A DNA stretch of 64,000 nt. Origin: Lachnospiraceae bacterium (GTDB lineage: Bacteria; Bacillota; Clostridia; Lachnospirales; Lachnospiraceae). The stretch spans positions 96,988 through 160,987 of the forward strand of contig JAFWZV010000009.1 of NCBI GenBank assembly GCA_017517305.1, in the 5' to 3' direction. Numbering within the stretch: position 1 is the first letter of the stretch; every line of letters starts with the position of its first letter. Of this stretch, positions 1 through 64,000 are shown piece after piece. The position numbers and the translations under genes are program-made. The notes below the pieces were generated by a model that was given only the letters and a program-made list of their open reading frames with translations, ran no database searches and was not told the origin of the DNA.

Positions 1-877
1 CAAATTTCAGCAAGTTCTTAACCACTATTAATGCAATTAGACCACATGCAATATATAAAAATATTATAGATGAATCTAGTGCCACTTTTGCGTGACCCTT
101 CATACTGTTTATTGCGTCTACATTAAAGGCATCCGGCCTGCCCGAGCTTTCCTTAATAACATTGTCAAAAAGCAAAGCAAATATCATAAACACTGATGCA
201 AATACTCTTAACACTTCTGTGCCCACTTTTTTTAGCACAGCCTCTATCATACTATAATCCAGAAGGCAAACAACCACCATTCCAACAACAAGTAGTAGAG
301 TAATCCAGAATACTATTACATTATTCCTCTTTATAACCTTTTTGAGATGAGTTTCCTCCACTTCCTTAGTTGAGTTTACATATTTTTTCAGCCCATCCAG
401 ATAAGTCATAAGATAATAAGTAACCATCATCAATAACGCAAATATATAAGTAGAATTCATAAATGTATAACTCTTAGTATAAATACCAAAAAGATACATA
501 ATCACAATAATGAAAAATGATGGCCAAGGAGGATCCTCCAAGGGTTTGAGCTTATTCCTTTGTCCAATATACTCCATGGAAGAAAACATTAGGTAGCACA
601 ATATAACAACAAACATCCACCTACTTACATTGTCTATAGGCGTAAGGAACATAGATGCACCTAGCACTACGTGAACAACCAATGCAACTATCCTCATCCT
701 TGCTACATTTTTAACCACAAAGGATACCAGATATAGGACTACTAAAATGGCGCGATTAATCCAGCTCACCTCCTGCTTTAACAGTACATTTTCAAAGAAG
801 ATGGTAAGAAGCATAACAAACAGCAGTTCAAATATGGTTCTAGTTATTTTGCCGAATAATTCTATTCTAGATTTCAT
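1..877 (-). CDS. Multi-span membrane protein of a MoxR/DUF58 cluster (3' end outside window)
   Basis: An open frame without stops runs from an ATG at 877 to the left edge, giving at least 292 residues; the C-terminus is missing. The start overlaps the end of the DUF58 gene by 11 bp and has a GGGAGGTGG ribosome site inside that gene, so the two are translationally linked. The protein is very hydrophobic, with about eight or nine likely membrane segments (for example around residues 14-34, 43-56, 62-80, 120-133, 140-158, 190-212 and 270-288). Membrane proteins, often with a transglutaminase domain, usually follow MoxR and DUF58 genes. No transglutaminase catalytic motif is visible in the part present, so the function is unassigned. 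Confidence 0.8.
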   Translation of the reverse strand, partial: MKSRIELFGKITRTIFELLFVMLLTIFFENVLLKQEVSWINRAILVVLYLVSFVVKNVARMRIVALVVHVVLGASMFLTPIDNVSRWMFVVILCYLMFSSMEYIGQRNKLKPLEDPPWPSFFIIVIMYLFGIYTKSYTFMNSTYIFALLMMVTYYLMTYLDGLKKYVNSTKEVEETHLKKVIKRNNVIVFWITLLLVVGMVVVCLLDYSMIEAVLKKVGTEVLRVFASVFMIFALLFDNVIKESSGRPDAFNVDAINSMKGHAKVALDSSIIFLYIACGLIALIVVKNLLKF

Positions 878-1988
878 CCAGCTCCACCTCCCAACCATAT
901 ATATAATCTCTATGATCTTTAAGCCCCTGAACATCAAAATATGGAACCAGAATATGAAAATCCATTCCCATTTCCCTAAGATAATCCAGCTTCAGCAATA
1001 GGTCTTCCCTATGATATGGAGATATAATTATGTATGTACTCTCTCTATCATAGGAATCTATCAATCCATCTATTATATCTAAGAATCCATCTATCTCACT
1101 ATTTCCAACTACAGAAGCCAAATATCTATCTATAGTCAACATATGCTCCATAGTTGTTCCACTACTTAACTCTCCCAAAGGACTCTTTTTAACATCCAAT
1201 GCATTGGACACAAGTCCTACAGAAATTCTATTATTTAAAAATTCCATAGCTATGGAGCTTGCAAGCTCTATAGCTAGCTCTGTTATATAGTCAGACCTAA
1301 TCATCTGATTTGTATCCAAATTAAGAAGTATCTTGATTCTAGGTTCCCAGGAATACCCATATTGATTCACCATAAGCTGCCCGCTTTTGGCAGAGGCCTT
1401 CCAGTTTATCTTACTCATATTGTCACTTACATCATAATCTCTAATTCCTCTAAAGGTATAAGGGTCCTCCAACAATCCTCTCCTTGCTTCAATATCTCCC
1501 ATAACTGTGTTGAAGTATGTTTCAAATTCCGGAGTATCCATCTTCCTAGGGAACACGAATAATCTACTATTACATTCAACCACGCTAGCAAAGGTTTTGG
1601 TCATGAAAAAATCCTTAGCAGTAATAGTAACACCACTTACAGCGAACACTCCTCTTTTAGTAGACTGAAAATCCAACTTTCTAGTAATCTTTTGATTGCC
1701 CATTATGGAAAATGCGTCATTTCTATGATAGCAATCTGTTACAGATACATTATCCTGATTATCAAACAAAAAGCTTTTGTCCACAGAAAATTTTACATGA
1801 AAAACAGGCAGGGGAAGAAGCTTATTATTGTTGATTATCTCATACAATGAGGAACCCTCTCCTGCATTAATATATGAATCCTTAAAGCGTATATCCACCT
1901 TTAAGTCTTCATCCCACATTCTATTGTACAAACTCTTTTGCCAGATAAATATAAATATGGCAACTGTAATTGCAATTATAAGCTGCAT
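867..1988 (-). CDS. DUF58 domain protein
   Basis: This 373-residue protein has one N-terminal membrane segment (about residues 3-17) followed by a soluble part. The DUF58 signature lies around residues 165-215 and includes RGIRDYDVSD and INWKASAKSGQLMVNQY. DUF58 proteins are von Willebrand-A-like partners of MoxR AAA ATPases and are thought to act in assembly or maturation of envelope complexes, but the substrate is unknown here. The ATG directly follows the moxR stop codon (TAAATG), and a GGGAGAG ribosome site lies in the end of moxR. The next gene starts inside its last codons. The family call is firm; the role is inferred from context. Confidence 0.88.
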   Translation of the reverse strand: MQLIIAITVAIFIFIWQKSLYNRMWDEDLKVDIRFKDSYINAGEGSSLYEIINNNKLLPLPVFHVKFSVDKSFLFDNQDNVSVTDCYHRNDAFSIMGNQKITRKLDFQSTKRGVFAVSGVTITAKDFFMTKTFASVVECNSRLFVFPRKMDTPEFETYFNTVMGDIEARRGLLEDPYTFRGIRDYDVSDNMSKINWKASAKSGQLMVNQYGYSWEPRIKILLNLDTNQMIRSDYITELAIELASSIAMEFLNNRISVGLVSNALDVKKSPLGELSSGTTMEHMLTIDRYLASVVGNSEIDGFLDIIDGLIDSYDRESTYIIISPYHREDLLLKLDYLREMGMDFHILVPYFDVQGLKDHRDYIYGWEVELDEI

Positions 1989-2945
1989 TTATCTCTCCCA
2001 ATTTTCCACAGGTACATCTACTCTACTTAAAATATCCTGAATTAATTCCTTGCCCTTTCTAAGATGCTTTCCTCCAAAGCTAGGAATTCTATGTCCAAGC
2101 ACCCAAGGTGCTACCGCCTTCACATGATCAGGCTCTACAAATTCAGAACCCATTATTGCCGCATAGCTTTGCGCACATCTAACTAGACTCAAGGTACCTC
2201 TTGTGCTGACTCCAGCACCGTATCCATTAGGAGTCTTGCCCACCTCTCTTGTTTCCAATATTATGTTAACAATATATTCTCTGATACAATCATGAACGAA
2301 TATATCCTTTACTGCTTTACTAGCAGCAACTATATCCTCTGTAGTACAAACCCCACCTATATTTTCTAATGGATTGGCATCTATAAAGCGACCTATTATA
2401 TCAAGCTCTTGCTCCTTCTTAGACTGTCCCATAGATAGTTTCATAGTAAATCTATCTAACTGTGCCTCAGGAAGTGGATATGTACCAGTTGTCTCTATTG
2501 GATTTTGAGTGGCAATAACCATAAATGGCTTTTCCAAAGGATAGGTTTCACCATCTATAGTAACCTGTCTCTCCTCCATAGCTTCAAGTAAGCTACTCTG
2601 AGTTCTAGGAGTACCTCTATTTATCTCATCTGCCAGAAGAATATTTGTAAACACTTGTCCTTTAACCAATGAAAACTCACCTGTCTTTTGGCTATATACA
2701 TTAAGGCCAGTTACATCTGATGGCATAAGATCCGGAGTAAACTGGACTCTCTTGAAATCACCATCAATACTTTTGGCTATAGACTTAGCAAGCATAGTCT
2801 TGCCAGTTCCAGGATTATCCTCAAGAAGTATATGTCCGCCTGCCAGTATAGAGGTTAACATAAGATTGATAATTTCATCTCTTCCCACAATAACCTTAGA
2901 TACATTACCCCTTATCTTATCTGCCAATTCCTTAACATTTTTCAT
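1989..2945 (-). CDS. MoxR-family AAA+ ATPase
   Basis: This 318-residue ATPase has a Walker A loop NPGTGKT at residues 44-50, a Walker B segment LLADE at 103-107 and a sensor-1 ATQNP at 145-149, followed by the lid domain. MoxR proteins are chaperone-like ATPases that work with von Willebrand-A or DUF58 partners, and such a partner is encoded immediately downstream with no gap. An AGGAGG ribosome site precedes the ATG. The gene follows dtd by 15 bp and probably shares its transcript. The length is normal for the family. Confidence 0.92.
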   Translation of the reverse strand: MKNVKELADKIRGNVSKVIVGRDEIINLMLTSILAGGHILLEDNPGTGKTMLAKSIAKSIDGDFKRVQFTPDLMPSDVTGLNVYSQKTGEFSLVKGQVFTNILLADEINRGTPRTQSSLLEAMEERQVTIDGETYPLEKPFMVIATQNPIETTGTYPLPEAQLDRFTMKLSMGQSKKEQELDIIGRFIDANPLENIGGVCTTEDIVAASKAVKDIFVHDCIREYIVNIILETREVGKTPNGYGAGVSTRGTLSLVRCAQSYAAIMGSEFVEPDHVKAVAPWVLGHRIPSFGGKHLRKGKELIQDILSRVDVPVENWER

Positions 2946-2960
2946 AGTTTTTTAATCCTC

Positions 2961-3407
2961 CTACCAATCTCTACTATCCCATACTATTGTAAATGGTCCA
3001 TCATTAATTAAACTCACCTTCATATCTGCACCAAACTCTCCAACCTGTACTGAGCCCATCTTCTCCTTGACCTTCTGGCAAAAGTATTCATAAAGCTCAT
3101 TACCCAACTCTGGTGAGCCTGCATTTACAAAGCTTGGTCTGTTGCCCTTCTTGCAATCTGCATACAATGTGAACTGGGACACCACCAGTATCTCTCCCCC
3201 CACGTCCTGCACACTTAAATTTGTCTTTCCTTCAGAATCTGCAAATATTCTAAGCTTCACCAGCTTGTCAACATATTTATCAACCATTTCTCTGGTGTCC
3301 TCATTCCCTACACCAAGCAAAACCAAAAGACCTTGATTAATACTTCCAGTGGTATTGCCCTCCACTACAACACTTGCTTCCTTAACTCTCTGAATAACAA
3401 TTTTCAT
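2961..3407 (-). CDS. dtd: D-aminoacyl-tRNA deacylase
   Basis: The 148-residue protein matches Dtd over its full length. The catalytic SQFTL motif is at residues 77-81 and the Gly-cisPro motif at 137-140. The latter reads GPFT rather than the usual GPVT, a mild variation. Dtd hydrolyses D-amino acids (and glycine mischarged on tRNA-Ala) from tRNA in the cytoplasm as a proofreading step. The start has a GAGGTG ribosome site. It is the first gene of the leftward dtd-moxR-DUF58 run. In many Firmicutes dtd sits near relA instead, so the link to moxR is probably only positional. Confidence 0.93.
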
Positions 3408-3578
3408 CTCTTGTTCACCTCGTAATGTATTTTTAATCTACATTTTCCTACATAGTATATTAGCAGGAAAATGTATCTAAATTGTATCAAAACACAACTT
3501 TCCTTATATCTTATATCTAGAATTAAAATATATCATAAATGGCCTATTTTTTTAATATTTTAATTTTGTATTTTTTTA

Positions 3579-3607
3579 TGTCATATTATGAAGTTTTATG
3601 ATAAAAT
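3579..3607 (+). promoter_or_regulatory. Candidate extended -10 promoter for the C11 peptidase gene
   Basis: A TG-A-TAAAAT extended -10 lies at 3599-3607, 17 bp after a weak -35 (TGTCAT at 3579-3584). The coding start is 32 bp further on behind an AAGGAGG site. The same TATGATAAAAT string occurs before the GH2 gene at 37364-37374. Confidence 0.45.
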
Positions 3608-3638
3608 GTTGAATATATGCAAATAAGGAGGTATTGCT

Positions 3639-6170
3639 ATGTATTGTGAACAGTGTAGTAGTCCTCTTGGACAAAACGGTGTATGCCCTGTATGTGGGTG
3701 GTACAAGATGCAGGCTTCACCTAACCAAGACTACTCAAACAATGTTAATACATATAATCAGGGCACTGGTCAGCCTGGAAGCTATGGCACATCACCACAA
3801 CAGATACAGTATGGTCAGCAGTCCTATAATCAAAACCAAGGATACTATAATCAGGGTTATAATCAACAGGCTAATTACGGACAAAGCCAGATGCAAGGAA
3901 GCTATAACCAAAGCCAGGCAGCATATGGTCAGCCTCAGGGGAATTATGGTCAAAGCCAAGCAACTTATGGTCAAGGCCAGGTAAATTATGGACAAAGCCA
4001 GGGTGGATACAACCAAGGTGCTTATAACCAAGCCTCTTATAACCAAAACCAACAGCTTAATGTTTATGGCCAACCTTCCTATAACATAAATTCAAGTGTT
4101 GCACAGGCTAAGCCTAAGAAGAAATGGCCTATTATAGCTGCAATTAGTTCTGCAGTAGTAATACTTGGTATAGTGGCTGTTATTGCTTTAACTAAGGATG
4201 ATGTAAAGGACTATACAAATACAACAGAAGTCACTGAAAGCACAGATACTGAAACAACTGAAATAACTACTACAGAGGTTGCCACTACCACCGAGACACC
4301 TACTGTTGTCACAGGTGATGGTTCCAAAACAATTATGATGTATGTAGTTGGTTCAGACCTTGAAAGTGAGCACGACTGTGCAACTTCAGATATTTCAGAG
4401 ATTTTAGCATCCGACTTTGATGACGATAATATTAATTACATAATTTACACAGGTGGAACAAAGGATTGGGAAAACCCAGATATCTCAGATGATCATAACA
4501 GCATCCTTAAGGTAGAAGACGGACAGCTTATTACCCTTGAACAAGAATCAAAGAAAAATATGGGTGACGCAGATACCTTAAGCGACTTCCTTAACTATTG
4601 TTACGAAAACTATCCAGCGGATATGTATGGCTTGATTCTTTGGAATCATGGCGGTGGTTCCTTCAACGGATATGGCTATGACGAGCTTACAAACGATTGT
4701 CTCTCACTTATGGAGATAGATAATGCACTTAAGGACACTGCTTTCGAAGGTGATAATAAGCTTGAATTTATCGGCTTTGATGCCTGCCTCATGGCAACCA
4801 TAGAGGTTGCAGACGCACTTTCACCTTATGCAGAATATATGATAGCTTCTCAGGAGCCTGAACCTGGCTTTGGATGGGATTACAGCTTCCTAGCAAAAAT
4901 CGGAACTGAAGATACTGGTGTAGAAATTGGTACATACATAGTTGACGGATTTATCGAAACAACCTCAAATATGTTTTTATCATATCCATTTTCTTATACA
5001 GACATTACACTTTCAGTTCTTGACCTAAGCAAGGTTGCAGATGTAGAAATTGCTCTTGAGGGTATTTACTCTATAGCTAAGGATGATTTGACAGCTGAGA
5101 CATATCACGAATATGCTAAGCTTCGTTCTAACACCAAGGAAATTGCTCCTATGTACTCAGGAGAATATTCCTACGATTTTGTTGATATGATGGATATGGC
5201 TGACGGCATGAGTAGAATTTATCCTAACGAAGCCAATGCACTTAAGACAGCAATCACTAATATGGTTGTATACCAGGATGCAAATGTTAAGAGAGAGTAT
5301 GGAGTTTCAATCTACTATCCATACAATGCAAGAGAATACTCACAGTATTATGTACCAATGTTTAAAACCTTTGACTTCGCTCCTAATTATGCAGCTTACA
5401 TAGAAAGCTTTAGAAGTTATTTGACAAACACAGAAATTACTACTGCTTCTTGGGATCCAGCAACTATGGTTCCTACCTATAATGGAGACCTAACCTTTAG
5501 CTTAGAGTTAACTCCTGAGCAGGCTTCCGAGATACAGAATGTCTACTATGTAATCTCCCACGAGGATCCAAATACTCCTGGTAACTATATGTTTGTACTT
5601 ATGAGTAATCAGGTTAATTTTGAGGATACCACAAAGATTACTGCTCCATTTAACGGTCAGATTATTTACATCAAGAATAACACTACTGGTCAGCTTACAG
5701 AGATGATGTATACTGAACAAGAAAGAACTGATGATTACACCAGATACCTTATATCAAGTATTCTCTACAACGAGGATATGTACGGTGAGGATGCAATGTA
5801 CACATACTTTGTAATGGAAACCAGTGCAAATAATCCTCAGGGTGAAATTAAGGCCGCTTACCCAATAGCAAATCTTGTCACTGGGGATGCAAATGAGATT
5901 TTCCCTGAGAGATATGAGATTGATGTTAATGCATATCAAAATGTTGCCTTCGGTTGCTTCACTCACGAGTTTACCGGCACCGAAGATTTAACTAACTTTA
6001 ATGATGCAGATTGGGCTGATCTTGGACTTTATTATAATTATATGCCTATATCAGATGGTTTCTCAACTGTTATGGGTGATATGCAGCCAGGACTAAATTA
6101 TTACGGTATGTTTATATTCGAGGATACACACGGAGAGAGACATTGTTCTAATCTAGTACCATTACAGTAA
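3639..6170 (+). CDS. Membrane-anchored clostripain-family (C11) cysteine peptidase with zinc ribbon and YGQ-rich region
   Basis: This 843-residue protein has an unusual order of parts. Residues 3-19 form a zinc ribbon (CEQC and CPVC). Residues 30-150 are a Tyr/Gly/Gln/Asn-rich repeat tract with units such as YGQSQ and YNQ. A lysine-rich stop (KPKKK) and one membrane helix follow at about 160-186, then a Thr/Glu linker to about 222. The peptidase C11 domain begins near 225, with catalytic His337 in LWNHGGG and Cys383 in GFDACLM. The residues after about 590 are an unassigned beta-rich part. With no signal peptide and a single helix, the ribbon probably stays inside and the peptidase faces outward. 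C11 enzymes usually cleave after Arg or Lys. The gene is monocistronic and ends at a bidirectional terminator. Confidence 0.88.
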   Translation: MYCEQCSSPLGQNGVCPVCGWYKMQASPNQDYSNNVNTYNQGTGQPGSYGTSPQQIQYGQQSYNQNQGYYNQGYNQQANYGQSQMQGSYNQSQAAYGQPQGNYGQSQATYGQGQVNYGQSQGGYNQGAYNQASYNQNQQLNVYGQPSYNINSSVAQAKPKKKWPIIAAISSAVVILGIVAVIALTKDDVKDYTNTTEVTESTDTETTEITTTEVATTTETPTVVTGDGSKTIMMYVVGSDLESEHDCATSDISEILASDFDDDNINYIIYTGGTKDWENPDISDDHNSILKVEDGQLITLEQESKKNMGDADTLSDFLNYCYENYPADMYGLILWNHGGGSFNGYGYDELTNDCLSLMEIDNALKDTAFEGDNKLEFIGFDACLMATIEVADALSPYAEYMIASQEPEPGFGWDYSFLAKIGTEDTGVEIGTYIVDGFIETTSNMFLSYPFSYTDITLSVLDLSKVADVEIALEGIYSIAKDDLTAETYHEYAKLRSNTKEIAPMYSGEYSYDFVDMMDMADGMSRIYPNEANALKTAITNMVVYQDANVKREYGVSIYYPYNAREYSQYYVPMFKTFDFAPNYAAYIESFRSYLTNTEITTASWDPATMVPTYNGDLTFSLELTPEQASEIQNVYYVISHEDPNTPGNYMFVLMSNQVNFEDTTKITAPFNGQIIYIKNNTTGQLTEMMYTEQERTDDYTRYLISSILYNEDMYGEDAMYTYFVMETSANNPQGEIKAAYPIANLVTGDANEIFPERYEIDVNAYQNVAFGCFTHEFTGTEDLTNFNDADWADLGLYYNYMPISDGFSTVMGDMQPGLNYYGMFIFEDTHGERHCSNLVPLQ

Positions 6171-6211
6171 AAAATAATAGCTACCCTCTTAAAGGGTAGC
6201 TATTATTTTTT
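6171..6211. terminator. Bidirectional intrinsic terminator
   Basis: A near-perfect hairpin (AATAGCTACCCT stem, CTTA loop) with A-run and T-run on either side separates the convergent C11 peptidase gene and the membrane protein gene. It overlaps the stop codon of the latter. Confidence 0.9.
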
Positions 6212-7103
6212 ACTGCATTCTTCTCATTCTAATCAAATCGTTGGTAGCATTCTCACTAGCAGTCATCTTAGAATATACATCAGCATCTGCAGTATCATCA
6301 TATTTCTTCTTAAGCCTATCAATATCAGATTCATGTCTAATAAGATTAGATGTAGGTAGCTTATGATATTTTCCAGAAGCCTGAAGCAATCTATACATCA
6401 TCATAAATGTTGTCTCATCCAACACACAATAATACTTGTTGTTAATATCATATATGCACTCTTCCAAAGAAGGGTAAGATGATGGATTAACCTCTTTCAA
6501 AAGCTGATCAAAGGTTGCAACAACAATCTCCTTCTGTCTGGCAAAATCAGAGGATACTGTATGTACAGGAAACGCCTTAAGATATGCTCTAAGCCAATTG
6601 GTCATACTGTTGTACCATTCATACACATTATCATAATCTCCATTCATATCCTTAATCTCCTTCTCCCAGGCAAAGGACATGTAGGAAGCATCTACTATCT
6701 TATTTATCTCATCATCAGTAAGATTAAGGCCATATATCTTGTTAAACCTCTTAACAATCTTTCTTCTCTTAGGCACTGATTTTGTAAGTCCAGTTGACAT
6801 ATTACGTTCTTCCGGATTATATTTAACTGTCTTTCCCTTCTTATTCTTACCAAAGCCTAGCATCTTACCTAATAATACCGCTGGTACAATCACAGGGCTA
6901 AATACCAAAAGTAAAACTAGAGCTGCTATGGTAAGACCAAACATAGCCCCTAAAACACCTGGAATAAAGGACGGAAATACAGTTAACGCAATAAGCCAAA
7001 ACATAATTGTACCTATCTTTCCATCCAGCTTGTTATATATCCTAGGATTATTACGTCCTATAAACGCATACCATAATAAGAAAAACACCAAAATTGGCAT
7101 CAT
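6210..7103 (-). CDS. Uncharacterised membrane protein with cytosolic helical domain
   Basis: I do not recognise this 297-residue protein. Its N-terminal third has three or four hydrophobic segments (about residues 2-13, 31-48, 52-70 and 72-85), with no clear cleavable signal. A basic stretch (residues about 87-120) follows and then a soluble, probably helical domain of about 180 residues. Two adjacent ATG codons (7103 and 7100) follow a GGGGGAA ribosome site. It stands alone: its 3' end faces the C11 peptidase gene across a shared terminator, and its 5' side borders the palindrome-rich gap. No catalytic motif is visible. Confidence 0.7.
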   Translation of the reverse strand: MMPILVFFLLWYAFIGRNNPRIYNKLDGKIGTIMFWLIALTVFPSFIPGVLGAMFGLTIAALVLLLVFSPVIVPAVLLGKMLGFGKNKKGKTVKYNPEERNMSTGLTKSVPKRRKIVKRFNKIYGLNLTDDEINKIVDASYMSFAWEKEIKDMNGDYDNVYEWYNSMTNWLRAYLKAFPVHTVSSDFARQKEIVVATFDQLLKEVNPSSYPSLEECIYDINNKYYCVLDETTFMMMYRLLQASGKYHKLPTSNLIRHESDIDRLKKKYDDTADADVYSKMTASENATNDLIRMRRMQ

Positions 7104-7469
7104 AATTTATTCCCCCTTGTATAAATGTTTAGATAGAAAACATTTGCATTTACTAATATAGCATAGTTCAAATCAAAATTCATCTACATTTTGTATTTTT
7201 TTGATTCTAAATAAATTATTATAGCTGTATTAGGTTAAGAAAAGATTAAAGTTAGATTAAAATTTAATATAGGGACGAGTAAGATTCTCTTAAACCCTCA
7301 TCCCTTCCTCCTTATTTACATTGCGCTTTCAGCGCACCTGCTATGCAGGTTATTGGCTATCACTTCGTGATAACCAATATGTAAATGCTTCGGAGGGGAC
7401 GAGTAAAAATTGCCCTCAAATAAAAAGAGCGTGCCTCTGAAAGGCACGCTCTTTTTGCTTGAGCAATTT
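7104..7469. other. Gene-free stretch rich in palindromes
   Basis: This 366-bp gap holds, from left to right, the AT-rich upstream region of the 6210-7103 gene, a GGGACGAGTAA copy at 7272-7282, a 73-bp cloverleaf of three tight hairpins (7314-7386), a second GGGACGAGTAA at 7397-7407 and the yebC terminator. A third, inverted copy of the 11-mer forms the last codons of yebC. Any open frames across it are small and made of the palindromes themselves. Confidence 0.8.
7314..7386. repeat. Cloverleaf palindromic element, 73 bp
   Basis: An 8-bp closing stem (ATTTACAT at 7314-7321 with ATGTAAAT at 7379-7386) encloses three hairpins, each with a three-base loop: TGCGCT-TTC-AGCGCA (7322-7336), ACCTGC-TAT-GCAGGT (7336-7350) and an arm with stem TATCAC/GTGATA, loop TTC and an outer TATTGG/CCAATA (7351-7379). 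The size resembles a tRNA but the three-base loops rule that out. It may be a REP- or MITE-like palindromic unit. Direct copies of GGGACGAGTAA lie on both sides. Confidence 0.6.
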
Positions 7470-7480
7470 TTACTCGTCCC
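7396..7480 (-). terminator. yebC terminator inside an 85-nt extended hairpin
   Basis: The core terminator (7422-7456) is a 15-bp stem with A- and T-runs. It is enclosed by an 18-bp perfect inverted repeat, GGGACGAGTAAAAATTGC at 7396-7413 against its complement at 7463-7480, with CTCAA/TTGAG pairing between. The right arm covers the yebC stop codon and its last three to four codons. Confidence 0.85.
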
Positions 7481-8198
7481 AGTTGTGGTACACTGACTGC
7501 ACGTCGTCATCCTCATCAAGTAGGTCAAGAATCTTATTCATCTTCTTGATATCGTCTTCGTTAGTAAGCTCTACGTAGTTCTGTGGCACCATAGTTACCT
7601 CAGCTGATACCATAGGGATGTTCTGGGCCTCAAGAGCCTCACGTACTGCTGAAAAATCAGCTGGTGCTGTAAGGATTTCAAAGCTATCCTCTTCCTCTAC
7701 AAAATCATCTGCTCCTGCATCAAGTGCAATCATCATAAGGTCATCTGCATCCATAGAACACTCTTCCTTATCTATGATAATCTGACCCTTCTCGTCAAAC
7801 ATATATGATACACAACCTGTAGTTCCTACATTTCCACCACCCTTGGTGAAGGCATTACGTACGTTAGATGCTGTTCTGTTCTTATTATCAGTAAGAGCAT
7901 TAACAATAATAGCTGTTCCATTAGGGCCATAACCCTCATATGTGATTCCAACGTAGTTAACTGACCCAAGGTCACCTGCTGCCTTCTTGATACCTCTATC
8001 AATTGTATCATTAGGCATGTTATTAGCCTTTGCCTTAGCGATAACATCACGAAGCTTACTGTTATTGGCTGGGTCTGAACCACCCTCCTTAACAGCTACG
8101 GCAATTTCTCTACCAATGATAGTAAAAATCTTACCCTTTGCTGCGTCATTCTTCTCCTTCTTGTGCTTAATATTAGCAAATTTTGAATGTCCTGACAT
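7470..8198 (-). CDS. yebC: YebC/PmpR family protein (TACO1-like)
   Basis: The 242-residue protein has the invariant family start [18 protein letters not shown], followed by the three-domain YebC fold with [16 protein letters not shown] near residues 80-96. Members are described both as DNA-binding regulators and as ribosome-associated factors that help translate polyproline stretches. The sequence does not decide between these. It starts 6 bp after the corC-like gene with an AGGAG site and is the last gene of the nnr-alr-mazF-corC-yebC run. Its final codons are part of the long terminator hairpin. Confidence 0.93.
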
Positions 8199-8204
8199 CT
8201 TAAG

Positions 8205-9050
8205 TTACTCCTTATCCTCTTTATTTTCTTCCTCTATTTTTTCAACCTTGACAAGAGTTATCATCTTGTCGCATATTTTAACCGGGGTGAATTTATAACC
8301 CTGGTAAATAATCTCTGTAGTTTCATTCTCCACCGGAAGTCTTCCAAGCTTATATAGCATAAAGCCATTCAAGGTCTCAAAGTCTTCATCTGGGAATTCT
8401 ATCTCAAGTTCATCTGACACATCCAACAATGAGGCATCGCCATTCATCATATAAGAATCTTCGGCAATCTCCTTAATGCTTTCCTCTTCTACATCATCAT
8501 GCTCATCGAAGATATTACCCACAATTTCCTCGATAATATCCTCCATACATACTATACCCTCTGTCTGTCCGTACTCATCTACTACTACAGACATATGTAT
8601 CTTCTCACTTTGCATCTTCTGAAGAAGCTTGTTGATATTAAATGTAGGATGTATAAATATAGGTTCTTCCATAACCTTGGTTATGTTGGTAGATGGATTC
8701 TTTATATATTCCTCCACCAAGTCCTTCAAATGTACAACTCCTAGGATATTATCCATATCCTCCTCATACACAGGATATCTGGAATAGTTATTATCAACGA
8801 TAAATCTTACTGCTTCCTCCACAGTAAATGTGTTCTCCATAGCTATAATCTTCTGGCGATTAGTCATAATATCTCTGGCTACCTTATCAGATAGCTCCAT
8901 AATATTAGTAATCATCTCTGCCTCAGATTCTTCTATTAGGCCTTGTTCGTGGCCTTCCTCTACCATTGACAGAATCTCTTCTTCTACCTTTTCCTCATTA
9001 ATCCTCTTTCCAAATAATTTCTTTAAGCTACTGGGACCGCTTTGGGACAT
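8205..9050 (-). CDS. CBS-domain CorC/HlyC-like protein without membrane domain
   Basis: This 281-residue soluble protein has two CBS domains (about residues 60-120 and 125-185, with motifs NNYSRYPVYEEDMDNILGVV and VVVDEYGQTEGIVCMEDIIE). A CorC/HlyC C-terminal domain follows at about 195-275. The DUF21 membrane domain of the longer CNNM-type transporters is absent, so it resembles the stand-alone CorC type linked to Mg2+/Co2+ efflux or ribosome-related work. It lies between mazF and yebC on the same strand with short gaps (20 and 6 bp), suggesting one transcript. The exact function is not settled by the sequence. Confidence 0.85.
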   Translation of the reverse strand: MSQSGPSSLKKLFGKRINEEKVEEEILSMVEEGHEQGLIEESEAEMITNIMELSDKVARDIMTNRQKIIAMENTFTVEEAVRFIVDNNYSRYPVYEEDMDNILGVVHLKDLVEEYIKNPSTNITKVMEEPIFIHPTFNINKLLQKMQSEKIHMSVVVDEYGQTEGIVCMEDIIEEIVGNIFDEHDDVEEESIKEIAEDSYMMNGDASLLDVSDELEIEFPDEDFETLNGFMLYKLGRLPVENETTEIIYQGYKFTPVKICDKMITLVKVEKIEEENKEDKE

Positions 9051-9070
9051 TGTTTTATTTCTCCTTTAAT

Positions 9071-9421
9071 TTATAACTCAAGACTTATCCTAAGGGCCTC
9101 ATTTACTCTCTGAATGATTTTATTATCCAAATGACACACCTTTTCTTTAAGTCTTTGTTTATCTATTGTTCTTACCTGCTCTAACAGTATAACAGAATCC
9201 TTAGCAATATCGCAATACCTTGAATCAAGCTCCACATGTGTAGGCAGCTTAGCCTTGTGCAGCTGACTTGTTATAGCTGCTATGATTACTGTTGAACTGT
9301 GCTTGTTGCCTGTCTCGTTCTGTATAATAAGTACTGGTCTTACTCCGCCCTGCTCAGAGCCGATTACCGGCCTTAAGTCAGCATAATATATATCTCCACG
9401 TCTGATTACCACTGGTTTCAC
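9071..9421 (-). CDS. ndoA: MazF/NdoA-type endoribonuclease toxin
   Basis: The 116-residue protein is a typical MazF/PemK fold. The N-terminal [25 protein letters not shown] (about residues 21-35) and a central AAITSQ segment match the family's active-site loops and dimer core. MazF enzymes cut single-stranded mRNA at short sequence sites. In Bacillus the order is alr-ndoAI-ndoA, with the antitoxin directly upstream. Here alr is directly upstream, but the 68 bp between them hold no frame for an antitoxin. The toxin is therefore without its usual partner in this locus. Confidence 0.92.
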
Positions 9422-9489
9422 ACTCCTATTGTTATTTCAAACTAATGAAAGTATTTCCAATAATCAATAGGTATATACATATCTTTCTT

Positions 9490-10659
9490 TTATACTAGAT
9501 AATTTACACAGACAGTGTCTGCTCCATCCTCATTGTAAACGTGGGGAACTCTTCTACCAATATGGCAAACCAGCTCATAATTAAAGCTATTGGCATACTG
9601 GGCAACCTCCTCCACAGAAATATATTTATCATCTGTGCCACCAATCAAAATGACCTCATCCTTAACCAAAACCTCTGGAATGTCAGTAACATCAATCATC
9701 ATTTGATCCATGCAAACTCTACCAACTATAGGTGCATACTGGCCTCTTACTATTACCCTACCCAGATTAGACTGGGCTCTTGGATAACCATCAGCATAAC
9801 CCACTGTAACTGTGGCAATCCTTCTTGTTGTTTCAGCCACATAGGTTCCACCATAGCTTATAGCAGTTCCAGGTTCTACAGTTTTTACATGGGAAATATG
9901 GGAGATAAGAGACATGACTGGTTTAATTTCTGTACTCTTGTCAACCTCTTCTGAAGGATACAGGCCATATGTAACTATACCAAGTCGTACCATATCAAAC
10001 TCATCATCATCCATCTCCATGGTTCCTGCACTATTATCTATGTGCTTGATGGCAAAACTCATTCCACCAGCTTCAACTCCAGCTATAAATTCCAAGAATT
10101 TCTCCTTTTGGCTATAGGAATAAGCCTTATCTATCTCATCCGCCTTAGCATAATGGGTAAATATTCCTTCTATCTCAAGGCCCTCCATAGACATAAGCTT
10201 TAAGGCCTCTTCCACTCCTGCCTTATTAGAAGCAAATCCAATTCTTCCCATTCCAGTATCAACCTTCAGGTGAACCTTTATCTTCCTTCCGGCTTCAATA
10301 GCCACCTTAGAAAGCTTCTCACATTCTGCCACATCATATACAGCCTGAGTAATATCATAATCTATAAGCTTATGAAAATCCTCTGAATCTGTATATCCAA
10401 TAATGAGAATAGGCTCTTTGATTCCAGCGTTACGTAGCTCCATAGCTTCATCTATAGTTGCAACGCCAAAGTAATCCGCCAAATCTCTGATTCTTAGTGA
10501 AACTCCAACTGCACCATGGCCATATGCATCAGCCTTAACTACCGCAAGAATTTTCATATCAGACTTAAGCCTGGCTTTCATCTTCATAATATTATAACGA
10601 AGGTTATCCATATTAATCCTTGCATATATTCTATTATATCCTGGCTTACTAACCGACAT
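9490..10659 (-). CDS. alr: Alanine racemase
   Basis: With the start at 10659 the protein has 389 residues. The pyridoxal-phosphate lysine is Lys42 in VVKADAYGHG, and the second catalytic residue is Tyr269 in SYGGTY. The enzyme interconverts L- and D-alanine and supplies D-Ala for peptidoglycan. A longer in-frame ATG exists at 10698, but the AAAGGAGA site lies just before 10659 and the family N-terminus (NRIYARINMDNLRYN) fits the shorter form. The start overlaps the nnr stop by 11 bp, so the two are coupled. mazF follows 68 bp downstream. Confidence 0.95.
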   Translation of the reverse strand: MSVSKPGYNRIYARINMDNLRYNIMKMKARLKSDMKILAVVKADAYGHGAVGVSLRIRDLADYFGVATIDEAMELRNAGIKEPILIIGYTDSEDFHKLIDYDITQAVYDVAECEKLSKVAIEAGRKIKVHLKVDTGMGRIGFASNKAGVEEALKLMSMEGLEIEGIFTHYAKADEIDKAYSYSQKEKFLEFIAGVEAGGMSFAIKHIDNSAGTMEMDDDEFDMVRLGIVTYGLYPSEEVDKSTEIKPVMSLISHISHVKTVEPGTAISYGGTYVAETTRRIATVTVGYADGYPRAQSNLGRVIVRGQYAPIVGRVCMDQMMIDVTDIPEVLVKDEVILIGGTDDKYISVEEVAQYANSFNYELVCHIGRRVPHVYNEDGADTVCVNYLV

Positions 10660-12160
10660 AATAATCTCCTTTAAGTACCGCTGTAATTCCTCTAACAATA
10701 TCGCTAGCTATCATACTGTATCTACCTCTGCTGATTGCAGCCTCCTGACCTGCCAAGCCATGTAAGCATACACCAAGCTTTGCTGCCTCAAACTCATTCA
10801 TATTCTGACCACATAATCCGCCAATTATTCCTGCTAATACATCGCCTGAACCACCTGTAGCCATTCCATTATTACCTGTAGTATTAATATATGCCTGAAC
10901 TCCTCCATCTGATACCACAGTTCTAGAATCCTTAAGCACAACTACTATATTATTATCCTTCGCAAACTTTCTGGCAACCTCATACTTGTTGCTCTTTATC
11001 TCACCAGTTTTAACCTCTGTAAGCCTTGACATCTCTGCCAAATGTGGTGTAATGATAACTCTTGCATTAGTATCAGCAAGCCATTCCTTATTCTGGGCCA
11101 CAATGTTTAAACCATCTGCATCAAGCACTATAGTCTCCTTGTAATCTCTAAGCACTTTCTCCACGATATATGAAGCATATTCCTTTGTGCTAAGTCCAGG
11201 CCCAAGAATAATAACGTCAGACCAGCTAATCATAGACTTTATAGCCTCTCTAATACTATTCTTATCCTTGCTGTCAAAGGTTGTAAGCATAGCCTCTGGA
11301 AGCTTACTTTGCATAATCTCACGATTTTCTTCCACAGTACAAATTCTAACCAAACCACAGCCCATTCTATATGCAGCCTCTGCAGAAAACATTGCTGCAC
11401 CTGCCATATTTTTACTTCCCCCGATAACTCCTATCTTACCATAGCTACCCTTATGAGAATCAAACTTTCTATAAGGAAGAAGTCTATCTACATCATTGCC
11501 ATCATAGGTATAAAGATCTGGCTCTATGTAATCAATTGCCCTCTTAGGTATTCCAATATCTGATACAGTTACCTGACCACTATACTCATAGCCCATACCA
11601 GTAAGAAGTCCCATCTTCATAATTCCGAAGGTTACTGTTGCATCTGCTCTAAATGCAGTTCCTAAGACAAAACCATTTGTAGCATCTATACCTGATGGAA
11701 TATCTACAGCAAGCTTAAATGCATCCACATCATTCATAGAGTTAATAACGTCTGCAAGTCTACCGGTTATTGCCCTATTAAGTCCTGCACCAAACACTGC
11801 ATCCACAACCACATCATAGCCATAATTCATAATATCATCAGCAAACTTAATATTAAGCTTTCTAACAATATCAAGCTGTGCCTTAAATGCCTCACTGGTC
11901 TTCTCTAATATTTCTCCCCAGTAAATCTCCACATCATATCCGTTTCCATGAAGTATTCTAGCAAGGGCAAGACCGTCTCCTCCGTTATTTCCACCCTCAA
12001 CCACAACTAAAACTCTGGATTTTTTATTAAACTTACTCTGTATGTAATCATATACAGCTAAGGCTGCTCTTTCCATTAATACCATCTGTGGTATTCCTAT
12101 AACATTTATAGCATAATCGTCTATGCGGCTCATCTCATCGCCACTGGCAATATAGTTCAT
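10649..12160 (-). CDS. nnr: Bifunctional NAD(P)H-hydrate epimerase / ADP-dependent dehydratase
   Basis: This 503-residue protein joins a YjeF-N epimerase domain (about residues 1-210, with GGNNGGDGLALAR) to a ribokinase-like dehydratase domain (about 225-500, with GKIGVIGGSKNMAGAA and TGGSGDVLAGIIGG). Together they repair hydrated NADH and NADPH, first equalising the two epimers and then removing water at the cost of ADP. Full-length bifunctional forms near 500 residues are usual in Firmicutes. It is the first gene of the leftward run and overlaps alr. Acyl-carrier-protein synthase, its common neighbour, is not present in the window. Confidence 0.95.
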   Translation of the reverse strand: MNYIASGDEMSRIDDYAINVIGIPQMVLMERAALAVYDYIQSKFNKKSRVLVVVEGGNNGGDGLALARILHGNGYDVEIYWGEILEKTSEAFKAQLDIVRKLNIKFADDIMNYGYDVVVDAVFGAGLNRAITGRLADVINSMNDVDAFKLAVDIPSGIDATNGFVLGTAFRADATVTFGIMKMGLLTGMGYEYSGQVTVSDIGIPKRAIDYIEPDLYTYDGNDVDRLLPYRKFDSHKGSYGKIGVIGGSKNMAGAAMFSAEAAYRMGCGLVRICTVEENREIMQSKLPEAMLTTFDSKDKNSIREAIKSMISWSDVIILGPGLSTKEYASYIVEKVLRDYKETIVLDADGLNIVAQNKEWLADTNARVIITPHLAEMSRLTEVKTGEIKSNKYEVARKFAKDNNIVVVLKDSRTVVSDGGVQAYINTTGNNGMATGGSGDVLAGIIGGLCGQNMNEFEAAKLGVCLHGLAGQEAAISRGRYSMIASDIVRGITAVLKGDYYVG

Positions 12161-12277
12161 ATCTATGTCCTCCAGTCATCATTACAACAGTTTATTATAT
12201 TACATTTTACAGGCATTATCAACCATAAACCACACCTGAAATTCTCCGATTATTTTCATTTTAATACTATGAAGGAC

Positions 12278-12306
12278 TTGCCAATATGTAGAAAAAATAT
12301 TAGAAT
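12278..12306 (+). promoter_or_regulatory. Candidate promoter for the lytic transglycosylase gene
   Basis: TTGCCA (12278-12283) and TAGAAT (12301-12306) are separated by exactly 17 bp. The coding start is about 45 bp downstream behind TTAGGAG. Confidence 0.55.
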
Positions 12307-12351
12307 AATCTCTAGATATAACGGCAGGAATAAAAGATTAGGAGTATCACT

Positions 12352-13185
12352 ATGTACATAGAAGGATTAGGATATGTAGACGAAAATATATATAACGCTT
12401 ATAACGTGTCTAATGCCACTAAAGCATCAACTAACCCCGTTACTCAGTCAGTTGGACAAAGTGTATTTGATCAATTACTAGAACAGGAAAAGGCTAATCA
12501 AGTTCAAGAAGAAAAAACAGTGGATTTAGATAGTATCTTCAAGGAAGCCTCAGACAAATACGGTATCTCTGTTGATTTGCTAAAGTCTGTGGCTAAAGCT
12601 GAATCTAATTTTAACCCTGAAGCTACATCACACTGCGGGGCCATGGGAATTATGCAGCTTATGCCTTCCACTGCCCAGTCTCTTGGGGTAAAGGATGCCT
12701 ATGATCCATATGAAAACATTATGGGAGGCGCAAAGCTTTTAAGCCAATTAGACAAAATGTATGATGGCAATGTAAAGCTTATGCTTGCTGGTTATAATGC
12801 CGGTCCTGGAAACGTAGAAAAATATAACGGTGTACCTCCATTCGAAGAAACTCAGAACTATGTAGCTACTATTATGCGTTACTTAGATGAGGGTGTTGAC
12901 ACCGCAGGGAAGACAGTAAATGTTTCTGCCGAGAATGTAAGTGATTCAGATAATGCTTTAACCAAAGCTGCATTAGATGGCTTACAGGACAAGCTTGACG
13001 ATTATTTTTCTTACGCAGAATACCAGATGTTAATGACTTACTTTGATACCATGATGAATATAATATCAAGCATCGGAGATACAGATGGTAACTCATTTGC
13101 CTCAGATAATGGGGATGATTCTCTAAGCGATTTGTTCCGCTTAGGAAATATTCAGTACAACAGAAATAACATTAATCTATTATAA
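12352..13185 (+). CDS. Lytic transglycosylase (SLT domain) without a signal peptide
   Basis: The 277-residue protein has an SLT lysozyme-like domain at about residues 62-180. The catalytic Glu84 is in KAESNFNPEA, followed by GAMGIMQLMPSTA and LAGYNAGPGNV. These enzymes cut glycan strands to 1,6-anhydromuropeptides. The N-terminus is hydrophilic, with neither signal peptide nor membrane helix, which is odd for a wall enzyme. Leaderless members can be exported by the flagellar rod pathway, and the window has a flagellin-methylase-type gene, but this route is only inferred. The start has a TTAGGAG site. The gene is single and ends at a strong terminator, beyond which lies structured element copy A. 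Confidence 0.88.
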   Translation: MYIEGLGYVDENIYNAYNVSNATKASTNPVTQSVGQSVFDQLLEQEKANQVQEEKTVDLDSIFKEASDKYGISVDLLKSVAKAESNFNPEATSHCGAMGIMQLMPSTAQSLGVKDAYDPYENIMGGAKLLSQLDKMYDGNVKLMLAGYNAGPGNVEKYNGVPPFEETQNYVATIMRYLDEGVDTAGKTVNVSAENVSDSDNALTKAALDGLQDKLDDYFSYAEYQMLMTYFDTMMNIISSIGDTDGNSFASDNGDDSLSDLFRLGNIQYNRNNINLL

Positions 13186-13199
13186 TTATAATAAAGAAC

Positions 13200-13240
13200 A
13201 AGGCGATTGGCATAATTACTTATGCCAATCGCCTTATTTT
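13200..13240. terminator. Intrinsic terminator, bidirectional
   Basis: A perfect 16-bp stem (AAGGCGATTGGCATAA with its complement) and a TTAC loop are followed by ATTTTAT on the plus strand and a weaker T-rich tract on the minus strand. It sits between the transglycosylase gene and structured element copy A. Confidence 0.88.
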
Positions 13241-13246
13241 ATAACC

Positions 13247-13366
13247 ATCTGCGTGCCACCTAACACATTGGCCGACCTGCCTAGGGATTTATCTCCGCTG
13301 ACACTTAAAACGGTCAGCTTCGCTAAACCCTGTCGCGGTCGGAATATAATATATCGGCACACAGAT
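13247..13366. repeat. Structured dispersed element, copy A
   Basis: This is the first of three related elements. Nested stems read from outside in: ATCTGCGTGCC/GGCACACAGAT (13247-13257 with 13356-13366), CCGACC/GGTCGG (13272-13277 with 13137-13142 plus 200, that is 13337-13342), AGGG-ATTTA/TAAACCCT (13283-13291 with 13324-13331) and GCTGAC/GTCAGC (13297-13302 with 13313-13318). The internal loop TGCCT/GTCGC and the apical loop ACTTAAAACG match copies B and C. The base pairs in the outer and middle stems differ from those copies but remain complementary. Here the outer stem is not a terminator. Confidence 0.75.
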
Positions 13367-13376
13367 CTATATCATT

Positions 13377-15995
13377 CTATCTTTGCTCGTCTTTCAGTCT
13401 TGTGAGCACTGCTATACTAACACCTGCAAATAGGAAGGTTACTGCGAATAGGAAGCCCCAGCATTTGCCCATATGAGATTTAGTTCTTACAAACATCTCA
13501 TCAACTTCCTCTTCATCTTCCTCCTCTTCATCCTCTGGAGCTTCTACAGTAACAGGCTCAGATACGTATTCCTCAAAGGACTGAGGGTCGTTTGCATACA
13601 CTGAGTAATATTCAATAGTATCCTGAAGCTCATTGATAGTCTCATCATAAGCATCCTGCATAGAAGCTATAGCATCGTTACAGCTAGCAATAAGCTCATC
13701 CTGCTTCTGCTTCGCCTCTTCCTCTGCCTTCTTAGCATCCTCTTCTCCTACTGGTTCAAGGGCGTTCAAATCATTAGTACTTCCAAGTGCCTCCATAGAC
13801 CAACGGCTGAAGGTCACATATGAAATCTTCTCTGTAACACCGTCAAGGGAGAATAATATTCCAGAGAATAAAAGCTGTATAATAAGTACAAATGGTGCAA
13901 TAGTCATTGCTCTATCACCATTCTTGGAAATGGCTGATATAAGAAGACCAAAGGCTGCTGCTGCATAGATTGTAACAAATATTGTCACCATCATTTCTAA
14001 CACAGCATTACCCAAAACAACTCCATCACACTGTGGCTTACCCTTAATTATTACGAATACTGCCACTAATATTACAGCCTGAATTATAGCTATAGCTGCC
14101 TGGACAATATACTTTGAAAGCATATATATCGGTAGCTTCAGATTAGCCATATATTCTCGTTTTAGAATGACTCGTTCCTTGTAAATCTCTTGGATAGTAT
14201 TGAAAAGTCCCATCCAAATACCTGCACTCATAAGTGCAAATAATATAGATCTAGTTTCAAACATTTTCTCGTAGATACCATCCTCGGCAACTAAAGCCAT
14301 AAGAATACCTATAAGGATTGGCTGTAAGAAGATCATCATCAATCTTCCTATATCATTCTTAATAAGAGTAACATATCTTCTAATCAGTACAGAAAGCTGA
14401 TTAAGGCTACTAGCCTTCTTAGGCTTAATCTCCTTACCCGAGTTAGTTCCTAAACCATCATCAAGCTTATTAATACCTGAAGCCTTAAATCTTGCTTCCC
14501 AGCCCTTAGTATCTGAAGTAATCTTATCATATACTTCAACAATATCATCAGTATCAAAGAATTCCTTAATTCCTGATGGAGCGCCACAGTAGCAAAGTCG
14601 TCCACCATAGCCCATAATTATAACCTTGTCACACAGGTGAATATTATTAGTGGTATGAGTAACCATAATAATAGTCTTTTCCTGCTCCTTAGACAATCTG
14701 CTAAGAGTGTGCATAAGGTGCTGCTCTGTTCCAGGATCAAGACCTGAGGTAGGCTCATCTAAGAAGAATAATCCTGGGTTGGCAAGAAGCTCAACTGCGA
14801 TACTTGCCCTCTTCTTCTGTCCACCTGACAGTCGTCTAATATATGTATCCTGATGTTCAAGAAGCTCAACCATCTCTAATACATCATGAATTCGCTTGTA
14901 AATCTCTTCCTTGGTTGTATCCTCTGGCATCTTAAGCTTTGCTGTGTAGTAAAGCATCTTCTTCAGAGTAATATTCTCATAAATTATATCCTGCTGAGGA
15001 ACAAAACCAATAACGTTCTTCAAGGTCTGGAAATTCTCTCTCAGATTAATACCATTACAGAATACATCGCCTGTAATCTGTGTATCAAATCCACTCATAG
15101 CTGTCATAAGAGTTGTCTTACCAGCTCCCGAACCACCAATTATTGCTACGAATTCATTTGCCCCAATACTACAGCTTACCTTATCAAGAATGGTCTTCTT
15201 ACCGCCCTTGGCAGGAACCTCCTTATTCAGGTTCTTAATATTAAGAGCAATACCTTCTGGATTTACCTTGTAGAATACTTTCCCAGCACTGAATATAAAG
15301 GTTGTATTCAATATTGTAAAGATATCCTTATCTGTAAGTCTTACAGGCTTATCTATCTTAACACCATTGACGAATACACCGTTAGTTGACTTATTATCAA
15401 ATACGTAGTATTCCCCATTCATATGCCTAATTCCTGCATGATAACGGGAAACCGCTACATTTCGAATTTTGATATCACAGTCCTCAGCACGACCAATGCT
15501 GTTATCCCCATCATGAAGACTATAAGTTCTCCATGTTCCACTTGCCGCATCATTATCATACAGCATAAGAACTGCTTCTATCTCTCCTACTGACTTGTTA
15601 GTGCCAAGTCTAATTATCATATCCTTATTATCACCGCCATAGTACTGTCCTGGCTGAGCCTTATAAAACTGTGGGCCATAAGCAATATATGTGCCGTTTG
15701 AGCTATTGTTATCCTTAATGTAGAACACACCATTAGATATACAAATCTCTCCATGATATCCAGATACAATTTCTGAGTTGATAACTATACTGTTATCACT
15801 CTTACGTCCAAATGAATACACCGCGTCTGTATGTCCGCTTAAATCAAGTTCATTGATACCGCTTTTATCAACCACTACAAGGGTATTCTTCTTGTTGGAC
15901 TGACCACTATTTTGCTGAAGATTCGCCTGATACTGTGCAAGCATAGTTTCATCAAAAAATGTGGTTTGATTTCCACCCATATTATTCATATCCAT
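13377..15995 (-). CDS. FHA-domain ABC transporter (ABC-2/ABCG-like half transporter)
   Basis: The start at 15995 follows an AAAGGTG site and gives 872 residues; an in-frame upstream codon at 16040 has no such site. Two FHA phosphothreonine-binding domains lie at roughly residues 35-120 and 145-235 (cores SFGRKSDNSIVI and SIGRAEDCDIKI). An ABC ATPase follows (GGSGAGKTT, LSGGQKKRASIAVELL, LFFLDEPTSGLDPG), then a membrane domain of about six helices. The last loop carries a Glu/Asp-rich stretch before a final helix. FHA-ABC fusions are read as exporters controlled by Ser/Thr kinases; the cargo is unknown. It lies directly downstream of ftsZ, beyond the ftsZ terminator. Confidence 0.9.
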   Translation of the reverse strand: MDMNNMGGNQTTFFDETMLAQYQANLQQNSGQSNKKNTLVVVDKSGINELDLSGHTDAVYSFGRKSDNSIVINSEIVSGYHGEICISNGVFYIKDNNSSNGTYIAYGPQFYKAQPGQYYGGDNKDMIIRLGTNKSVGEIEAVLMLYDNDAASGTWRTYSLHDGDNSIGRAEDCDIKIRNVAVSRYHAGIRHMNGEYYVFDNKSTNGVFVNGVKIDKPVRLTDKDIFTILNTTFIFSAGKVFYKVNPEGIALNIKNLNKEVPAKGGKKTILDKVSCSIGANEFVAIIGGSGAGKTTLMTAMSGFDTQITGDVFCNGINLRENFQTLKNVIGFVPQQDIIYENITLKKMLYYTAKLKMPEDTTKEEIYKRIHDVLEMVELLEHQDTYIRRLSGGQKKRASIAVELLANPGLFFLDEPTSGLDPGTEQHLMHTLSRLSKEQEKTIIMVTHTTNNIHLCDKVIIMGYGGRLCYCGAPSGIKEFFDTDDIVEVYDKITSDTKGWEARFKASGINKLDDGLGTNSGKEIKPKKASSLNQLSVLIRRYVTLIKNDIGRLMMIFLQPILIGILMALVAEDGIYEKMFETRSILFALMSAGIWMGLFNTIQEIYKERVILKREYMANLKLPIYMLSKYIVQAAIAIIQAVILVAVFVIIKGKPQCDGVVLGNAVLEMMVTIFVTIYAAAAFGLLISAISKNGDRAMTIAPFVLIIQLLFSGILFSLDGVTEKISYVTFSRWSMEALGSTNDLNALEPVGEEDAKKAEEEAKQKQDELIASCNDAIASMQDAYDETINELQDTIEYYSVYANDPQSFEEYVSEPVTVEAPEDEEEEDEEEVDEMFVRTKSHMGKCWGFLFAVTFLFAGVSIAVLTRLKDEQR

Positions 15996-16060
15996 ATGCG
16001 TTTCACCTTTCTTATGTATTTTAAATACATTCTCAAGCATAAAATACTTAAGATATGCAT

Positions 16061-16101
16061 AAAAAAGTCTGTCGCATTACATATGCAATACGACAGACCT
16101 T
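16061..16101 (-). terminator. ftsZ terminator
   Basis: In the ftsZ direction a stem of GTCTGTCG plus ATT pairs, with a TGCATATGT-type loop, is followed by TTTTTT. It closes the dcw transcript before the ABC transporter gene. Confidence 0.88.
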
Positions 16102-16116
16102 GAATTAGCTTACAAA

Positions 16117-17343
16117 TTAACCTCTCTTAAGGAAGTCTGGAATCTTAATTGCGTTAGGGTTATTAGCAGCTGCTGGCTGTGGTCTAACTGGTGTAGCCTT
16201 AGTAGCTGTCATATCAACGCCTGGTGTCACAGGCTTAACTGGTGTATTCAAGAATGATGGCTTAACTGAATTAGTTGTTCCTGTTGTAATAGGCTGTCCT
16301 GAATAAGTAGGTGCGCCTCCAATAGGAGTAACACTTGGCTTAGCCTGTGGCTTGCTTGCCTGTGGAACAGTAACTGTAGCAGCATTAGCTGCGTTAGCCT
16401 CAATACCAGTAGCGATGATTGTAATGCATACATCCTCACCCATATTATCATTGTCAACTGTACCAAAAATAATGTTAGCATTATCTCCAGCAACCTCTGT
16501 AAGGTATGTAATAGCATCGTATGCCTCAACAATACCAATGTTACCTGAGAAGTTAACGATAATATCTGTAGCACCTGTTACTGTAGTCTCAAGTAATGGA
16601 CTATCCATAGCTGACTTAATTGCGTCAACTGCCTTGTTATCACCACTTGCAGTACCGATACCGATATGAGCAACACCCTTGTCCCTCATAACTGTCTGAA
16701 TATCAGCAAAGTCAAGGTTGATAAGTCCTGGCTTATTAATAAGGTCTGTTACACCCTGTACACCCTGCTGAAGAACCTCATCAGCCTTCTTAAGTGCTTC
16801 AGGAATTGTAGTACGCTTATCACAAATCTGTAAAAGCTTATCGTTAGGAATAACGATTAATGTATCAACATTCTCTCTAAGCTTAGCAATACCATTGAGG
16901 GCGTTGTTCATTCTAGGCTTACCCTCGAATGAGAAAGGCTTAGTAACTACGCCAACTGTAAGAATACCAAGATTTCTAGCAATCTCAGCAACTACAGGAG
17001 CAGCTCCTGTACCTGTTCCACCACCCATACCACAAGTTACGAATACCATATTGGCATCCTTCATGATATCAGTAATCTCTTCTCTATTCTCTTCAACTGC
17101 ACTAGCACCGATCTCAGGCTTTGCACCTGCACCAAGTCCCTTAGTCAGCTTCTCACCAATCTGAATCTTAGTAGTAGCTCTACTCTGTGATAAGATCTGC
17201 TTATCAGTGTTAATAGCTATAAGCTCAACACCCTCTACATTCTCATCGATCATTCTGTTAACTGCATTGTTTCCTGCTCCACCTACACCTATGACAAGGA
17301 TTCTTGCAGGGGTTTTTTCGTCGTTTGATTTTATTTCAAGCAA
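16117..17343 (-). CDS. ftsZ: Cell division protein FtsZ
   Basis: FtsZ is the tubulin-like GTPase that forms the division ring. Visible motifs are [13 protein letters not shown] near the N-terminus, the tubulin signature [14 protein letters not shown] and the conserved C-terminal peptide [10 protein letters not shown], which binds FtsA/SepF-type anchors. A Pro/Thr/Ala-rich linker lies between core and tail. I chose the TTG at 17343 because an AAGGAGG site sits 8 bp before it. The ATG at 17361 has no ribosome site and would place that AAGGAGG inside the coding sequence. The protein then has 408 residues. No ftsA gene precedes it. A 168-bp gap separates it from ftsQ, so it may also have its own promoter. 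Confidence 0.96.
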
Positions 17344-17511
17344 GGTCTTTTCCTCCTTCATTGTAATTAACTTAATCTTAAATATTTCTCATTGCAATAT
17401 TTATTTCAATGCATAAAAACCCACATTGAACATTATTACCTTAATAATATAATCATTTTACAAAATAATCAACTGTTTTTTGTTAAAATGCCTATATTTT
17501 CTTAATATTTT

Positions 17512-18210
17512 TTACTTAAAGCTTGCTGTTGCATCTTCAGAATCAAAATCCTTCATATTCAGTGTACCTTCCTTGCCTTCTAGGCCTTCTAGTATACTTC
17601 CCAGATTCATCATCTGTAGCTCAAGGTATTCCCCCTCTCCTAGTTCAATGGTAATTTTATCATGGGTTAGCACTAGTTCGTTTGAGGCTGTAAACTTTAT
17701 TCCGTCTATATCCAAGTTATACTTTTCAATAAGCTGTGTAACGGAAAGTATAGCCTTAAACCTTCTCTCATCCTCTATAGGAAGCTTTTTACCAACCTCC
17801 CATCTGTCAAATTCCAATCCCTTAATAAATGGAACTCCAGGAACCATCTCAGATGAAGAATCAAGAACTATTCCATCCTTGTCAAAATATATGTAGCTAT
17901 TCATATATTCAACACATCCTGCCAGCGCTTTCTCATATACTGTTACTGACACTGTATTCTTTGACAAGTAATCTATCTCTATCTTGTCCACAAACTGTAT
18001 TCCCTCTACAGGTTTTAGCTTGCAGGTAAGACATAGAGCTAATGTATTGTCGGCAAAAGCTTTATCCTTAACTACAGCGGCAATCAATTCCTGATTTGCA
18101 AATTCACATTCGCTCACCTTTACTTCCTCAAGCTTGAAGGAGTTTAAGTAAGCATATAAGCCAAGAATCAATACCAATAAAGCAATCGCCTTCTTGGATC
18201 CTTTTTTCAA
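17512..18210 (-). CDS. ftsQ: Division protein FtsQ/DivIB-like (POTRA domain)
   Basis: The 232-residue protein has a short basic cytosolic end (MKKGSKKA), one membrane helix (about residues 8-25) and an extracellular part. That part begins with a POTRA-like domain (about 27-100, starting LEEVKVSECEFANQELIAAVV) and continues with the FtsQ/DivIB beta domain. It stabilises the FtsL-DivIC pair at the division site. Sequence similarity within this family is low, so the call rests on topology, length and position between ftsW and ftsZ. It begins 32 bp after ftsW. Confidence 0.82.
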   Translation of the reverse strand: MKKGSKKAIALLVLILGLYAYLNSFKLEEVKVSECEFANQELIAAVVKDKAFADNTLALCLTCKLKPVEGIQFVDKIEIDYLSKNTVSVTVYEKALAGCVEYMNSYIYFDKDGIVLDSSSEMVPGVPFIKGLEFDRWEVGKKLPIEDERRFKAILSVTQLIEKYNLDIDGIKFTASNELVLTHDKITIELGEGEYLELQMMNLGSILEGLEGKEGTLNMKDFDSEDATASFK

Positions 18211-18242
18211 AATCCTTTCACTTCTCTTTCTAATTATGTATT

Positions 18243-19382
18243 TTATTTATAAGGCTTTATCTGTCTGGATACAGTTAAAACCAATCCTATCTCAATTAAG
18301 GTTGCAACTATAGATGAACCACCGTAGCTTATAAAAGGAAGTGTAACTCCAGTAGGTGGTAATGTATTGGTAACAACTCCAATATTAATTATGAGCTGTA
18401 CTGCTATCTGCGCCATTACACCAATAACCATATAGCTTGCAAATTTGTTAGGAGCATTATTGGCTATATATCTAAATCTGAACAAAAGCATTATGAACAA
18501 TGTAATAATTGCCAATGCACCGAAAAGTCCAAGTTCCTCACATATTACAGAGAAAATCATATCATTATGTGACTCTGGCAAAAATCCTGTCTTCTGTATA
18601 CTATTTCCTAAGCCCTTGCCAAACAATCCACCAGAACCAATGGCGTACAGGGACTGCATAGTCTGATAACCACTTTCACTGGTTTCCGGATTAAGCCAAG
18701 CATCTATTCTTCCACCTCTGTATCCCTCTGCTACAATCAAAAGAACACCTGCACCTACCGCGATAAAACACCAAGCAATAAGTGGTCTTATATCCTTTGC
18801 TGCAACAAATATTACAACCACCATAATACCAAAACACACAACCGCTGTACTAAGATTTTCAGTTGCAACAAAACCAATTCCAACTATTGGCAACATCATT
18901 ACTTTGAAAAGACTCTTAAAATCCTCTAACCATTCCTCATTTGTAGTGCATACCTTGGCTATGTATACAATTATGGCAGGCTTTAGAAACTCTGATGGCT
19001 GCAAATTGAAAAAGCCCAAATCAATCCATCTAACAGCACCATGGCTGGCTATTCCAAGAACCAACACAATGCCACAAAGCACTACCGCCGCAATGATTAA
19101 TATCATGGCATAATCAAAATACTTTTTATAATTAATCCCTGATAAAATCATCATAAGAACAAAGCCTGCAATAGCAATACCTGCCTGCTTAATAGCATAA
19201 AAATAATCACTGTTGCCCTCCATAACTGCTCTATAAGAGCTGGCGCTGTAAATCATCATTATGCCAAACAAAACCAATACAATGGTTATGAATAATGTTT
19301 GATAATCAAAATATCCTTCCTTCCATAAGAAAAAGGATGAATTATTTTTTTTATTTGTAGCCGTTTCAGACCTATTACTCAC
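18243..19382 (-). CDS. ftsW: SEDS glycosyltransferase FtsW/SpoVE-like
   Basis: The 379-residue polytopic protein (about ten helices) matches FtsW/RodA/SpoVE. Recognisable stretches are FNLQPSEFLKPA (about residues 125-136), GLFGKGLGNSIQKTGFLPES with HNDMIFSVICEELG in the large extracellular loop region, and the C-terminal PFISYGGSS. SEDS proteins polymerise glycan strands from lipid II together with a class B PBP. Two such PBPs are encoded upstream. It lies 12 bp from murD and 32 bp from ftsQ, in the usual dcw position. Confidence 0.93.
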   Translation of the reverse strand: MSNRSETATNKKNNSSFFLWKEGYFDYQTLFITIVLVLFGIMMIYSASSYRAVMEGNSDYFYAIKQAGIAIAGFVLMMILSGINYKKYFDYAMILIIAAVVLCGIVLVLGIASHGAVRWIDLGFFNLQPSEFLKPAIIVYIAKVCTTNEEWLEDFKSLFKVMMLPIVGIGFVATENLSTAVVCFGIMVVVIFVAAKDIRPLIAWCFIAVGAGVLLIVAEGYRGGRIDAWLNPETSESGYQTMQSLYAIGSGGLFGKGLGNSIQKTGFLPESHNDMIFSVICEELGLFGALAIITLFIMLLFRFRYIANNAPNKFASYMVIGVMAQIAVQLIINIGVVTNTLPPTGVTLPFISYGGSSIVATLIEIGLVLTVSRQIKPYK

Positions 19383-19394
19383 AAATATTCACTC

Positions 19395-20759
19395 CTACAG
19401 TTTGTTTACATATTCCTTAAACATATCTCCTCTTTGCTCGTAGTTATCGAACATTCCCCAGCTTGCACAAGCCGGTGAAAGAAGAACACATTCACCCTCT
19501 ATAGCATGGTCATAGCAGTATTTTACTGCTTCCTCAAGACTTTCCACAAAGACTGTATCTACAAATCCCCTTGACCTTGCACATGCATCAATAGCATTTG
19601 CTGTCTGACCAAGAAGAACTAATTGCTTTACTTTTCCATCAAAGCTATCTATCCACTCATCATAGGATGATTTTTTGTCATATCCACCACCTATTAAGTA
19701 GGTTGTTGACTTCATAGCCTGTATTCCCTTAATGGCAGCATCTGGATTGGTTCCCTTAGAATCATTGTAATACTCTACACCATTTACCGTTCTCACATAT
19801 TCAATTCTATGTGGAACTCCCTTAAATTCACAGCACACCTTTCCAATTGTCTCCACAGGCACACCCATATAATATGCTATGCCCACAGCAGCCAAAACAT
19901 TCTCAACATTGTGATTGCCAAGAATTTGTATATCTGACAAAGCTAATACCTTTGTTTCTACACCTGCTTCTTTTATTACAATGTCACCAGCTTTTACATA
20001 TATGCCCTGTTCAAGCATTGTTAACCTGCTAAAATATACCACTTTACCTGGTAGCATATTAACAAGCTTCATAGTCTCAGGATCATCATAGTTTACCACT
20101 ATGTAATCATCCTGGCTTTGGTTCTTTGACACCGCCGCCTTACAGGATGCATAATTTTCAAATGTATAATGTCTATCCAAATGATCTGGAGTAACATTTA
20201 ATATAGCAGCCACATGTGGCTTAAAATCAACTATTGTTTCTAGCTGGAAGCTACTTACCTCAGCCACAGTCACCGAGTCCTTGGATGTATTAACAACCTG
20301 CTGCGTATATGGAATTCCAATATTACCAACCACGAAGCTACTTGGATTCCACGCTTTCATAATCTCTCCAACAAGAGAAGTTGTTGTTGTTTTACCATTA
20401 GTTCCAGTTATAGCAACTACTGTTCCCTGCTCATAGTAATATGCAAGCTCTATCTCACTCCACACAGGAATATTCTTTTCCTTTACTTTAAGAACAAAAT
20501 CCAAATCTGTAGGTATTCCCGGACTTATAACCATTACAGAAATCTGAGATAATATATCCTCACTAAGCTGTCCTAAAACTATCTCAAGCCTTGTGCTTTT
20601 TCCTGCTTCATCAAGGCTTTCTAATACACCTTCAACTGTAAGATTATTCTTCTTATTCTCATCAAAAAGTATTACCTCTTCGCCTTTATCTATAAGTAAT
20701 TGTGTGGCGCAGATTCCACTTCTTCCGCAGCCTGCCACCAAAACCTTCTTATCGAACAT
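19395..20759 (-). CDS. murD: UDP-N-acetylmuramoylalanine-D-glutamate ligase
   Basis: MurD adds D-glutamate to UDP-MurNAc-L-Ala in the cytoplasm. With the start at 20759 it has 454 residues. Visible motifs are VLVAGCGRSGICA at the N-terminal Rossmann domain, the ATP loop GTNGKTTTT and the C-terminal YNDSKGTNPDAA. The ATG at 20759 is preceded by AGGAGG with a 9-bp spacer. The longer form from 20807 would run into mraY and add an atypical N-terminus. mraY lies 20 bp upstream and ftsW 12 bp downstream. Confidence 0.95.
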   Translation of the reverse strand: MFDKKVLVAGCGRSGICATQLLIDKGEEVILFDENKKNNLTVEGVLESLDEAGKSTRLEIVLGQLSEDILSQISVMVISPGIPTDLDFVLKVKEKNIPVWSEIELAYYYEQGTVVAITGTNGKTTTTSLVGEIMKAWNPSSFVVGNIGIPYTQQVVNTSKDSVTVAEVSSFQLETIVDFKPHVAAILNVTPDHLDRHYTFENYASCKAAVSKNQSQDDYIVVNYDDPETMKLVNMLPGKVVYFSRLTMLEQGIYVKAGDIVIKEAGVETKVLALSDIQILGNHNVENVLAAVGIAYYMGVPVETIGKVCCEFKGVPHRIEYVRTVNGVEYYNDSKGTNPDAAIKGIQAMKSTTYLIGGGYDKKSSYDEWIDSFDGKVKQLVLLGQTANAIDACARSRGFVDTVFVESLEEAVKYCYDHAIEGECVLLSPACASWGMFDNYEQRGDMFKEYVNKL

Positions 20760-20779
20760 AACTTTGTTCCTCCTAGCTT

Positions 20780-21733
20780 CTATATAGCAAGTATTGCAAT
20801 AAAGCAAAGTATTGCAGTAACTATCGAAAAAATAGATACAACCTTTGTCTCAGGCCATCCACTCAGCTCAAAATGATGATGAATTGGGGCCATCTTAAAT
20901 ATTCTCTTACCAGTTTTCTTAAAGTATACCACCTGAATCATTACTGATAAGACCTCTGCAAAGTATATAAATGCAACCAAGAGAATTATAAGTGGCATCT
21001 GAAGTACGTATGCAGTAGATGCTACAAACCCACCTAAAGCAAGTGAGCCTGTGTCTCCCATAAATACTCTGGCCGGATATACATTATATACCAAAAATCC
21101 TAATAAGCTTCCTACTGTTGCACAGGTAATTGGAGCAACACCTGATTCAAGACCTATAGCTGCTACAGTAAAGAAGGTTGCAATAAGCACTGTCACTGAT
21201 GAAGCTAAGCCATCTAATCCATCGGTAAAATTAGCACCATTTACAGTTCCTAAAATTACTATAAACATAAATGCATAATATACTCCACCTATATCTACCC
21301 TCTTATCCATAAAGGGAATAATCATCTCAGTACCAAGATCTGTGTGAGCATACATGTAATAAGCAAATATTCCAGTAACAACAAACTGTCCTAGCATCTT
21401 CTGCCATGCTCTAAGGCCCATAGAACGCTTCATAACCACCTTAATATAATCATCCAAAAATCCAACAAGACCAAAACCAAGAGTGGCAAATAACACTGGC
21501 ACTATTTCCGGATAATCCTTAATGTAAAAAAGTGAAGTGATAATTATACTAAAGAGAATTATCAGACCACCCATAGTTGGTGTTCCTGATTTCTTAAGAT
21601 GTGATTCTGGGCCATCATCTCTTACAAACTGTCCAAATTTCAGTTTTTTCAAAAATGGAATAATTATTGGGCTAAGCACAACACTTATTCCAAAAGCTAT
21701 CAATACTGGTAATACAATATCATTATAATTCAT
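20780..21733 (-). CDS. mraY: Phospho-N-acetylmuramoyl-pentapeptide transferase
   Basis: This 317-residue membrane enzyme with about ten helices makes lipid I from UDP-MurNAc-pentapeptide and undecaprenyl phosphate. Its signatures are KSGTPTMGG (about residues 48-56), the cytosolic LVGFLDDYIKV, NFTDGLDGLASS and the late APIHHHFE loop. An AAGGAG ribosome site precedes the ATG. It follows the first of the two PBP genes by 30 bp and precedes murD. murE and murF, which usually stand just before mraY, are missing from this cluster. Confidence 0.96.
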   Translation of the reverse strand: MNYNDIVLPVLIAFGISVVLSPIIIPFLKKLKFGQFVRDDGPESHLKKSGTPTMGGLIILFSIIITSLFYIKDYPEIVPVLFATLGFGLVGFLDDYIKVVMKRSMGLRAWQKMLGQFVVTGIFAYYMYAHTDLGTEMIIPFMDKRVDIGGVYYAFMFIVILGTVNGANFTDGLDGLASSVTVLIATFFTVAAIGLESGVAPITCATVGSLLGFLVYNVYPARVFMGDTGSLALGGFVASTAYVLQMPLIILLVAFIYFAEVLSVMIQVVYFKKTGKRIFKMAPIHHHFELSGWPETKVVSIFSIVTAILCFIAILAI

Positions 21734-21763
21734 GTCTATACTCCTTCTTGTTCATTAGTTTAT

Positions 21764-23551
21764 CTAAAACACTGTATCCTCTATTATCATAGTTTCCACA
21801 GCATCAGTATCCGTTGATATTTCTTTATCTAAGCCCATATACGGCAGTATGTTATCGTATAAATCTCCTATCACAGGAGCCGCTATTGTTCCTCCATAAT
21901 AGGTCCCCTCTGGTTCATCTATAAGCACCAGTGCCATTATCTGTGGATTATCAGCTGGGGCAAATCCTAAAAAGGAAGATATATATTTGTTACTGCTTCT
22001 AGGAAGCTTTTCACTGGTAGCTGTTTTGCCACCTATTCTATACCCCTCTACATATGCATTCTTGCCTGTACCTAGGGAAACAACATCCTCAAGTAGGTCC
22101 TTCATGGTTTCTGAGGTTTCCTCAGAAACCACTCCGTCCCTTGTATTATAGGATATCTTATCGACAATATTATTGTTACTATCAGTAACATATACTCCAA
22201 AATGAGGAGTAACTAAGGTACCACCATTTACCACAGCTGAGACTGCTCTCATTAGCTGTAATGGGGTAATCTGAAAGGACTGTCCAAAGGACATAGTTGC
22301 AAGCTCAACTTCCTTCACATTTTCCTGCTTGTGAAATATTGAAGCCGCTTCACCAGGAAGATCAACTCCCGTCTTCTCGAATAAACCTAGTTTATTCATG
22401 TATTCATAAAATTTACTTGCACCAACTCTAGCGCCTACATCCATAAAAACCGGATTGCAGGAATTCATAATTCCCTCTCGGAAGGTTTGACTTCCATGAC
22501 CCACAGTTTTGTGACACCTGATTCTTCTATCTCCAACTATCCTGTATCCAGGACAGCCAAAGCCATCATTAACATTAAGTACTCCTGCTTCAAAGGCAGA
22601 GGTGGCAGTTATTATTTTAAATGTGGAGCCTGGCTCATAGCTATCACTTATAGGAAAACATCTCCACATATTATTAAGCTGATCGGAGGTAGGTGTAGCA
22701 TCTGTTTCAGTGGCATCAACATTAAGCTTAAAGGGATTATTCAAATCATATTCCGGAACATCCACCAAGGCGTATATTTCACCATTTTGAGGATTCATCA
22801 CAATTATGCAAACTCTCTTGGCTCCTCTAAGTTCCATAGTTTGTATAGCAAGCTGCTGTGCATACTGTTGAATATTCACATCTAGGGATACAACCAGATT
22901 ATTGCCCGGTATAGGTTCCTCTCTAGTTTCTGCCATATTTGGAATCTCTATTCCTCTAGAGTCTGTAAGAGTTTTTATACTTCCTGGCATTCCCTGAAGT
23001 ACTGTATCATAGCGCACCTCTAAGCCTACTATTCCTTGGTTATCAGCACCTGTAAAGCCTATTACCTTTGATGCCAATGTGGAATAGGGATAATATCTTT
23101 TGTAGTCCTCATCCACCATTACTCCATCCATATCAAGCGCCCTTATCTTATCAGCAATTTCTTTATCTACATTATTCTTAATGGTTTCTCTTGAGGATAC
23201 CTTTTCAACCTTTTTTCTAACCTGTGCCTCATCTATCTCTAATAAACTTGACAGATTTTCTATTACCTGTTCTTCATCTGTAATCTGATTATGAATAACA
23301 GATATTGAGCATACAGCCTTATTTCCAGCAATAACTATGCCATTTCTATCGTATATTTTACCTCTTTCTGCCTTAATACTACGTTCTCGTTCCTGAATAT
23401 TAGTTGCCATTTCATCATAATGATTTCCTTTAATCATCATAATAAGTACTAATCGAAATGACAGTACAAGAGCTGCTACAACCATAATACCTACAAACAC
23501 TGTAAGTCTTCTTCTACTGTATAATTCAAATAAATCCTTAAAGCTTCTCAT
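21764..23551 (-). CDS. Class B penicillin-binding protein (SpoVD/FtsI-like), second of a pair
   Basis: The 595-residue protein has an N-terminal membrane helix (about residues 16-36), a class B dimerisation domain and a C-terminal transpeptidase domain. The active-site motifs are EPGSTFK (Ser nucleophile), SCN and KTA in GGKTATSEK, where KTG is usual. It cross-links peptidoglycan at the septum, normally paired with FtsW/SpoVE. No PASTA repeats are present at the C-terminus, unlike many SpoVD and PBP2X proteins. It lies 90 bp after the first PBP gene. One of the pair is probably the vegetative FtsI and the other a sporulation- or condition-specific copy, but sequence alone does not assign them. 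Confidence 0.92.
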   Translation of the reverse strand: MRSFKDLFELYSRRRLTVFVGIMVVAALVLSFRLVLIMMIKGNHYDEMATNIQERERSIKAERGKIYDRNGIVIAGNKAVCSISVIHNQITDEEQVIENLSSLLEIDEAQVRKKVEKVSSRETIKNNVDKEIADKIRALDMDGVMVDEDYKRYYPYSTLASKVIGFTGADNQGIVGLEVRYDTVLQGMPGSIKTLTDSRGIEIPNMAETREEPIPGNNLVVSLDVNIQQYAQQLAIQTMELRGAKRVCIIVMNPQNGEIYALVDVPEYDLNNPFKLNVDATETDATPTSDQLNNMWRCFPISDSYEPGSTFKIITATSAFEAGVLNVNDGFGCPGYRIVGDRRIRCHKTVGHGSQTFREGIMNSCNPVFMDVGARVGASKFYEYMNKLGLFEKTGVDLPGEAASIFHKQENVKEVELATMSFGQSFQITPLQLMRAVSAVVNGGTLVTPHFGVYVTDSNNNIVDKISYNTRDGVVSEETSETMKDLLEDVVSLGTGKNAYVEGYRIGGKTATSEKLPRSSNKYISSFLGFAPADNPQIMALVLIDEPEGTYYGGTIAAPVIGDLYDNILPYMGLDKEISTDTDAVETMIIEDTVF

Positions 23552-23641
23552 GAATTATTCCCGAAATCATTTATTAATACTTATTCGAAATAATTCTTAG
23601 TATTCCAATTAGTTGACAAGTAGTACTCCAAGCATCAATTA

Positions 23642-25717
23642 TTACTCATAATACTCTTCCTCATAATAATCTTCTTCGTAGTAATCCTCTTCATAATAAT
23701 CTTCTTCGTAATACTCGTCTGTAGCTTCCTCTGTAGCCTCTGTAGTTGGTTCATCCGAATCTGAAACATACGGATTTTCCTCTCCACCTGCCACATCATC
23801 ACTTGGTGCATCACCCTCATAAATAGGTGTAGCTACCTCATCAGGAGCCGTTGATGTATCCAAATCATAATTATCATTTGTCTTATAAATATTCATATAT
23901 GGAAAAAGCTCTGTAGCTATATCCGCAAATAAATACGATGAAGCTGCACTTGTTGACTGGTCAGGAGTGTTAGGCTCATCAACAACAACATAAACCACTA
24001 CCTGTGGATCTTCAACTGGTGCAAAACCTATGAAGGAAATCATATACTTGCCATTTCCTCTAGGAAGCTTCTCTGCAGTACCAGTCTTTCCACCTATAGA
24101 ATATCCCTCGACTGCAGCCTTACGACCTGTTCCTTGCTCCACTACCATGAAAAGTTGCTGCTTCATAATATCTGACACTTCCTCAGATATGGTACGTCTC
24201 ACAAGTACATTTTCCAAATCATCTATAATATTTCCATTCTCATCTTCAATTCTCTGAACCACGCTTGGCTCATAGTAATATCCACCATTAATTACAGAAC
24301 AAAAGGCTGTGCAAAGCTGCATCATAGATGTACATGGTCCCTGACCAAAGGATGAGGTTGCAAGCTCTGTAATATTAAGTGTATCCTCATGATAGATAAC
24401 GCTGGCAAAATCTGCATCACTTGGCTCTCCAGGTATATCAACATTAGTTGCCTGTCCAAAGCCAAATAATTTCTGATACTTATCAAAGGTTGCTGCTCCC
24501 TCTCTTTTGGCAATGTCCATAAGGACATCATTACAAGAGTTTTCAAGAGCACCTGAAAGTGTTAATTCTCCATGAACTGAACCATAACCAGCTATATGAC
24601 ACTGAATGTAATAGGTATCAACCTGTTCTCCACCATCACACACATGTGTGTAATTCTCATCCACAACTGCTTCCTCCAATGCACCTGCAATTGTAAATGT
24701 TTTATATGTTGAACCTGGTTCAAACACATCACTTACTACAAAGTTTCTCCAAACCTTTGCCAAAGCATCCACTGTTTCCTCATCTGTTGCGTTCTTTTTG
24801 AAGTCCTCAAACTCTTCATCTGTTTTAAACTGATATCTAACATAATCTAAATCATATGCATCATTTGGGTTGTATGCATGGGAATTATATAAAGCTAAAA
24901 TATTACATGTATTAGGGTCCATAACAAGAACCGATACATTTGCAGCTCCCTCTGTCTGCATATAATTATCAACCTTTTCCTGAACTATAGCCTGAATATT
25001 TGCATCAATACTAGTAACTAGATTATAACCATTTACAGGTGCTTCTATAGACTTAGCTACACTGTTATCATCATTGATGTAGGTATATTCTCTTCCGTTG
25101 CTACCATTGAGATACTCGTCATAGGCACCTTCAATACCACCCTGTCCATCATTTGTTCCAATGGTATATCCAATGAGATGACATGCAAGCTCATTATTAG
25201 GATAAACTCTCTCGTATTTTTCCTCAAAAATTACACCTCTAACCTTGGAGCCTTCATCAGTATCCAGGTAATCTTTGAATGGTTTTACCTGATCATACTC
25301 TAAATCTTTTTTTGCAATTTCATAATAAGATTCTTCATTGGATAATAGTTCTGTTATCTCAGCATCAGTAAAACCAAAGTATTTCTTCAATGCATCGACT
25401 GTAACTTTCTTATTCTCTTCAAGCTCCAAGATGTTTTTAGGTTCTAATATAAGATTGTAAATCTTCTTTGTGGTAGCAAGTGTAGTTCCATTAGAATCTA
25501 AAATATCACCTCTCCTGTAGGGAATAGGTGAACTATTTGAACCCTGTTGCGCTAATACAACCTGCTCATATTCCTTTCCAAAACGAACATTGATTAATAC
25601 CAAATTAACTATCAGAAGTAAAAAGACAGCCATAAAGGCCACAAATGCAAACAGAAGTCTATTCTTCATTCCTTGTGTAAAGGAAAGATCCTTCTTTTTC
25701 CTTCTTTTCTTCGCCAT
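23642..25717 (-). CDS. Class B penicillin-binding protein (FtsI/PBP2-like) with acidic Tyr-rich tail
   Basis: The 691-residue protein has a very basic cytosolic end (MAKKRRKKKD), one membrane helix (about residues 19-42), a dimerisation domain and a transpeptidase domain. The catalytic motifs are EPGSTYK, SCN and KTG in GGKTGTAEK. After the catalytic domain comes an acidic linker and then a tandem Asp/Glu/Tyr tail built on the unit YYEED, repeated five times up to the last residue. Class B PBPs cross-link septal peptidoglycan; the tail is not a known PASTA-type module. The gene follows ftsL by 36 bp and precedes the second PBP. Confidence 0.93.
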   Translation of the reverse strand: MAKKRRKKKDLSFTQGMKNRLLFAFVAFMAVFLLLIVNLVLINVRFGKEYEQVVLAQQGSNSSPIPYRRGDILDSNGTTLATTKKIYNLILEPKNILELEENKKVTVDALKKYFGFTDAEITELLSNEESYYEIAKKDLEYDQVKPFKDYLDTDEGSKVRGVIFEEKYERVYPNNELACHLIGYTIGTNDGQGGIEGAYDEYLNGSNGREYTYINDDNSVAKSIEAPVNGYNLVTSIDANIQAIVQEKVDNYMQTEGAANVSVLVMDPNTCNILALYNSHAYNPNDAYDLDYVRYQFKTDEEFEDFKKNATDEETVDALAKVWRNFVVSDVFEPGSTYKTFTIAGALEEAVVDENYTHVCDGGEQVDTYYIQCHIAGYGSVHGELTLSGALENSCNDVLMDIAKREGAATFDKYQKLFGFGQATNVDIPGEPSDADFASVIYHEDTLNITELATSSFGQGPCTSMMQLCTAFCSVINGGYYYEPSVVQRIEDENGNIIDDLENVLVRRTISEEVSDIMKQQLFMVVEQGTGRKAAVEGYSIGGKTGTAEKLPRGNGKYMISFIGFAPVEDPQVVVYVVVDEPNTPDQSTSAASSYLFADIATELFPYMNIYKTNDNYDLDTSTAPDEVATPIYEGDAPSDDVAGGEENPYVSDSDEPTTEATEEATDEYYEEDYYEEDYYEEDYYEEEYYE

Positions 25718-25753
25718 TTTTCATCCACCTTTTTAACGCAAAACTTCCTGAGG

Positions 25754-26239
25754 CTAATTTGCCTCAGGAACGTCCTGGTATTGCTTAACGTAATCCTCAT
25801 CTGCACTTTCGTAATAAACTATCTGGCCCTTCTCAGCATATACCATACCCAGTTCATTGGTAGCCACATCATAGATTTCGTCTAATGTGTACATGCTCTC
25901 TAGACTAAGTCTGTAAGCAGCATTCTCCTCCTCGATTACCTCTAGCTGTGTCTCTAGGTCGTTAATATTTGCCTGCTGAAGGCTTATTCTTGATTCCATA
26001 TACAAAACTGCTATACTAGCAAGAATCATAATTAGCACAGCAGATGTTACAAACACTGTGTAACCCATATTAAATGCAAGTGCCTTCTGTGCCTTTTCAG
26101 ATACCCTCTTGTGCTGAACAGTCTTATTAGAAGCTCTCTTGCGTGTCTCATTATTTGATTTTCTTGCAGGTGCTTGTTCCACCTTTCTCACTGTACTACC
26201 ATCTATATAGTACATTGTTCTTCTTGGTCTTTCGCCCAT
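25754..26239 (-). CDS. ftsL: FtsL/DivIC-like septum protein
   Basis: This 161-residue bitopic protein has a basic cytosolic N-terminal half (about residues 1-48), one membrane helix (about 52-74) and a short coiled coil outside (about 78-110, SLQQANINDLETQLEVIEEE). That arrangement, with the position between rsmH and the PBP genes, fits FtsL. Such proteins link the PBP and FtsQ/DivIB in the divisome. The family is poorly conserved, so position carries much of the weight. It starts 26 bp after rsmH with a GGAGAG site. Confidence 0.83.
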   Translation of the reverse strand: MGERPRRTMYYIDGSTVRKVEQAPARKSNNETRKRASNKTVQHKRVSEKAQKALAFNMGYTVFVTSAVLIMILASIAVLYMESRISLQQANINDLETQLEVIEEENAAYRLSLESMYTLDEIYDVATNELGMVYAEKGQIVYYESADEDYVKQYQDVPEAN

Positions 26240-26265
26240 ACCGCATCTCTCCTTTTAAACATCTA

Positions 26266-27201
26266 TCAAAACTTTTCAAATACTCTTAATTTTGAGCTTT
26301 TAGCTCTCTTGTTTCCATCTATCTCCTCATCACTAGGAACAATCGGCTTTCTTGTAACCACCTTTCCCTTTGGTGCTTGTCCACAGGTGCACACTGGAAA
26401 ATTCGGAGGGCAAATACATGGATTCATGTTTCTTCTAAATATATTCTTGACTATCCTATCCTCTAAGGAATGGAAGGTTATAATAGATAATCTTCCTCCT
26501 GGATTAAGTAACTCAATCATCTTATCTATAGAGTTCTCCAAAACCTCAAGCTCGTGATTAAGTTCAATCCTAATCGCCTGAAAGGTTTTCTTGGAAGGAT
26601 GTCCAGTTCCCTGTCTCATCTTAGCAGGTATAGCAGCCTTAATGATTTCATTAAGCTGACCTGTAGTTTCAATAGGGCCTGATTCTCTAGCCTTTACAAT
26701 ATGCTTTGCAATATTCTTGGCAAATCCATCCTCACCATAATCTCTAATTACTCTAAATAGCTCCATCTCAGAATAGTTATTAACTATGTCCTTTGCTGTT
26801 CTTGTCTGACTTTGATCCATCCTCATATCAAGAGGTGTATCTTCTCTATATGTAAATCCTCTATCAACATTATCTAATTGATAGGATGAAACTCCAAGGT
26901 CGAGAACTATTCCATCTACACCGCAGATAGAAAGTTCTCCCAAGCAGGACTCAATGTCCTGATAATTACTGTGTACTATATGAATTTTGTCCTTATAGTC
27001 CTTTAATCTAAGAGATGCAGCCTTTATAGCATCCATATCCTGATCGATGCCTACAAGCTTTCCGCCCTCACCTAATCTCTTACAAATCTCAAGTGAGTGA
27101 CCACCACCTCCAAGTGTACCATCAACATATATTCCATCCGGCTTAATATTTAAGCTTTCAATGGTTTCATCCAAGAGTACTGAAATGTGTTTAAATTCCA
27201 T
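26266..27201 (-). CDS. rsmH: 16S rRNA (cytosine-1402-N4)-methyltransferase
   Basis: The 311-residue enzyme (formerly MraW) has the SAM-binding motif [12 protein letters not shown] near residue 25, [12 protein letters not shown], and the family stretches [15 protein letters not shown] and [13 protein letters not shown]. It methylates N4 of C1402 in 16S rRNA. It follows mraZ by 14 bp as the second gene of the dcw cluster, the usual arrangement. The C-terminus has a Cys-containing part ([12 protein letters not shown]) as seen in many Firmicutes members. Confidence 0.96.
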
Positions 27202-27215
27202 ATTTACCTCCCGGA

Positions 27216-27668
27216 CTAAGCCTCTGATTTCTTTTTCTTCATTGATATACTCTTGGATATTGAACCAATATTGTTACAAGTATTCTTATAATGTGCATCC
27301 CATGCTTCCTTAGCCCAAAGCTGTGCTGAGGTTCCATTACCAATAAGAACTACTTCCTTATCAATTCCCATATCTTCTCTCATCTGCTGTGGGATAACTA
27401 TTCTATACTGACCATCAGGCTCGCATATGTTTGCTGATGCAAAGAAGAAGTTCTGGTAGCTTCTATTCTCCTCATCTGATGGATCCAGTTCATTAAGCTG
27501 TGCTGAAAATTTCTCCCACTGTTCTAAAGGAAATAACTGTACATAATCACCATAGCCATTACACATAACAAACTGTGCACCTAAGCCCTGTCTAAGTCTG
27601 ATAGGCACAATAAGTCTACCCTTAGCATCTAAACTATGATTCGATTGTCCTAACAAGAAACCTGTCAT
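27216..27668 (-). CDS. mraZ: Transcriptional regulator MraZ
   Basis: The 150-residue protein contains two AbrB-like half domains (about residues 5-60 and 78-125), with the first conserved segment [11 protein letters not shown] and the second [19 protein letters not shown]. MraZ forms a ring and represses the dcw promoter by binding short repeats such as TGGGN spaced about one helical turn apart. Repeats of exactly that sort lie between the start codon and promoter P2, so autoregulation is well supported here. The C-terminal tail is basic and Ser/Lys-rich. It is the first gene of the dcw cluster. Confidence 0.95.
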
Positions 27669-27702
27669 GCCTTATCCTTCCTTTAGAAATAAATTACTCG
27701 AG

Positions 27703-27751
27703 CCTACTCAGCTACCACTGAGCAACCCTCAGATGCCATTCGACACCCACT
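27703..27751 (-). promoter_or_regulatory. MraZ operator: five boxes with 10-12 bp spacing
   Basis: On the minus strand the boxes read AGTGGG (27746-27751), AATGG (27736-27741), GAGGG (27726-27731), AGTGG (27715-27719) and AGTAGG (27703-27708). This fits the known MraZ pattern of TGGGN-like repeats with short spacers. They lie just downstream of P2 and before the ribosome site, where bound MraZ could block initiation or early elongation. Confidence 0.75.
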
Positions 27752-27758
27752 CAACATC

Positions 27759-27787
27759 ATTTTAAGGCATAAATAAAGGAAATGCAA
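27759..27787 (-). promoter_or_regulatory. Promoter P2 of mraZ
   Basis: On the minus strand, TTGCAT (27782-27787) and TAAAAT (27759-27764) are 17 bp apart. The expected start point is near 27752, at the edge of the first MraZ-like box. The -35 element is formed by one arm of the hairpin at 27777-27806. Confidence 0.6.
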
Positions 27788-27806
27788 TACCTAGTTTGCA
27801 TTTCCT
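27777..27806 (-). terminator. Hairpin between P1 and P2 (possible attenuator or lgt terminator)
   Basis: An 11-bp perfect stem (AGGAAATGCAA with its complement) and an 8-base loop are followed on the minus strand by TTTATTTAT. It could end transcripts from lgt or act on the P1 leader. The T-tract is interrupted, so termination is uncertain. Confidence 0.5.
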
Positions 27807-27857
27807 CATTGTCGCTTATACACAAAACACCTGTTTGTTTTTTGTCAGTTTTGCATA

Positions 27858-27886
27858 AATATATTGATTTTTTCACGTTATGTCAA
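27858..27886 (-). promoter_or_regulatory. Promoter P1 of the dcw cluster
   Basis: On the minus strand a perfect TTGACA (27881-27886) and TATATT (27858-27863) are separated by 17 bp. The expected start point is near 27851, giving a leader of about 180 nt before mraZ. Confidence 0.75.
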
Positions 27887-27897
27887 CTACTACATAG

Positions 27898-27989
27898 CAT
27901 CCACTGAGCATTTTACAACATCCACTAAACATTTCCAAGCATCCACTGAGCTTTTTACAACATCCACTAAACATTTTCAAGCATCCACT
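27898..27989 (-). repeat. Array of five AGTGGATG boxes at exact 21-bp period
   Basis: CATCCACT on the plus strand (AGTGGATG on the minus) starts at 27898, 27919, 27940, 27961 and 27982. The spacers alternate between two versions, so the array can also be seen as 42-bp units. The core AGTGG(A/G)TG also occurs as the first box downstream of P2. The array ends 11 bp before the P1 -35 element, on one face of the helix. Confidence 0.85.
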
Positions 27990-28014
27990 CGACTACACAA
28001 TTGGTACAAATATA

Positions 28015-28962
28015 CTACTTAGACGCTTTCTTTTTCTTTGAATCACCAGAAGAAGACATTTCTTTTACATAATCAAATCTCTTCTTTACTATAATTACAG
28101 ATGCCACAAGCACGCAGATTGCTGCCACAAGCTGAGACACCTTCATATTAACTCCTGGAATCATAAGGGAATCTGAACGAAGCGCTTCTATCCATACTCT
28201 ACCTAAGCCATATCCCCATACATACAGAAGAGCCAGCTCTCCATCAAATTTCTTATTCTTTCTATAAAAGAAGATGATTAGGAATATTCCCAAATTCCAA
28301 AGTGCTTCGTATAAGAAGGTTGGATGAACACTTATCCATGCAGCATTATCCATATGAACCACATTATTAACCATATTTTGATTAATAATACCCTCTTCCA
28401 TTAAATTATTTAGGCTTCCATTACCATTAAAATAGCTAACCGGCAAACACATTCTGAATATAGAATCTGTATAATCACCAAAAGCCTCTCTGTTAAAGAA
28501 ATTACCAAAACGTCCTATAATCTGCCCTGTAAGTAAAGGAAGGACTGCAGTATCAGCCATAAGCTTAATATTGACTTTCTTTTTCTTACAGAAAATTATG
28601 GCAGTTATAACACCAGCTATAATTCCACCATATATAGCAAGACCACCCTGTCTAATATTAATCATATCAAGAAAGGTCTCCCAAACTCCCTTACCTGGCT
28701 CAATATAGCTATCTAAGCTAAATATTATATAGTATAATCTAGCACCAAGAATGGCTGGTATAATCATCCATAGCATAAAATCAACATATAGCTCATCATC
28801 CTGACCTGTTCTCTTAGCTTCCTTAATTGCAATAAAATATGCAAGTATAAATCCTATGGCTATCATTAAACCATATAGCTTTACGTCAAGACCAAACAAG
28901 GTAAAGCCCTCTGGTACATCCTTTAAATTAATTCCTAATCCCGGAAATCTTATATCTCCCAT
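28015..28962 (-). CDS. lgt: Prolipoprotein diacylglyceryl transferase
   Basis: Lgt transfers diacylglycerol from phosphatidylglycerol to the lipobox cysteine of prolipoproteins at the membrane. The 315-residue protein has about seven helices and the signature GRFGNFFNREAFG (about residues 158-170), preceded by RQGGLAIYGG with the conserved arginine region. The C-terminus is a short Ser/Lys-rich tail. It follows ychF by 14 bp. Its transcript runs toward the mraZ control region, where the first hairpin may end it. Confidence 0.95.
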   Translation of the reverse strand: MGDIRFPGLGINLKDVPEGFTLFGLDVKLYGLMIAIGFILAYFIAIKEAKRTGQDDELYVDFMLWMIIPAILGARLYYIIFSLDSYIEPGKGVWETFLDMINIRQGGLAIYGGIIAGVITAIIFCKKKKVNIKLMADTAVLPLLTGQIIGRFGNFFNREAFGDYTDSIFRMCLPVSYFNGNGSLNNLMEEGIINQNMVNNVVHMDNAAWISVHPTFLYEALWNLGIFLIIFFYRKNKKFDGELALLYVWGYGLGRVWIEALRSDSLMIPGVNMKVSQLVAAICVLVASVIIVKKRFDYVKEMSSSGDSKKKKASK

Positions 28963-28976
28963 ATTATTACCTCTTA

Positions 28977-30074
28977 CTATACATTAAACTTGAATAGGAT
29001 AACGTCTCCATCCTGAACAACGTACTCCTTACCTTCCTGTCTAACAAGACCTTTCTCCTTAGCGGCTAACATGCTTCCACTTTCCATAAGAGCATCATAA
29101 GCAACTACCTCAGCCTTAATAAAGCCTCTCTCAAAATCGGTATGAATCTTACCTGCTGCCTGTGGAGCTTTAGTACCCTTAGTTATAGTCCAAGCTCTAG
29201 TCTCATCCTCTCCTGATGTAAGATAGCTTATAAGACCAAGTAGAGAATAGCTTGCTTTAATAAGCTTGTCTAAGCCTGACTCACTTACACCAAGATCCTC
29301 TAAGAACATCTGCTTCTCATCATCATCAAGCTCTGATATCTCCTGCTCTATCTGAGCACAAACTGCGAATACCTCACTGCCAAACTCTGCAGCATAAGCC
29401 TTAACCTTAGCCACATACTCATTAGATGCTGCATCATCAGCAAGCTCGTCCTCAGATACATTTGCAGCAAATATTACTGGCTTTCCAGTAAGAAGATTGT
29501 ACTCCTTAAGCCACTTTATCTCATCCTCATCATCTGTCTCATAGGTTATAGCAAGCTTACTTTCCTCAAGATGAGCCTTCATCTTCTTCTGAAGCTCAAG
29601 CTCCTTAGCCAAAGCCTTATTGTTATTTGCGCCCTTAGCAGTCTTAGCCATTCTTCTCTCAAGAACTTCAATATCCGCAAATATAAGCTCAATATTTATA
29701 GTTTCAATATCTCTAATAGGATCAACTGAACCATCCACATGAATAACATTTGAATCATCAAAGCATCTTACAACATGTACAATTGCATCAGTCTCTCTAA
29801 TATTTGATAAGAACTGGTTACCAAGTCCTTCACCCTTAGATGCACCCTTTACAAGTCCTGCAATATCTACAAACTCTATAACTGCAGGAGTAGTCTTAGC
29901 TGAGTTATACATCTTTGTAAGCTCATCTAATCTCTTATCAGGCACAGGCACTATTCCTACATTAGGATCAATAGTACAGAAAGGATAATTTGCTGACTCC
30001 GCTCCCGCCTTTGTTAATGAATTAAATAATGTACTTTTACCTACGTTGGGCAAACCCACGATCCCTAATTTCAT
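28977..30074 (-). CDS. ychF: Redox-regulated ATPase YchF (Obg-family)
   Basis: The 365-residue protein begins with the P-loop GIVGLPNVGKSTLFN. It then has the YchF-specific segments NYPFCTIDPNVGIVPVPD and FVDIAGLVKGASKGEGLGN, a coiled-coil insert, and a C-terminal TGS domain (DFERGFIKAEVVAYD). YchF binds ribosomes and, unusually for the family, prefers ATP because the G4 motif is NxxE-like (here NVSE). It is nearly universal in bacteria. It is probably co-transcribed with lgt. Confidence 0.96.
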   Translation of the reverse strand: MKLGIVGLPNVGKSTLFNSLTKAGAESANYPFCTIDPNVGIVPVPDKRLDELTKMYNSAKTTPAVIEFVDIAGLVKGASKGEGLGNQFLSNIRETDAIVHVVRCFDDSNVIHVDGSVDPIRDIETINIELIFADIEVLERRMAKTAKGANNNKALAKELELQKKMKAHLEESKLAITYETDDEDEIKWLKEYNLLTGKPVIFAANVSEDELADDAASNEYVAKVKAYAAEFGSEVFAVCAQIEQEISELDDDEKQMFLEDLGVSESGLDKLIKASYSLLGLISYLTSGEDETRAWTITKGTKAPQAAGKIHTDFERGFIKAEVVAYDALMESGSMLAAKEKGLVRQEGKEYVVQDGDVILFKFNV

Positions 30075-30194
30075 GTTATGTTAACCTCATTTTCATAAAT
30101 CTATAATATGCATTCGCATAATCTTACTCATTATACACTATTCAGGATACTTTTTCCACTAAAAATTATTGCCACAATCCCACTTGTGCCATAG

Positions 30195-30223
30195 TTGATT
30201 TTGATTAGCTTTTATCATATAAT
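30195..30223 (+). promoter_or_regulatory. Candidate promoter for the methyltransferase gene
   Basis: TTGATT (30195-30200) and TATAAT (30218-30223) are exactly 17 bp apart, 25 bp before the chosen ATG at 30249. Confidence 0.65.
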
Positions 30224-30248
30224 ATGCAAAGTAATTAGGAGGTGCAAT

Positions 30249-31055
30249 ATGCAGGAAGCTTATTCAAATTTCGCCACTTGCTACGACCAATTGATGGATA
30301 ATATTCCATATAATGAGTGGTTCAAATACCTTCATGGGCTTTTGAAGGAACACAAAATTGAAGATGGCATCATCGCCGAGCTTGGCTGTGGCACTGGAAA
30401 TATTACAGAGCTTATGGCACGTGCAGGCTATGATATGATAGGCATAGATAATTCAGATGCCATGCTGGATATAGCCAATCAGAAGAAATCGGAAAACAAC
30501 TCTAACTCTCTCTATCTCCTACAGGACATGCGAGAATTTGAGTTGTACGGAACTGTAAAGGCTGTTATAAGCCTCTGTGATAGTATAAACTATATTACCG
30601 ACAGCGACGATTTACTTCAGGTATTTAAGTTGGTGAATAATTATCTAGATCCTAAGGGAATATTTATATTTGATTTCCACCCTAGATACTATTATAAGGA
30701 GATTGTTGCAGACTCTACAATTGCTGAGGATAGGGATGACATAAGCTTCATATGGGATAATTTCTATGACGAAGACGAGGATATTAACGAGCTTGCACTT
30801 AGTCTATTTGTGAAGGAAGCTCCGCAGAATGCTAACAACAAAGGTCAATCCAACAATTCTTATGCAACAGAGGACTGCTTATATAGAAAGTATCAGGAGC
30901 TTCATCTTCAACGAGGTTATACCTTAGAAGAAATCAAAGAGCTTATTTCTATATCAGGCTTGGAGCTAATAGCAGCTTATGATGCATTTACAAAGAATGA
31001 GGCAACTGAGGATTGCGAAAGAATATATATTATTGCCAGGGAACAGGGCAAATAA
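30249..31055 (+). CDS. SAM-dependent class I methyltransferase
   Basis: The chosen ATG at 30249 has a TTAGGAGG site; an upstream in-frame ATG at 30195 lies within the promoter itself. The 268-residue protein has the SAM motif IIAELGCGTGNITELM (about residues 40-55), IGIDNSDAMLDIA and LQDMREFEL, typical of small-molecule or tRNA methyltransferases of the Methyltransf_25 type. The substrate cannot be told. A second domain (about 125-245) interrupts the Rossmann fold, as in similar Firmicutes proteins often found beside hslO, which follows here. Confidence 0.85.
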   Translation: MQEAYSNFATCYDQLMDNIPYNEWFKYLHGLLKEHKIEDGIIAELGCGTGNITELMARAGYDMIGIDNSDAMLDIANQKKSENNSNSLYLLQDMREFELYGTVKAVISLCDSINYITDSDDLLQVFKLVNNYLDPKGIFIFDFHPRYYYKEIVADSTIAEDRDDISFIWDNFYDEDEDINELALSLFVKEAPQNANNKGQSNNSYATEDCLYRKYQELHLQRGYTLEEIKELISISGLELIAAYDAFTKNEATEDCERIYIIAREQGK

Positions 31056-31136
31056 TTAAAAATAAATATTAATAACAATTCAGAATGAGTAAATATAATT
31101 CAATTGTGGTAAACACATATAATATGGAGGATAGAC

Positions 31137-32003
31137 ATGTCAGATTATATAATAAGAGGAATGGCTGCAAATAATCAGGTTAGATTCTTTGCTTGTAACT
31201 CAACAGACACTGTAGAAAAAGCCAGAATAACACACAACACTAGCCCTGTAGTAACCAATGCACTGGGAAGACTTCTCACCGGTGGTGTTCTTATGGGAGC
31301 AATGTGTAAGAACGATACAGACACACTTACAATCAGAGTGCAGTGTCAGGGACCAATACAGGGAATGCTTATAACTGCAGATTCTAAGGGAAATGTAAAA
31401 GGTTATGTAAGCGAAGCACAGGTAATGCTTCCTGCAAAGGATGTAGCCAAGGCCATAGACCTTGGTGTTATGAGTGTAATCAAGGACATAGGCTTAAAGG
31501 AGCCTTATGTAGGACAAACCCATCTGGTAAGTAGCGAAATAGCCATGGATCTCACCTACTATTTTGTAACCAGCGAACAAATCCCATCATCTGTAGCACT
31601 GGGTGTATTGCAAAATGCAGACACAACCGTATCTGTTGCAGGTGGATTTGTAGTTCAACTTATGCCATTTGCAGAGGAACAGCTTATATCAGATTTGGAA
31701 AAACGACTTGAACAATTCTCATTTACCGAATTGTTAGAAAAGGGGGATTCTGTAGAGCAAATTATTGAACAATTATTTGATGGATACGATACAGTAATTA
31801 CAGATACTCTCCCATGTAATTACTGCTGCGACTGTAGCAAGGATAGAGTTGAAAAGGCTGTTATAAGTATGGGGCGTAAAGAAATTGCCGATATGATTGA
31901 AGAAAACCAACCTGTGGAGGTTGTATGTGATTTCTGTCATACAAAATACACATTTTCACCAGAAGAGCTTCTAAAGCTTCTTCAGCAGGGTATAGCAAAA
32001 TAA
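31137..32003 (+). CDS. hslO: Redox-activated chaperone Hsp33
   Basis: Hsp33 is a cytosolic holdase switched on by oxidative stress when its zinc centre is lost. The 288-residue protein has the N-terminal core (residues 1-180) and the redox switch with CDC at about residues 231-233 (within NYCCDC) and CDFC at about 264-267, giving the four zinc ligands. The start has a TGGAGG site. Structured element copy B, wrapped in a terminator, follows directly after its stop. Confidence 0.95.
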   Translation: MSDYIIRGMAANNQVRFFACNSTDTVEKARITHNTSPVVTNALGRLLTGGVLMGAMCKNDTDTLTIRVQCQGPIQGMLITADSKGNVKGYVSEAQVMLPAKDVAKAIDLGVMSVIKDIGLKEPYVGQTHLVSSEIAMDLTYYFVTSEQIPSSVALGVLQNADTTVSVAGGFVVQLMPFAEEQLISDLEKRLEQFSFTELLEKGDSVEQIIEQLFDGYDTVITDTLPCNYCCDCSKDRVEKAVISMGRKEIADMIEENQPVEVVCDFCHTKYTFSPEELLKLLQQGIAK

Positions 32004-32138
32004 AAAAAAGACCAGGAACCAATATACTTTCTTGGCCGGCCTGCCTAGGGTGGGTCCACGCTGACACTTAAAACGGTCAGCTTAGTCCCCACCCTGTCGC
32101 GGCCGGAATATATGTATAGTTCTCCTGGTCTTTTTTTT
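32002..32138. repeat. Structured dispersed element, copy B, inside a terminator
   Basis: The core (32034-32106) has stems CCGGCC/GGCCGG (32036-32041 with 32101-32106), AGGGTGGG/CCCACCCT (32047-32054 with 32088-32095) and GCTGAC/GTCAGC (32060-32065 with 32076-32081). It shares the internal loop TGCCT/GTCGC with copies A and C. The outermost stem, GACCAGGA with its complement between an A-run (32002-32017) and a T-run (32123-32138), forms a bidirectional terminator for hslO and the plsC-like gene. The core is therefore an insertion in a terminator loop. Confidence 0.8.
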
Positions 32139-32937
32139 ATGCTGTCATTTTCTCTTCTATCATACCTTTTGCCATATCGCTTAACTCAGTGGTATTATGA
32201 GTTGCCACGATTTCTTTATCTATAACTCCTATAAATTCAATGTATACATGAGTTTTCTTCCAAGGAGTATTCTTAGATATATTTTCAGCATTCTTGATTA
32301 TTGCCACTACTATTGGACAATCTGCCTTCTTAGCAATTTTAAATGATCCACTCATAAAAGGAAGTAGTCCTTCCCCAGTTTTATTTCTTGTGCCCTCAGG
32401 ATATATTCCTATTGATGCCTCTTGGGACTTAATCAGCTTACTGGCACGCAGGATGGTTTTTGCCTGACTCTTCATATCCTCCTTGTCAAGTTTAGGGCAA
32501 AAGCATCTATGCATAAGTCTTCTAATAACCGGCACCTTGTATATAGCCTTCTTAGCGATAAAACCTGTGTTGTACTCTCTGAGAACCCCCATAGTAAGAA
32601 GTGGATCCATAGCTGATCTGTGATTACAAACCAGCATAAATTTTTCATCAGGAAGACATTCCTTACCAGAATAATGAGTCTTTATATTCATAAAAATCTC
32701 CAAAGACTCAATAATATTATTCACAAAGTATCTGTAAAATGGGCTGTGAGTATCATAGTCCTTATCCATATCAATAAAGGCCGCACAGATACTACAGAAT
32801 AAGCACCATAACAACGCTAAGGCAACAAAGGTTCCTATTAAAACCAATGGTACCAAATAAATCTTTCCAGGAACAAACCAAATACATGAAACTGCAGCCA
32901 TGATAATTGAGATTATTCCCATTCCTTTAAGCAACAT
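32137..32937 (-). CDS. plsC: 1-acyl-sn-glycerol-3-phosphate acyltransferase-like (PlsC/LPLAT)
   Basis: The 266-residue protein has two N-terminal membrane segments (about residues 5-25 and 27-50) and the acyltransferase motifs NHRSAMDPL (HX4D, about residue 107) and YPEGTRNKTGEG (about 180). It acylates lysophosphatidic acid to phosphatidic acid in phospholipid synthesis, or a related lysolipid. It follows the WYL regulator by 15 bp. A second, more divergent acyltransferase is at 46158-46841. The 3' end overlaps the terminator around structured element copy B. Confidence 0.87.
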   Translation of the reverse strand: MLLKGMGIISIIMAAVSCIWFVPGKIYLVPLVLIGTFVALALLWCLFCSICAAFIDMDKDYDTHSPFYRYFVNNIIESLEIFMNIKTHYSGKECLPDEKFMLVCNHRSAMDPLLTMGVLREYNTGFIAKKAIYKVPVIRRLMHRCFCPKLDKEDMKSQAKTILRASKLIKSQEASIGIYPEGTRNKTGEGLLPFMSGSFKIAKKADCPIVVAIIKNAENISKNTPWKKTHVYIEFIGVIDKEIVATHNTTELSDMAKGMIEEKMTA

Positions 32938-32952
32938 ATAATGTCCTCCAAA

Positions 32953-33948
32953 TTAATCATTATACAATGATAAAATATTCTCTATACTTTCCCTTACCTT
33001 ATCACGTATGTCCTGAGGTGACACTACCTCAACATCCTGACCAAAACCAACTAACCATCCTATAAACTGTTGACTTGGAACTACATCTACATTAATTGTA
33101 AAGAAGCCCTTCTTATTATCTGGGATAATCATAGTACTAAGACCAAATCTGTCAAGCATGGCTCCAATCAAACGATTATTTACTCTTAGTTTAACTAAGC
33201 AGGATTCACCACCAAACATTCCAAAGGTCCTCTTAGAATAAGATGGTAGATCAAAATCCTTAAACTCTTTATGTCCTTGTCTTTCCTTATCAGTTATCTT
33301 CAAGGACACCATCTTATCAACTCTATAATGTCTGATTTCTTTAAACTCATCATTATAACCTATCAGATAATAGTTCTCGTCCTCCCAGGTGAGAGCCCAA
33401 GGACTTACCTCATAAATTTTTCCGTCATGCTTTACCTCTAACTCCTTGCTTGTATTCCAAGCAGTATATTGGAACTCAACACGAACCCTCTTATGTATAG
33501 CCTCATGAAGCTTATCCACTGCCAAAAAGATTTTCTCATTAGGGGTTTTAACTCTATTAATTACATGAACCTGTCTCTGAAGCTCTACAGCCTGATGCTT
33601 ACTTGTCAGTCCCTCAATCTTTTTAATTAGGGCATCTGTTTTCTTAGATGTCATAAACTTTGAGGACTGTACTGCATCCACCAATAGCTTTAGCTCTGCA
33701 AGTTCAAAATCTCTGCTTACCAGTTTGTAAACAGTTTCCCTACCAGCCTTTTCCTTTACAATGTCCAAACCATATGAATTTAGACATTCTATATCATTGT
33801 ATATGGACTTTCTCTCTGATTTAATATCATAGGATTCAAGATAGTCTATCATCTCATTGACAGTAATTCCATGATTTTCATCAGTATCTCTCATAAATTT
33901 ATCCATTAGATAAATCATCTTCAGCTTTTGATTACTAGATTTTGCCAT
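32953..33948 (-). CDS. WYL-domain transcriptional regulator with N-terminal HTH
   Basis: The 331-residue protein has an N-terminal winged helix-turn-helix (about residues 5-65, DENHGITVNEMIDYLESYDI), a central region, a WYL domain (about 145-215, with SPWALTWEDENYYLIGYN) and a C-terminal WCX part. WYL domains sense nucleic acids or nucleotides and often act in DNA-damage or defence control. The target is unknown; no palindromic operator stands out. It lies between the SCP2 and plsC-like genes with gaps of 11 and 15 bp. Confidence 0.88.
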   Translation of the reverse strand: MAKSSNQKLKMIYLMDKFMRDTDENHGITVNEMIDYLESYDIKSERKSIYNDIECLNSYGLDIVKEKAGRETVYKLVSRDFELAELKLLVDAVQSSKFMTSKKTDALIKKIEGLTSKHQAVELQRQVHVINRVKTPNEKIFLAVDKLHEAIHKRVRVEFQYTAWNTSKELEVKHDGKIYEVSPWALTWEDENYYLIGYNDEFKEIRHYRVDKMVSLKITDKERQGHKEFKDFDLPSYSKRTFGMFGGESCLVKLRVNNRLIGAMLDRFGLSTMIIPDNKKGFFTINVDVVPSQQFIGWLVGFGQDVEVVSPQDIRDKVRESIENILSLYND

Positions 33949-33959
33949 AGCCCTGCTCC

Positions 33960-34277
33960 TTAAAGTAACTTACCAAACTCCAATACCTTCTCTATGCTTC
34001 CGTCAATCTTAAGCTTTCCAAGTGTAAATGCAGCCACAGGGTCAAGCTTACCCTCCATAAGCTTAATGAAGTTCTTTGACTTCATTGTAATTAAAGCCTG
34101 TCTATCAAAGTACTCGTAAGGTTCTACTGAAAGCTTTCCATCCTTAACCTCTACATAAAAGGCTCCAGCGCCCTCCTCAGTTATATTTACCTGAATTGCA
34201 AGGAAGCCATCCACTTTACTAGTATCTGCATCCTTTAATCTTTCTCTTACCTTTTCAACAATCTCTTCGTATGTCAT
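33960..34277 (-). CDS. SCP2 sterol-binding domain protein
   Basis: This 105-residue protein is a single SCP2-like domain (ITEEGAGAFYVEVKDGKLSV, then LMEGKLDPVAAFTLGKLKI, the typical end of the fold). SCP2 domains bind lipids or acyl chains in a tunnel, and in bacteria the ligand is usually unknown. It precedes a regulator and a lysolipid acyltransferase on the same strand, which would fit a lipid-related role, but this is inference. The ATG has an AAAGGAG site. Confidence 0.85.
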   Translation of the reverse strand: MTYEEIVEKVRERLKDADTSKVDGFLAIQVNITEEGAGAFYVEVKDGKLSVEPYEYFDRQALITMKSKNFIKLMEGKLDPVAAFTLGKLKIDGSIEKVLEFGKLL

Positions 34278-34379
34278 ATCATTATTCTCCTTTCAAATTT
34301 ATATAGATTTATTATACAAAATCCAGAATGCGTAGTCAATAATTAAGTCCAATAAATTACCCATGGTCAATTATCAATA

Positions 34380-34961
34380 CTATAGTCCATTTGCTTCCTC
34401 TTGCTCTATCTCTAGATTTCTTTTATTCCATTTCTTCGATATTATGTCAACTATAAATATACTAACAAAGGCTATTATAGTACCAATGGCCGCTCCTGCA
34501 ATCACGTCTGTAGGATAATGAACTCCTATATAAAGTCTAGAGAATGCCATAAGTATAGAAATCACAAATATTGGTACTCCAATCTTTCTTGGCATCATAA
34601 TAAGAATTACAACTCCCACTGCAAAGGCATGAGCTGCGTGACCAGATGGAAAGGAAAAATCCTTTTGTTTATCCACAAGGTTAATCAACCCCTCTACCAC
34701 CTCGTAAGGTCTGGTTCTAGCAACTATATTTTTAATTCCAAGATTCACAGTCAAAAAGGTAATAATTAATGCAACTGCCGATGTAACCCCCACCTTTCTT
34801 GTGTTACTAAGCACAAGAAACAACACGGTCAATACTATCCACAAGCATCCACTATCCCCCAGTCTGGTTATTCCCTTCATAATAGTCGTCATCAAATCTG
34901 TTCTCATATTTTCCTGAATCCATAACAAAATATTGGCATCCCACTCTAATAGTACATTCAT
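34380..34961 (-). CDS. PAP2-family membrane phosphatase
   Basis: From the ATG at 34961 (behind AAGGAG) the protein has 193 residues and about six helices. The three PAP2 motifs are KNIVARTRP, PSGHAAHAF and SRLYIGVHYPTDV. The family dephosphorylates lipid phosphates such as undecaprenyl pyrophosphate or phosphatidic acid. An undecaprenyl-pyrophosphatase role is possible but not provable here. The gene stands alone, with AT-rich gaps on either side. Confidence 0.9.
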   Translation of the reverse strand: MNVLLEWDANILLWIQENMRTDLMTTIMKGITRLGDSGCLWIVLTVLFLVLSNTRKVGVTSAVALIITFLTVNLGIKNIVARTRPYEVVEGLINLVDKQKDFSFPSGHAAHAFAVGVVILIMMPRKIGVPIFVISILMAFSRLYIGVHYPTDVIAGAAIGTIIAFVSIFIVDIISKKWNKRNLEIEQEEANGL

Positions 34962-35063
34962 TCTTCCATCTCCTTGTTTCAATAGCTTCAATACATAATC
35001 TTAATATTATAATTTTATATTCTATATTCTATCCAAGTCAACTAAAAATATAGACAAGTTTTG

Positions 35064-35092
35064 TTGTTTTTAATTAAAACTTTTGATATGAT
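35064..35092 (+). promoter_or_regulatory. Candidate promoter for the PHP-domain gene
   Basis: TTGTTT (35064-35069) and TATGAT (35087-35092) are 17 bp apart, about 28 bp before the start codon. Confidence 0.45.
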
Positions 35093-35120
35093 AATTTCTG
35101 TTAGAAATGAGGTGTTAATA

Positions 35121-35966
35121 ATGGATTTAATAGATTTACATGTACATTCAAACGCATCTGATGGTTCCCTCACACCAGCAGAGGTAGCTGACGAAGCAAT
35201 AGCTATGGGACTTAAAGCAATAGCACTTACAGACCATGACACAGTTGACGGAGTTGCTGAAATACTTGAATATACTAAGAATAAGGATTTGGAAGTAGTT
35301 CCAGGAATAGAGCTTTCCTGCTACTACAAAAACAGAGAGATTCATATACTGGGTTTCTATGGAGATTATGAAAATCCTGAACTTCAAAAGGAATTAGACT
35401 CCCTAAAGGAAGCCCGAGAAGGTCGTAACAAAAAGATGATTGAGCTTATGCAGGCAGATGGATTAAACGTCACCATGGAAAAGCTACTCCATGGCAACCC
35501 TGACAGTGTAATTACCAGAGCTCATTTTGCAAGAGTGCTTGTAGAAGAAGGAATCTGCAAAACCAAGGATATAGCCTTCAAAAAATATATAGGTATCGGT
35601 TGCAAATATTATCTTCCAAAGCCACAGGTTACCTGTGAAAGAGCTATGGGAATACTTAATAAGTATTTCAAAGCAATATATCTGGCTCATCCTCTTCTAT
35701 ACCACTTTGGTTATGCGCAGATTGAAGAGCTTTTAATATATTTAAAATCTCTAGGATTAGATGGTCTAGAAGCATATCACTCCTCTAATAACAGCTACGA
35801 AAGTGACAAGCTTCGTTCTATGGCTTTGAAACTAGACTTAGGTATATCCGGAGGCTCAGATTTTCACGGTGTGGTTAAGCCAAATATAAAAATGGGTATT
35901 GGACGTGGTGGTATGCGTATTCCTATGCGCTTGCTTGACAACATCAAAGCTTCTATAAAGGATTAG
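35121..35966 (+). CDS. PHP-domain phosphoesterase
   Basis: The chosen ATG at 35121 follows a TGAGGTG site; an in-frame ATG at 35061 would overlap the promoter. The 281-residue protein has the PHP metal-binding motifs DLHVHSNASDGSLTP, ALTDHDTVDG, PGIELSC and the late GGSDFHG. Members of this type include 3',5'-nucleoside bisphosphate phosphatases and 5'-3' exonucleases (YciV/RnaAM-like), which recycle pAp or mature RNA 5' ends. Such an activity is likely but not certain. The gene is single and ends in a bidirectional terminator shared with the GGDEF gene. Confidence 0.88.
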   Translation: MDLIDLHVHSNASDGSLTPAEVADEAIAMGLKAIALTDHDTVDGVAEILEYTKNKDLEVVPGIELSCYYKNREIHILGFYGDYENPELQKELDSLKEAREGRNKKMIELMQADGLNVTMEKLLHGNPDSVITRAHFARVLVEEGICKTKDIAFKKYIGIGCKYYLPKPQVTCERAMGILNKYFKAIYLAHPLLYHFGYAQIEELLIYLKSLGLDGLEAYHSSNNSYESDKLRSMALKLDLGISGGSDFHGVVKPNIKMGIGRGGMRIPMRLLDNIKASIKD

Positions 35967-35987
35967 ACAAATATCAAAAACACTAAT

Positions 35988-36031
35988 AAAAATAAACAGC
36001 CTAGGGCTTATGCCATAGGCTGTTTATTTTT
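35988..36031. terminator. Bidirectional intrinsic terminator
   Basis: The stem ATAAACAGCCTA with its complement, flanked by A- and T-runs, lies between the convergent PHP and GGDEF genes and overlaps the stop codon of the latter. Confidence 0.9.
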
Positions 36032-37184
36032 ATGAATCCGACGTAAGAATACCTGTAGTTCCTCTGCTCTTCATTAATTCATAATGATTTTGCTTATTCT
36101 TGTACATACAAGCATCTGCCTCTGCAACTACTTGTTCGATATCCTTTCCTGCACCAACTGCATACCCAACGGAAGCAGATATAGGAATCTTGGTTGCATG
36201 ATTTTTCTTATCTATAGAGCTTTGAATATTAACCACCAGCTCGGCTATTGCTTCTCTGTTTAAGCCCTCACCAATAACAACAAATTCATCTCCTCCTATA
36301 CGATAAGCTTTACATACATCCTTAGTAAACTCTGTTATGGAGGTTGTTATAGCTGATATAAGATAGTCTCCACTATCATGGCCCATAGTATCATTTACCT
36401 TCTTTAAGCCATTAATATCCCAGAACATTACGCCTACCTGGGAGACCGTAGGATAATACTCGTGAACCATCTCCAGATATTTATTCCTGTTATAAAGCTG
36501 AGTCATCATATCCGTCTCGCCTAGAATTCTTAACTCTGTTTCTCTTCTTGCATTGGAAGCGATAACATTTGACAAATGCTTAATCATAGGAATGGTTGCA
36601 AAAAGCACTAAACATCTAGGTACTGCATAATATAATGGCAACGTTCCCCATGGATTGGTATTCACTGTAGTCAAAATAAACTCTCCTGTAACAGGATCAA
36701 TATGGTTATCCTTCACCTGATTAGTTAAAACAAGCATATTAGCATCACAGATACCAAAGTAAAAGCCAGCCATTACAATGGCGAATACACTTATTACTGA
36801 TATAATGTAGGCAAAATTAATTAACTTATTATTCTTATACTGAGCAGAACAAAGTATAGGAATAACGCTTACTAAAACTATGTGATAGGTTAAAAAAGAA
36901 CCTAAAATAGTAACAAATATTACCATAACAATCATAAGCAAATACTTTGTTATAGGTTTATCTGCCATTAGCTTTACAATAAGAGCAGATATTATAGTAC
37001 AGATAGTACACCCTATCATACTATAATACATAAGCTTATCCTGAATAATGAAAATATCCAGAATGTTAAGTATAACTGTAAATCCAACTATGACAGTCAT
37101 AATAATCTGACATTTGAGGGTGAATCTATTACTAGCAGCTTCACCAGTATCGATTGTAGTTGTAGAATTAATACTTTTATCCAT
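36030..37184 (-). CDS. Membrane-bound GGDEF diguanylate cyclase
   Basis: The 384-residue protein has six or so N-terminal membrane helices (about residues 25-200) and a C-terminal GGDEF domain (about 215-375) with an intact RIGGDEF active site. It should make cyclic di-GMP from two GTP. The RxxD inhibitory site normally just before the GGDEF motif is not seen; FTKD stands there, so product feedback may be lost. There is no EAL domain. No cyclic di-GMP riboswitch was recognised in the window. The sensor helices are not of a named type. Confidence 0.9.
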   Translation of the reverse strand: MDKSINSTTTIDTGEAASNRFTLKCQIIMTVIVGFTVILNILDIFIIQDKLMYYSMIGCTICTIISALIVKLMADKPITKYLLMIVMVIFVTILGSFLTYHIVLVSVIPILCSAQYKNNKLINFAYIISVISVFAIVMAGFYFGICDANMLVLTNQVKDNHIDPVTGEFILTTVNTNPWGTLPLYYAVPRCLVLFATIPMIKHLSNVIASNARRETELRILGETDMMTQLYNRNKYLEMVHEYYPTVSQVGVMFWDINGLKKVNDTMGHDSGDYLISAITTSITEFTKDVCKAYRIGGDEFVVIGEGLNREAIAELVVNIQSSIDKKNHATKIPISASVGYAVGAGKDIEQVVAEADACMYKNKQNHYELMKSRGTTGILTSDS

Positions 37185-37345
37185 TATTGTACCTCTTGCA
37201 TTATATTAATTATCAACAATCAACTTTCTATTTACACACTGAACAACATTTTACACTAATTTGCTAATTCTTGCAATTTTTTTAGGCGTAAATTTACAAA
37301 CTGTTAACATTTTTCTACATTTTTATCATTTGACGTCATATATAA

Positions 37346-37374
37346 TTGAAGAAAACTTTATGCTATGATAAAAT
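37346..37374 (+). promoter_or_regulatory. Candidate extended -10 promoter for the GH2 gene
   Basis: TTGAAG (37346-37351) lies 17 bp before TAAAAT (37369-37374), which carries an upstream TG. The ATG at 37405 follows with TTAAGGAGG. Confidence 0.55.
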
Positions 37375-37404
37375 GTTTGTATTCGTTATATTAAGGAGGT
37401 ATCT

Positions 37405-39033
37405 ATGGAAAACTGGAGCTTACACCCCAGACCACAGATGAAAAGGGATTTATTCCTAATTCTAAAGGATAATTGGACCTTGAATCGTATGCCTATTACT
37501 ATGCCATATCCACCACAATCAAAGCTTTCAGGCTTTAATCATGGTGTGGGCAACGTTTTAAATTATAAATGTTCATTTACAATTCCAACTAGCTTCACCA
37601 AAAAGAGAATATTACTACATTTTGGCGCAGTGGATCAGTTTGCTAGCGTAAAGCTTAACGGTAAACATATCGGTGAGAATGAAGGTGGTTATATACCATT
37701 TTTCTTCGATGTCACCGACGAAATCAATCGCTATGGTGAAAACATTTTGGAGGTAGTAGCCACAGATAAGCTTGACACTGATTATCCCTATGGTAAGCAG
37801 TCAAACACTCCTTCTGGAATGTGGTATACCCCTGTAAGTGGCATCTGGCAAAACGTATGGTTAGAAAATGTACCAGACACATATATACAACACCTCAGCA
37901 TGGACATGGACCTAAATTCCGTGGGTATAGAGGTAAATACCAACAAAAAGATAGACAATTATCACATTGATATACATATGCCTGACGGAAGCATATTAGA
38001 GAAAAATATTTCAGGTAATTATGGAACCATCAAAATTGACCATCCAATACATTGGACCTGTGACAATCCGTATTTATACAAATGTTTTATAAGTTGCGGA
38101 GAGGACACTGTTGAAAGCTACTTCGGTCTTAGAACTATAACCATTGAAAATATTAAGGGTATTAACAGAGTATGTCTTAATGGGGAGCAAATCTTCATGC
38201 ATGGAGTCCTTGATCAGGGGTACTTCCACGACGGATTATTTCTCCCTAAATCAGAGGAGGGTTACGACAAAGATATATTAGCCATGAAGGAATTGGGCTT
38301 TAATCTTCTCAGAAAGCACGTTAAGATAGAACCCGAATATTTTTATTACGCCTGCGATAAGCTGGGCATTCTTGTTATGCAGGATATGGTCAATAGCGGA
38401 GAATATTCATTTATGAGAGACACCGCTATGCCTACTGCAGGCTTTAAGAAGCGTGAAGATGTTCTTCTATCCAAAGAAAACATTAGAAGACAAATCTTCG
38501 AGAAGCAGTTAAAGCTTACTATCAAGCATTTGTATAACCACCCTTCCATTATAGCCTACACTATATTCAATGAAGGCTGGGGACAATTCAACAGTGATGA
38601 AATGTATGATTTGGCTAAGGATTTAGATAGAACCAGATTGGTAGACGCAACCTCTGGTTGGTTCCATCAAAACAACAGCGACTTTGATAGTGAACATATC
38701 TATTTTAAGAACAAAACCCTGAAACCAAAGGAACGACCATTATTCGTTACAGAGTGCGGTGGATATAAATTCATGGATTCTGATCATTTCTTCGGAGATA
38801 AGGAATACGGCTATGGAAGCTGTAAGACTATGGGAGACTTTATGTGTAAGATTGAGGAAATGTATGAAAAGATGATTATCCCAGCTATGAACAAGGGTGT
38901 GTGCGGATGCATCTACACTCAGCTTTCTGATGTGGAGGGCGAAATCAATGGCTTATATACCTACGACAGACAGGTTTGTAAGGTTGATAAGGGTCGTATG
39001 AATGTAATTAAAGAAAAGCTGACTTTTGCGTAG
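37405..39033 (+). CDS. Glycoside hydrolase family 2 enzyme (beta-galactosidase/glucuronidase-like)
   Basis: The 542-residue protein has the GH2 order: a jelly-roll sugar-binding domain (about residues 10-165), an immunoglobulin-like domain (about 168-240) and a TIM barrel from about 250. The acid/base glutamate is in FNEGWGQF and the likely nucleophile in VTECGGY. No signal peptide is present, so it acts in the cytoplasm on imported oligosaccharides. At 542 residues it lacks the large extra domains of LacZ. Specificity cannot be told; no transporter is adjacent. The start has an AAGGAGG site. Structured element copy C follows the gene. Confidence 0.88.
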   Translation: MENWSLHPRPQMKRDLFLILKDNWTLNRMPITMPYPPQSKLSGFNHGVGNVLNYKCSFTIPTSFTKKRILLHFGAVDQFASVKLNGKHIGENEGGYIPFFFDVTDEINRYGENILEVVATDKLDTDYPYGKQSNTPSGMWYTPVSGIWQNVWLENVPDTYIQHLSMDMDLNSVGIEVNTNKKIDNYHIDIHMPDGSILEKNISGNYGTIKIDHPIHWTCDNPYLYKCFISCGEDTVESYFGLRTITIENIKGINRVCLNGEQIFMHGVLDQGYFHDGLFLPKSEEGYDKDILAMKELGFNLLRKHVKIEPEYFYYACDKLGILVMQDMVNSGEYSFMRDTAMPTAGFKKREDVLLSKENIRRQIFEKQLKLTIKHLYNHPSIIAYTIFNEGWGQFNSDEMYDLAKDLDRTRLVDATSGWFHQNNSDFDSEHIYFKNKTLKPKERPLFVTECGGYKFMDSDHFFGDKEYGYGSCKTMGDFMCKIEEMYEKMIIPAMNKGVCGCIYTQLSDVEGEINGLYTYDRQVCKVDKGRMNVIKEKLTFA

Positions 39034-39053
39034 CTCAACATTATGTAAACTAT

Positions 39054-39192
39054 AAAAAGAGACCATGGAATCAATGTATTTTCTTGGCCGGCCTGCCTAG
39101 GGCCGGTCCACGCTGACACTAAAACGGTCAGCTTAGTCCCGACCACTGTCGCGGCCGGAAGGAAAGTAGTTGGATTCCATGGTCTCTTTTTT
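39054..39192. repeat. Structured dispersed element, copy C, inside a terminator
   Basis: The core (39086-39158) has stems CCGGCC/GGCCGG (39088-39093 with 39153-39158), a middle stem GGCCGG/CCGACC with one mismatch (39101-39106 with 39139-39144) and GCTGAC/GTCAGC (39112-39117 with 39127-39132). One T is missing from the apical loop compared with A and B. The outermost stem GAGACCATGGAATC with its complement, between A- and T-runs, is a bidirectional terminator for the GH2 and FliB-like genes and overlaps the stop of the latter. Confidence 0.8.
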
Positions 39193-40453
39193 AAAGTTCT
39201 AATGTTGAGATAATATTCTCTGTCTCAAACTTTGGATGAGCTGTTAGAATTCCCTCAAAGGCAAGCTGGTTGTCCTCCGAATGCTCCACCTGTCTGGAAT
39301 AAGAATATGCGCAACGAAGCTGTGTATCCACACTAAGATTCTTATCATTCTCAATCCACTTGGCAAGCCCCATCTCTCTTATGATAAGGGTGCTTACAAC
39401 TGAAAGCTTAACCATACCAAGAATGTTATAATCATATATTCCGCCTAAGAAATAGGTATATATGAAGTAGTTTAAAATATGCTCATACTCATATTCTCTA
39501 GTTTTCATAGCAGACACAAATTCTGACTTTAAGCTCTTGTATTCTTCCGGTGTATGTCTGTGATATAAGAGACTTATTATCTCCCCCATGGTTTTAGGCC
39601 AATCCTCGTTAATATTCTCCAAACCTAAGAACATATCTATGTATTCCTTCATAAGCTGGTAGCCGATATTGTTACCCACTGGGGATAGGTCTTCTGACTG
39701 CCTTAAAACTATGTAGTTCTTCTTTTTCTTCTTAGAAAGCTTTGACTTCCCATTCTCGCTATCATCCTGACTTAAAGTTCTCTGACTCAAGTCATGCTGA
39801 CACTTATCTAGTACATCATCAAGCTTTTGGAATATTCCCTTAGAAAATGCACTAAGCCTTCTCTTAGAGCCCAGCTTCTCATAATCAAATATAAGTGGTT
39901 GAACCTTCTCAGTAAGAAGAAGAATCTCCTTCATACGTTGGTCTATGGACTTAGTTCTATCTGCTGTAATTGCAAATATAAGCTTTCTAACTCTAAGAAG
40001 CACATCCAGTAGCTTCTTATCTACCTTCTCCCCCTTATTCTTAGCTTCGTCTACTCTGCATTTGAACCTATCTTTGTCAGGATTATTAATTACAAGACCT
40101 GCTGCAACAGGACAGCTCATAGAAAGTGCAGCCTCAACCAAGTCACCATACTCCTCAAAATGTCTAGGATATCTAGTGCAGGTTTTACAAAGCTTATCCT
40201 CTCCCTGATTAATAATCAAATCACAGAGATTACAATCATTTAAGAAGGCGCAACGCTCTCCACATCTCTTATATATCTTTTCTTCAAAATCAACCTTATC
40301 CCTTACATATTCACCAGCTTCGCCTGTCATATTCTTATAGAACTCTAAAGTCTTATCATCTATGACTATAGCCCAGCCTGCACAGCAGGTATCAGGACAC
40401 TTGTCAGCGATGCATTTGAACTGGTTATAGTAGGATGGCATTCGAAATTCCAT
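39191..40453 (-). CDS. FliB-family flagellin lysine N-methylase-like protein
   Basis: The 420-residue protein begins with MPSYYNQFKCIADKCPDTCC, the typical start of FliB-type proteins, and has further Cys pairs (about residues 60-95, including CAFLNDCNLCD and CKTCTRYP). These probably bind a metal or Fe-S cluster. FliB methylates surface lysines of flagellin in Salmonella. Homologues are common in Clostridia, sometimes without flagella, so flagellin as substrate is inferred. No other flagellar gene is in the window apart from the possible rod-type transglycosylase. The start has an AAAGGAG site. Confidence 0.85.
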   Translation of the reverse strand: MEFRMPSYYNQFKCIADKCPDTCCAGWAIVIDDKTLEFYKNMTGEAGEYVRDKVDFEEKIYKRCGERCAFLNDCNLCDLIINQGEDKLCKTCTRYPRHFEEYGDLVEAALSMSCPVAAGLVINNPDKDRFKCRVDEAKNKGEKVDKKLLDVLLRVRKLIFAITADRTKSIDQRMKEILLLTEKVQPLIFDYEKLGSKRRLSAFSKGIFQKLDDVLDKCQHDLSQRTLSQDDSENGKSKLSKKKKKNYIVLRQSEDLSPVGNNIGYQLMKEYIDMFLGLENINEDWPKTMGEIISLLYHRHTPEEYKSLKSEFVSAMKTREYEYEHILNYFIYTYFLGGIYDYNILGMVKLSVVSTLIIREMGLAKWIENDKNLSVDTQLRCAYSYSRQVEHSEDNQLAFEGILTAHPKFETENIISTLEL

Positions 40454-40694
40454 AGTCTACTCCTTTTGTGGTTATTGGATATTGGTTTGTAACCAAACAC
40501 AAGTGTATTATGATGTGATTTCTGGAATATGTCAAGGTTGATAAAAACATATATTAAATGCTCTATCCAACTAATGAAGAAAACCATGGTTCTTTGTCTT
40601 TTTAGTATTTATTTAAGTACTAGCTTAGGAGTATTCTGCAAATTATTAATCATTGTTTTATACTTATTAGTTCCAAAATCTTCTACAATGCTGG

Positions 40695-41294
40695 TTATTC
40701 GAGAGCCTGCATCCTTTGATGACGCTCCACAAAGCTATTCATCATATTAGCCAAATCTGATTTTGTTACAACATCACTGAGTTGATTCACAACATCAAAC
40801 ATACGACTTTCGATTGTTACAATATCAGATTTTAACTTCGAAATATCTCGTGTATTATCAACAGTTTGCATAGAAAGCTGGATATATTCTCTATGTCCGA
40901 TAAGTTCTCGGTTATGGATTATGAAGTCTTTCATCTTCTTAAAGGTTCGAATCAAGGCCTTGCTTTGTCTAACGGCAAGTTCCCCTCGAAGAACCGTCAT
41001 CAACATATAAATCCCTTGCTCAGTAAATGCCTTGGGTGGTTTTCTTCTACCACCCCAACTTGATGTCAATTTTTTTGACATCAAGTCATTAAACTCATCT
41101 TTACTTAACTCAAACATAAAATCCCCATCAAACTTTTCAATATTATTCTTTACTTGTTGATTAAATTTTGTAGTGGAATATCCATATATCTCCGCAAGTT
41201 CAAAATCCAGCATAACCTTTTGCCCTCGAATAAAATAAATTCTATCCTTCAATGTCCCTTCAGTTATAACAATAGCATTTTCCATCTGTTCCAT
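40695..41294 (-). CDS. ORF6N-domain DNA-binding protein
   Basis: The 199-residue protein has an ORF6N domain at about residues 12-110 (IYFIRGQKVMLDFELAEIYG, TSSWGGRRKPPKAFTEQGIY), then a helical C-terminal region that may be a coiled coil. ORF6N/KilA-N proteins come from phages and mobile elements and often act as regulators or antirepressors. The gene is divergent from the first XRE regulator, and they share a 115-bp gap. It marks the left end of the accessory island. The start has an AGGAGG site. Confidence 0.88.
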   Translation of the reverse strand: MEQMENAIVITEGTLKDRIYFIRGQKVMLDFELAEIYGYSTTKFNQQVKNNIEKFDGDFMFELSKDEFNDLMSKKLTSSWGGRRKPPKAFTEQGIYMLMTVLRGELAVRQSKALIRTFKKMKDFIIHNRELIGHREYIQLSMQTVDNTRDISKLKSDIVTIESRMFDVVNQLSDVVTKSDLANMMNSFVERHQRMQALE

Positions 41295-41347
41295 ATCACC
41301 AGCCTCCTTTTATATACCTTCTGTATACATATTATTCTATTAGTATC

Positions 41348-41376
41348 TTTATTGCAAGCAATATTTATTGTATAAT
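41348..41376 (+). promoter_or_regulatory. Promoter and candidate operator of the first XRE gene
   Basis: TATAAT at 41371-41376 is preceded directly by an inverted repeat CAATA-TT-TATTG (41359-41370). The same inverted repeat stands before the second XRE gene (49085-49096), followed by TATACT. A -35 at the right distance is weak (TTTATT). The inverted repeat is a plausible autoregulatory site. Confidence 0.5.
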
Positions 41377-41409
41377 TATATTACTTTTAATATACAGGGA
41401 GGTTGCCTT

Positions 41410-41730
41410 ATGAATTCAGAGGATTATGGAACTTTGATTAAAAACTTAAGAATAGAACATGGACTAACCCAAAACCAGGTTGCTGAATCACTGGGAGTTA
41501 CACCAGGATATATCAGCAATGTTGAAAACAATAGGACTGCTATGTCACTTCGCATATTAACTTACTATGCCCGTCTGGTAGGTTGTTCTCTTGATTCACT
41601 GGTGGGTGAATTAGAACCAGAATATACAGAAACTGCTCTGGATAGGAAATTGTATCAGGCAATATTGAAGCTTGATATAGAGACTAAGGAAAAGCTTTTA
41701 AAAACCATAGAAATTTGGAGTGAAGAATAA
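41410..41730 (+). CDS. XRE-family HTH regulator, copy 1
   Basis: From the ATG at 41410 (behind AGGGAGG) the protein has 106 residues. The helix-turn-helix covers about residues 8-62 (GLTQNQVAESLGVTPGYISN). A C-terminal part of about 40 residues carries YTETALDRKLYQAILKLD. It is nearly identical to copy 2 at 49136-49453. A central 168-bp stretch differs at only two bases, whereas both ends differ more, even at silent sites. It is divergent from the ORF6N gene. Such small XRE proteins usually control their own and a neighbouring gene. Confidence 0.9.
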   Translation: MNSEDYGTLIKNLRIEHGLTQNQVAESLGVTPGYISNVENNRTAMSLRILTYYARLVGCSLDSLVGELEPEYTETALDRKLYQAILKLDIETKEKLLKTIEIWSEE

Positions 41731-41778
41731 AGAAAATGCTGTAGTATATCAAACCGATACACTACAGCACTCTCTTTA
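41731..41778. terminator. Bidirectional intrinsic terminator
   Basis: The stem TGCTGTAGTATATC with GATACACTACAGCA (one wobble pair) separates XRE copy 1 from the convergent acyl-CoA-ligase-like gene. Confidence 0.85.
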
Positions 41779-43530
41779 AAAATCAACCTTCTCAATATCA
41801 TTTCCTACAGAAATTATAAAACCTGCTCTATCCTGCTTAATAAGCTCCATGTCACGTTTACCGGAACTCTTAATTGGAAATGCTTCGATAATCTTATATC
41901 CATGTGGCACACTATGTTCAGGTAAATTAGCCTTGCAAATATTATGAATATCCTTAATAAGCTGCTCCTCTGTCAATTCACAGCTTTTCTCCATAATGAT
42001 ATGAGCAACAGGAACATCATAATCTCCCACACTTATACCCACAACTTCACATTGTGCTACATACTCATTCTTATATATCTGACTTTCCACATCAAAACAA
42101 TACTCTTCATCACCAGTTTCTGGCTTAAATGTATCTGTGGCTCTTCCAAGAATGTAAACGAACCCTTCCTCGTCCACATATCCAATATCTCCGGTCCTTC
42201 CCCACAGAGTACCATTTTCGTCTTTATAAAAGTACTCATTGGTAGCTTCTGGATTCTTAAAATATTCCTTCATATGAGCTGGAGAATCAACTCTTATCTC
42301 TCCACGCTCATCATATTTTAATTCTTTATTTGTGATCATATCAAAAGCTGCTATAGTTACACCTTTTATAGGAATTCCTGTCGACCCCTTTTTTCTAACT
42401 GTCATAGAATCAGTTGACACAGTACTTCCCAACTCACACATACCATATCCTTTCAACAACACTGACTCACATCTACATTTTTTCAAAAAGTCATTAATCA
42501 TATTCTCAACTCGAGGTAAGATCAACTCACCCCCTGTAATAGGATATTTTAGTTTAGACATATCAACATTATCTAACACCCCCGAACTCAATGCATATAA
42601 CCACTGAGATGTGGAGCCCAATGTCATATTAGGAGAATATTTTCTTATGTCTTTAGCAAAATTTTCATTATTGTAGACTGGTTCCATAATTACTGTAATA
42701 CCTAAGCAAATAGGCATTAAAATACACAGAACCAATCCCGTAGAAAACCAAGCAGGAATAATCTGCAAAAACTTATCACCTCGATTATATGGAAAATCTG
42801 GGCTAAGATAATGGGATATGGTCGCATTTATTCCATCGTTGGTAAGCACAATTCCCTTAGACGCTCCTGTGGTTCCAGAAGAATATACCATAACCAGTGG
42901 CAGATCTTTTTCATATGTTACATCAGGTACATCTCCTACTGACTTACCAGACACAATAAAATCCGACCATTTTACTACAGCTTGACTGTAATCAATGTCC
43001 TTTTTCATCTTCACAGATGCAACTATCTTTGTTATACCAGACATTTCGTTACACACAGGTATTACAACAGTCTTCTTTATGCACAATTCTTTAAGTATCG
43101 GCTGAATTTTTCCATAAAGCTGATCCAACACAAGCATAACCTCCGCATCAGTTTCATTGATACGGTCCTTAATCTGTTCAACTGTAAACAATGGATTAAT
43201 CATATTTGCAACTGCGCCGATACGACACAGTGCAAGAGTAGCATATATAAGCTCCGGTGTAGCAGATGTGAACATAATAACCCTGTCACCTTTCTTCACA
43301 CCATTTGCAATAAATGCTTTCTTAACCCTTTCTACATTCTCAAACACAGTTTTGTATGTAATCTTTCTTCCAAAATACATCAACGAAACATCATCTGGAT
43401 GCTTTGAATTAATCTCATAAATGCTCTCAAATACAGTTTTTTGTGGTATAGGTGCATTGATAGCTTCCTGGCTATAGTATTTCAACCATGGCTTGTCTAT
43501 GGATGGGTAGCCGGTTAGTTGTTGGTTCAT
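41776..43530 (-). CDS. AMP-forming acyl-CoA synthetase-like enzyme 1
   Basis: The ATG at 43530 follows GGGAGAGG; an upstream in-frame ATG would include this site. The 584-residue protein belongs to the adenylate-forming family, with VYSSGTTGASKGIVLTNDG (about residues 210-228), GYGMCELGS and GRTGDIGYVDEEG plus the C-terminal lid. It should activate a carboxylic acid as acyl-AMP and then pass it to CoA or another thiol. The catalytic C-terminal lysine is probably in IKSSGKRD. The substrate is unknown. It follows a similar but clearly different enzyme by 35 bp, so the two are probably one transcript. Confidence 0.85.
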   Translation of the reverse strand: MNQQLTGYPSIDKPWLKYYSQEAINAPIPQKTVFESIYEINSKHPDDVSLMYFGRKITYKTVFENVERVKKAFIANGVKKGDRVIMFTSATPELIYATLALCRIGAVANMINPLFTVEQIKDRINETDAEVMLVLDQLYGKIQPILKELCIKKTVVIPVCNEMSGITKIVASVKMKKDIDYSQAVVKWSDFIVSGKSVGDVPDVTYEKDLPLVMVYSSGTTGASKGIVLTNDGINATISHYLSPDFPYNRGDKFLQIIPAWFSTGLVLCILMPICLGITVIMEPVYNNENFAKDIRKYSPNMTLGSTSQWLYALSSGVLDNVDMSKLKYPITGGELILPRVENMINDFLKKCRCESVLLKGYGMCELGSTVSTDSMTVRKKGSTGIPIKGVTIAAFDMITNKELKYDERGEIRVDSPAHMKEYFKNPEATNEYFYKDENGTLWGRTGDIGYVDEEGFVYILGRATDTFKPETGDEEYCFDVESQIYKNEYVAQCEVVGISVGDYDVPVAHIIMEKSCELTEEQLIKDIHNICKANLPEHSVPHGYKIIEAFPIKSSGKRDMELIKQDRAGFIISVGNDIEKVDF

Positions 43531-43565
43531 AATTTCCCTCTCCCTTATCATTTAGTTCAATAGAT

Positions 43566-45347
43566 TTATCCCATAAGCTGTTTCACATACTCTTCTCCCA
43601 TAGTTTCTAATTCCTTGAAATTATGTTTCGTATTCTTATATGGTATCTTCTCGATACATTCTATGTACTTAGGAACCTCATAGTCTGGCAGTTCTTCCTG
43701 ACACTTCTTCATAATGTCAGCTTTTATTGTTTCTATGTTTGCCTTATCTTCATTGACTTCGGCATATGCCATAGGTACAAATGAGCCATTATGTTCTACA
43801 TCCGTAACACCAACCACAACACAATCTCTTACGGATTCCATTTCAAGTATTACATTCTCAATAGTTTCAGGAGCTATCTTAAATGCCTCTCTCTTTATAA
43901 GTCGCTTGGCTCTACCTGTTATATATACATATCCATCCTGATCCACATAACCCAAATCACCTGTATGTATCCATGCAAGACCATCATCATGAGTTTGTTT
44001 TATACGCTTGGTTTCCGCTTCGTTATTTAGATAACCTACAAAAACGCTATCCGAATGGATGCATATTTCTCCCTCTTTGCCTGTGTTCAGCATATAAAAT
44101 GTGTCTGGTTCAAAGGTTGCAACTGTAATGCCTTTCATTGGTATGCCTACAGAATCTGGTTTATTAGCATATACAGGAGATATAATCGCTGCGCCAGTAA
44201 GTTCATTATTTCCATAGCCATTTATTATCGGTGTTTCAAAAATATGTTCCATACTCAGTATTTCTTGATCAGATATTTTATCACCACCACATACAAATGC
44301 TTTCACTCTTGATAGCTTTACCTTAATTTTTTCCAGTTCCAATAAAGCCTGTTTTTCTTCATCATTACTAACATTCTCGCCATCCCCTGATAATGTTGTT
44401 TTTTCTTTCAGTTCGATTACCTTGCCATATAGATATCTATAATGTAATGGTGCCGCGCAGGAAAAATCATATTTGCCCAAATCATCATAAACCGTTGTTT
44501 CAGAAACAAATGGTGTCATTTCTGCCTTCATGCCAAATGCCAATGCAGCATATATTGAATTATTTAACCCATATATAATAAACGGCGGAATAGCTACATG
44601 CATAGTTCTTCCAACTGCAAATTGCAAATCCGTGTACGCTTCTTTTTGCATAGAAGCATTAAAATTATACTCCGTATGCATAATAGACTTTGCCTTGCCT
44701 GTACTTCCGCTTGACTGAACAATAATAGCAATTCTATCCTTTTGTAATGGAACCGGCTTTATCTGACTATTCTTATCACCTGTTTTCAAAAACTTTTTAT
44801 AGAGCTGAATTCTTTTATCTTTCGGTATAGTTATTTTCTTTCCTTCTTTTTTGTCCTTCATATTGGCTAATGTTTTGATAACAGGATTTAAATAATCCTT
44901 AGGTGATGCAACCAACACTGTAGATACATCTGTCTCATCTATAATCTCCATAATGGCATCAAGAATTCCATCAAACACAACCAGCACCTGACAATTACTT
45001 TCATTAATGTTCTTAACCAAGTCCTTGCCCTTAATTCTTAAATCTATCCATTTTGAAGTTGCACCAATTTTGCTAAGTGCAAGTAGGTTTTCCTGCACTA
45101 TTGGCATATTTATGGTGCATATTCCGACTGTCTCTCCATCTTTGACACCTATCTTTGCATACGCATCCGCCAATCGGTCTACATTATTCTTCAGTTCTTT
45201 AAATGTAATATTTTTACCAAGAAATCCTATAGCGTCCACATCCATATTGTTTATGTTCTGCTCAAAGACGGTTGTGTACAGTGTTTGGTTTAGGTCAAAT
45301 TGGCGAACCGGTGTGGTTCTGTGGTATTTTGATTGTGGTATCATCAT
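43566..45347 (-). CDS. AMP-forming acyl-CoA synthetase-like enzyme 2
   Basis: The 593-residue enzyme has the adenylate-forming motifs IIVQSSGSTGKAKSIMHTEY (about residues 207-226), GYGNNELTGA, HTGDLGYVDQDG and a C-terminal lid ending in KIPYKNTKHNFKEL with a probable catalytic lysine. Two ATG codons follow AGGAGATGA, and either could be used. Family members activate fatty or aromatic acids. An insert of charged residues (about 325-345) is unusual. The partner enzyme downstream shares the fold but not much sequence, so they may act on different acids or in sequence. Confidence 0.85.
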   Translation of the reverse strand: MMIPQSKYHRTTPVRQFDLNQTLYTTVFEQNINNMDVDAIGFLGKNITFKELKNNVDRLADAYAKIGVKDGETVGICTINMPIVQENLLALSKIGATSKWIDLRIKGKDLVKNINESNCQVLVVFDGILDAIMEIIDETDVSTVLVASPKDYLNPVIKTLANMKDKKEGKKITIPKDKRIQLYKKFLKTGDKNSQIKPVPLQKDRIAIIVQSSGSTGKAKSIMHTEYNFNASMQKEAYTDLQFAVGRTMHVAIPPFIIYGLNNSIYAALAFGMKAEMTPFVSETTVYDDLGKYDFSCAAPLHYRYLYGKVIELKEKTTLSGDGENVSNDEEKQALLELEKIKVKLSRVKAFVCGGDKISDQEILSMEHIFETPIINGYGNNELTGAAIISPVYANKPDSVGIPMKGITVATFEPDTFYMLNTGKEGEICIHSDSVFVGYLNNEAETKRIKQTHDDGLAWIHTGDLGYVDQDGYVYITGRAKRLIKREAFKIAPETIENVILEMESVRDCVVVGVTDVEHNGSFVPMAYAEVNEDKANIETIKADIMKKCQEELPDYEVPKYIECIEKIPYKNTKHNFKELETMGEEYVKQLMG

Positions 45348-45472
45348 TCATCTCCTATTATTCAATACTTTGTAATTTTTGTGGCTTCTTGCTTAATCAA
45401 AATCTCTATTTCTGATTCACGTTTTCGTTCATTTGACCATTGATATTGATGTAATTTAGCATAATTTTCTAA

Positions 45473-45550
45473 TTATATCTTCTGTGATACATTTAAATTT
45501 AACATAACTGCTGCCGCTGACACTATTATCAAAATTTTTGATAATTCCAT
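45473..45550 (-). CDS. Possible 25-residue membrane peptide
   Basis: A short frame from ATG 45550 behind a perfect AGGAGG (spacer 6 bp) encodes a hydrophobic peptide beginning MELSKILIIVSAAAVML and ending soon after. It resembles very small single-helix membrane proteins in size and composition. It begins 17 bp after another tiny frame and lies upstream of the acyl-CoA-ligase pair on the same strand. Without homologues the call is tentative. Confidence 0.4.
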   Translation of the reverse strand: MELSKILIIVSAAAVMLNLNVSQKI

Positions 45551-45567
45551 ACTTGCCTCCTCTCGTT

Positions 45568-45624
45568 TCATTTACTTGGTGATGGTGTTAATGGTGGATT
45601 TGGATCAAATATTAATAACAACAT
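45568..45624 (-). CDS. Possible 18-residue peptide, proline-rich
   Basis: A tiny frame from ATG 45624, behind GTGAGGTTG, encodes MLLLIFDPNPPLTPSPSK and stops. It follows the 45636-46145 gene by 11 bp. It could be a leader or coupling peptide for the next tiny frame, or chance. Confidence 0.25.
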   Translation of the reverse strand: MLLLIFDPNPPLTPSPSK

Positions 45625-45635
45625 TATGCTCAACC

Positions 45636-46145
45636 TCACTTTCCTAAAAATAAAATTACATACAATATAATTAAAACCAGAAAATTTATATATGTAATAA
45701 TGTTTAACATATGATGTGCTTTTCGTTTACTTATATTCGTATCATAATAAGTTTCAGCACATATTTTATACGTCCTAAATAACATTCCACTAATATAGTC
45801 CGTCATTTCTGTTTCAAAGTCATCGTATTCATGCAGATTTACCATTTTGTCCTTGATATCTTTTGCAATTAGATTTACTGGAAAATCTTTGTACTTAAAT
45901 TTAAATGAAAAATATGCTTTAAATGTATATAGCATTTGTAATACAAATAGACATATGGCAACAACTTGTAACAATATCAATATCCTATCATCCGCTACAC
46001 ACATATCAATATTTTCAATACTATAAATAATTAATCCCGCAGTCGCTGATAAAATAGTGAATGTTATACCTAGTTTTCCATCATAATAATTTCTAATCAT
46101 TATTTCATGTTCATATAGTTCTTTATAAATTCTCCATAGTTTCAT
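45636..46145 (-). CDS. Small uncharacterised membrane protein
   Basis: I do not recognise this 169-residue protein. It has hydrophobic segments at about residues 25-43, 55-79 and 146-168, with a charged central loop (about 80-135). The N-terminus is amphipathic. The topology recalls SLATT-type proteins that accompany effectors, but no specific motif supports that. An AGGTGAC site precedes the ATG. It lies between the acyltransferase genes and two tiny frames in the accessory island, all on the minus strand. Confidence 0.65.
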   Translation of the reverse strand: MKLWRIYKELYEHEIMIRNYYDGKLGITFTILSATAGLIIYSIENIDMCVADDRILILLQVVAICLFVLQMLYTFKAYFSFKFKYKDFPVNLIAKDIKDKMVNLHEYDDFETEMTDYISGMLFRTYKICAETYYDTNISKRKAHHMLNIITYINFLVLIILYVILFLGK

Positions 46146-46157
46146 TTGTCACCTATA

Positions 46158-46841
46158 TCAACCCTTCCTCACACAACTCATCTCATACTCATAATCCAGC
46201 AACTCATATTCCTTAAGTCGTCGTTGTACTTCTCTATCCCAATAATCCTCTTCCACATTACATCTCTTACAAGTAGGCAACATTTCCCATATATCCCACT
46301 TTAATGTAGCCAGTACTTCTCTTAAGTATTGAATACGCTCTGCCTTATCAGCATCCTTATCCACAGAAATCACTTCGCCATATTTCACATAGCATATATC
46401 ATCTACATATTCTAGACACACAGGGACTATTGGTACATGTGTAGTCTGAGCCATTTCTATTACTCCCCAATATAATGGCAATACAGGGAGTGAAGGTTCC
46501 AAATTCCATGTACCCTCTGGGAATATACATAAGGATTTCCCTTTGTTTATTACCTTTTTCATCTTTTGCTTTGACAAAGCTTTACTTTTTTTATCTTTTC
46601 TGTCCACCCATATTATTCCATTCCAAGTAAGCCCGAATCTGTCTATGAATTTCATACGCTGCTTTCCTGCTAGGAATGAAAATTCGCCAGGTATCAACTC
46701 CATCAGATATTGTCCATCCCATTTGCAAGAATGATTTGCTGCATATATGCAATTAGACTTTAATGTTGGATGTTCATTTACCTCTTGAAACTTATGTATC
46801 CTTTGTCCTTTTAGTATCTTCTTAAGTAAGCTCTTAAACAT
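46158..46841 (-). CDS. PlsC-like acyltransferase
   Basis: The ATG at 46841 follows GAAGAGGTAG; the longer frame from 46880 would overlap the membrane acyltransferase gene. The 227-residue protein has NHSCKWD (HX4D, with Cys and Trp instead of the common residues) and FPEGTWNLEPSLP. These match LPLAT acyltransferases acting on lysophospholipids or related glycerol compounds. No membrane helix is evident. It is placed 5 bp after the acyltransferase-3 gene, so the pair is likely co-transcribed. Several Cys residues near the C-terminus (CKRC) are unusual. Confidence 0.8.
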   Translation of the reverse strand: MFKSLLKKILKGQRIHKFQEVNEHPTLKSNCIYAANHSCKWDGQYLMELIPGEFSFLAGKQRMKFIDRFGLTWNGIIWVDRKDKKSKALSKQKMKKVINKGKSLCIFPEGTWNLEPSLPVLPLYWGVIEMAQTTHVPIVPVCLEYVDDICYVKYGEVISVDKDADKAERIQYLREVLATLKWDIWEMLPTCKRCNVEEDYWDREVQRRLKEYELLDYEYEMSCVRKG

Positions 46842-46846
46842 AATCT

Positions 46847-47602
46847 CTACCTCTTCATCCCCAGCATTCCATTCAACCATGGAATCCTTTTTACAATTTC
46901 CACCAGCATAAAAGTTATCACCACAGAAACACCTATGATAATCCCTATCTGTCCACCGACACCACAGTTCATATACTCCAACACATAATATCCAACAGTT
47001 ATAACCACGGTCATATGTATGTAATAGATTGCAAAGGATTTTGATGATAGATACTTCATTAACGCATTAGTTTTGTTAAGAAATCTTTGTCCAAATCCTA
47101 TGGTTCCAAACACCGCAGTGGTACATGATATAGCCCACACAAGTCGCCTCCATGCATAGTCGATAGACCAAACATCCATATCGTGCATAGGTATAAGCAT
47201 ATATGTAGTAAAGAAATGCTTGTACACATCCAAAGCATTTCCGTCAAAGTCATAGTGATTTCTCAGTGTATAATATGATTGAATTGGAACCCATAAAAAC
47301 AAGCCAACAAAAAAAGGCACCAAAAGTCTTTTGAATCTTTTCATGTAATACTCTTTAATGGTTCGTTTCTTTAAGCTATACATAGTTGTTAGTCCTGCTA
47401 TAAAAAACAGCACAGACATGTACCAGCTAGTAAGAAAGCCATATATCAGGGTAGGTACTAAGGATTTATCACCTTCTACATAAAAGCCTTCTTTTAGGTG
47501 GTATATCTCACATGTATGTGCTACGAATAGCCCTATTATTATTGTTCTAATGTTGTCTAGGTAGTATGTTCTGTCCTTGGTCATATCGATAGCTTTTTCC
47601 AC
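46847..47602 (-). CDS. Acyltransferase family 3-like membrane protein, short form
   Basis: The 251-residue protein begins YYLDNIRTIIIGLFVAHTCEIY and continues FIAGLTTMYSLKKRTIKEYYMKRFKRLLVPF, which match the N-terminal part of acyltransferase-3 (OafA/YrhL-like) proteins. It then passes quickly to a C-terminal part with three helices. Family members are usually 330-380 residues, so roughly 100 central residues appear to be missing, perhaps by internal deletion. The start may be GTG 47602 or ATG 47584; neither has a strong ribosome site. Whether it is active is open. Confidence 0.7.
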   Translation of the reverse strand: MEKAIDMTKDRTYYLDNIRTIIIGLFVAHTCEIYHLKEGFYVEGDKSLVPTLIYGFLTSWYMSVLFFIAGLTTMYSLKKRTIKEYYMKRFKRLLVPFFVGLFLWVPIQSYYTLRNHYDFDGNALDVYKHFFTTYMLIPMHDMDVWSIDYAWRRLVWAISCTTAVFGTIGFGQRFLNKTNALMKYLSSKSFAIYYIHMTVVITVGYYVLEYMNCGVGGQIGIIIGVSVVITFMLVEIVKRIPWLNGMLGMKR

Positions 47603-47630
47603 AAAATTTCATACACTTTTCTACATTTTC

Positions 47631-47700
47631 TTCTTGTTAAGAAGAATTATAGTGTATAAAAAAGCTATAATCAAGAAAAATATTCTTGTTAAGAAGAATT
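47631..47700 (+). promoter_or_regulatory. Paired 18-bp operator-like repeats around an XRE promoter
   Basis: TTCTTGTTAAGAAGAATT occurs at 47631-47648 and again, identical, at 47683-47700. Each holds an inverted repeat TTCTT-GTT-AAGAA. A TATAAT at 47666-47671 lies between them, so the second copy covers the expected start point. This suits autorepression by the following HTH protein. Confidence 0.65.
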
Positions 47701-47712
47701 TGGGGTGATTAT

Positions 47713-47982
47713 GTGAAAGCTTTTTGGTATAACTCAGAACGAAAAAATGTCTGCGGAATTAGAATAAAAGAGCTTAGAAAACAGAAGAAACTGTCTACTA
47801 AGCAATTAGAAATAATGGCTAATCTAGCCGGATATGATTTTATAACTCAGAATGCTATCACTAAAGCTGAACTGGGAATACGATTCATCCCTGATTATGA
47901 AGTCGCCATATTTGCAGAGCTACTAGATACAACTCCTGCTTATTTACTTAATTTTGAAAATAAATCTGATGAATTAAAATAG
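47713..47982 (+). CDS. Small XRE-like HTH protein
   Basis: The GTG at 47713 follows GGGGTGAT and gives 89 residues; the longer frame from 47686 would start inside an operator copy. A helix-turn-helix lies at about residues 18-75 (GIRIKELRKQKKLSTKQLEI, NAITKAELGIRFIPDYEVAI), with the C-terminal LDTTPAYLL. It is divergent from the acyltransferase-3 gene. The paired repeats upstream suggest that it controls itself and perhaps the divergent gene. It differs from the two other XRE proteins of the island. Confidence 0.8.
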   Translation: MKAFWYNSERKNVCGIRIKELRKQKKLSTKQLEIMANLAGYDFITQNAITKAELGIRFIPDYEVAIFAELLDTTPAYLLNFENKSDELK

Positions 47983-48026
47983 CCTATTGTCTCAAAATAT
48001 TAATTTTGAAACAACAGGCTATTTTT
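47977..48026. terminator. Bidirectional intrinsic terminator
   Basis: The stem AAATAGCCTATTGT with its near complement (a longer imperfect stem continues inside) lies between the convergent XRE-like gene and the zinc-ribbon gene. Its arm AATAGCCTATTG also appears in the terminator at 49459-49497. Confidence 0.85.
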
Positions 48027-48043
48027 ACATTATACATACCATA

Positions 48044-48280
48044 TTAATCTATTCCCAAACGATTCTGTCTTCTATATTCATCCTTCATAGAAAAATAATT
48101 ATACTCTATCATATCCTCATTACTAATATACTCATCTGCTTTATCACAATACTCATAACGAGCTTTGTAATATAATTTTTTGCCCTTAAATGTATTCGTT
48201 TCCTCTACCTCAACAAAACTAACCTCATGTTCCTCCATGCAGCATAAGCATAGTTTTTTTATAGAACTAATTAATTTCAT
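48044..48280 (-). CDS. Truncated MqsA/YgiT-like zinc-ribbon protein
   Basis: From ATG 48280 (behind AGAAGGGG) the protein has 78 residues. It carries CLCCMEEHEV near the N-terminus, then a beta-rich part and EYCDKADEYISNEDMI followed by MKDEYRRQNRLGID at the end. This matches the N-terminal zinc-ribbon region of MqsA/YgiT-type antitoxin-like regulators, which normally continue into a helix-turn-helix. Here it stops right at that junction, and the second zinc CxxC is reduced to one Cys. It is probably a remnant or a minimal form. No toxin gene is adjacent. Confidence 0.6.
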   Translation of the reverse strand: MKLISSIKKLCLCCMEEHEVSFVEVEETNTFKGKKLYYKARYEYCDKADEYISNEDMIEYNYFSMKDEYRRQNRLGID

Positions 48281-48408
48281 ACATTTTACCCCTTCTTGAT
48301 ATATCTTTTTTACTCTATTATTTGACAACATCAAGGATGACAAATAATAAAAAATAACTTGATTTTATAAAAATACTATTATATAATTTCTACAAAGGAA
48401 GCGGGTTT

Positions 48409-49020
48409 CTAACCATCTGACAGTGTTGTCCATGATGGGTATCTCGTTTCTTTTTTTATGTTTTGTATATCATACAAATACAACTTCCCATCTTCTGAAT
48501 ACCTAACAATCAACACAGCTTGATATGTATTGTATTCTATAATTTCACCATTTTCACTAGTGACAGGTAACGCAAAACGCGTATTATATCTAAACCAACC
48601 TTTCCCTGCTTTTTTTCCATGTTTCTTTTCAAAATCCTCCTTCCATCTCTTTCCTGTTGCAATTTCTATCATTTCGCAAATCCCTTGGGACATATTAGCT
48701 TTCACTTTCGGAAGCGCACCCATCAGTTTATTCGTATACTTTGAGCCAGTATATTCATCAACAAACAATCTATCGATATAAATCAAATCCTCCGTTTCAG
48801 ATACTTCGATAATTTTTCCAACATAACGAATTAAGTAGTTTTCAACTTCTTTCCACGAAATACTCCTTTTCCCCTTAAATATAATCTGAGGAATTATAAC
48901 TACCCTGTCACCATTACCATCAATTGCAACAAGCACATTATTAGTTGTTTCTTTCATTGAAGATGTTTCTTCACAATATGCTTTTTCATCACTCGCTGCT
49001 AACGTTTTTGTATTATTCAT
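48409..49020 (-). CDS. Uncharacterised soluble protein, phage/mobile-element type
   Basis: I cannot name this 203-residue protein. Its core (about residues 40-190) has GKRSISWKEVENYLIRYVGKIIEV, here split as GKRSISWKEVENYL and RYVGKIIEV, then DEYTGSKYT, KANMSQGICEMIEIATGKRW, KGWFRYNTRFALPV and LYLYDIQNIKKE. The pattern resembles nuclease-like or MuF-associated domains of Firmicutes mobile elements, but I have no firm family. It is divergent from XRE copy 2, in the same arrangement as ORF6N and XRE copy 1. The start has an AAAGGATG site. Confidence 0.65.
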   Translation of the reverse strand: MNNTKTLAASDEKAYCEETSSMKETTNNVLVAIDGNGDRVVIIPQIIFKGKRSISWKEVENYLIRYVGKIIEVSETEDLIYIDRLFVDEYTGSKYTNKLMGALPKVKANMSQGICEMIEIATGKRWKEDFEKKHGKKAGKGWFRYNTRFALPVTSENGEIIEYNTYQAVLIVRYSEDGKLYLYDIQNIKKETRYPSWTTLSDG

Positions 49021-49084
49021 AAATTCATCCTTTCTGTATATACTTATTATATATATTGTATCCTATTAGTATTTTTATCACAAG

Positions 49085-49102
49085 CAATATTTATTGTATA
49101 CT
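49085..49102 (+). promoter_or_regulatory. -10 and candidate operator of the second XRE gene
   Basis: CAATA-TT-TATTG (49085-49096) followed by TATACT (49097-49102) repeats the arrangement before XRE copy 1. Confidence 0.5.
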
Positions 49103-49135
49103 TATATTCATATTAATATATTGGAGGTATATCCT

Positions 49136-49453
49136 ATGGATGAAGAAAACTACGGATTAATGATTAAAAATTTAAGAATAGCAAATGGATTAACACAAAA
49201 CCAGGTTGCTGAATCACTGGGAGTTACACCAGGATATATCAGCAATGTTGAAAACAATAGGACTGCTATGTCACTGCGCATATTAACTTACTATGCCCGT
49301 CTGGTAGGTTGTTCTCTTGATTCAATGGTGGGTGAATTAGAACCAGAATATACAGAAACTGCTCTAGATAGAAAACTGTATCAAGCCATACTGAAGCTTG
49401 ATATAGAAACCAAGGAAAAGCTTTTGAAAACCATAGAAATCTGGAATGAATAA
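49136..49453 (+). CDS. XRE-family HTH regulator, copy 2
   Basis: From ATG 49136 (behind TTGGAGG) the protein has 105 residues. It shares with copy 1 the HTH and the C-terminal YTETALDRKLYQAILKLD. The first dozen residues differ (MDEENYGLMIKN against MNSEDYGTLIKN). The central DNA is almost identical to copy 1 while both ends have many silent differences, as expected after gene conversion. It is divergent from the 48409-49020 gene. It and copy 1 form direct repeats around the island. Confidence 0.9.
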   Translation: MDEENYGLMIKNLRIANGLTQNQVAESLGVTPGYISNVENNRTAMSLRILTYYARLVGCSLDSMVGELEPEYTETALDRKLYQAILKLDIETKEKLLKTIEIWNE

Positions 49454-49458
49454 ATATA

Positions 49459-49497
49459 AAAATAGCCTATTGACTCAATTGAGACAATAGGCTATTT
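49459..49497. terminator. Bidirectional intrinsic terminator
   Basis: AAATAGCCTATTG with its complement and a short AT loop lies between XRE copy 2 and the convergent potD. Confidence 0.88.
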
Positions 49498-49520
49498 CAT
49501 TTACTACTACATTGTAATTT

Positions 49521-50990
49521 CTACTCTCCCCACAGATACTCATAAACATCAAAGCATCTTACATTTAACCACATCTGATTAATTCTCTCATTTCCTTCCT
49601 TGTCGAAGTATGCCATAACCACACTTCTGTCTGTAACCTCTTCAGGTGGATACTGAGCGAAGAGCTGTCTTCTGGTTTGCTCCTCCCAGGTTGTGAGAGT
49701 ATATTCTGCGATTTCCTCATCTGTAAGCTCTGATGCATGCTTACCTGTGAAGAAATGGCTAACAGGATACTCAACTAAATCCTCTGGGTCTTCCTCCTCC
49801 GGGTCAGCAGAATATAAAAACTCTATATACTGGAATATGGAATCATCCTCTCCACCTGCTATAACTGAGGTGTATCCGATGTACCACATATTTCTAATAG
49901 CATTCTCCGGCATAGACACAAAGTTTACAAATGCCTCTGCAGCCATCTGCTTATCTGGATCCTCACCGATTCCGTCCTTAAGCATTACCCAACCGTCAAA
50001 CCAAAGATTTGTTGCTTCTTCAGGTGCTGAATAGCATAGGATTACTCCCTCTTCCTCAGCCTGGTCTAAGGTATATACTGCATCTCCTGACCACTGCTGG
50101 TTGGCAACCACCTTACCAGATACCATATCTGCTTTACCGCTGTCTGTCTCAAAGGAGTAAACATTTTGCTTGATATCTGACAGAATATCCTCTGTAGCAT
50201 CTATAGTTTCCTTGTCTGTAGCATTTAATAGTTGCTCCATCTTAGCATAGTAATCCTCTGAATTTATAAACTCATCTGAAAGAAGTAAATCCTTATTATA
50301 GATACTATTACCTGCAAAGTACGCATCTCTGACACTATCCTTTATGGTAACCTGCTTCGAATACTTCTTACTTAAAAGTAAATCCCAATGACTTGCTTCC
50401 TCTGCGCTTATAACCTCAGGATTATAAACTATACCAAGAGTTCCCCACATATAACCTGCAGCGTACTTTGACAGTGGCTCTCCCTCTATGGAAAGCTCAT
50501 CATATACGCTTCTAATATATGGCGACAAGCCCTTTGCGTAGTAATTTGTCTCTATGCTTGTATCATAAAAGTCCTCTGAATAAGGAATCAGCATATCCTC
50601 AGTCATAAGCTTCATTATCATGTATTCTGATGGACACACCAAATCATAGGTATCACCCATAGACATCTGGTTGTAGAGCTCCTCATTGGTACCAAAGGTT
50701 GAATACTCAACTCTTACCTCCTTACCATAGGTCTCATAAAACCATGCTTCAAAATCCTCTACTATACCTGTTTCTGGGCATATTACTGTACCATTTTCAA
50801 GTTCAATGGTTTCCTCCTCAGGATCCCAATCTCCCTCGTCAATATATTCTTCCCAGTTGCTCACTCTAAGAACAATTACATCCTCGTCAGAGCCACCATC
50901 ACTACTACAGCCTGAGAGTGTAAATATATTTCCCATAAGCATAACAAGGCATAGGATATATGTAATTAATTTCTTACTATTCTTTCTCAA
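49521..50990 (-). CDS. potD: Spermidine/putrescine-binding lipoprotein PotD
   Basis: The 489-residue protein starts with a lipoprotein signal (basic end, hydrophobic core and lipobox LSGC at about residues 25-28). A PotD-type binding domain follows (LRVSNWEEYID, CPSEYMIMKL, YMWGTLGIVYNPEVI, QWSGDAVY). It captures polyamines outside the membrane. The start is TTG, overlapping the potC stop as TTGA, with GGAG 8 bp before it. It is longer than E. coli PotD (about 350), mainly through acidic inserts. It is last in the potABCD operon, before a terminator. Confidence 0.93.
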   Translation of the reverse strand: MRKNSKKLITYILCLVMLMGNIFTLSGCSSDGGSDEDVIVLRVSNWEEYIDEGDWDPEEETIELENGTVICPETGIVEDFEAWFYETYGKEVRVEYSTFGTNEELYNQMSMGDTYDLVCPSEYMIMKLMTEDMLIPYSEDFYDTSIETNYYAKGLSPYIRSVYDELSIEGEPLSKYAAGYMWGTLGIVYNPEVISAEEASHWDLLLSKKYSKQVTIKDSVRDAYFAGNSIYNKDLLLSDEFINSEDYYAKMEQLLNATDKETIDATEDILSDIKQNVYSFETDSGKADMVSGKVVANQQWSGDAVYTLDQAEEEGVILCYSAPEEATNLWFDGWVMLKDGIGEDPDKQMAAEAFVNFVSMPENAIRNMWYIGYTSVIAGGEDDSIFQYIEFLYSADPEEEDPEDLVEYPVSHFFTGKHASELTDEEIAEYTLTTWEEQTRRQLFAQYPPEEVTDRSVVMAYFDKEGNERINQMWLNVRCFDVYEYLWGE

Positions 50991-51778
50991 CTTTTCTTCT
51001 CCTCTTTCTTAGCTATCACATTCTGCGCAACAACATACAAAGCTACAAGTACAAATATCACCGTAGACAGCGCCCAAAGTGCCGTCTTAATATCCGTCTG
51101 AGCTCCCTTTGTAGCATTTACAACATAAGTGCTTATGGTATCAAAGGTTGCCGGCTTAGTATAGGTTGTAATGAAATAATCATCTAGAGAAAGAGTTATA
51201 GCTGTCATAAAGCCTGATATAATACCTGGAACTATCTGTGGTATTACGACCTTTCTAAGAGCCATGGAAGCATTACATCCAAGGTCTAGGGCTGCCTCGT
51301 AAAGCTGATGATCCATCTGTTTTAATCTAGGTAGCACTGACAGATATACAAAAGGTGTACAAAGGGCAGTCTGACCGATAATAAGTGGCAAGAAGGTCTC
51401 CTTTCTAACCTTGAAAAATACTATCATAAGTATACACATAGAAAATCCTGTCACTACATCTGCATTGATAACAGGAATCTGATTAGCCATCTCAATTACT
51501 CCTCTAGTTCTTCTCTTAGAGTAAAATGCACCGATGGCTCCTGTTGTACCAAGAATTGTAGAAAGCACCGCAACTCCTATAGCAAGAGTAAATGTACCGA
51601 TAATCATTTCCACTAATTCCGGTGTGGTAAACAGAGTAATATAATTCTGCATAGAAAAACCTTTGATGGTTCCTATCATTGTGGAATCTGTAAAGCTGTA
51701 CACCATAAGGATTAAGATTGGTGCGTACAAAAACAGCAATACAAACCATATAAATATGTGCTGAAAAAACTTTAACAT
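50987..51778 (-). CDS. potC: Polyamine ABC transporter permease PotC
   Basis: The 263-residue permease has six helices and the ABC-permease EAA loop EAALDLGCNASMALRKVVIP (about residues 165-184). It pairs with PotB to form the channel. The family call rests on the loop and on its place between potB and potD. It starts 35 bp after potB, and its stop overlaps the potD TTG. Confidence 0.93.
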   Translation of the reverse strand: MLKFFQHIFIWFVLLFLYAPILILMVYSFTDSTMIGTIKGFSMQNYITLFTTPELVEMIIGTFTLAIGVAVLSTILGTTGAIGAFYSKRRTRGVIEMANQIPVINADVVTGFSMCILMIVFFKVRKETFLPLIIGQTALCTPFVYLSVLPRLKQMDHQLYEAALDLGCNASMALRKVVIPQIVPGIISGFMTAITLSLDDYFITTYTKPATFDTISTYVVNATKGAQTDIKTALWALSTVIFVLVALYVVAQNVIAKKEEKKS

Positions 51779-51813
51779 CCTAATCTCCTATCATATCACT
51801 AATCAATAAGCAA

Positions 51814-52605
51814 CTAACGCACTCTGGCTGATGTACCATCATCCTCTGTATATTTGTTAGACAAATATGTTATGGCCAGAATAATAAGCAGAAGCACTAT
51901 GGATATAACGGAACCATTGTGCCAATCATACGCGCTGAAGTAGCTTCCTATAAGACTTCCCATAATATATGTGCTGTTATAAATCATATCAAGCACTACA
52001 TAGTTAGTCATACTTGGAAGGAATACCATAGTTACACCACTTACAATACCAGGTACAGAAAGAGGTAAGATAACCTTAAAGAATACCTGTCTCTTGCCTG
52101 CCCCAAGGTCTCTAGCCGCCTCAATAAGTCCATCATCAAGCTTAGTTAAGGAATTATAAAGTGGCATCATCATAAATGGTAAAAAGTCATATACCATACA
52201 TATAATGGTATTTAAAAACTGGTGATAAGCCAAATTTCCTTCGATTAGTGTAAGCACCTCCTTAAGTGCTGTTATACGAAGGGTAAAGTTAATCCACATA
52301 GGAAGCACAAATATCATAAGGAATTTTGCCTTCTTGCTATATGCTCCCTTGGCTATAATAAGTGCCACAGGGTAAGCTAACAACAAACACACTATGGTAG
52401 TTATAATAGCTATGGCAAAGCTGTAGATTAAGGTTCCTACTGTCTTGCCATTCTTAAAGAAATTAATAAAGTTCTCAAATGATGGCTGTCCGTCACCATT
52501 TGTAAATCCATAATATATTACAACCAGCAGAGGAAATACCACGAAAAGTAGTAAGAAGATAGCATATGGTATAGCCAACTGCTTTCTCAAATTATTACTC
52601 TTCAT
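51814..52605 (-). CDS. potB: Polyamine ABC transporter permease PotB
   Basis: The 263-residue permease has six helices and the EAA loop IEAARDLGAGKRQVFFKVIL (about residues 165-184). Its ATG lies inside the end of potA (11-bp overlap) with GAGGGAG before it, so the genes are translationally coupled. It forms the channel together with PotC. Confidence 0.93.
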   Translation of the reverse strand: MKSNNLRKQLAIPYAIFLLLFVVFPLLVVIYYGFTNGDGQPSFENFINFFKNGKTVGTLIYSFAIAIITTIVCLLLAYPVALIIAKGAYSKKAKFLMIFVLPMWINFTLRITALKEVLTLIEGNLAYHQFLNTIICMVYDFLPFMMMPLYNSLTKLDDGLIEAARDLGAGKRQVFFKVILPLSVPGIVSGVTMVFLPSMTNYVVLDMIYNSTYIMGSLIGSYFSAYDWHNGSVISIVLLLIILAITYLSNKYTEDDGTSARVR

Positions 52606-54055
52606 CCGCTTCTCCCTCTATTATCTTATAAGTTATCTTATCCATAGGGATAATTACACCAACATAGTCCTCCTGGTTCCAAAGATCCTCATCATTTACC
52701 ACGTAGTCCTCTTCAGATTTAGTACGAACTGTGTATCTATAATGGTCATCAACATAGATAAATGAGAAAATATTACCCTGTACAAGACCCTGCTCTGCTT
52801 CATCAGTAAGATCCGCATCAGATGGAATAAATGAAGCTTCAACTCTAGTACCCATAAGATCTATGCCGTTACCCTCAGCATCAACAACCTCCCAGTCCTC
52901 CATAACCGCACCAGGAATAAGAACTGACGGATCGATATCCACTTCGAAGTCCTCGAACTCCACATGAATCTTGTCTTCCACCTTGCTCTCCACAACCTTA
53001 CCTTCATAGTGGTTGATGCTTGTATCGTATGGAATAAGGTGTATATTGTCAGGCTCAATACTCATGCCAACCTTAGTTCCGATAGCATAATTATTCAAGC
53101 TGTGAATCTCTATCTCATTCTTACCAGCCTGAACTACAACTATATAAAATGTTCCCTTAAAATCACAGGAGATAACCTCACCTGTAAACTGTCCCTTGCT
53201 TTCATCAGTAATCACTATATCCTCAGGACGGATTACAGCATCTATAACCATATCCTTAGCATAGTCATCTACACAATCAAACTCTGTACCACAGAAACGA
53301 ACCTTGTGGTAACCAAGCATTGTACCCTTGAATATGTTACTCTCGCCAATAAAGTCAGCTACGAACAAATTCTTAGGTTCATTATATATCTCCTCAGGAG
53401 TACCAATCTGCTGAATTTCACCATCTGCCATAACAACAATCTTGTCCGACATGGTAAGAGCCTCCTCCTGATCATGAGTTACAAATATAAATGTAATACC
53501 AAGCTTCTTATGCATGTTTTTAAGTTCAACCTGCATCTCCTTACGCATCTTGTAATCAAGTGCACTAAGAGACTCATCAAGAAGTAAAACATCTGGCTCA
53601 TTAACAACTGCACGTGCAATAGCAATACGCTGCTGCTGTCCACCTGATAGTGTATGTATAGCTCTCTTCTCAAAGCCCTCAAGGTCTACAAGCTCTAAGG
53701 CCTTCTTAACCTTCTCATCCTGTTCCTTCTTAGATAGCTTCTTAAGCTTAAGTCCAAATGCAATATTGTCATATACATTTAGATGTGGAAAAAGAGCGTA
53801 CTTCTGAAACACCGTATTGACAGGACGCTGATTAGGTGGAAGCATACTTATATCTTCACCATTCATCATAATACTTCCTGAGGTTGGCAACTCAAAGCCA
53901 CCCAATATTCTAAGCATAGTGGTTTTACCACATCCCGATGGACCAAGTAAGGTTACAAACTCACCCTTTTTGACCTCAAGGTTAAAATCCTCAACAACTA
54001 CCGTGTCATCAAAGACCTTCTTTACATTCTTAAATTCAATAAGTGTTTCGTTCAT
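52595..54055 (-). CDS. potA: Polyamine ABC transporter ATPase PotA with extended C-terminus
   Basis: The ATPase domain has LLGPSGCGKTTMLR, the signature LSGGQQQRIAIARA, LLLDESLSALD and a switch histidine in FVTHDQEEA. Residues after about 240 contain TOBE-like regulatory domains. At 486 residues it is about 110 longer than usual. The extra part (about 350-480, rich in Glu/Asp) has no motif I can name and may be a second regulatory domain. It energises import of spermidine or putrescine. The start has GGAGGG. The leader shows alternative pairing (see separate entry). Confidence 0.92.
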   Translation of the reverse strand: MNETLIEFKNVKKVFDDTVVVEDFNLEVKKGEFVTLLGPSGCGKTTMLRILGGFELPTSGSIMMNGEDISMLPPNQRPVNTVFQKYALFPHLNVYDNIAFGLKLKKLSKKEQDEKVKKALELVDLEGFEKRAIHTLSGGQQQRIAIARAVVNEPDVLLLDESLSALDYKMRKEMQVELKNMHKKLGITFIFVTHDQEEALTMSDKIVVMADGEIQQIGTPEEIYNEPKNLFVADFIGESNIFKGTMLGYHKVRFCGTEFDCVDDYAKDMVIDAVIRPEDIVITDESKGQFTGEVISCDFKGTFYIVVVQAGKNEIEIHSLNNYAIGTKVGMSIEPDNIHLIPYDTSINHYEGKVVESKVEDKIHVEFEDFEVDIDPSVLIPGAVMEDWEVVDAEGNGIDLMGTRVEASFIPSDADLTDEAEQGLVQGNIFSFIYVDDHYRYTVRTKSEEDYVVNDEDLWNQEDYVGVIIPMDKITYKIIEGEADEE

Positions 54056-54095
54056 TTATTCAATGCCCTCCAAAATAAAATTTTTTAGATCGGGG

Positions 54096-54135
54096 GTGCT
54101 TTAGCACTATTTTTCTCTTTGTCGCGCTAAAGCGA
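54096..54135 (-). promoter_or_regulatory. Leader of potABCD with two small hairpins that can also pair together
   Basis: GTGC-TTTA-GCAC (54096-54107) and TCGC-GCTAAA-GCGA (54122-54135) each fold alone. Their sequences GTGCTTTAGC and GCGCTAAAGC are also nearly complementary, so a 10-bp helix could form instead. They lie just before the potA ribosome site. Regulation by polyamines is only a guess. Confidence 0.35.
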
Positions 54136-54238
54136 TACCGTGATTACTAATATATAATAAAATGCGCAATTTTACTACTATTTTTTTCGATTTTTCATAT
54201 GTTTTTTTGTCGTAATTTATCAGGACTGTTTTGAACAT

Positions 54239-54279
54239 AAAACAAGCGATAGAAATGCTTATCTATCGCTTGTTTTTTT
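54239..54279. terminator. Intrinsic terminator of the YbjQ-like fusion gene
   Basis: The stem AAACAAGCGATAGA with its complement, followed by a T-run in both directions, lies upstream of potA and after the 54314-55429 gene. Confidence 0.88.
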
Positions 54280-54313
54280 ATGTATCATTATCAAATTATA
54301 TACTTACCTTACA

Positions 54314-55429
54314 TTATATAAGCTTTGCTCTGTCAACCAAGGAATACAGTCCCTCATCTCTTTGAACAACTCCCTGCTCAACCAGCTTATTCAAAGATGT
54401 GAGCACATCCATCATAGACATATCTGAAACCTTCTCCTGAATATTAGATGCGGAAAGTGGCTTACCTGAACCATATATAGCATCTACGATTCTAACATCA
54501 GTCTCATTAATCTCCTCTGCCTTCTTGTGCTTAGCCTCCATAATCTCATCTATGCCAGCAAGATTTTCTTCTATGTATTCCTCTTCAGGCTCTACAGCAA
54601 CAGACTGCTGCTTCATAAGCTCCTGATTGGCCTTCTCTAAGCTTTCAATTCTGCTTAGTGCCTCTAGCAGAAGCTGATTTCTCTCCTCTAAGGCTTTGTT
54701 AGCATTCTCAAGTGCTGATTCAAGTTCTTCCTCTAAAGCCTTAACCTTAGCCTCATCCGCAGCCTTTTCCTTAGCAGCCTTAGCTTCTACTGTAGCTCTC
54801 TCTGCAGCAACCTTTGATTCAAGTATTGCTCTAGCCTCAGCCATGGCACGTGTCTGAGCCTCTGCCCTTGTAGCCTCTGCCTGCTTTATCTCCTCTGCGG
54901 CCTTAGCCTGGGCTAATGCCATAGCCTCCTGGGCTGCCTTTATCTCCTGAGCTGCCTTCTCCTCTGCTGCCACCTTAGCCTGGGCTGCAGCCTTTATCTC
55001 CTCTGCAATCTTAGCCTCTGCCTCTGCCTTAGCCTGGGCTCTAGCCTCCGCTGCAGTTCTAGCAAGCTCAGCCTTTCTAGCTTCCTCTTCAAGTCTCTTC
55101 TTCTCAGCCTTTCTAGCTTCCTCTGCAAGCTTTTCCTCCTCAGAAAACTCCAGCTTAACTGCAGTTCCTGTTAAGGTAAGCATAAGTCCTAACTCAGTAG
55201 AAGTAGTTACATTAGTCTTTACTCCTATAACAGCATTTGCGCCCAACTTAGCTGCATTATTCTCAAGCTTTTTCTTGGCCTTTCTCAAGCACTCATCATA
55301 AAGGTATTCCTTACCAGCCTCTTCACTAGCAAGCATTACTCTCAGAGAACTAATCTCTGTACTCATAACCAGGCCAATTACTTCATTAATTTCTTTATTC
55401 GCAATATTATCCGTAGTTGCAATGTACAT
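54314..55429 (-). CDS. YbjQ-like domain, long Ala/Glu coiled coil and C-terminal winged-helix-like region
   Basis: The start at ATG 55429 follows GGAGGAGATT; earlier in-frame codons lack a site. The 371-residue protein has a YbjQ-type (formerly heavy-metal-binding) domain at about residues 1-95 (IATTDNIANKEINEVIGLVM, AAKLGANAVIGVK). An unusually regular Ala/Glu/Lys-rich coiled coil follows (about 100-270), then a short linker. The C-terminus (about 310-370, DVRIVDAIYGSGKPLSASNI, VVQRDEGLYSLV) looks like a small winged helix. YbjQ domains form pentamers of unknown function. The fusion suggests a scaffold or DNA-linked role, which is inference. Confidence 0.75.
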   Translation of the reverse strand: MYIATTDNIANKEINEVIGLVMSTEISSLRVMLASEEAGKEYLYDECLRKAKKKLENNAAKLGANAVIGVKTNVTTSTELGLMLTLTGTAVKLEFSEEEKLAEEARKAEKKRLEEEARKAELARTAAEARAQAKAEAEAKIAEEIKAAAQAKVAAEEKAAQEIKAAQEAMALAQAKAAEEIKQAEATRAEAQTRAMAEARAILESKVAAERATVEAKAAKEKAADEAKVKALEEELESALENANKALEERNQLLLEALSRIESLEKANQELMKQQSVAVEPEEEYIEENLAGIDEIMEAKHKKAEEINETDVRIVDAIYGSGKPLSASNIQEKVSDMSMMDVLTSLNKLVEQGVVQRDEGLYSLVDRAKLI

Positions 55430-55578
55430 CCCAATCTCCTCCATACATAATTTTCCCGTACATTCCCCATCTGTAAGCGGTTTCTCACTAAATATAATAA
55501 TAAACAAAATCAGTGATTATTTCAATATGTCAAATGTACAAAAATGGCAGTGGGAAATTGTGGAAATGGTTTATACAT

Positions 55579-55609
55579 AAAAGGACTATGTTTTATCAAC
55601 ATAGTCCTT
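55579..55609 (-). terminator. Terminator of the Rpn-like nuclease gene
   Basis: AAGGACTATGTT with its complement and a TTATC loop stands directly after the stop codon of the nuclease gene. Confidence 0.85.
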
Positions 55610-55614
55610 CGTAG

Positions 55615-56673
55615 CTATAGATTGTACTTATTAAATAATAATTCTCTGTACTCCTCGTCCTCTGACGCTTTGGTCAGTTCATCAACCTTATTCTCCTTAA
55701 GTAAAAGTATATTAAGCTCTGTCATCTTAGATATGCCTCTGTTCTCTCCAATGGCAATGCCCCTTGCTTCTCCTCTTTTCTCTCCCTCACGTTCCGCTAT
55801 AGAAGGCATCCAAACTACATTTCCGCCCATAACATTCACCAACCTTTCTGCATTTTCTACATTCTCATCACCAAACACCTTACGTATCAAATTATTGGAC
55901 AAATACTTTATGTCTCTACTTTCGTTATAAAAAAATGTTCCATCCTGCATCTCCTGATTTAGATGTTCACTAAAATACCTTAACTCAGCCTCTAACACAT
56001 CTATGTTCGCCTTACTCTTCTTTATTGCTTCTTCATATCTCAAAATGTAGAACGGAACTAAAGCGTACAGCTTCTTGTCTACTATTTCTTCCTTTGTTAT
56101 CTCCTTCATCAGTATATTGTCCGAGTCATAATCAACTACTTCTCCTGTCGGAAAGCTTACCTTTATCCTTGTCTTCCTTGAAGTTTTAGAATTACTCCTC
56201 ACATATAACACTGTGTATTTCGGCATCTTTATATGCATGATACCATCCTTAAACACTGCATTACGCAAAGCTCCCATAAATGCATACTCTGCCAAACGAA
56301 TTACCATAGTAGAATCATTATCACTTTGACACTCGATAATATAACATTTATCTCTAATTCTAACTATCATATCAGTAATGCGCTTTTTTACATCAGCTGT
56401 TCCATCATTCGCAGGTGTTAATGTAACTCCTTCTGATGGAAGCAACTCTATTTTTTCATCTAATGAATAATCAGTCCCGAAAACCTCGTTAATCAATGGT
56501 ATAAATAGCCTTGTGTGCTCCACCTTTAAAGATTTAAACACATCTTCAAAAGGATGTGCACTGGTCTCTATATATTGATATTTTTCCTTTACAGATTCAT
56601 ATACATTATTCTCACAACCGCTGTCATTAAGTATAAGCTCAAACTGTGGAATACCATTATATCTCTTAACCAT
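55615..56673 (-). CDS. Rpn-like PD-(D/E)XK nuclease family protein
   Basis: The 352-residue protein has a PD-(D/E)XK core at about residues 40-200. The key segment is KRITDMIVRIRDKCYIIECQ with an ExQ in place of ExK. Afterwards come LYALVPFYILRYEEAIKKS and a helical region, and the C-terminal part GEKRGEARGIAIGENRGI is typical of Rpn/transposase_31 proteins. Such proteins promote recombination or act in defence. It has its own AGGAGG start and terminator. The gene lies beside the ParB-like gene, both facing left. Confidence 0.8.
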   Translation of the reverse strand: MVKRYNGIPQFELILNDSGCENNVYESVKEKYQYIETSAHPFEDVFKSLKVEHTRLFIPLINEVFGTDYSLDEKIELLPSEGVTLTPANDGTADVKKRITDMIVRIRDKCYIIECQSDNDSTMVIRLAEYAFMGALRNAVFKDGIMHIKMPKYTVLYVRSNSKTSRKTRIKVSFPTGEVVDYDSDNILMKEITKEEIVDKKLYALVPFYILRYEEAIKKSKANIDVLEAELRYFSEHLNQEMQDGTFFYNESRDIKYLSNNLIRKVFGDENVENAERLVNVMGGNVVWMPSIAEREGEKRGEARGIAIGENRGISKMTELNILLLKENKVDELTKASEDEEYRELLFNKYNL

Positions 56674-56824
56674 GGCATCCTCCTTTTCCTATTCCTTTTT
56701 CACTCTCATCCCCATACAAGTTCTATCCTCCTCCCTATATTTTTCAAACCCTATATACAGATTATCATAATATTATTCGTATTTCAACACCGAATGATAC
56801 TATACCGTACATCCGATATTCGCA

Positions 56825-56838
56825 GTGTGCTAGCACAC
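56825..56838. promoter_or_regulatory. Perfect 14-bp palindrome
   Basis: GTGTGCTAGCACAC lies between the terminator of the ParB-like gene and the start of the Rpn-like gene. It could be an operator for the latter or part of the terminator surroundings. Confidence 0.35.
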
Positions 56839-56882
56839 AAAAAGAGCTATGGTCGCACATCAAAAAATCAACCATAGCCCTT
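56839..56882 (-). terminator. Terminator of the ParB-like gene
   Basis: GGGCTATGGT with ACCATAGCTC (minus strand), a long loop and a following TTTTT. Confidence 0.8.
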
Positions 56883-56887
56883 ATATT

Positions 56888-58294
56888 CTATGTCATTCCG
56901 TTTATTTCTTTTATGATTTCAATGGTCTTCATTACCTCTCTCAAGCTCTTAGGACCTAGGTTCCTCACCTTTTTTAATTCTTCTTCGCTCATCTTAATTA
57001 ATTCAGCAACTGATGTTATTCCTGCTCTGCGCAGACAGTTGTGAGCACGTACAGATAGTTCTAATTCATCTATTTCACAGTCTGTTACTGTTATATTTGA
57101 TAATATAGTCCTATAGTAATGGTTATGTGAATCCTGAAGGTTCTTAATTGTCATATCTCTTAAATCAGCGCAGTTTTCAAGAAATGTGTTGAATTCTTCA
57201 ATGGTTTTTATATCTGCATTAGCATATCTAGACTGTAATTCCTTAGTTATATCCTGTTGTTTTAGATAATACTCTTTACAAATATCATCATAGAGCAATT
57301 CTTCTAGCTCACCATCTTTCATAGCACATTCATCTAAAGCATTCATTATAATGATATTGTAAATAACCACATTTTTTTCATTTCTTACTGGTTCTATATT
57401 TCTGAAGAGATGTTTTCTGTACTGTATTGTATATCCTATTCCATTTTCTTTAAGGAATGCATAATCACCAGAACGTCCCATGTAATCCAAAATGTCTATA
57501 TATATCTTTGATAAGTCAGCATACATTCTTCTGGCACGGTTTATGTCATCATCTTCATCCGGTATCAATTCACCTTCTTCCATTGCTCTATGTTCACCCA
57601 TAGCCTTATCTATAAGATCATAGCAATAGAAGTATTTACAATCTTCACATTCATAGAACCAATAAGAAGCACTTGCATCACTGTGACTACATTTTTCGCA
57701 TGGATAATAGTTAAAGCCTTCATACACTATCTTTTTCTCAAGAGTTTTTATAAGCGCAGGTTCAGCTTCTACATCCAATATAATTGTATTCATATAAAGT
57801 GGTTTCCCTATTTTTTCCTGAAGCTTTCTAAGCTTTAACAATCTAAAGTTCCCATCCAGAACACAACCATTTGACAATGTAATAGCTGTATATCCCTGTG
57901 ACATAGCATATAACAAATCATCTTCTTCATCATAAGACAGCATATCTTCATTATCATGAAATATATCTGGCGTTCTGATTTCTCCCATTTTATTCTCCAG
58001 CCAAACATTTCTACCACTACCAAATATATCATCCATCACTGCATTGTAAGTATCAGTACCCTGGGTCTTATGTAATTCCTCTAATGAACCATGCTTTAAT
58101 TCATAAGACGCCACATCAGATGCTATATGATAGTCATTCAGGTTGTAGTGAAGTAAATCAAGGCGAACCTTATACACAGGGTAGCTTACAACCTCATCTG
58201 AGTAGCATCCATTCAATTTGAAATTTTTTGTCTTATTTATTCTATCTACTAAGCTTGTATCTGTAATTGTTAATAGGTTTGTTGTATTATTCAT
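56888..58294 (-). CDS. ParB-like domain fused to an RNA polymerase alpha C-terminal-like domain
   Basis: The ATG at 58294 is 8 bp after GGGAGGAA; the ATG two codons earlier is too close to this site. The 468-residue protein has a ParB/sulfiredoxin-like region with [20 protein letters not shown] (about residues 144-163). A probable zinc-binding knot follows (CEKCS and CEDCKYFYC, about 202-226), then a long helical middle. The C-terminal domain (about 405-465: [37 protein letters not shown]) closely resembles the alpha-CTD of RNA polymerase. That domain binds DNA and activators. I know no named family with this order. The leader carries two kink-turn-like hairpins. Confidence 0.8.
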
Positions 58295-58364
58295 AGGCAT
58301 TTCCTCCCATTCATCAATCTACTGAAATATATGTTTCTTTCCAGTTCTTAATAATCTAACAAGC

Positions 58365-58444
58365 CACATCGCTCTGGTAAATTACCGTCATGGCATTGTG
58401 TTCTTAATCACCGCTTGGGCTATCGCCCTCATGGCAGTGACTAA
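58365..58444 (-). ncRNA. Twin-hairpin leader RNA with kink-turn-like internal loops
   Basis: On the minus strand the first hairpin (58444-58404) has an 11-bp stem TTAGTCACTGC/GCGGTGATTAA (with GU pairs), internal loop CATGA opposite AA, and tip GGGC-GATA-GCCC. The second (58400-58365) has stem CACAATGC/GCGATGTG, internal loop CATGA(C) opposite (C)AGA, and tip GGT/ACC. Both share TGCCATGA. Three unpaired bases followed by GA, opposite A/GA, is the layout of a kink-turn. It lies 70 nt before the ParB-like start codon, so a regulatory leader is plausible. Confidence 0.5.
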
Positions 58445-58572
58445 TCTGCTGATTACTAGACTGGGATGAAATTGTCAGGGTTCAACAAATCATTACAAAA
58501 AGTATACAATATTATAATCGTCACTTTTCACACAAAAATTGAACACCTAAAAATACACATTGTCTTACAAAC

Positions 58573-58607
58573 AAAAGCTCTCCCGATTTTTCCTTCGAGA
58601 GAGCTTC
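58573..58607 (-). terminator. Terminator of the YNQ-rich membrane protein gene
   Basis: AAGCTCTC with GAGAGCTT around an imperfect middle, followed on the minus strand by TTTG and T-rich sequence. Confidence 0.75.
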
Positions 58608-58618
58608 TCCTTCAACAA

Positions 58619-59380
58619 TTAATTACCACCGTTATTTGGGTCATATCCACTATACATCTGATCCTGTGGAGCATAAGGGTTGCTCACCTGTGGTCCAGCT
58701 GAATAGCCATTATTCATCTGATTATTAGGATTAAATCCACCTGCCATCTGCTGATTATCCATATATCCGCCATTCATCTGTGGATTGTATGACTGATACT
58801 GGTTATTCATCTGAGGCTGGTTATATCCATTATACTGCTGATTATAGCCATTGTATGGCTGTCCCATATTCATCTGTTTTGGAACCTTATTAATTGATAT
58901 TATATTTGAATCCATCAAAAGTAATACTAATATAATTCCAATACCAATAAGAATAAACCATACATCAGCTGACAATGTTACATCTGACCAGCTAAGGTCA
59001 TCCTCGTACACTCCTCTTCCTATGCATGCAAATATGAATAGAAGGAAAAGTACTGCCTCTGATATATACACATAAAACTTCTTACCAAAATACGCTGCCC
59101 ATACACCGAAAAGTGGTGCGATGAAATATAATGCACTTAATATTACATTATAGAAAAAGTTTCCAAATTCCTCTGCATCATATATCTTAAATGTATAATA
59201 CATTCCTGAAGAAAAGCCTACATGTGCATTCTCATTATAGCTTTCAAATATATCTTCTAAAAGATAAAGAAGATTTGAAATCGGACCACACTCTATCATA
59301 TAGAATAATACCAAAAATGTAATTAATATGATTCGCTTATACTTTTCGTTAGAAAAGGTCATAGCCTTATAGTTATTCAT
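58619..59380 (-). CDS. Four-helix membrane protein with Asn/Gln/Tyr-rich tail
   Basis: The ATG at 59380 follows GGGAGG; six codons of longer frame have no site. The 253-residue protein has four membrane segments (about residues 15-32, 63-87, 90-110 and 120-142) and then a tail of about 95 residues rich in Asn, Gln, Tyr, Gly, Met and Pro (GYNQQYNGYNQPQMNNQYQS). The tail's composition recalls the N-terminal tract of the C11 peptidase at 3639-6170. The function is unknown. It is followed by its own terminator. Confidence 0.72.
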   Translation of the reverse strand: MNNYKAMTFSNEKYKRIILITFLVLFYMIECGPISNLLYLLEDIFESYNENAHVGFSSGMYYTFKIYDAEEFGNFFYNVILSALYFIAPLFGVWAAYFGKKFYVYISEAVLFLLFIFACIGRGVYEDDLSWSDVTLSADVWFILIGIGIILVLLLMDSNIISINKVPKQMNMGQPYNGYNQQYNGYNQPQMNNQYQSYNPQMNGGYMDNQQMAGGFNPNNQMNNGYSAGPQVSNPYAPQDQMYSGYDPNNGGN

Positions 59381-59412
59381 ATCTTGAACCTCCCACAATA
59401 ATCTACTTATAC

Positions 59413-59446
59413 AAAAACCCTCCGAAATAAATATTTCAGAGGGTTG
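59413..59446 (-). terminator. Terminator of the GGGtGRT operon
   Basis: AACCCTC and GAAAT arms with complements around AAATA; T-rich on the minus strand. It lies 75 bp after the GGGtGRT stop. A series of very short TTC-loop hairpins (59468-59515) lies between. Confidence 0.75.
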
Positions 59447-59520
59447 TATTTATTTTATTACATCCACAATACGACTTCGTCTCCGCTTCGCTTCGACTCA
59501 GTCTCATGCATTCGCACTAT

Positions 59521-60531
59521 CTAGAACTTACCAGCTGTAGCAGCTTCCTCGATTGAAACTGCAACTGCAACAGTCATACCAACCATAGGGTTGTTACCAG
59601 CACCGATAAGACCCATCATCTCAACATGGGCAGGAACTGATGAAGAACCAGCGAACTGTGCATCTGAGTGCATACGTCCTAAAGTATCTGTCATACCGTA
59701 TGAAGCAGGACCTGCTGCCATGTTATCTGGGTGAAGTGTTCTACCAGTACCACCACCTGATGCAACTGAGAAGTACTTCTTACCCTGCTCAAGACACTCC
59801 TTCTTGTAAGTACCAGCTACTGGATGCTGGAATCTAGTTGGGTTAGTTGAGTTACCAGTGATTGATACGTCAACACCCTCCTTGTGCATGATTGCAACAC
59901 CTTCGCAAACGTCGTTAGCGCCGTAGCAGTTAACCTTTGCACGAAGACCCTCAGAATATGACTTTCTGAATACTTCCTTTACAGTGTTTGTATATGGATC
60001 ATACTCAGTCTCTACGAATGTGAATCCGTTGATACGAGCGATGATCTGAGCTGCGTCCTTACCAAGACCGTTAAGGATAACTCTAAGTGGCTCCTTACGA
60101 ACCTTGTTAGCCTTCTCTGCGATACCGATAGCACCCTCAGCTGCTGCGAATGACTCATGACCAGCTAAGAAAGCGAAACACTTAGTCTCCTCCTCAAGTA
60201 ACATCTTACCAAGGTTACCATGTCCAAGACCAACCTTTCTAGTATCTGCAACAGAACCAGGGATACAGAATGACTGAAGTCCCTCACCGATAGCTGCAGC
60301 AGCGTCTGCTGCCTTTCTACAGCCCTTCTTAATAGCAATAGCAGCACCTACTACGTAAGCCCACTTTGCGTTCTCGAAACAAATTGGCTGAATTCCCTCA
60401 ACCTGCTTATATACATCAAGACCTGCGTCCTTAGTAATCTTCTCAGCTTCCTCTATAGAGCTGATACCATACTCAGCAAGTTTAGCCTCGATCTGCTTAA
60501 TTCTTCTCTCATATGATTCAAATAATGCCAT
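59521..60531 (-). CDS. GGGtGRT family protein
   Basis: The ATG at 60531 is 9 bp after GGAGG; the GTG two codons earlier is only 3 bp away. The 336-residue protein is named for its strictly conserved GGGTGRT (here ASGGGTGRTLHPD, about residue 255). It also has the conserved GSVADTRKVGLGHGNLGKM and FAFLAGHESFAAAEGAIG. The family occurs in anaerobes next to an IscU/NifU-like protein, as here with an 8-bp gap, and its function is unknown. Gly-rich loops suggest nucleotide or cofactor binding. The high use of conserved residues suggests an enzyme. Confidence 0.88.
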   Translation of the reverse strand: MALFESYERRIKQIEAKLAEYGISSIEEAEKITKDAGLDVYKQVEGIQPICFENAKWAYVVGAAIAIKKGCRKAADAAAAIGEGLQSFCIPGSVADTRKVGLGHGNLGKMLLEEETKCFAFLAGHESFAAAEGAIGIAEKANKVRKEPLRVILNGLGKDAAQIIARINGFTFVETEYDPYTNTVKEVFRKSYSEGLRAKVNCYGANDVCEGVAIMHKEGVDVSITGNSTNPTRFQHPVAGTYKKECLEQGKKYFSVASGGGTGRTLHPDNMAAGPASYGMTDTLGRMHSDAQFAGSSSVPAHVEMMGLIGAGNNPMVGMTVAVAVSIEEAATAGKF

Positions 60532-60544
60532 CTTCACTTACCTC

Positions 60545-61237
60545 CTACTGCTCTCTTGGATCGATGATCTTAACTGCATCTGCAACACGACCATACTGTC
60601 CCTTAGCCTTCTCCCAAGCTGTGTTAGGATCGTCACCCTTCTTGATAAAGTCAGTCATCTTTCCAAGACTAACGAACTGGTAACCAATAATCTGATCATC
60701 AGCATCAAGAGCGATTCCAGTAACATAACCCTCAGCCATCTCAAGGTAACGTGGTCCCTTCTTAAGAGTACCATACATAGTACCAACCTGTGAACGAAGA
60801 CCCTTACCAAGATCCTCAAGACCAGCACCGATTGGAAGTCCGTCCTCTGAGAATGCACTCTGAGTACGTCCGTAAACGATCTGTAAGAATAACTCTCTCA
60901 TAGCTGTGTTAATAGCATCACAAACAAGGTCTGTGTTAAGAGCTTCCATAACTGTTCTACCTGGAAGAATCTCAGATGCCATAGCAGCTGAATGAGTCAT
61001 ACCTGAACAACCGATAGTCTCTACTAATGCTTCCTGTATAATACCTTCCTTAACATTAAGAGTAAGCTTACAAGCACCCTGCTGTGGAGCACACCAGCCT
61101 ACACCATGTGTTAAACCAGAAATATCCTTTACTTCTTTTGCCTTTACCCACTTTGCTTCCTCAGGAATTGGTGCACAACCATGGTTTACACCCTGAGCAA
61201 CTGGGCACATGTTCTCTACTTCATGTGAATAAATCAT
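60545..61237 (-). CDS. IscU/NifU-like Fe-S scaffold protein partner of GGGtGRT
   Basis: The 230-residue protein has an IscU/NifU-like part with Cys at WCAPQQGACKL and the conserved TIGCSGMTHSAAMASEILPG. An N-terminal CPVAQGVNHGC and a C-terminal extension of about 90 residues are absent from ordinary scaffolds of about 130 residues. It probably carries an Fe-S cluster for, or with, the GGGtGRT protein. The start has AAAGGAG, and a likely promoter is about 95 bp upstream. The pairing is conserved in anaerobic bacteria, but the reaction is not known. Confidence 0.87.
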   Translation of the reverse strand: MIYSHEVENMCPVAQGVNHGCAPIPEEAKWVKAKEVKDISGLTHGVGWCAPQQGACKLTLNVKEGIIQEALVETIGCSGMTHSAAMASEILPGRTVMEALNTDLVCDAINTAMRELFLQIVYGRTQSAFSEDGLPIGAGLEDLGKGLRSQVGTMYGTLKKGPRYLEMAEGYVTGIALDADDQIIGYQFVSLGKMTDFIKKGDDPNTAWEKAKGQYGRVADAVKIIDPREQ

Positions 61238-61331
61238 TTTGAGACTCCTTTCAAATGTATATATTATCTTATGGGATGTTCCTTTATTGCTAGAACATCA
61301 TCGCATATATTTTCTCATAAAGCGACGAAAT

Positions 61332-61361
61332 AGTCTACCTTTTTTTGATAATTTTTTTCAA
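61332..61361 (-). promoter_or_regulatory. Candidate promoter of the scaffold-GGGtGRT operon
   Basis: On the minus strand TTGAAA (61356-61361) and TAGACT (61332-61337) are 18 bp apart. A GATGTTC/GAACATC hairpin (61273-61297) lies in the following leader. Confidence 0.5.
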
Positions 61362-61485
61362 TTTCATTTTCTTCATTTTCAGCTCTGCTTAACCATTATT
61401 TTACTAACTACCTCATAGCTTCTTTTATGTTCTGGGTATCAGATACTTCTTGACGCTCTTCATACCCACTATTTCCTCACATAAC

Positions 61486-61515
61486 AAAAGCCGGTGTTAT
61501 GAAAACACCGGCTTT
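61486..61515 (-). terminator. yajC terminator
   Basis: AAAGCCGGTGTT with its complement, an ATGAA-type loop and AT-rich flanks, 23 bp after the yajC stop. Confidence 0.88.
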
Positions 61516-61537
61516 ATAATTTGATACTGTGTTGCTC

Positions 61538-61882
61538 TTACTCCTCAGTCTCGTCATCCTTAACGACAGCTGATCCAGCCTTCTCAACCTCAGCGATTGC
61601 ACTCTTATGCATAGGAATTCTACAGTTCTTGTTGTTACCGAACTCAACGATTACAGTTGTATCATCGATATCAAGAATAGTTCCATAGAAACCACTTGTA
61701 GTCATAATGCTATCACCTGGCTCCATAGCGCTGTAAAGCTCCTCCTTAGCCTTCTGCTGCTTCTTCTGTGGCTTTATAATCATAAAGTAGAAAAGAAGTA
61801 TCCAGAATCCAATAAGTAATACCATACTAAGAATTCCACCGCCAGCTGTTGCTCCAGCACCTGCTCCTGCCTCTAAAAACAT
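61538..61882 (-). CDS. yajC: Preprotein translocase subunit YajC
   Basis: The 114-residue protein has a Gly/Ala-rich N-terminus, one membrane helix (about residues 17-37) and the YajC core MIIKPQKKQQKAKEELYSAM, PGDSIMTTSGFYGTILDI and VEFGNNKNCRIP. YajC joins SecDF at the Sec translocon. It follows tgt by 62 bp, the classic tgt-yajC order. secD and secF are not in the window. The Gln/Lys-rich stretch after the helix is typical. Confidence 0.93.
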   Translation of the reverse strand: MFLEAGAGAGATAGGGILSMVLLIGFWILLFYFMIIKPQKKQQKAKEELYSAMEPGDSIMTTSGFYGTILDIDDTTVIVEFGNNKNCRIPMHKSAIAEVEKAGSAVVKDDETEE

Positions 61883-61944
61883 GTCATTTCCTCCTAAATA
61901 TTTTTCTTCGATACCTTATTAATATCGTTGTAAGCTTATATATA

Positions 61945-63069
61945 TTAGCCCTTAAAGCCCTCTAGCTTCTTACGCTTATATTCTGAGAAGCGATGCTCCT
62001 CAATAGCCTCTCTAATCTCTTTCATCATATTATTATAAAAATATAAATTATGCAATACACAAAATCTCATACCAAGCATCTCCTTAGCCTTAAGTAAGTG
62101 TCTGATATAAGCTCTTGAATAGCGCTTACATACAGGACATCCACAGCCCTCCTCTATCGGTCTATCATCTGTCTCGTACTTTTGATTAAAGAGATTCAAT
62201 TTACCCTGATTTGTATATACATGGCCATGTCGACCATTTCTAGATGGATAAACGCAGTCAAAGAAATCCACACCTCTTTCAACTGCCTCTAAAATATTAG
62301 CAGGCGTTCCTACACCCATAAGATAAGTTGGTTTATTCTGTGGGAGATATGGAACTGTAGCCTCAATTATTCTGTACATATCCTCATGACTCTCGCCTAC
62401 TGCCAAACCACCTATTGCATATCCGTCCAAATCCATCTCGGATATTACCTTAGCATGCTCAATTCTTATATCTTCGAATATTCCACCTTGGTTTATACCG
62501 AACAGCATCTGCTGCTTATTAATAGTATCCTCTAAGGAATTAAGTCTATTCATCTCATCCTTACAGCGTTTAAGCCATCTGGTGGTTCTATCCACTGAAG
62601 GCTGAATATAATTTCTATCAGCTGTAGCCGGTGGACACTCATCGAATGCCATAGCTATGGTTGATGCCAGATTTGACTGTATCTGCATACTTTCCTCAGG
62701 CCCCATAAATATTTTACGACCATCTATATGAGAGTTAAAATACACTCCCTCTTCCTTAATCTTCCTAAGACCAGCCAGAGAAAAAACCTGAAATCCACCT
62801 GAGTCAGTAAGGATTGGTTTATCCCAGGACATAAACTTGTGAAGTCCACCCATCTGCTTAATGAGCTTATCTCCTGGTCTAACATGAAGATGATAGGTAT
62901 TGGAAAGCTCCACCAAGGTTCCAATCTGCTCCAAATCCTCAGTTGATACTGCACCCTTTATAGCGGCCACTGTACCTACGTTCATAAATACTGGAGTCTG
63001 TATTACTCCATGCGGAGTATGAAACTCACCTCTCTTGGCACATCCATCTGTAGTTATAAGCTTGTACAT
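61945..63069 (-). CDS. tgt: Queuine tRNA-ribosyltransferase
   Basis: Tgt exchanges guanine-34 of certain tRNAs for the queuine precursor preQ1. The 374-residue enzyme has DSGGFQVFSL (substrate-binding Asp) near residue 90, AFDECPPATADRNY, GGLAVGESHE and the zinc site CGCPVCKRYSRAYIRHLLKA with LHNLYF near the C-terminus. The length is normal. The 280 bp upstream show no preQ1 riboswitch that I can recognise. yajC follows on the same strand. Confidence 0.96.
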   Translation of the reverse strand: MYKLITTDGCAKRGEFHTPHGVIQTPVFMNVGTVAAIKGAVSTEDLEQIGTLVELSNTYHLHVRPGDKLIKQMGGLHKFMSWDKPILTDSGGFQVFSLAGLRKIKEEGVYFNSHIDGRKIFMGPEESMQIQSNLASTIAMAFDECPPATADRNYIQPSVDRTTRWLKRCKDEMNRLNSLEDTINKQQMLFGINQGGIFEDIRIEHAKVISEMDLDGYAIGGLAVGESHEDMYRIIEATVPYLPQNKPTYLMGVGTPANILEAVERGVDFFDCVYPSRNGRHGHVYTNQGKLNLFNQKYETDDRPIEEGCGCPVCKRYSRAYIRHLLKAKEMLGMRFCVLHNLYFYNNMMKEIREAIEEHRFSEYKRKKLEGFKG

Positions 63070-63292
63070 ATTATCACCACATTTCTAATCAAGCATACTG
63101 AATTATACACTACATTAGTATTTCATAATATACAAACTGTAATTATGATTCACTATATAGCATGAGCCTGTGGAAATAATCTTTCTGCCCACATATAGCT
63201 CATTAAAACACTTAGGGTATAATAACATATAAAATGCTTTTATTCCACACATTTTTCCATATTTTTATATCAAATATTATTGAATTTAGTAT

Positions 63293-63321
63293 TTGCATTT
63301 TTCCCTATATCTCCTTATAAT
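63293..63321 (+). promoter_or_regulatory. Candidate promoter for the 63350 gene
   Basis: TTGCAT (63293-63298) and TATAAT (63316-63321) are exactly 17 bp apart, and the ATG follows 29 bp later. Confidence 0.7.
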
Positions 63322-63349
63322 AAACCTACCAAAGATTAAGGAGCCGCTT

Positions 63350-63622
63350 ATGTTTAGAATGTGGGGTAAAATAATTAAAAATGGAAAGATTCTACGTGAC
63401 CACGTAGTTTGCATAGAAGACTATTCACTTACTAGAACCAAGAAGGTGTACAAGTCTCTAGATGAGCTATGTCAGGAATTTCAGATAGGAGTTCCCCTTT
63501 GGCTAGAGCTTAACAAGAAGGATTTTATCTGTTTTAATAAAACTAGATTTAATCAGGATAGCTTTATTGATACCATTAATTTTGACTATCTGGAATTTCA
63601 ACTTATAGAAGATGATTATTAA
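63350..63622 (+). CDS. Small conserved-looking hypothetical protein
   Basis: The ATG at 63350 follows TTAAGGAG; the longer frame from 63293 begins in the promoter. The 90-residue protein starts MFRMWGKIIKNGKILRDHVV and has YKSLDELCQEFQIGVPLWLE, then a beta-rich C-terminal part ending EFQLIEDDY. It has no membrane helix or known motif. The gene has its own promoter and a shared terminator with the acidic-repeat gene. Confidence 0.75.
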   Translation: MFRMWGKIIKNGKILRDHVVCIEDYSLTRTKKVYKSLDELCQEFQIGVPLWLELNKKDFICFNKTRFNQDSFIDTINFDYLEFQLIEDDY

Positions 63623-63627
63623 AAATC

Positions 63628-63657
63628 AAGGACGAGGGATATCTCCTCGTCCTCTTT
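63628..63657. terminator. Bidirectional intrinsic terminator
   Basis: AGGACGAGG with its complement and a GATATCT-type middle, followed by CTTTAT, lies between the 63350 gene and the convergent acidic-repeat gene. Confidence 0.85.
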
Positions 63658-63676
63658 ATATTCTTTCGTATATTAT

Positions 63677-64000
63677 TTACTCTTCGTCAGTTTCTTCAGT
63701 ATACTCTTCCTCTGTATCCTCTGAATACTCCTCTTCATCTGCTTCCTCTACTTCATCCTCATCCCATGAAGCGTCTTCATCTGCAGCTTCTTCATATTCC
63801 TCTTCTGCTTCTTCAGCATACTCTTCCTCTGTATCCTCTGAATACTCCTCTTCGTATGTCTCTTCTACTTCTTCCTCGTCCCATGAAGCGTCTTCATCTG
63901 CAGCTTCTTCATATTCCTCTTCTGCTTCTTCAGCATACTCTTCCTCTGTATCCTCTGAATACTCCTCTTCGTATGTCTCTTCTACTTCTTCCTCGTCCCA
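63677..64000 (-). CDS. C-terminal part of an acidic tandem-repeat protein (5' end outside window)
   Basis: An open frame enters from the right edge and stops at 63677, encoding at least 107 residues. It consists of a 39-residue (117-bp) unit repeated nearly three times. The unit holds EEEYSEDTEEEYAEEAEE, EEYEEAADEDASWDEEEVEE and similar, almost only Glu, Asp, Ala, Tyr, Ser and Trp. The unit starts at the plus-strand positions 63701, 63818 and 63935. The last unit diverges, while the inner two are almost identical. The main domain is outside the window, so the function is unknown. Confidence 0.7.
   Translation of the reverse strand, partial: WDEEEVEETYEEEYSEDTEEEYAEEAEEEYEEAADEDASWDEEEVEETYEEEYSEDTEEEYAEEAEEEYEEAADEDASWDEDEVEEADEEEYSEDTEEEYTEETDEE

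Follow-up and report, generated by a model that had tools for sequence, protein, structure and literature searches.

The 64,000-nt window analysed here comes from a Lachnospiraceae genome (G000; 2.72 Mb in 25 contigs) and carries three copies of one structured repeat, all on the plus strand and all in gaps between convergent genes. Copy A, outer stem included, spans 13247-13366 (stem arms 13247-13257 and 13356-13366). Its core (13272-13342) has P2 arms CCGACC (13272-13277) and GGTCGG (13337-13342) around an internal loop, a variable stem and a tip, the last being the plus-strand hairpin CTGACACTTAAAACGGTCAG at 13298-13317, a tip-pattern match (G000:C8:110285-110304). An ordinary terminator hairpin (13200-13235, listed without strand) adjoins this copy, and its homologue is the sole hairpin of the same gap in the relative G018. 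Copy B, with a terminator-type outer stem, occupies 32004-32136 (arms 32004-32017 and 32123-32136; core 32036-32106; P2 arms CCGGCC 32036-32041 and GGCCGG 32101-32106; tip 32061-32080), and copy C, likewise with a terminator-type outer stem, occupies 39056-39189 (arms 39056-39072 and 39173-39189; core 39088-39158; P2 arms CCGGCC 39088-39093 and GGCCGG 39153-39158; tip 39113-39131, one T short). The neighbours are ordinary throughout: a transglycosylase-domain protein and an FHA/ABC transporter protein at copy A, Hsp33 and an acyltransferase at copy B, and a glycosyl hydrolase family 2 protein and a protein without Pfam match at copy C.

The first-pass annotation had described similar elements at these three places, in one orientation, GC-richer than their surroundings and, for B and C, inside a terminator-type stem, and all of this holds; GC content is 50%, 50% and 53% for A, B and C versus 37% for the whole window. 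The change of the outer core stem from CCGACC/GGTCGG in A to CCGGCC/GGCCGG in B and C, with both sides altered, is also real. The compensation claimed for the middle stem stands between A and B, but C has one unmatched change (a C opposite an A). Folding-energy z-scores on the plus strand are -4.7, -8.3 and -7.2 for A, B and C, and copy C folded alone gives a computed fold unlike that of A and B. A covariance model built from 30 copies (R1) scores the three at 125, 119 and 103 bits, partly by construction, as all three are among its 30 sequences. Elsewhere in the window, a plain hairpin at 63629-63653, AGGACGAGG..CCTCGTCCT, has a stem resembling those around element cores and may be a core-less relic of the repeat.

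Searching the genome and its relatives with a covariance model, as had been proposed for these elements, yielded many further copies in which compensatory changes persist, so that the original count of three, though real, is an undercount: G000 alone has at least 40 model matches of at least 71 bits. Among the matches listed, the three sister species G018, G003 and G009 have at least 36, 26 and 23 R1 copies, respectively. A search of G000 for the tip CTGACACTTAAAACGGTCAG with up to three mismatches gave 29 matches, against none for the pattern read backwards. For the analyses below we used a set of 125 copies, defined as R1 matches of at least 71 bits in the window and 99 selected stretches (L243 left out), in which one G018 locus present on two contigs (#74, #75) is counted twice. 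R1 matches below 50 bits, left out of the set, are the reverse strand of known copies, except for two short, weak matches in L160 (13589-13666 and 15985-16064; 31 bits) that are not antisense copies.

The distribution of the repeat is narrow. Within the genus, R1 matched 7 of 37 genomes at E 0.001, namely G000, G003, G009, G018 and G031 and, weakly, G032 and G012. Two of the 12 matches in G031, a fourth sister species, are the reverse strand of others, leaving 10 copies. The matches in G032 and G012 belong to a diverged subfamily, whose P2 and internal loop are of the same kind but whose tip differs (GCTTTGAAATGC in several copies). We noticed that the DNA flanking one copy is shared at 87% identity between the two diverged-subfamily species (L402 and L410). 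Of 392 genomes sampled across the order, including only one other member of the genus, G000 alone was matched, both by R1 under strict filters and by the pattern CTGCCTRGGN{28,56}CCTGKCGCG. A lone tip-pattern match with two mismatches occurs in L030 (G044, from another family of the order); the reversed control also gave one, in G053. Viral contigs yielded a single match to a first pattern, inside an ORF and without a model match, and 105 matches to a looser pattern, none with both stems, all of which we take as chance; plasmids and phages gave no match to copy A, the only query used there. In line with the earlier remark that no named RNA with this pattern came to mind, Rfam gave no match in the window at the gathering score, and copy B, compared at E up to 10, reached at best 20.2 bits versus a cut-off of 100. 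We found no description of the family in titles and abstract openings of the papers listed by full-text searches, a weak sign of its being unpublished, as most subscription papers were beyond the scope of that search. As judged from these sequence comparisons, the repeat, in the genome of a gut bacterium, belongs to a family that the collections searched did not yield.

Each copy forms one long, interrupted, unbranched hairpin of about 120 letters. Its outermost layer is a stem whose sequence varies by site, inside which an AT-rich, mainly unpaired stretch flanks the P2 stem (CCGRCC/GGYCGG) on either side. Then follow an asymmetric, nearly invariant internal loop (left CTGCCTAGG, right CCTGTCGCG), the variable stem and a tip hairpin, GCTGAC/GTCAGC, with the loop ACTTAAAACG. 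Both ends approximate GGGCTGTGC/GCACAGCCC with at most two substitutions in 59 of the 125 copies (reversed-motif control, 0), so about half of the copies have 9 bp terminal inverted repeats, and the median unit of these 59 two-ended copies is 119 bp; one or both 9 bp ends are missing from the other 66. One position pair of the internal loop, read in 105 of the 125 copies, is C-T in 80, C-G in 16, T-C in 6, T-T in 3 and C-C in none, one combination thus being avoided. We considered a K-turn, and inspection showed no tandem G-A matching the consensus.

Several lines of evidence indicate that the fold is maintained while its helices change. In an alignment of 30 copies, 98.3% of cells are paired, versus 90.2% after shuffling and 23-42% when slid, and 63 cells are changed on both sides versus 16.8 in shuffles (6 pairs versus 4.1). 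The covariation score was reached in 0 of 500 shuffles, and the number of further pair types (18 versus 19.0) is the sole one of five measures not above the shuffles. A broad alignment of 26 chosen sequences from six genomes, covering both subfamilies, is 91.9% paired, with both-side changes in 11 of 19 pairs (8.1 shuffled), a covariation score of 0.409 that was again reached in 0 of 500 shuffles, and 28 further pair types versus 25.3. For the outer stems, a mean of -27.8 kcal/mol with their own partner compares with -15.2 when partners are swapped, and in 83 of 125 copies none of up to 40 random partners does as well as the own one; the difference is slight for the middle stem (-8.2 versus -6.7). 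Selection on a single-strand fold is therefore supported by the comparison of predicted pairings, and this part of the first-pass claim, which had named RNA or single-stranded DNA structure, has gained from the many more copies, while its RNA reading is not favoured, for the reasons that follow.

Strong covariation, invariant loops and placement near stop codons are what would be expected of a structured RNA at mRNA 3' ends, its core selected as RNA for 3' end stability or regulator binding and its outer stem serving as a terminator. The broad alignment speaks for this account too, with G-T pairs outnumbering A-C pairs by 24 to 4 once one constant column is left out. However, the same test gave 6 versus 7 in the G000 alignment (one constant column again left out) and 5 versus 8 for P2 in 109 of the 125 copies, and the test is biased towards G-T by its structure, a prediction made on the top strand. 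Furthermore, copies between codirectional genes lie in sense orientation in 19 cases and antisense in 32. We consider the RNA explanation unlikely. Because the fold is conserved, the strand counts do not point one way and no sense preference appears at codirectional genes, our preference is for a DNA element in which the outer stem also acts as a terminator.

By ORF setting, 56 of the 125 copies are convergent, 51 codirectional and 2 divergent, while 10 fall within ORFs that were called mechanically and 6 lie at the edge of a stretch; the location between convergent genes noted for A, B and C is thus enriched in the family but not universal. The 626 background gaps of at least 100 bp in the same stretches, element gaps included, comprise 86 convergent, 395 codirectional and 145 divergent ones. 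These counts imply that copies mark gene 3' ends on either strand. A TTTT tract near the right end occurs in 87 of the 125 copies, an AAAA tract near the left end in 64, and both in 54. Such tract-bearing outer stems, together with plain hairpins that carry element-type stems at some sister sites, would also suit elaborate intrinsic terminators grown by local duplication and slippage, without any mobile process. That origin is very unlikely in our estimation, as unlinked sites whose flanks are unrelated share a nearly identical core of about 71 nt, which is also found nested inside itself. Element-type stems as a common class of host terminators were also considered and rejected, since such motifs occur in just 8 of 159 plain terminator hairpins.

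Some sites show further hairpins around or in place of the repeat. Two terminator-like hairpins in inverted arrangement, GTACATA..TATGTGC or a variant, flank copies in L152 (~2655), L172 (~7882) and L148 (~9586), in some cases with ACGATTATGAAGGGG-type arms in between. In G010, where no copy of the family was found, the gaps that correspond to sites #35 and #47 (L424 and L418) contain long nested palindromes of another sort, with A and T tracts, which possibly represent a second hairpin family.

The enrichment at convergent gene ends, along with some 40 copies spread across 2.7 Mb, could also reflect a DNA site that binds a protein and serves chromosome organisation, its copies being kept alike by gene conversion, with little or no mobility. 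REP/BIME elements may act in this way with gyrase. Orientation relative to local GC skew points the same way, being the same in 40 copies and opposite in 82 (122 of 125 copies, orthologous sites being counted repeatedly), and so does the variation of core types over stems that stay site-specific. Against this stand the presence of copy A in G000 only, the nesting of copies and the lack of fixation in the genus; moreover, the helices change freely, so that a reader of duplex sequence would see the loops alone. We rate such a site as improbable, slightly more so than the RNA account. At one orthologous convergent gap (L215 ~4530 and L159 ~9575), the G000 and G009 copies are oppositely oriented.

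Our preferred reading, a mobile DNA unit, draws on what relatives hold at the same sites. At site A, the ordinary terminator and the element occur together in G000. The gap of G018 contains only the homologous terminator, those of G003, G031 and G010 contain short hairpins of other kinds, and that of G009 contains an odd hairpin. The gap is thus without the element, both neighbours in place, in five relatives (G018, G003, G031, G009 and G010); in G033 and G005 only the right neighbour is anchored, with no element beside it, and G030 was left out of this alignment. The G009 hairpin may be a relic, in which case copy A would be older and lost elsewhere, and loss has some probability as the reason for its absence from the relatives generally. 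Five loci (#36, #74, #98, #110 and #113; six of the 125 listed copies, one G018 locus being on two contigs) have a copy nested within the inner part of an older one, the outer arms of which can still be read. For two of them, the older copy lies un-nested at the same site in G000 (#36 versus #39, #74 versus #16), and the inner copy brought its own GGNCTGTGC stem along in all five.

The flanks of the 59 two-ended copies bear on how the unit lands. Immediately outside the ends, they are reverse-complementary over 3 nt in 30 of 59 copies (shuffled 3.4) and over 4 nt in 12 (1.1), which suggests landing in hairpins, although later stem extension under selection would look alike. Direct target duplications of 3 or 4 nt were found in 0 of 59, and we therefore do not file the repeat as a DDE-type MITE; direct 2-nt duplications in 13 of 59 (shuffled 2.9) may be self-complementary steps such as AT or CG.

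Loss and turnover are evident alongside gain. Site B in G018 retains the stem AAAGACCAGG/CCTGGTCTTT without a core and site C there is a plain hairpin; considering all such plain hairpins with element-type stems, cores appear to have been lost at B, C and #35 in G018 and at #90 and #106 in G000. Core loss is likewise suggested at #84 in G000 and #71 in G018, by inspection hairpins with element-like loop remnants, and at #85 in G000, which has an internal deletion. Core losses are common enough to weaken single empty sites as evidence, and B and C, with their look of core loss in G018, are alone no proof of insertion. The 41 tight orthologous filled pairs are on average 76% alike in the outer regions and 81% in the variable region, versus 60-62% and 70-73% among paralogues; the variable-region identities are approximate owing to a mis-set left border in some rows, and filled sites are over-represented because the relatives' stretches were picked for holding copies. 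Many orthologous pairs keep the stem and switch the core type, and the tip loop varies largely by genome (ACTTAAAACG in 28 of 40 copies in G000; ACTAAAACG or ACTAACACG in 23 of 36 in G018, totals that include rows with an unparsed tip). This pattern of orthologues and paralogues, with genome-specific tips, fits conversion or replacement.

Taken together, we propose that the repeat is a non-autonomous, MITE-like mobile foldback unit of about 119 bp, to which we assign a probability of roughly 0.6. A putative enzyme acting in trans would recognise the folded core as single-stranded DNA or as a cruciform and deliver the unit into hairpins at gene ends or next to them, either terminators or the tips of older copies. 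After landing, the outer stem and its A and T tracts would act as a bidirectional intrinsic terminator; copies would be homogenised by conversion or replacement, and some may lose the core and leave a plain terminator behind. Like MITEs in general, the unit is short (median 119 bp), non-coding, present in at least 40 copies and bounded by terminal inverted repeats, and it varies in presence at orthologous sites (site A; nested versus un-nested), with losses seen too. Against this reading count the many old and shared sites, as in the 41 filled pairs above, the 66 copies with one or both ends missing, the sister sites with apparent core loss, and the lack of a mobilising gene or autonomous copy in the searches described below. 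A simple mobile palindrome had been named in the first-pass annotation as an outcome at odds with its claim; the evidence for mobility comes close to it, but the fold itself is not a simple palindrome.

The nature of the mover was approached through candidate enzymes. Small folded extragenic repeats with an orientation bias relative to GC skew recall repeats that derive from RAYT/REP or IS200/IS605 and are mobilised by a Y1 (HUH) transposase. That derivation is highly improbable here, because Y1 transposase (PF01797, E 1e-5) is absent from the four copy-rich genomes G000, G003, G009 and G018, and of the 8 of 37 genus genomes that have it, G031 alone also has the repeat, with a short fragment. 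A reverse transcriptase (RVT_1, PF00078, E 1e-8) is likewise absent from these four genomes and present in 13 of 37 genus genomes, G031 among them; a group II intron or other reverse-transcribed element was rejected on this absence and on the lack of an Rfam match in the window. No autonomous copy with separated ends was seen in the selected stretches, and the 2-3.3 kb differences at L391, L393 and L394 in G000, considered as places for one, contain ordinary genes and terminators. A more specific and doubtful possibility is a hairpin-seeking repeat, in which a folded single-stranded unit would insert into the tips of hairpins (terminators or its own older copies) by means of an enzyme other than a Y1 transposase or a reverse transcriptase, the fold being read via the invariant internal loop and terminators growing nested as a result.

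Small folded repeats shape bacterial terminators, and their mover is often not known. The present family provides numerous copies and cases of nesting, along with a strict split between invariant loops and free helices, in hosts where Y1, the usual mover of folded repeats, was not found. The question of the mover is testable, in that its gene would be expected in the carrier species of the genus and be missing or decayed in most others.

Among known systems, integron attC sites, bounded by boxes RYYYAAC and GTTRRRY, resemble the repeat in being folded hairpins in which some parts are conserved and the terminal structure varies. No gene cassettes were seen around the copies, and such end boxes on both sides occur in 1 of 125 copies, which speaks against this assignment. 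REP elements are extragenic palindromes that act as hot spots for insertion sequences (PMC1525189), a likeness in both respects; the present repeat differs in being a longer, multi-stem unit that itself appears inside hairpins, without a Y1 (RAYT-type) gene in the four copy-rich genomes. The stem-loop families surveyed in 40 bacterial genomes are, like the repeat, dispersed and intergenic with a common predicted fold, and a terminator role was proposed for some (PMC2267715). That survey suggests function at the RNA level, which we do not favour here, and its main text has 0 occurrences of 'Lachnospir'. A further comparison is with ERIC and the enterobacterial RU-1, RU-2 and RU-3 elements, described as intergenic units of non-coding origin (127, 168 and 103 bp) that have a stable stem loop between terminal inverted repeats, TA ends and TA target duplications; they are regarded as MITE-like, their mover not known (PMC2759123). 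Short intergenic units, terminal inverted repeats and a stable stem loop are thus shared. Set apart by that description, the family reported here lives in other hosts and has TA..TA in 0 of 59 copies, its helices covary around invariant loops, and its copies nest in copies.
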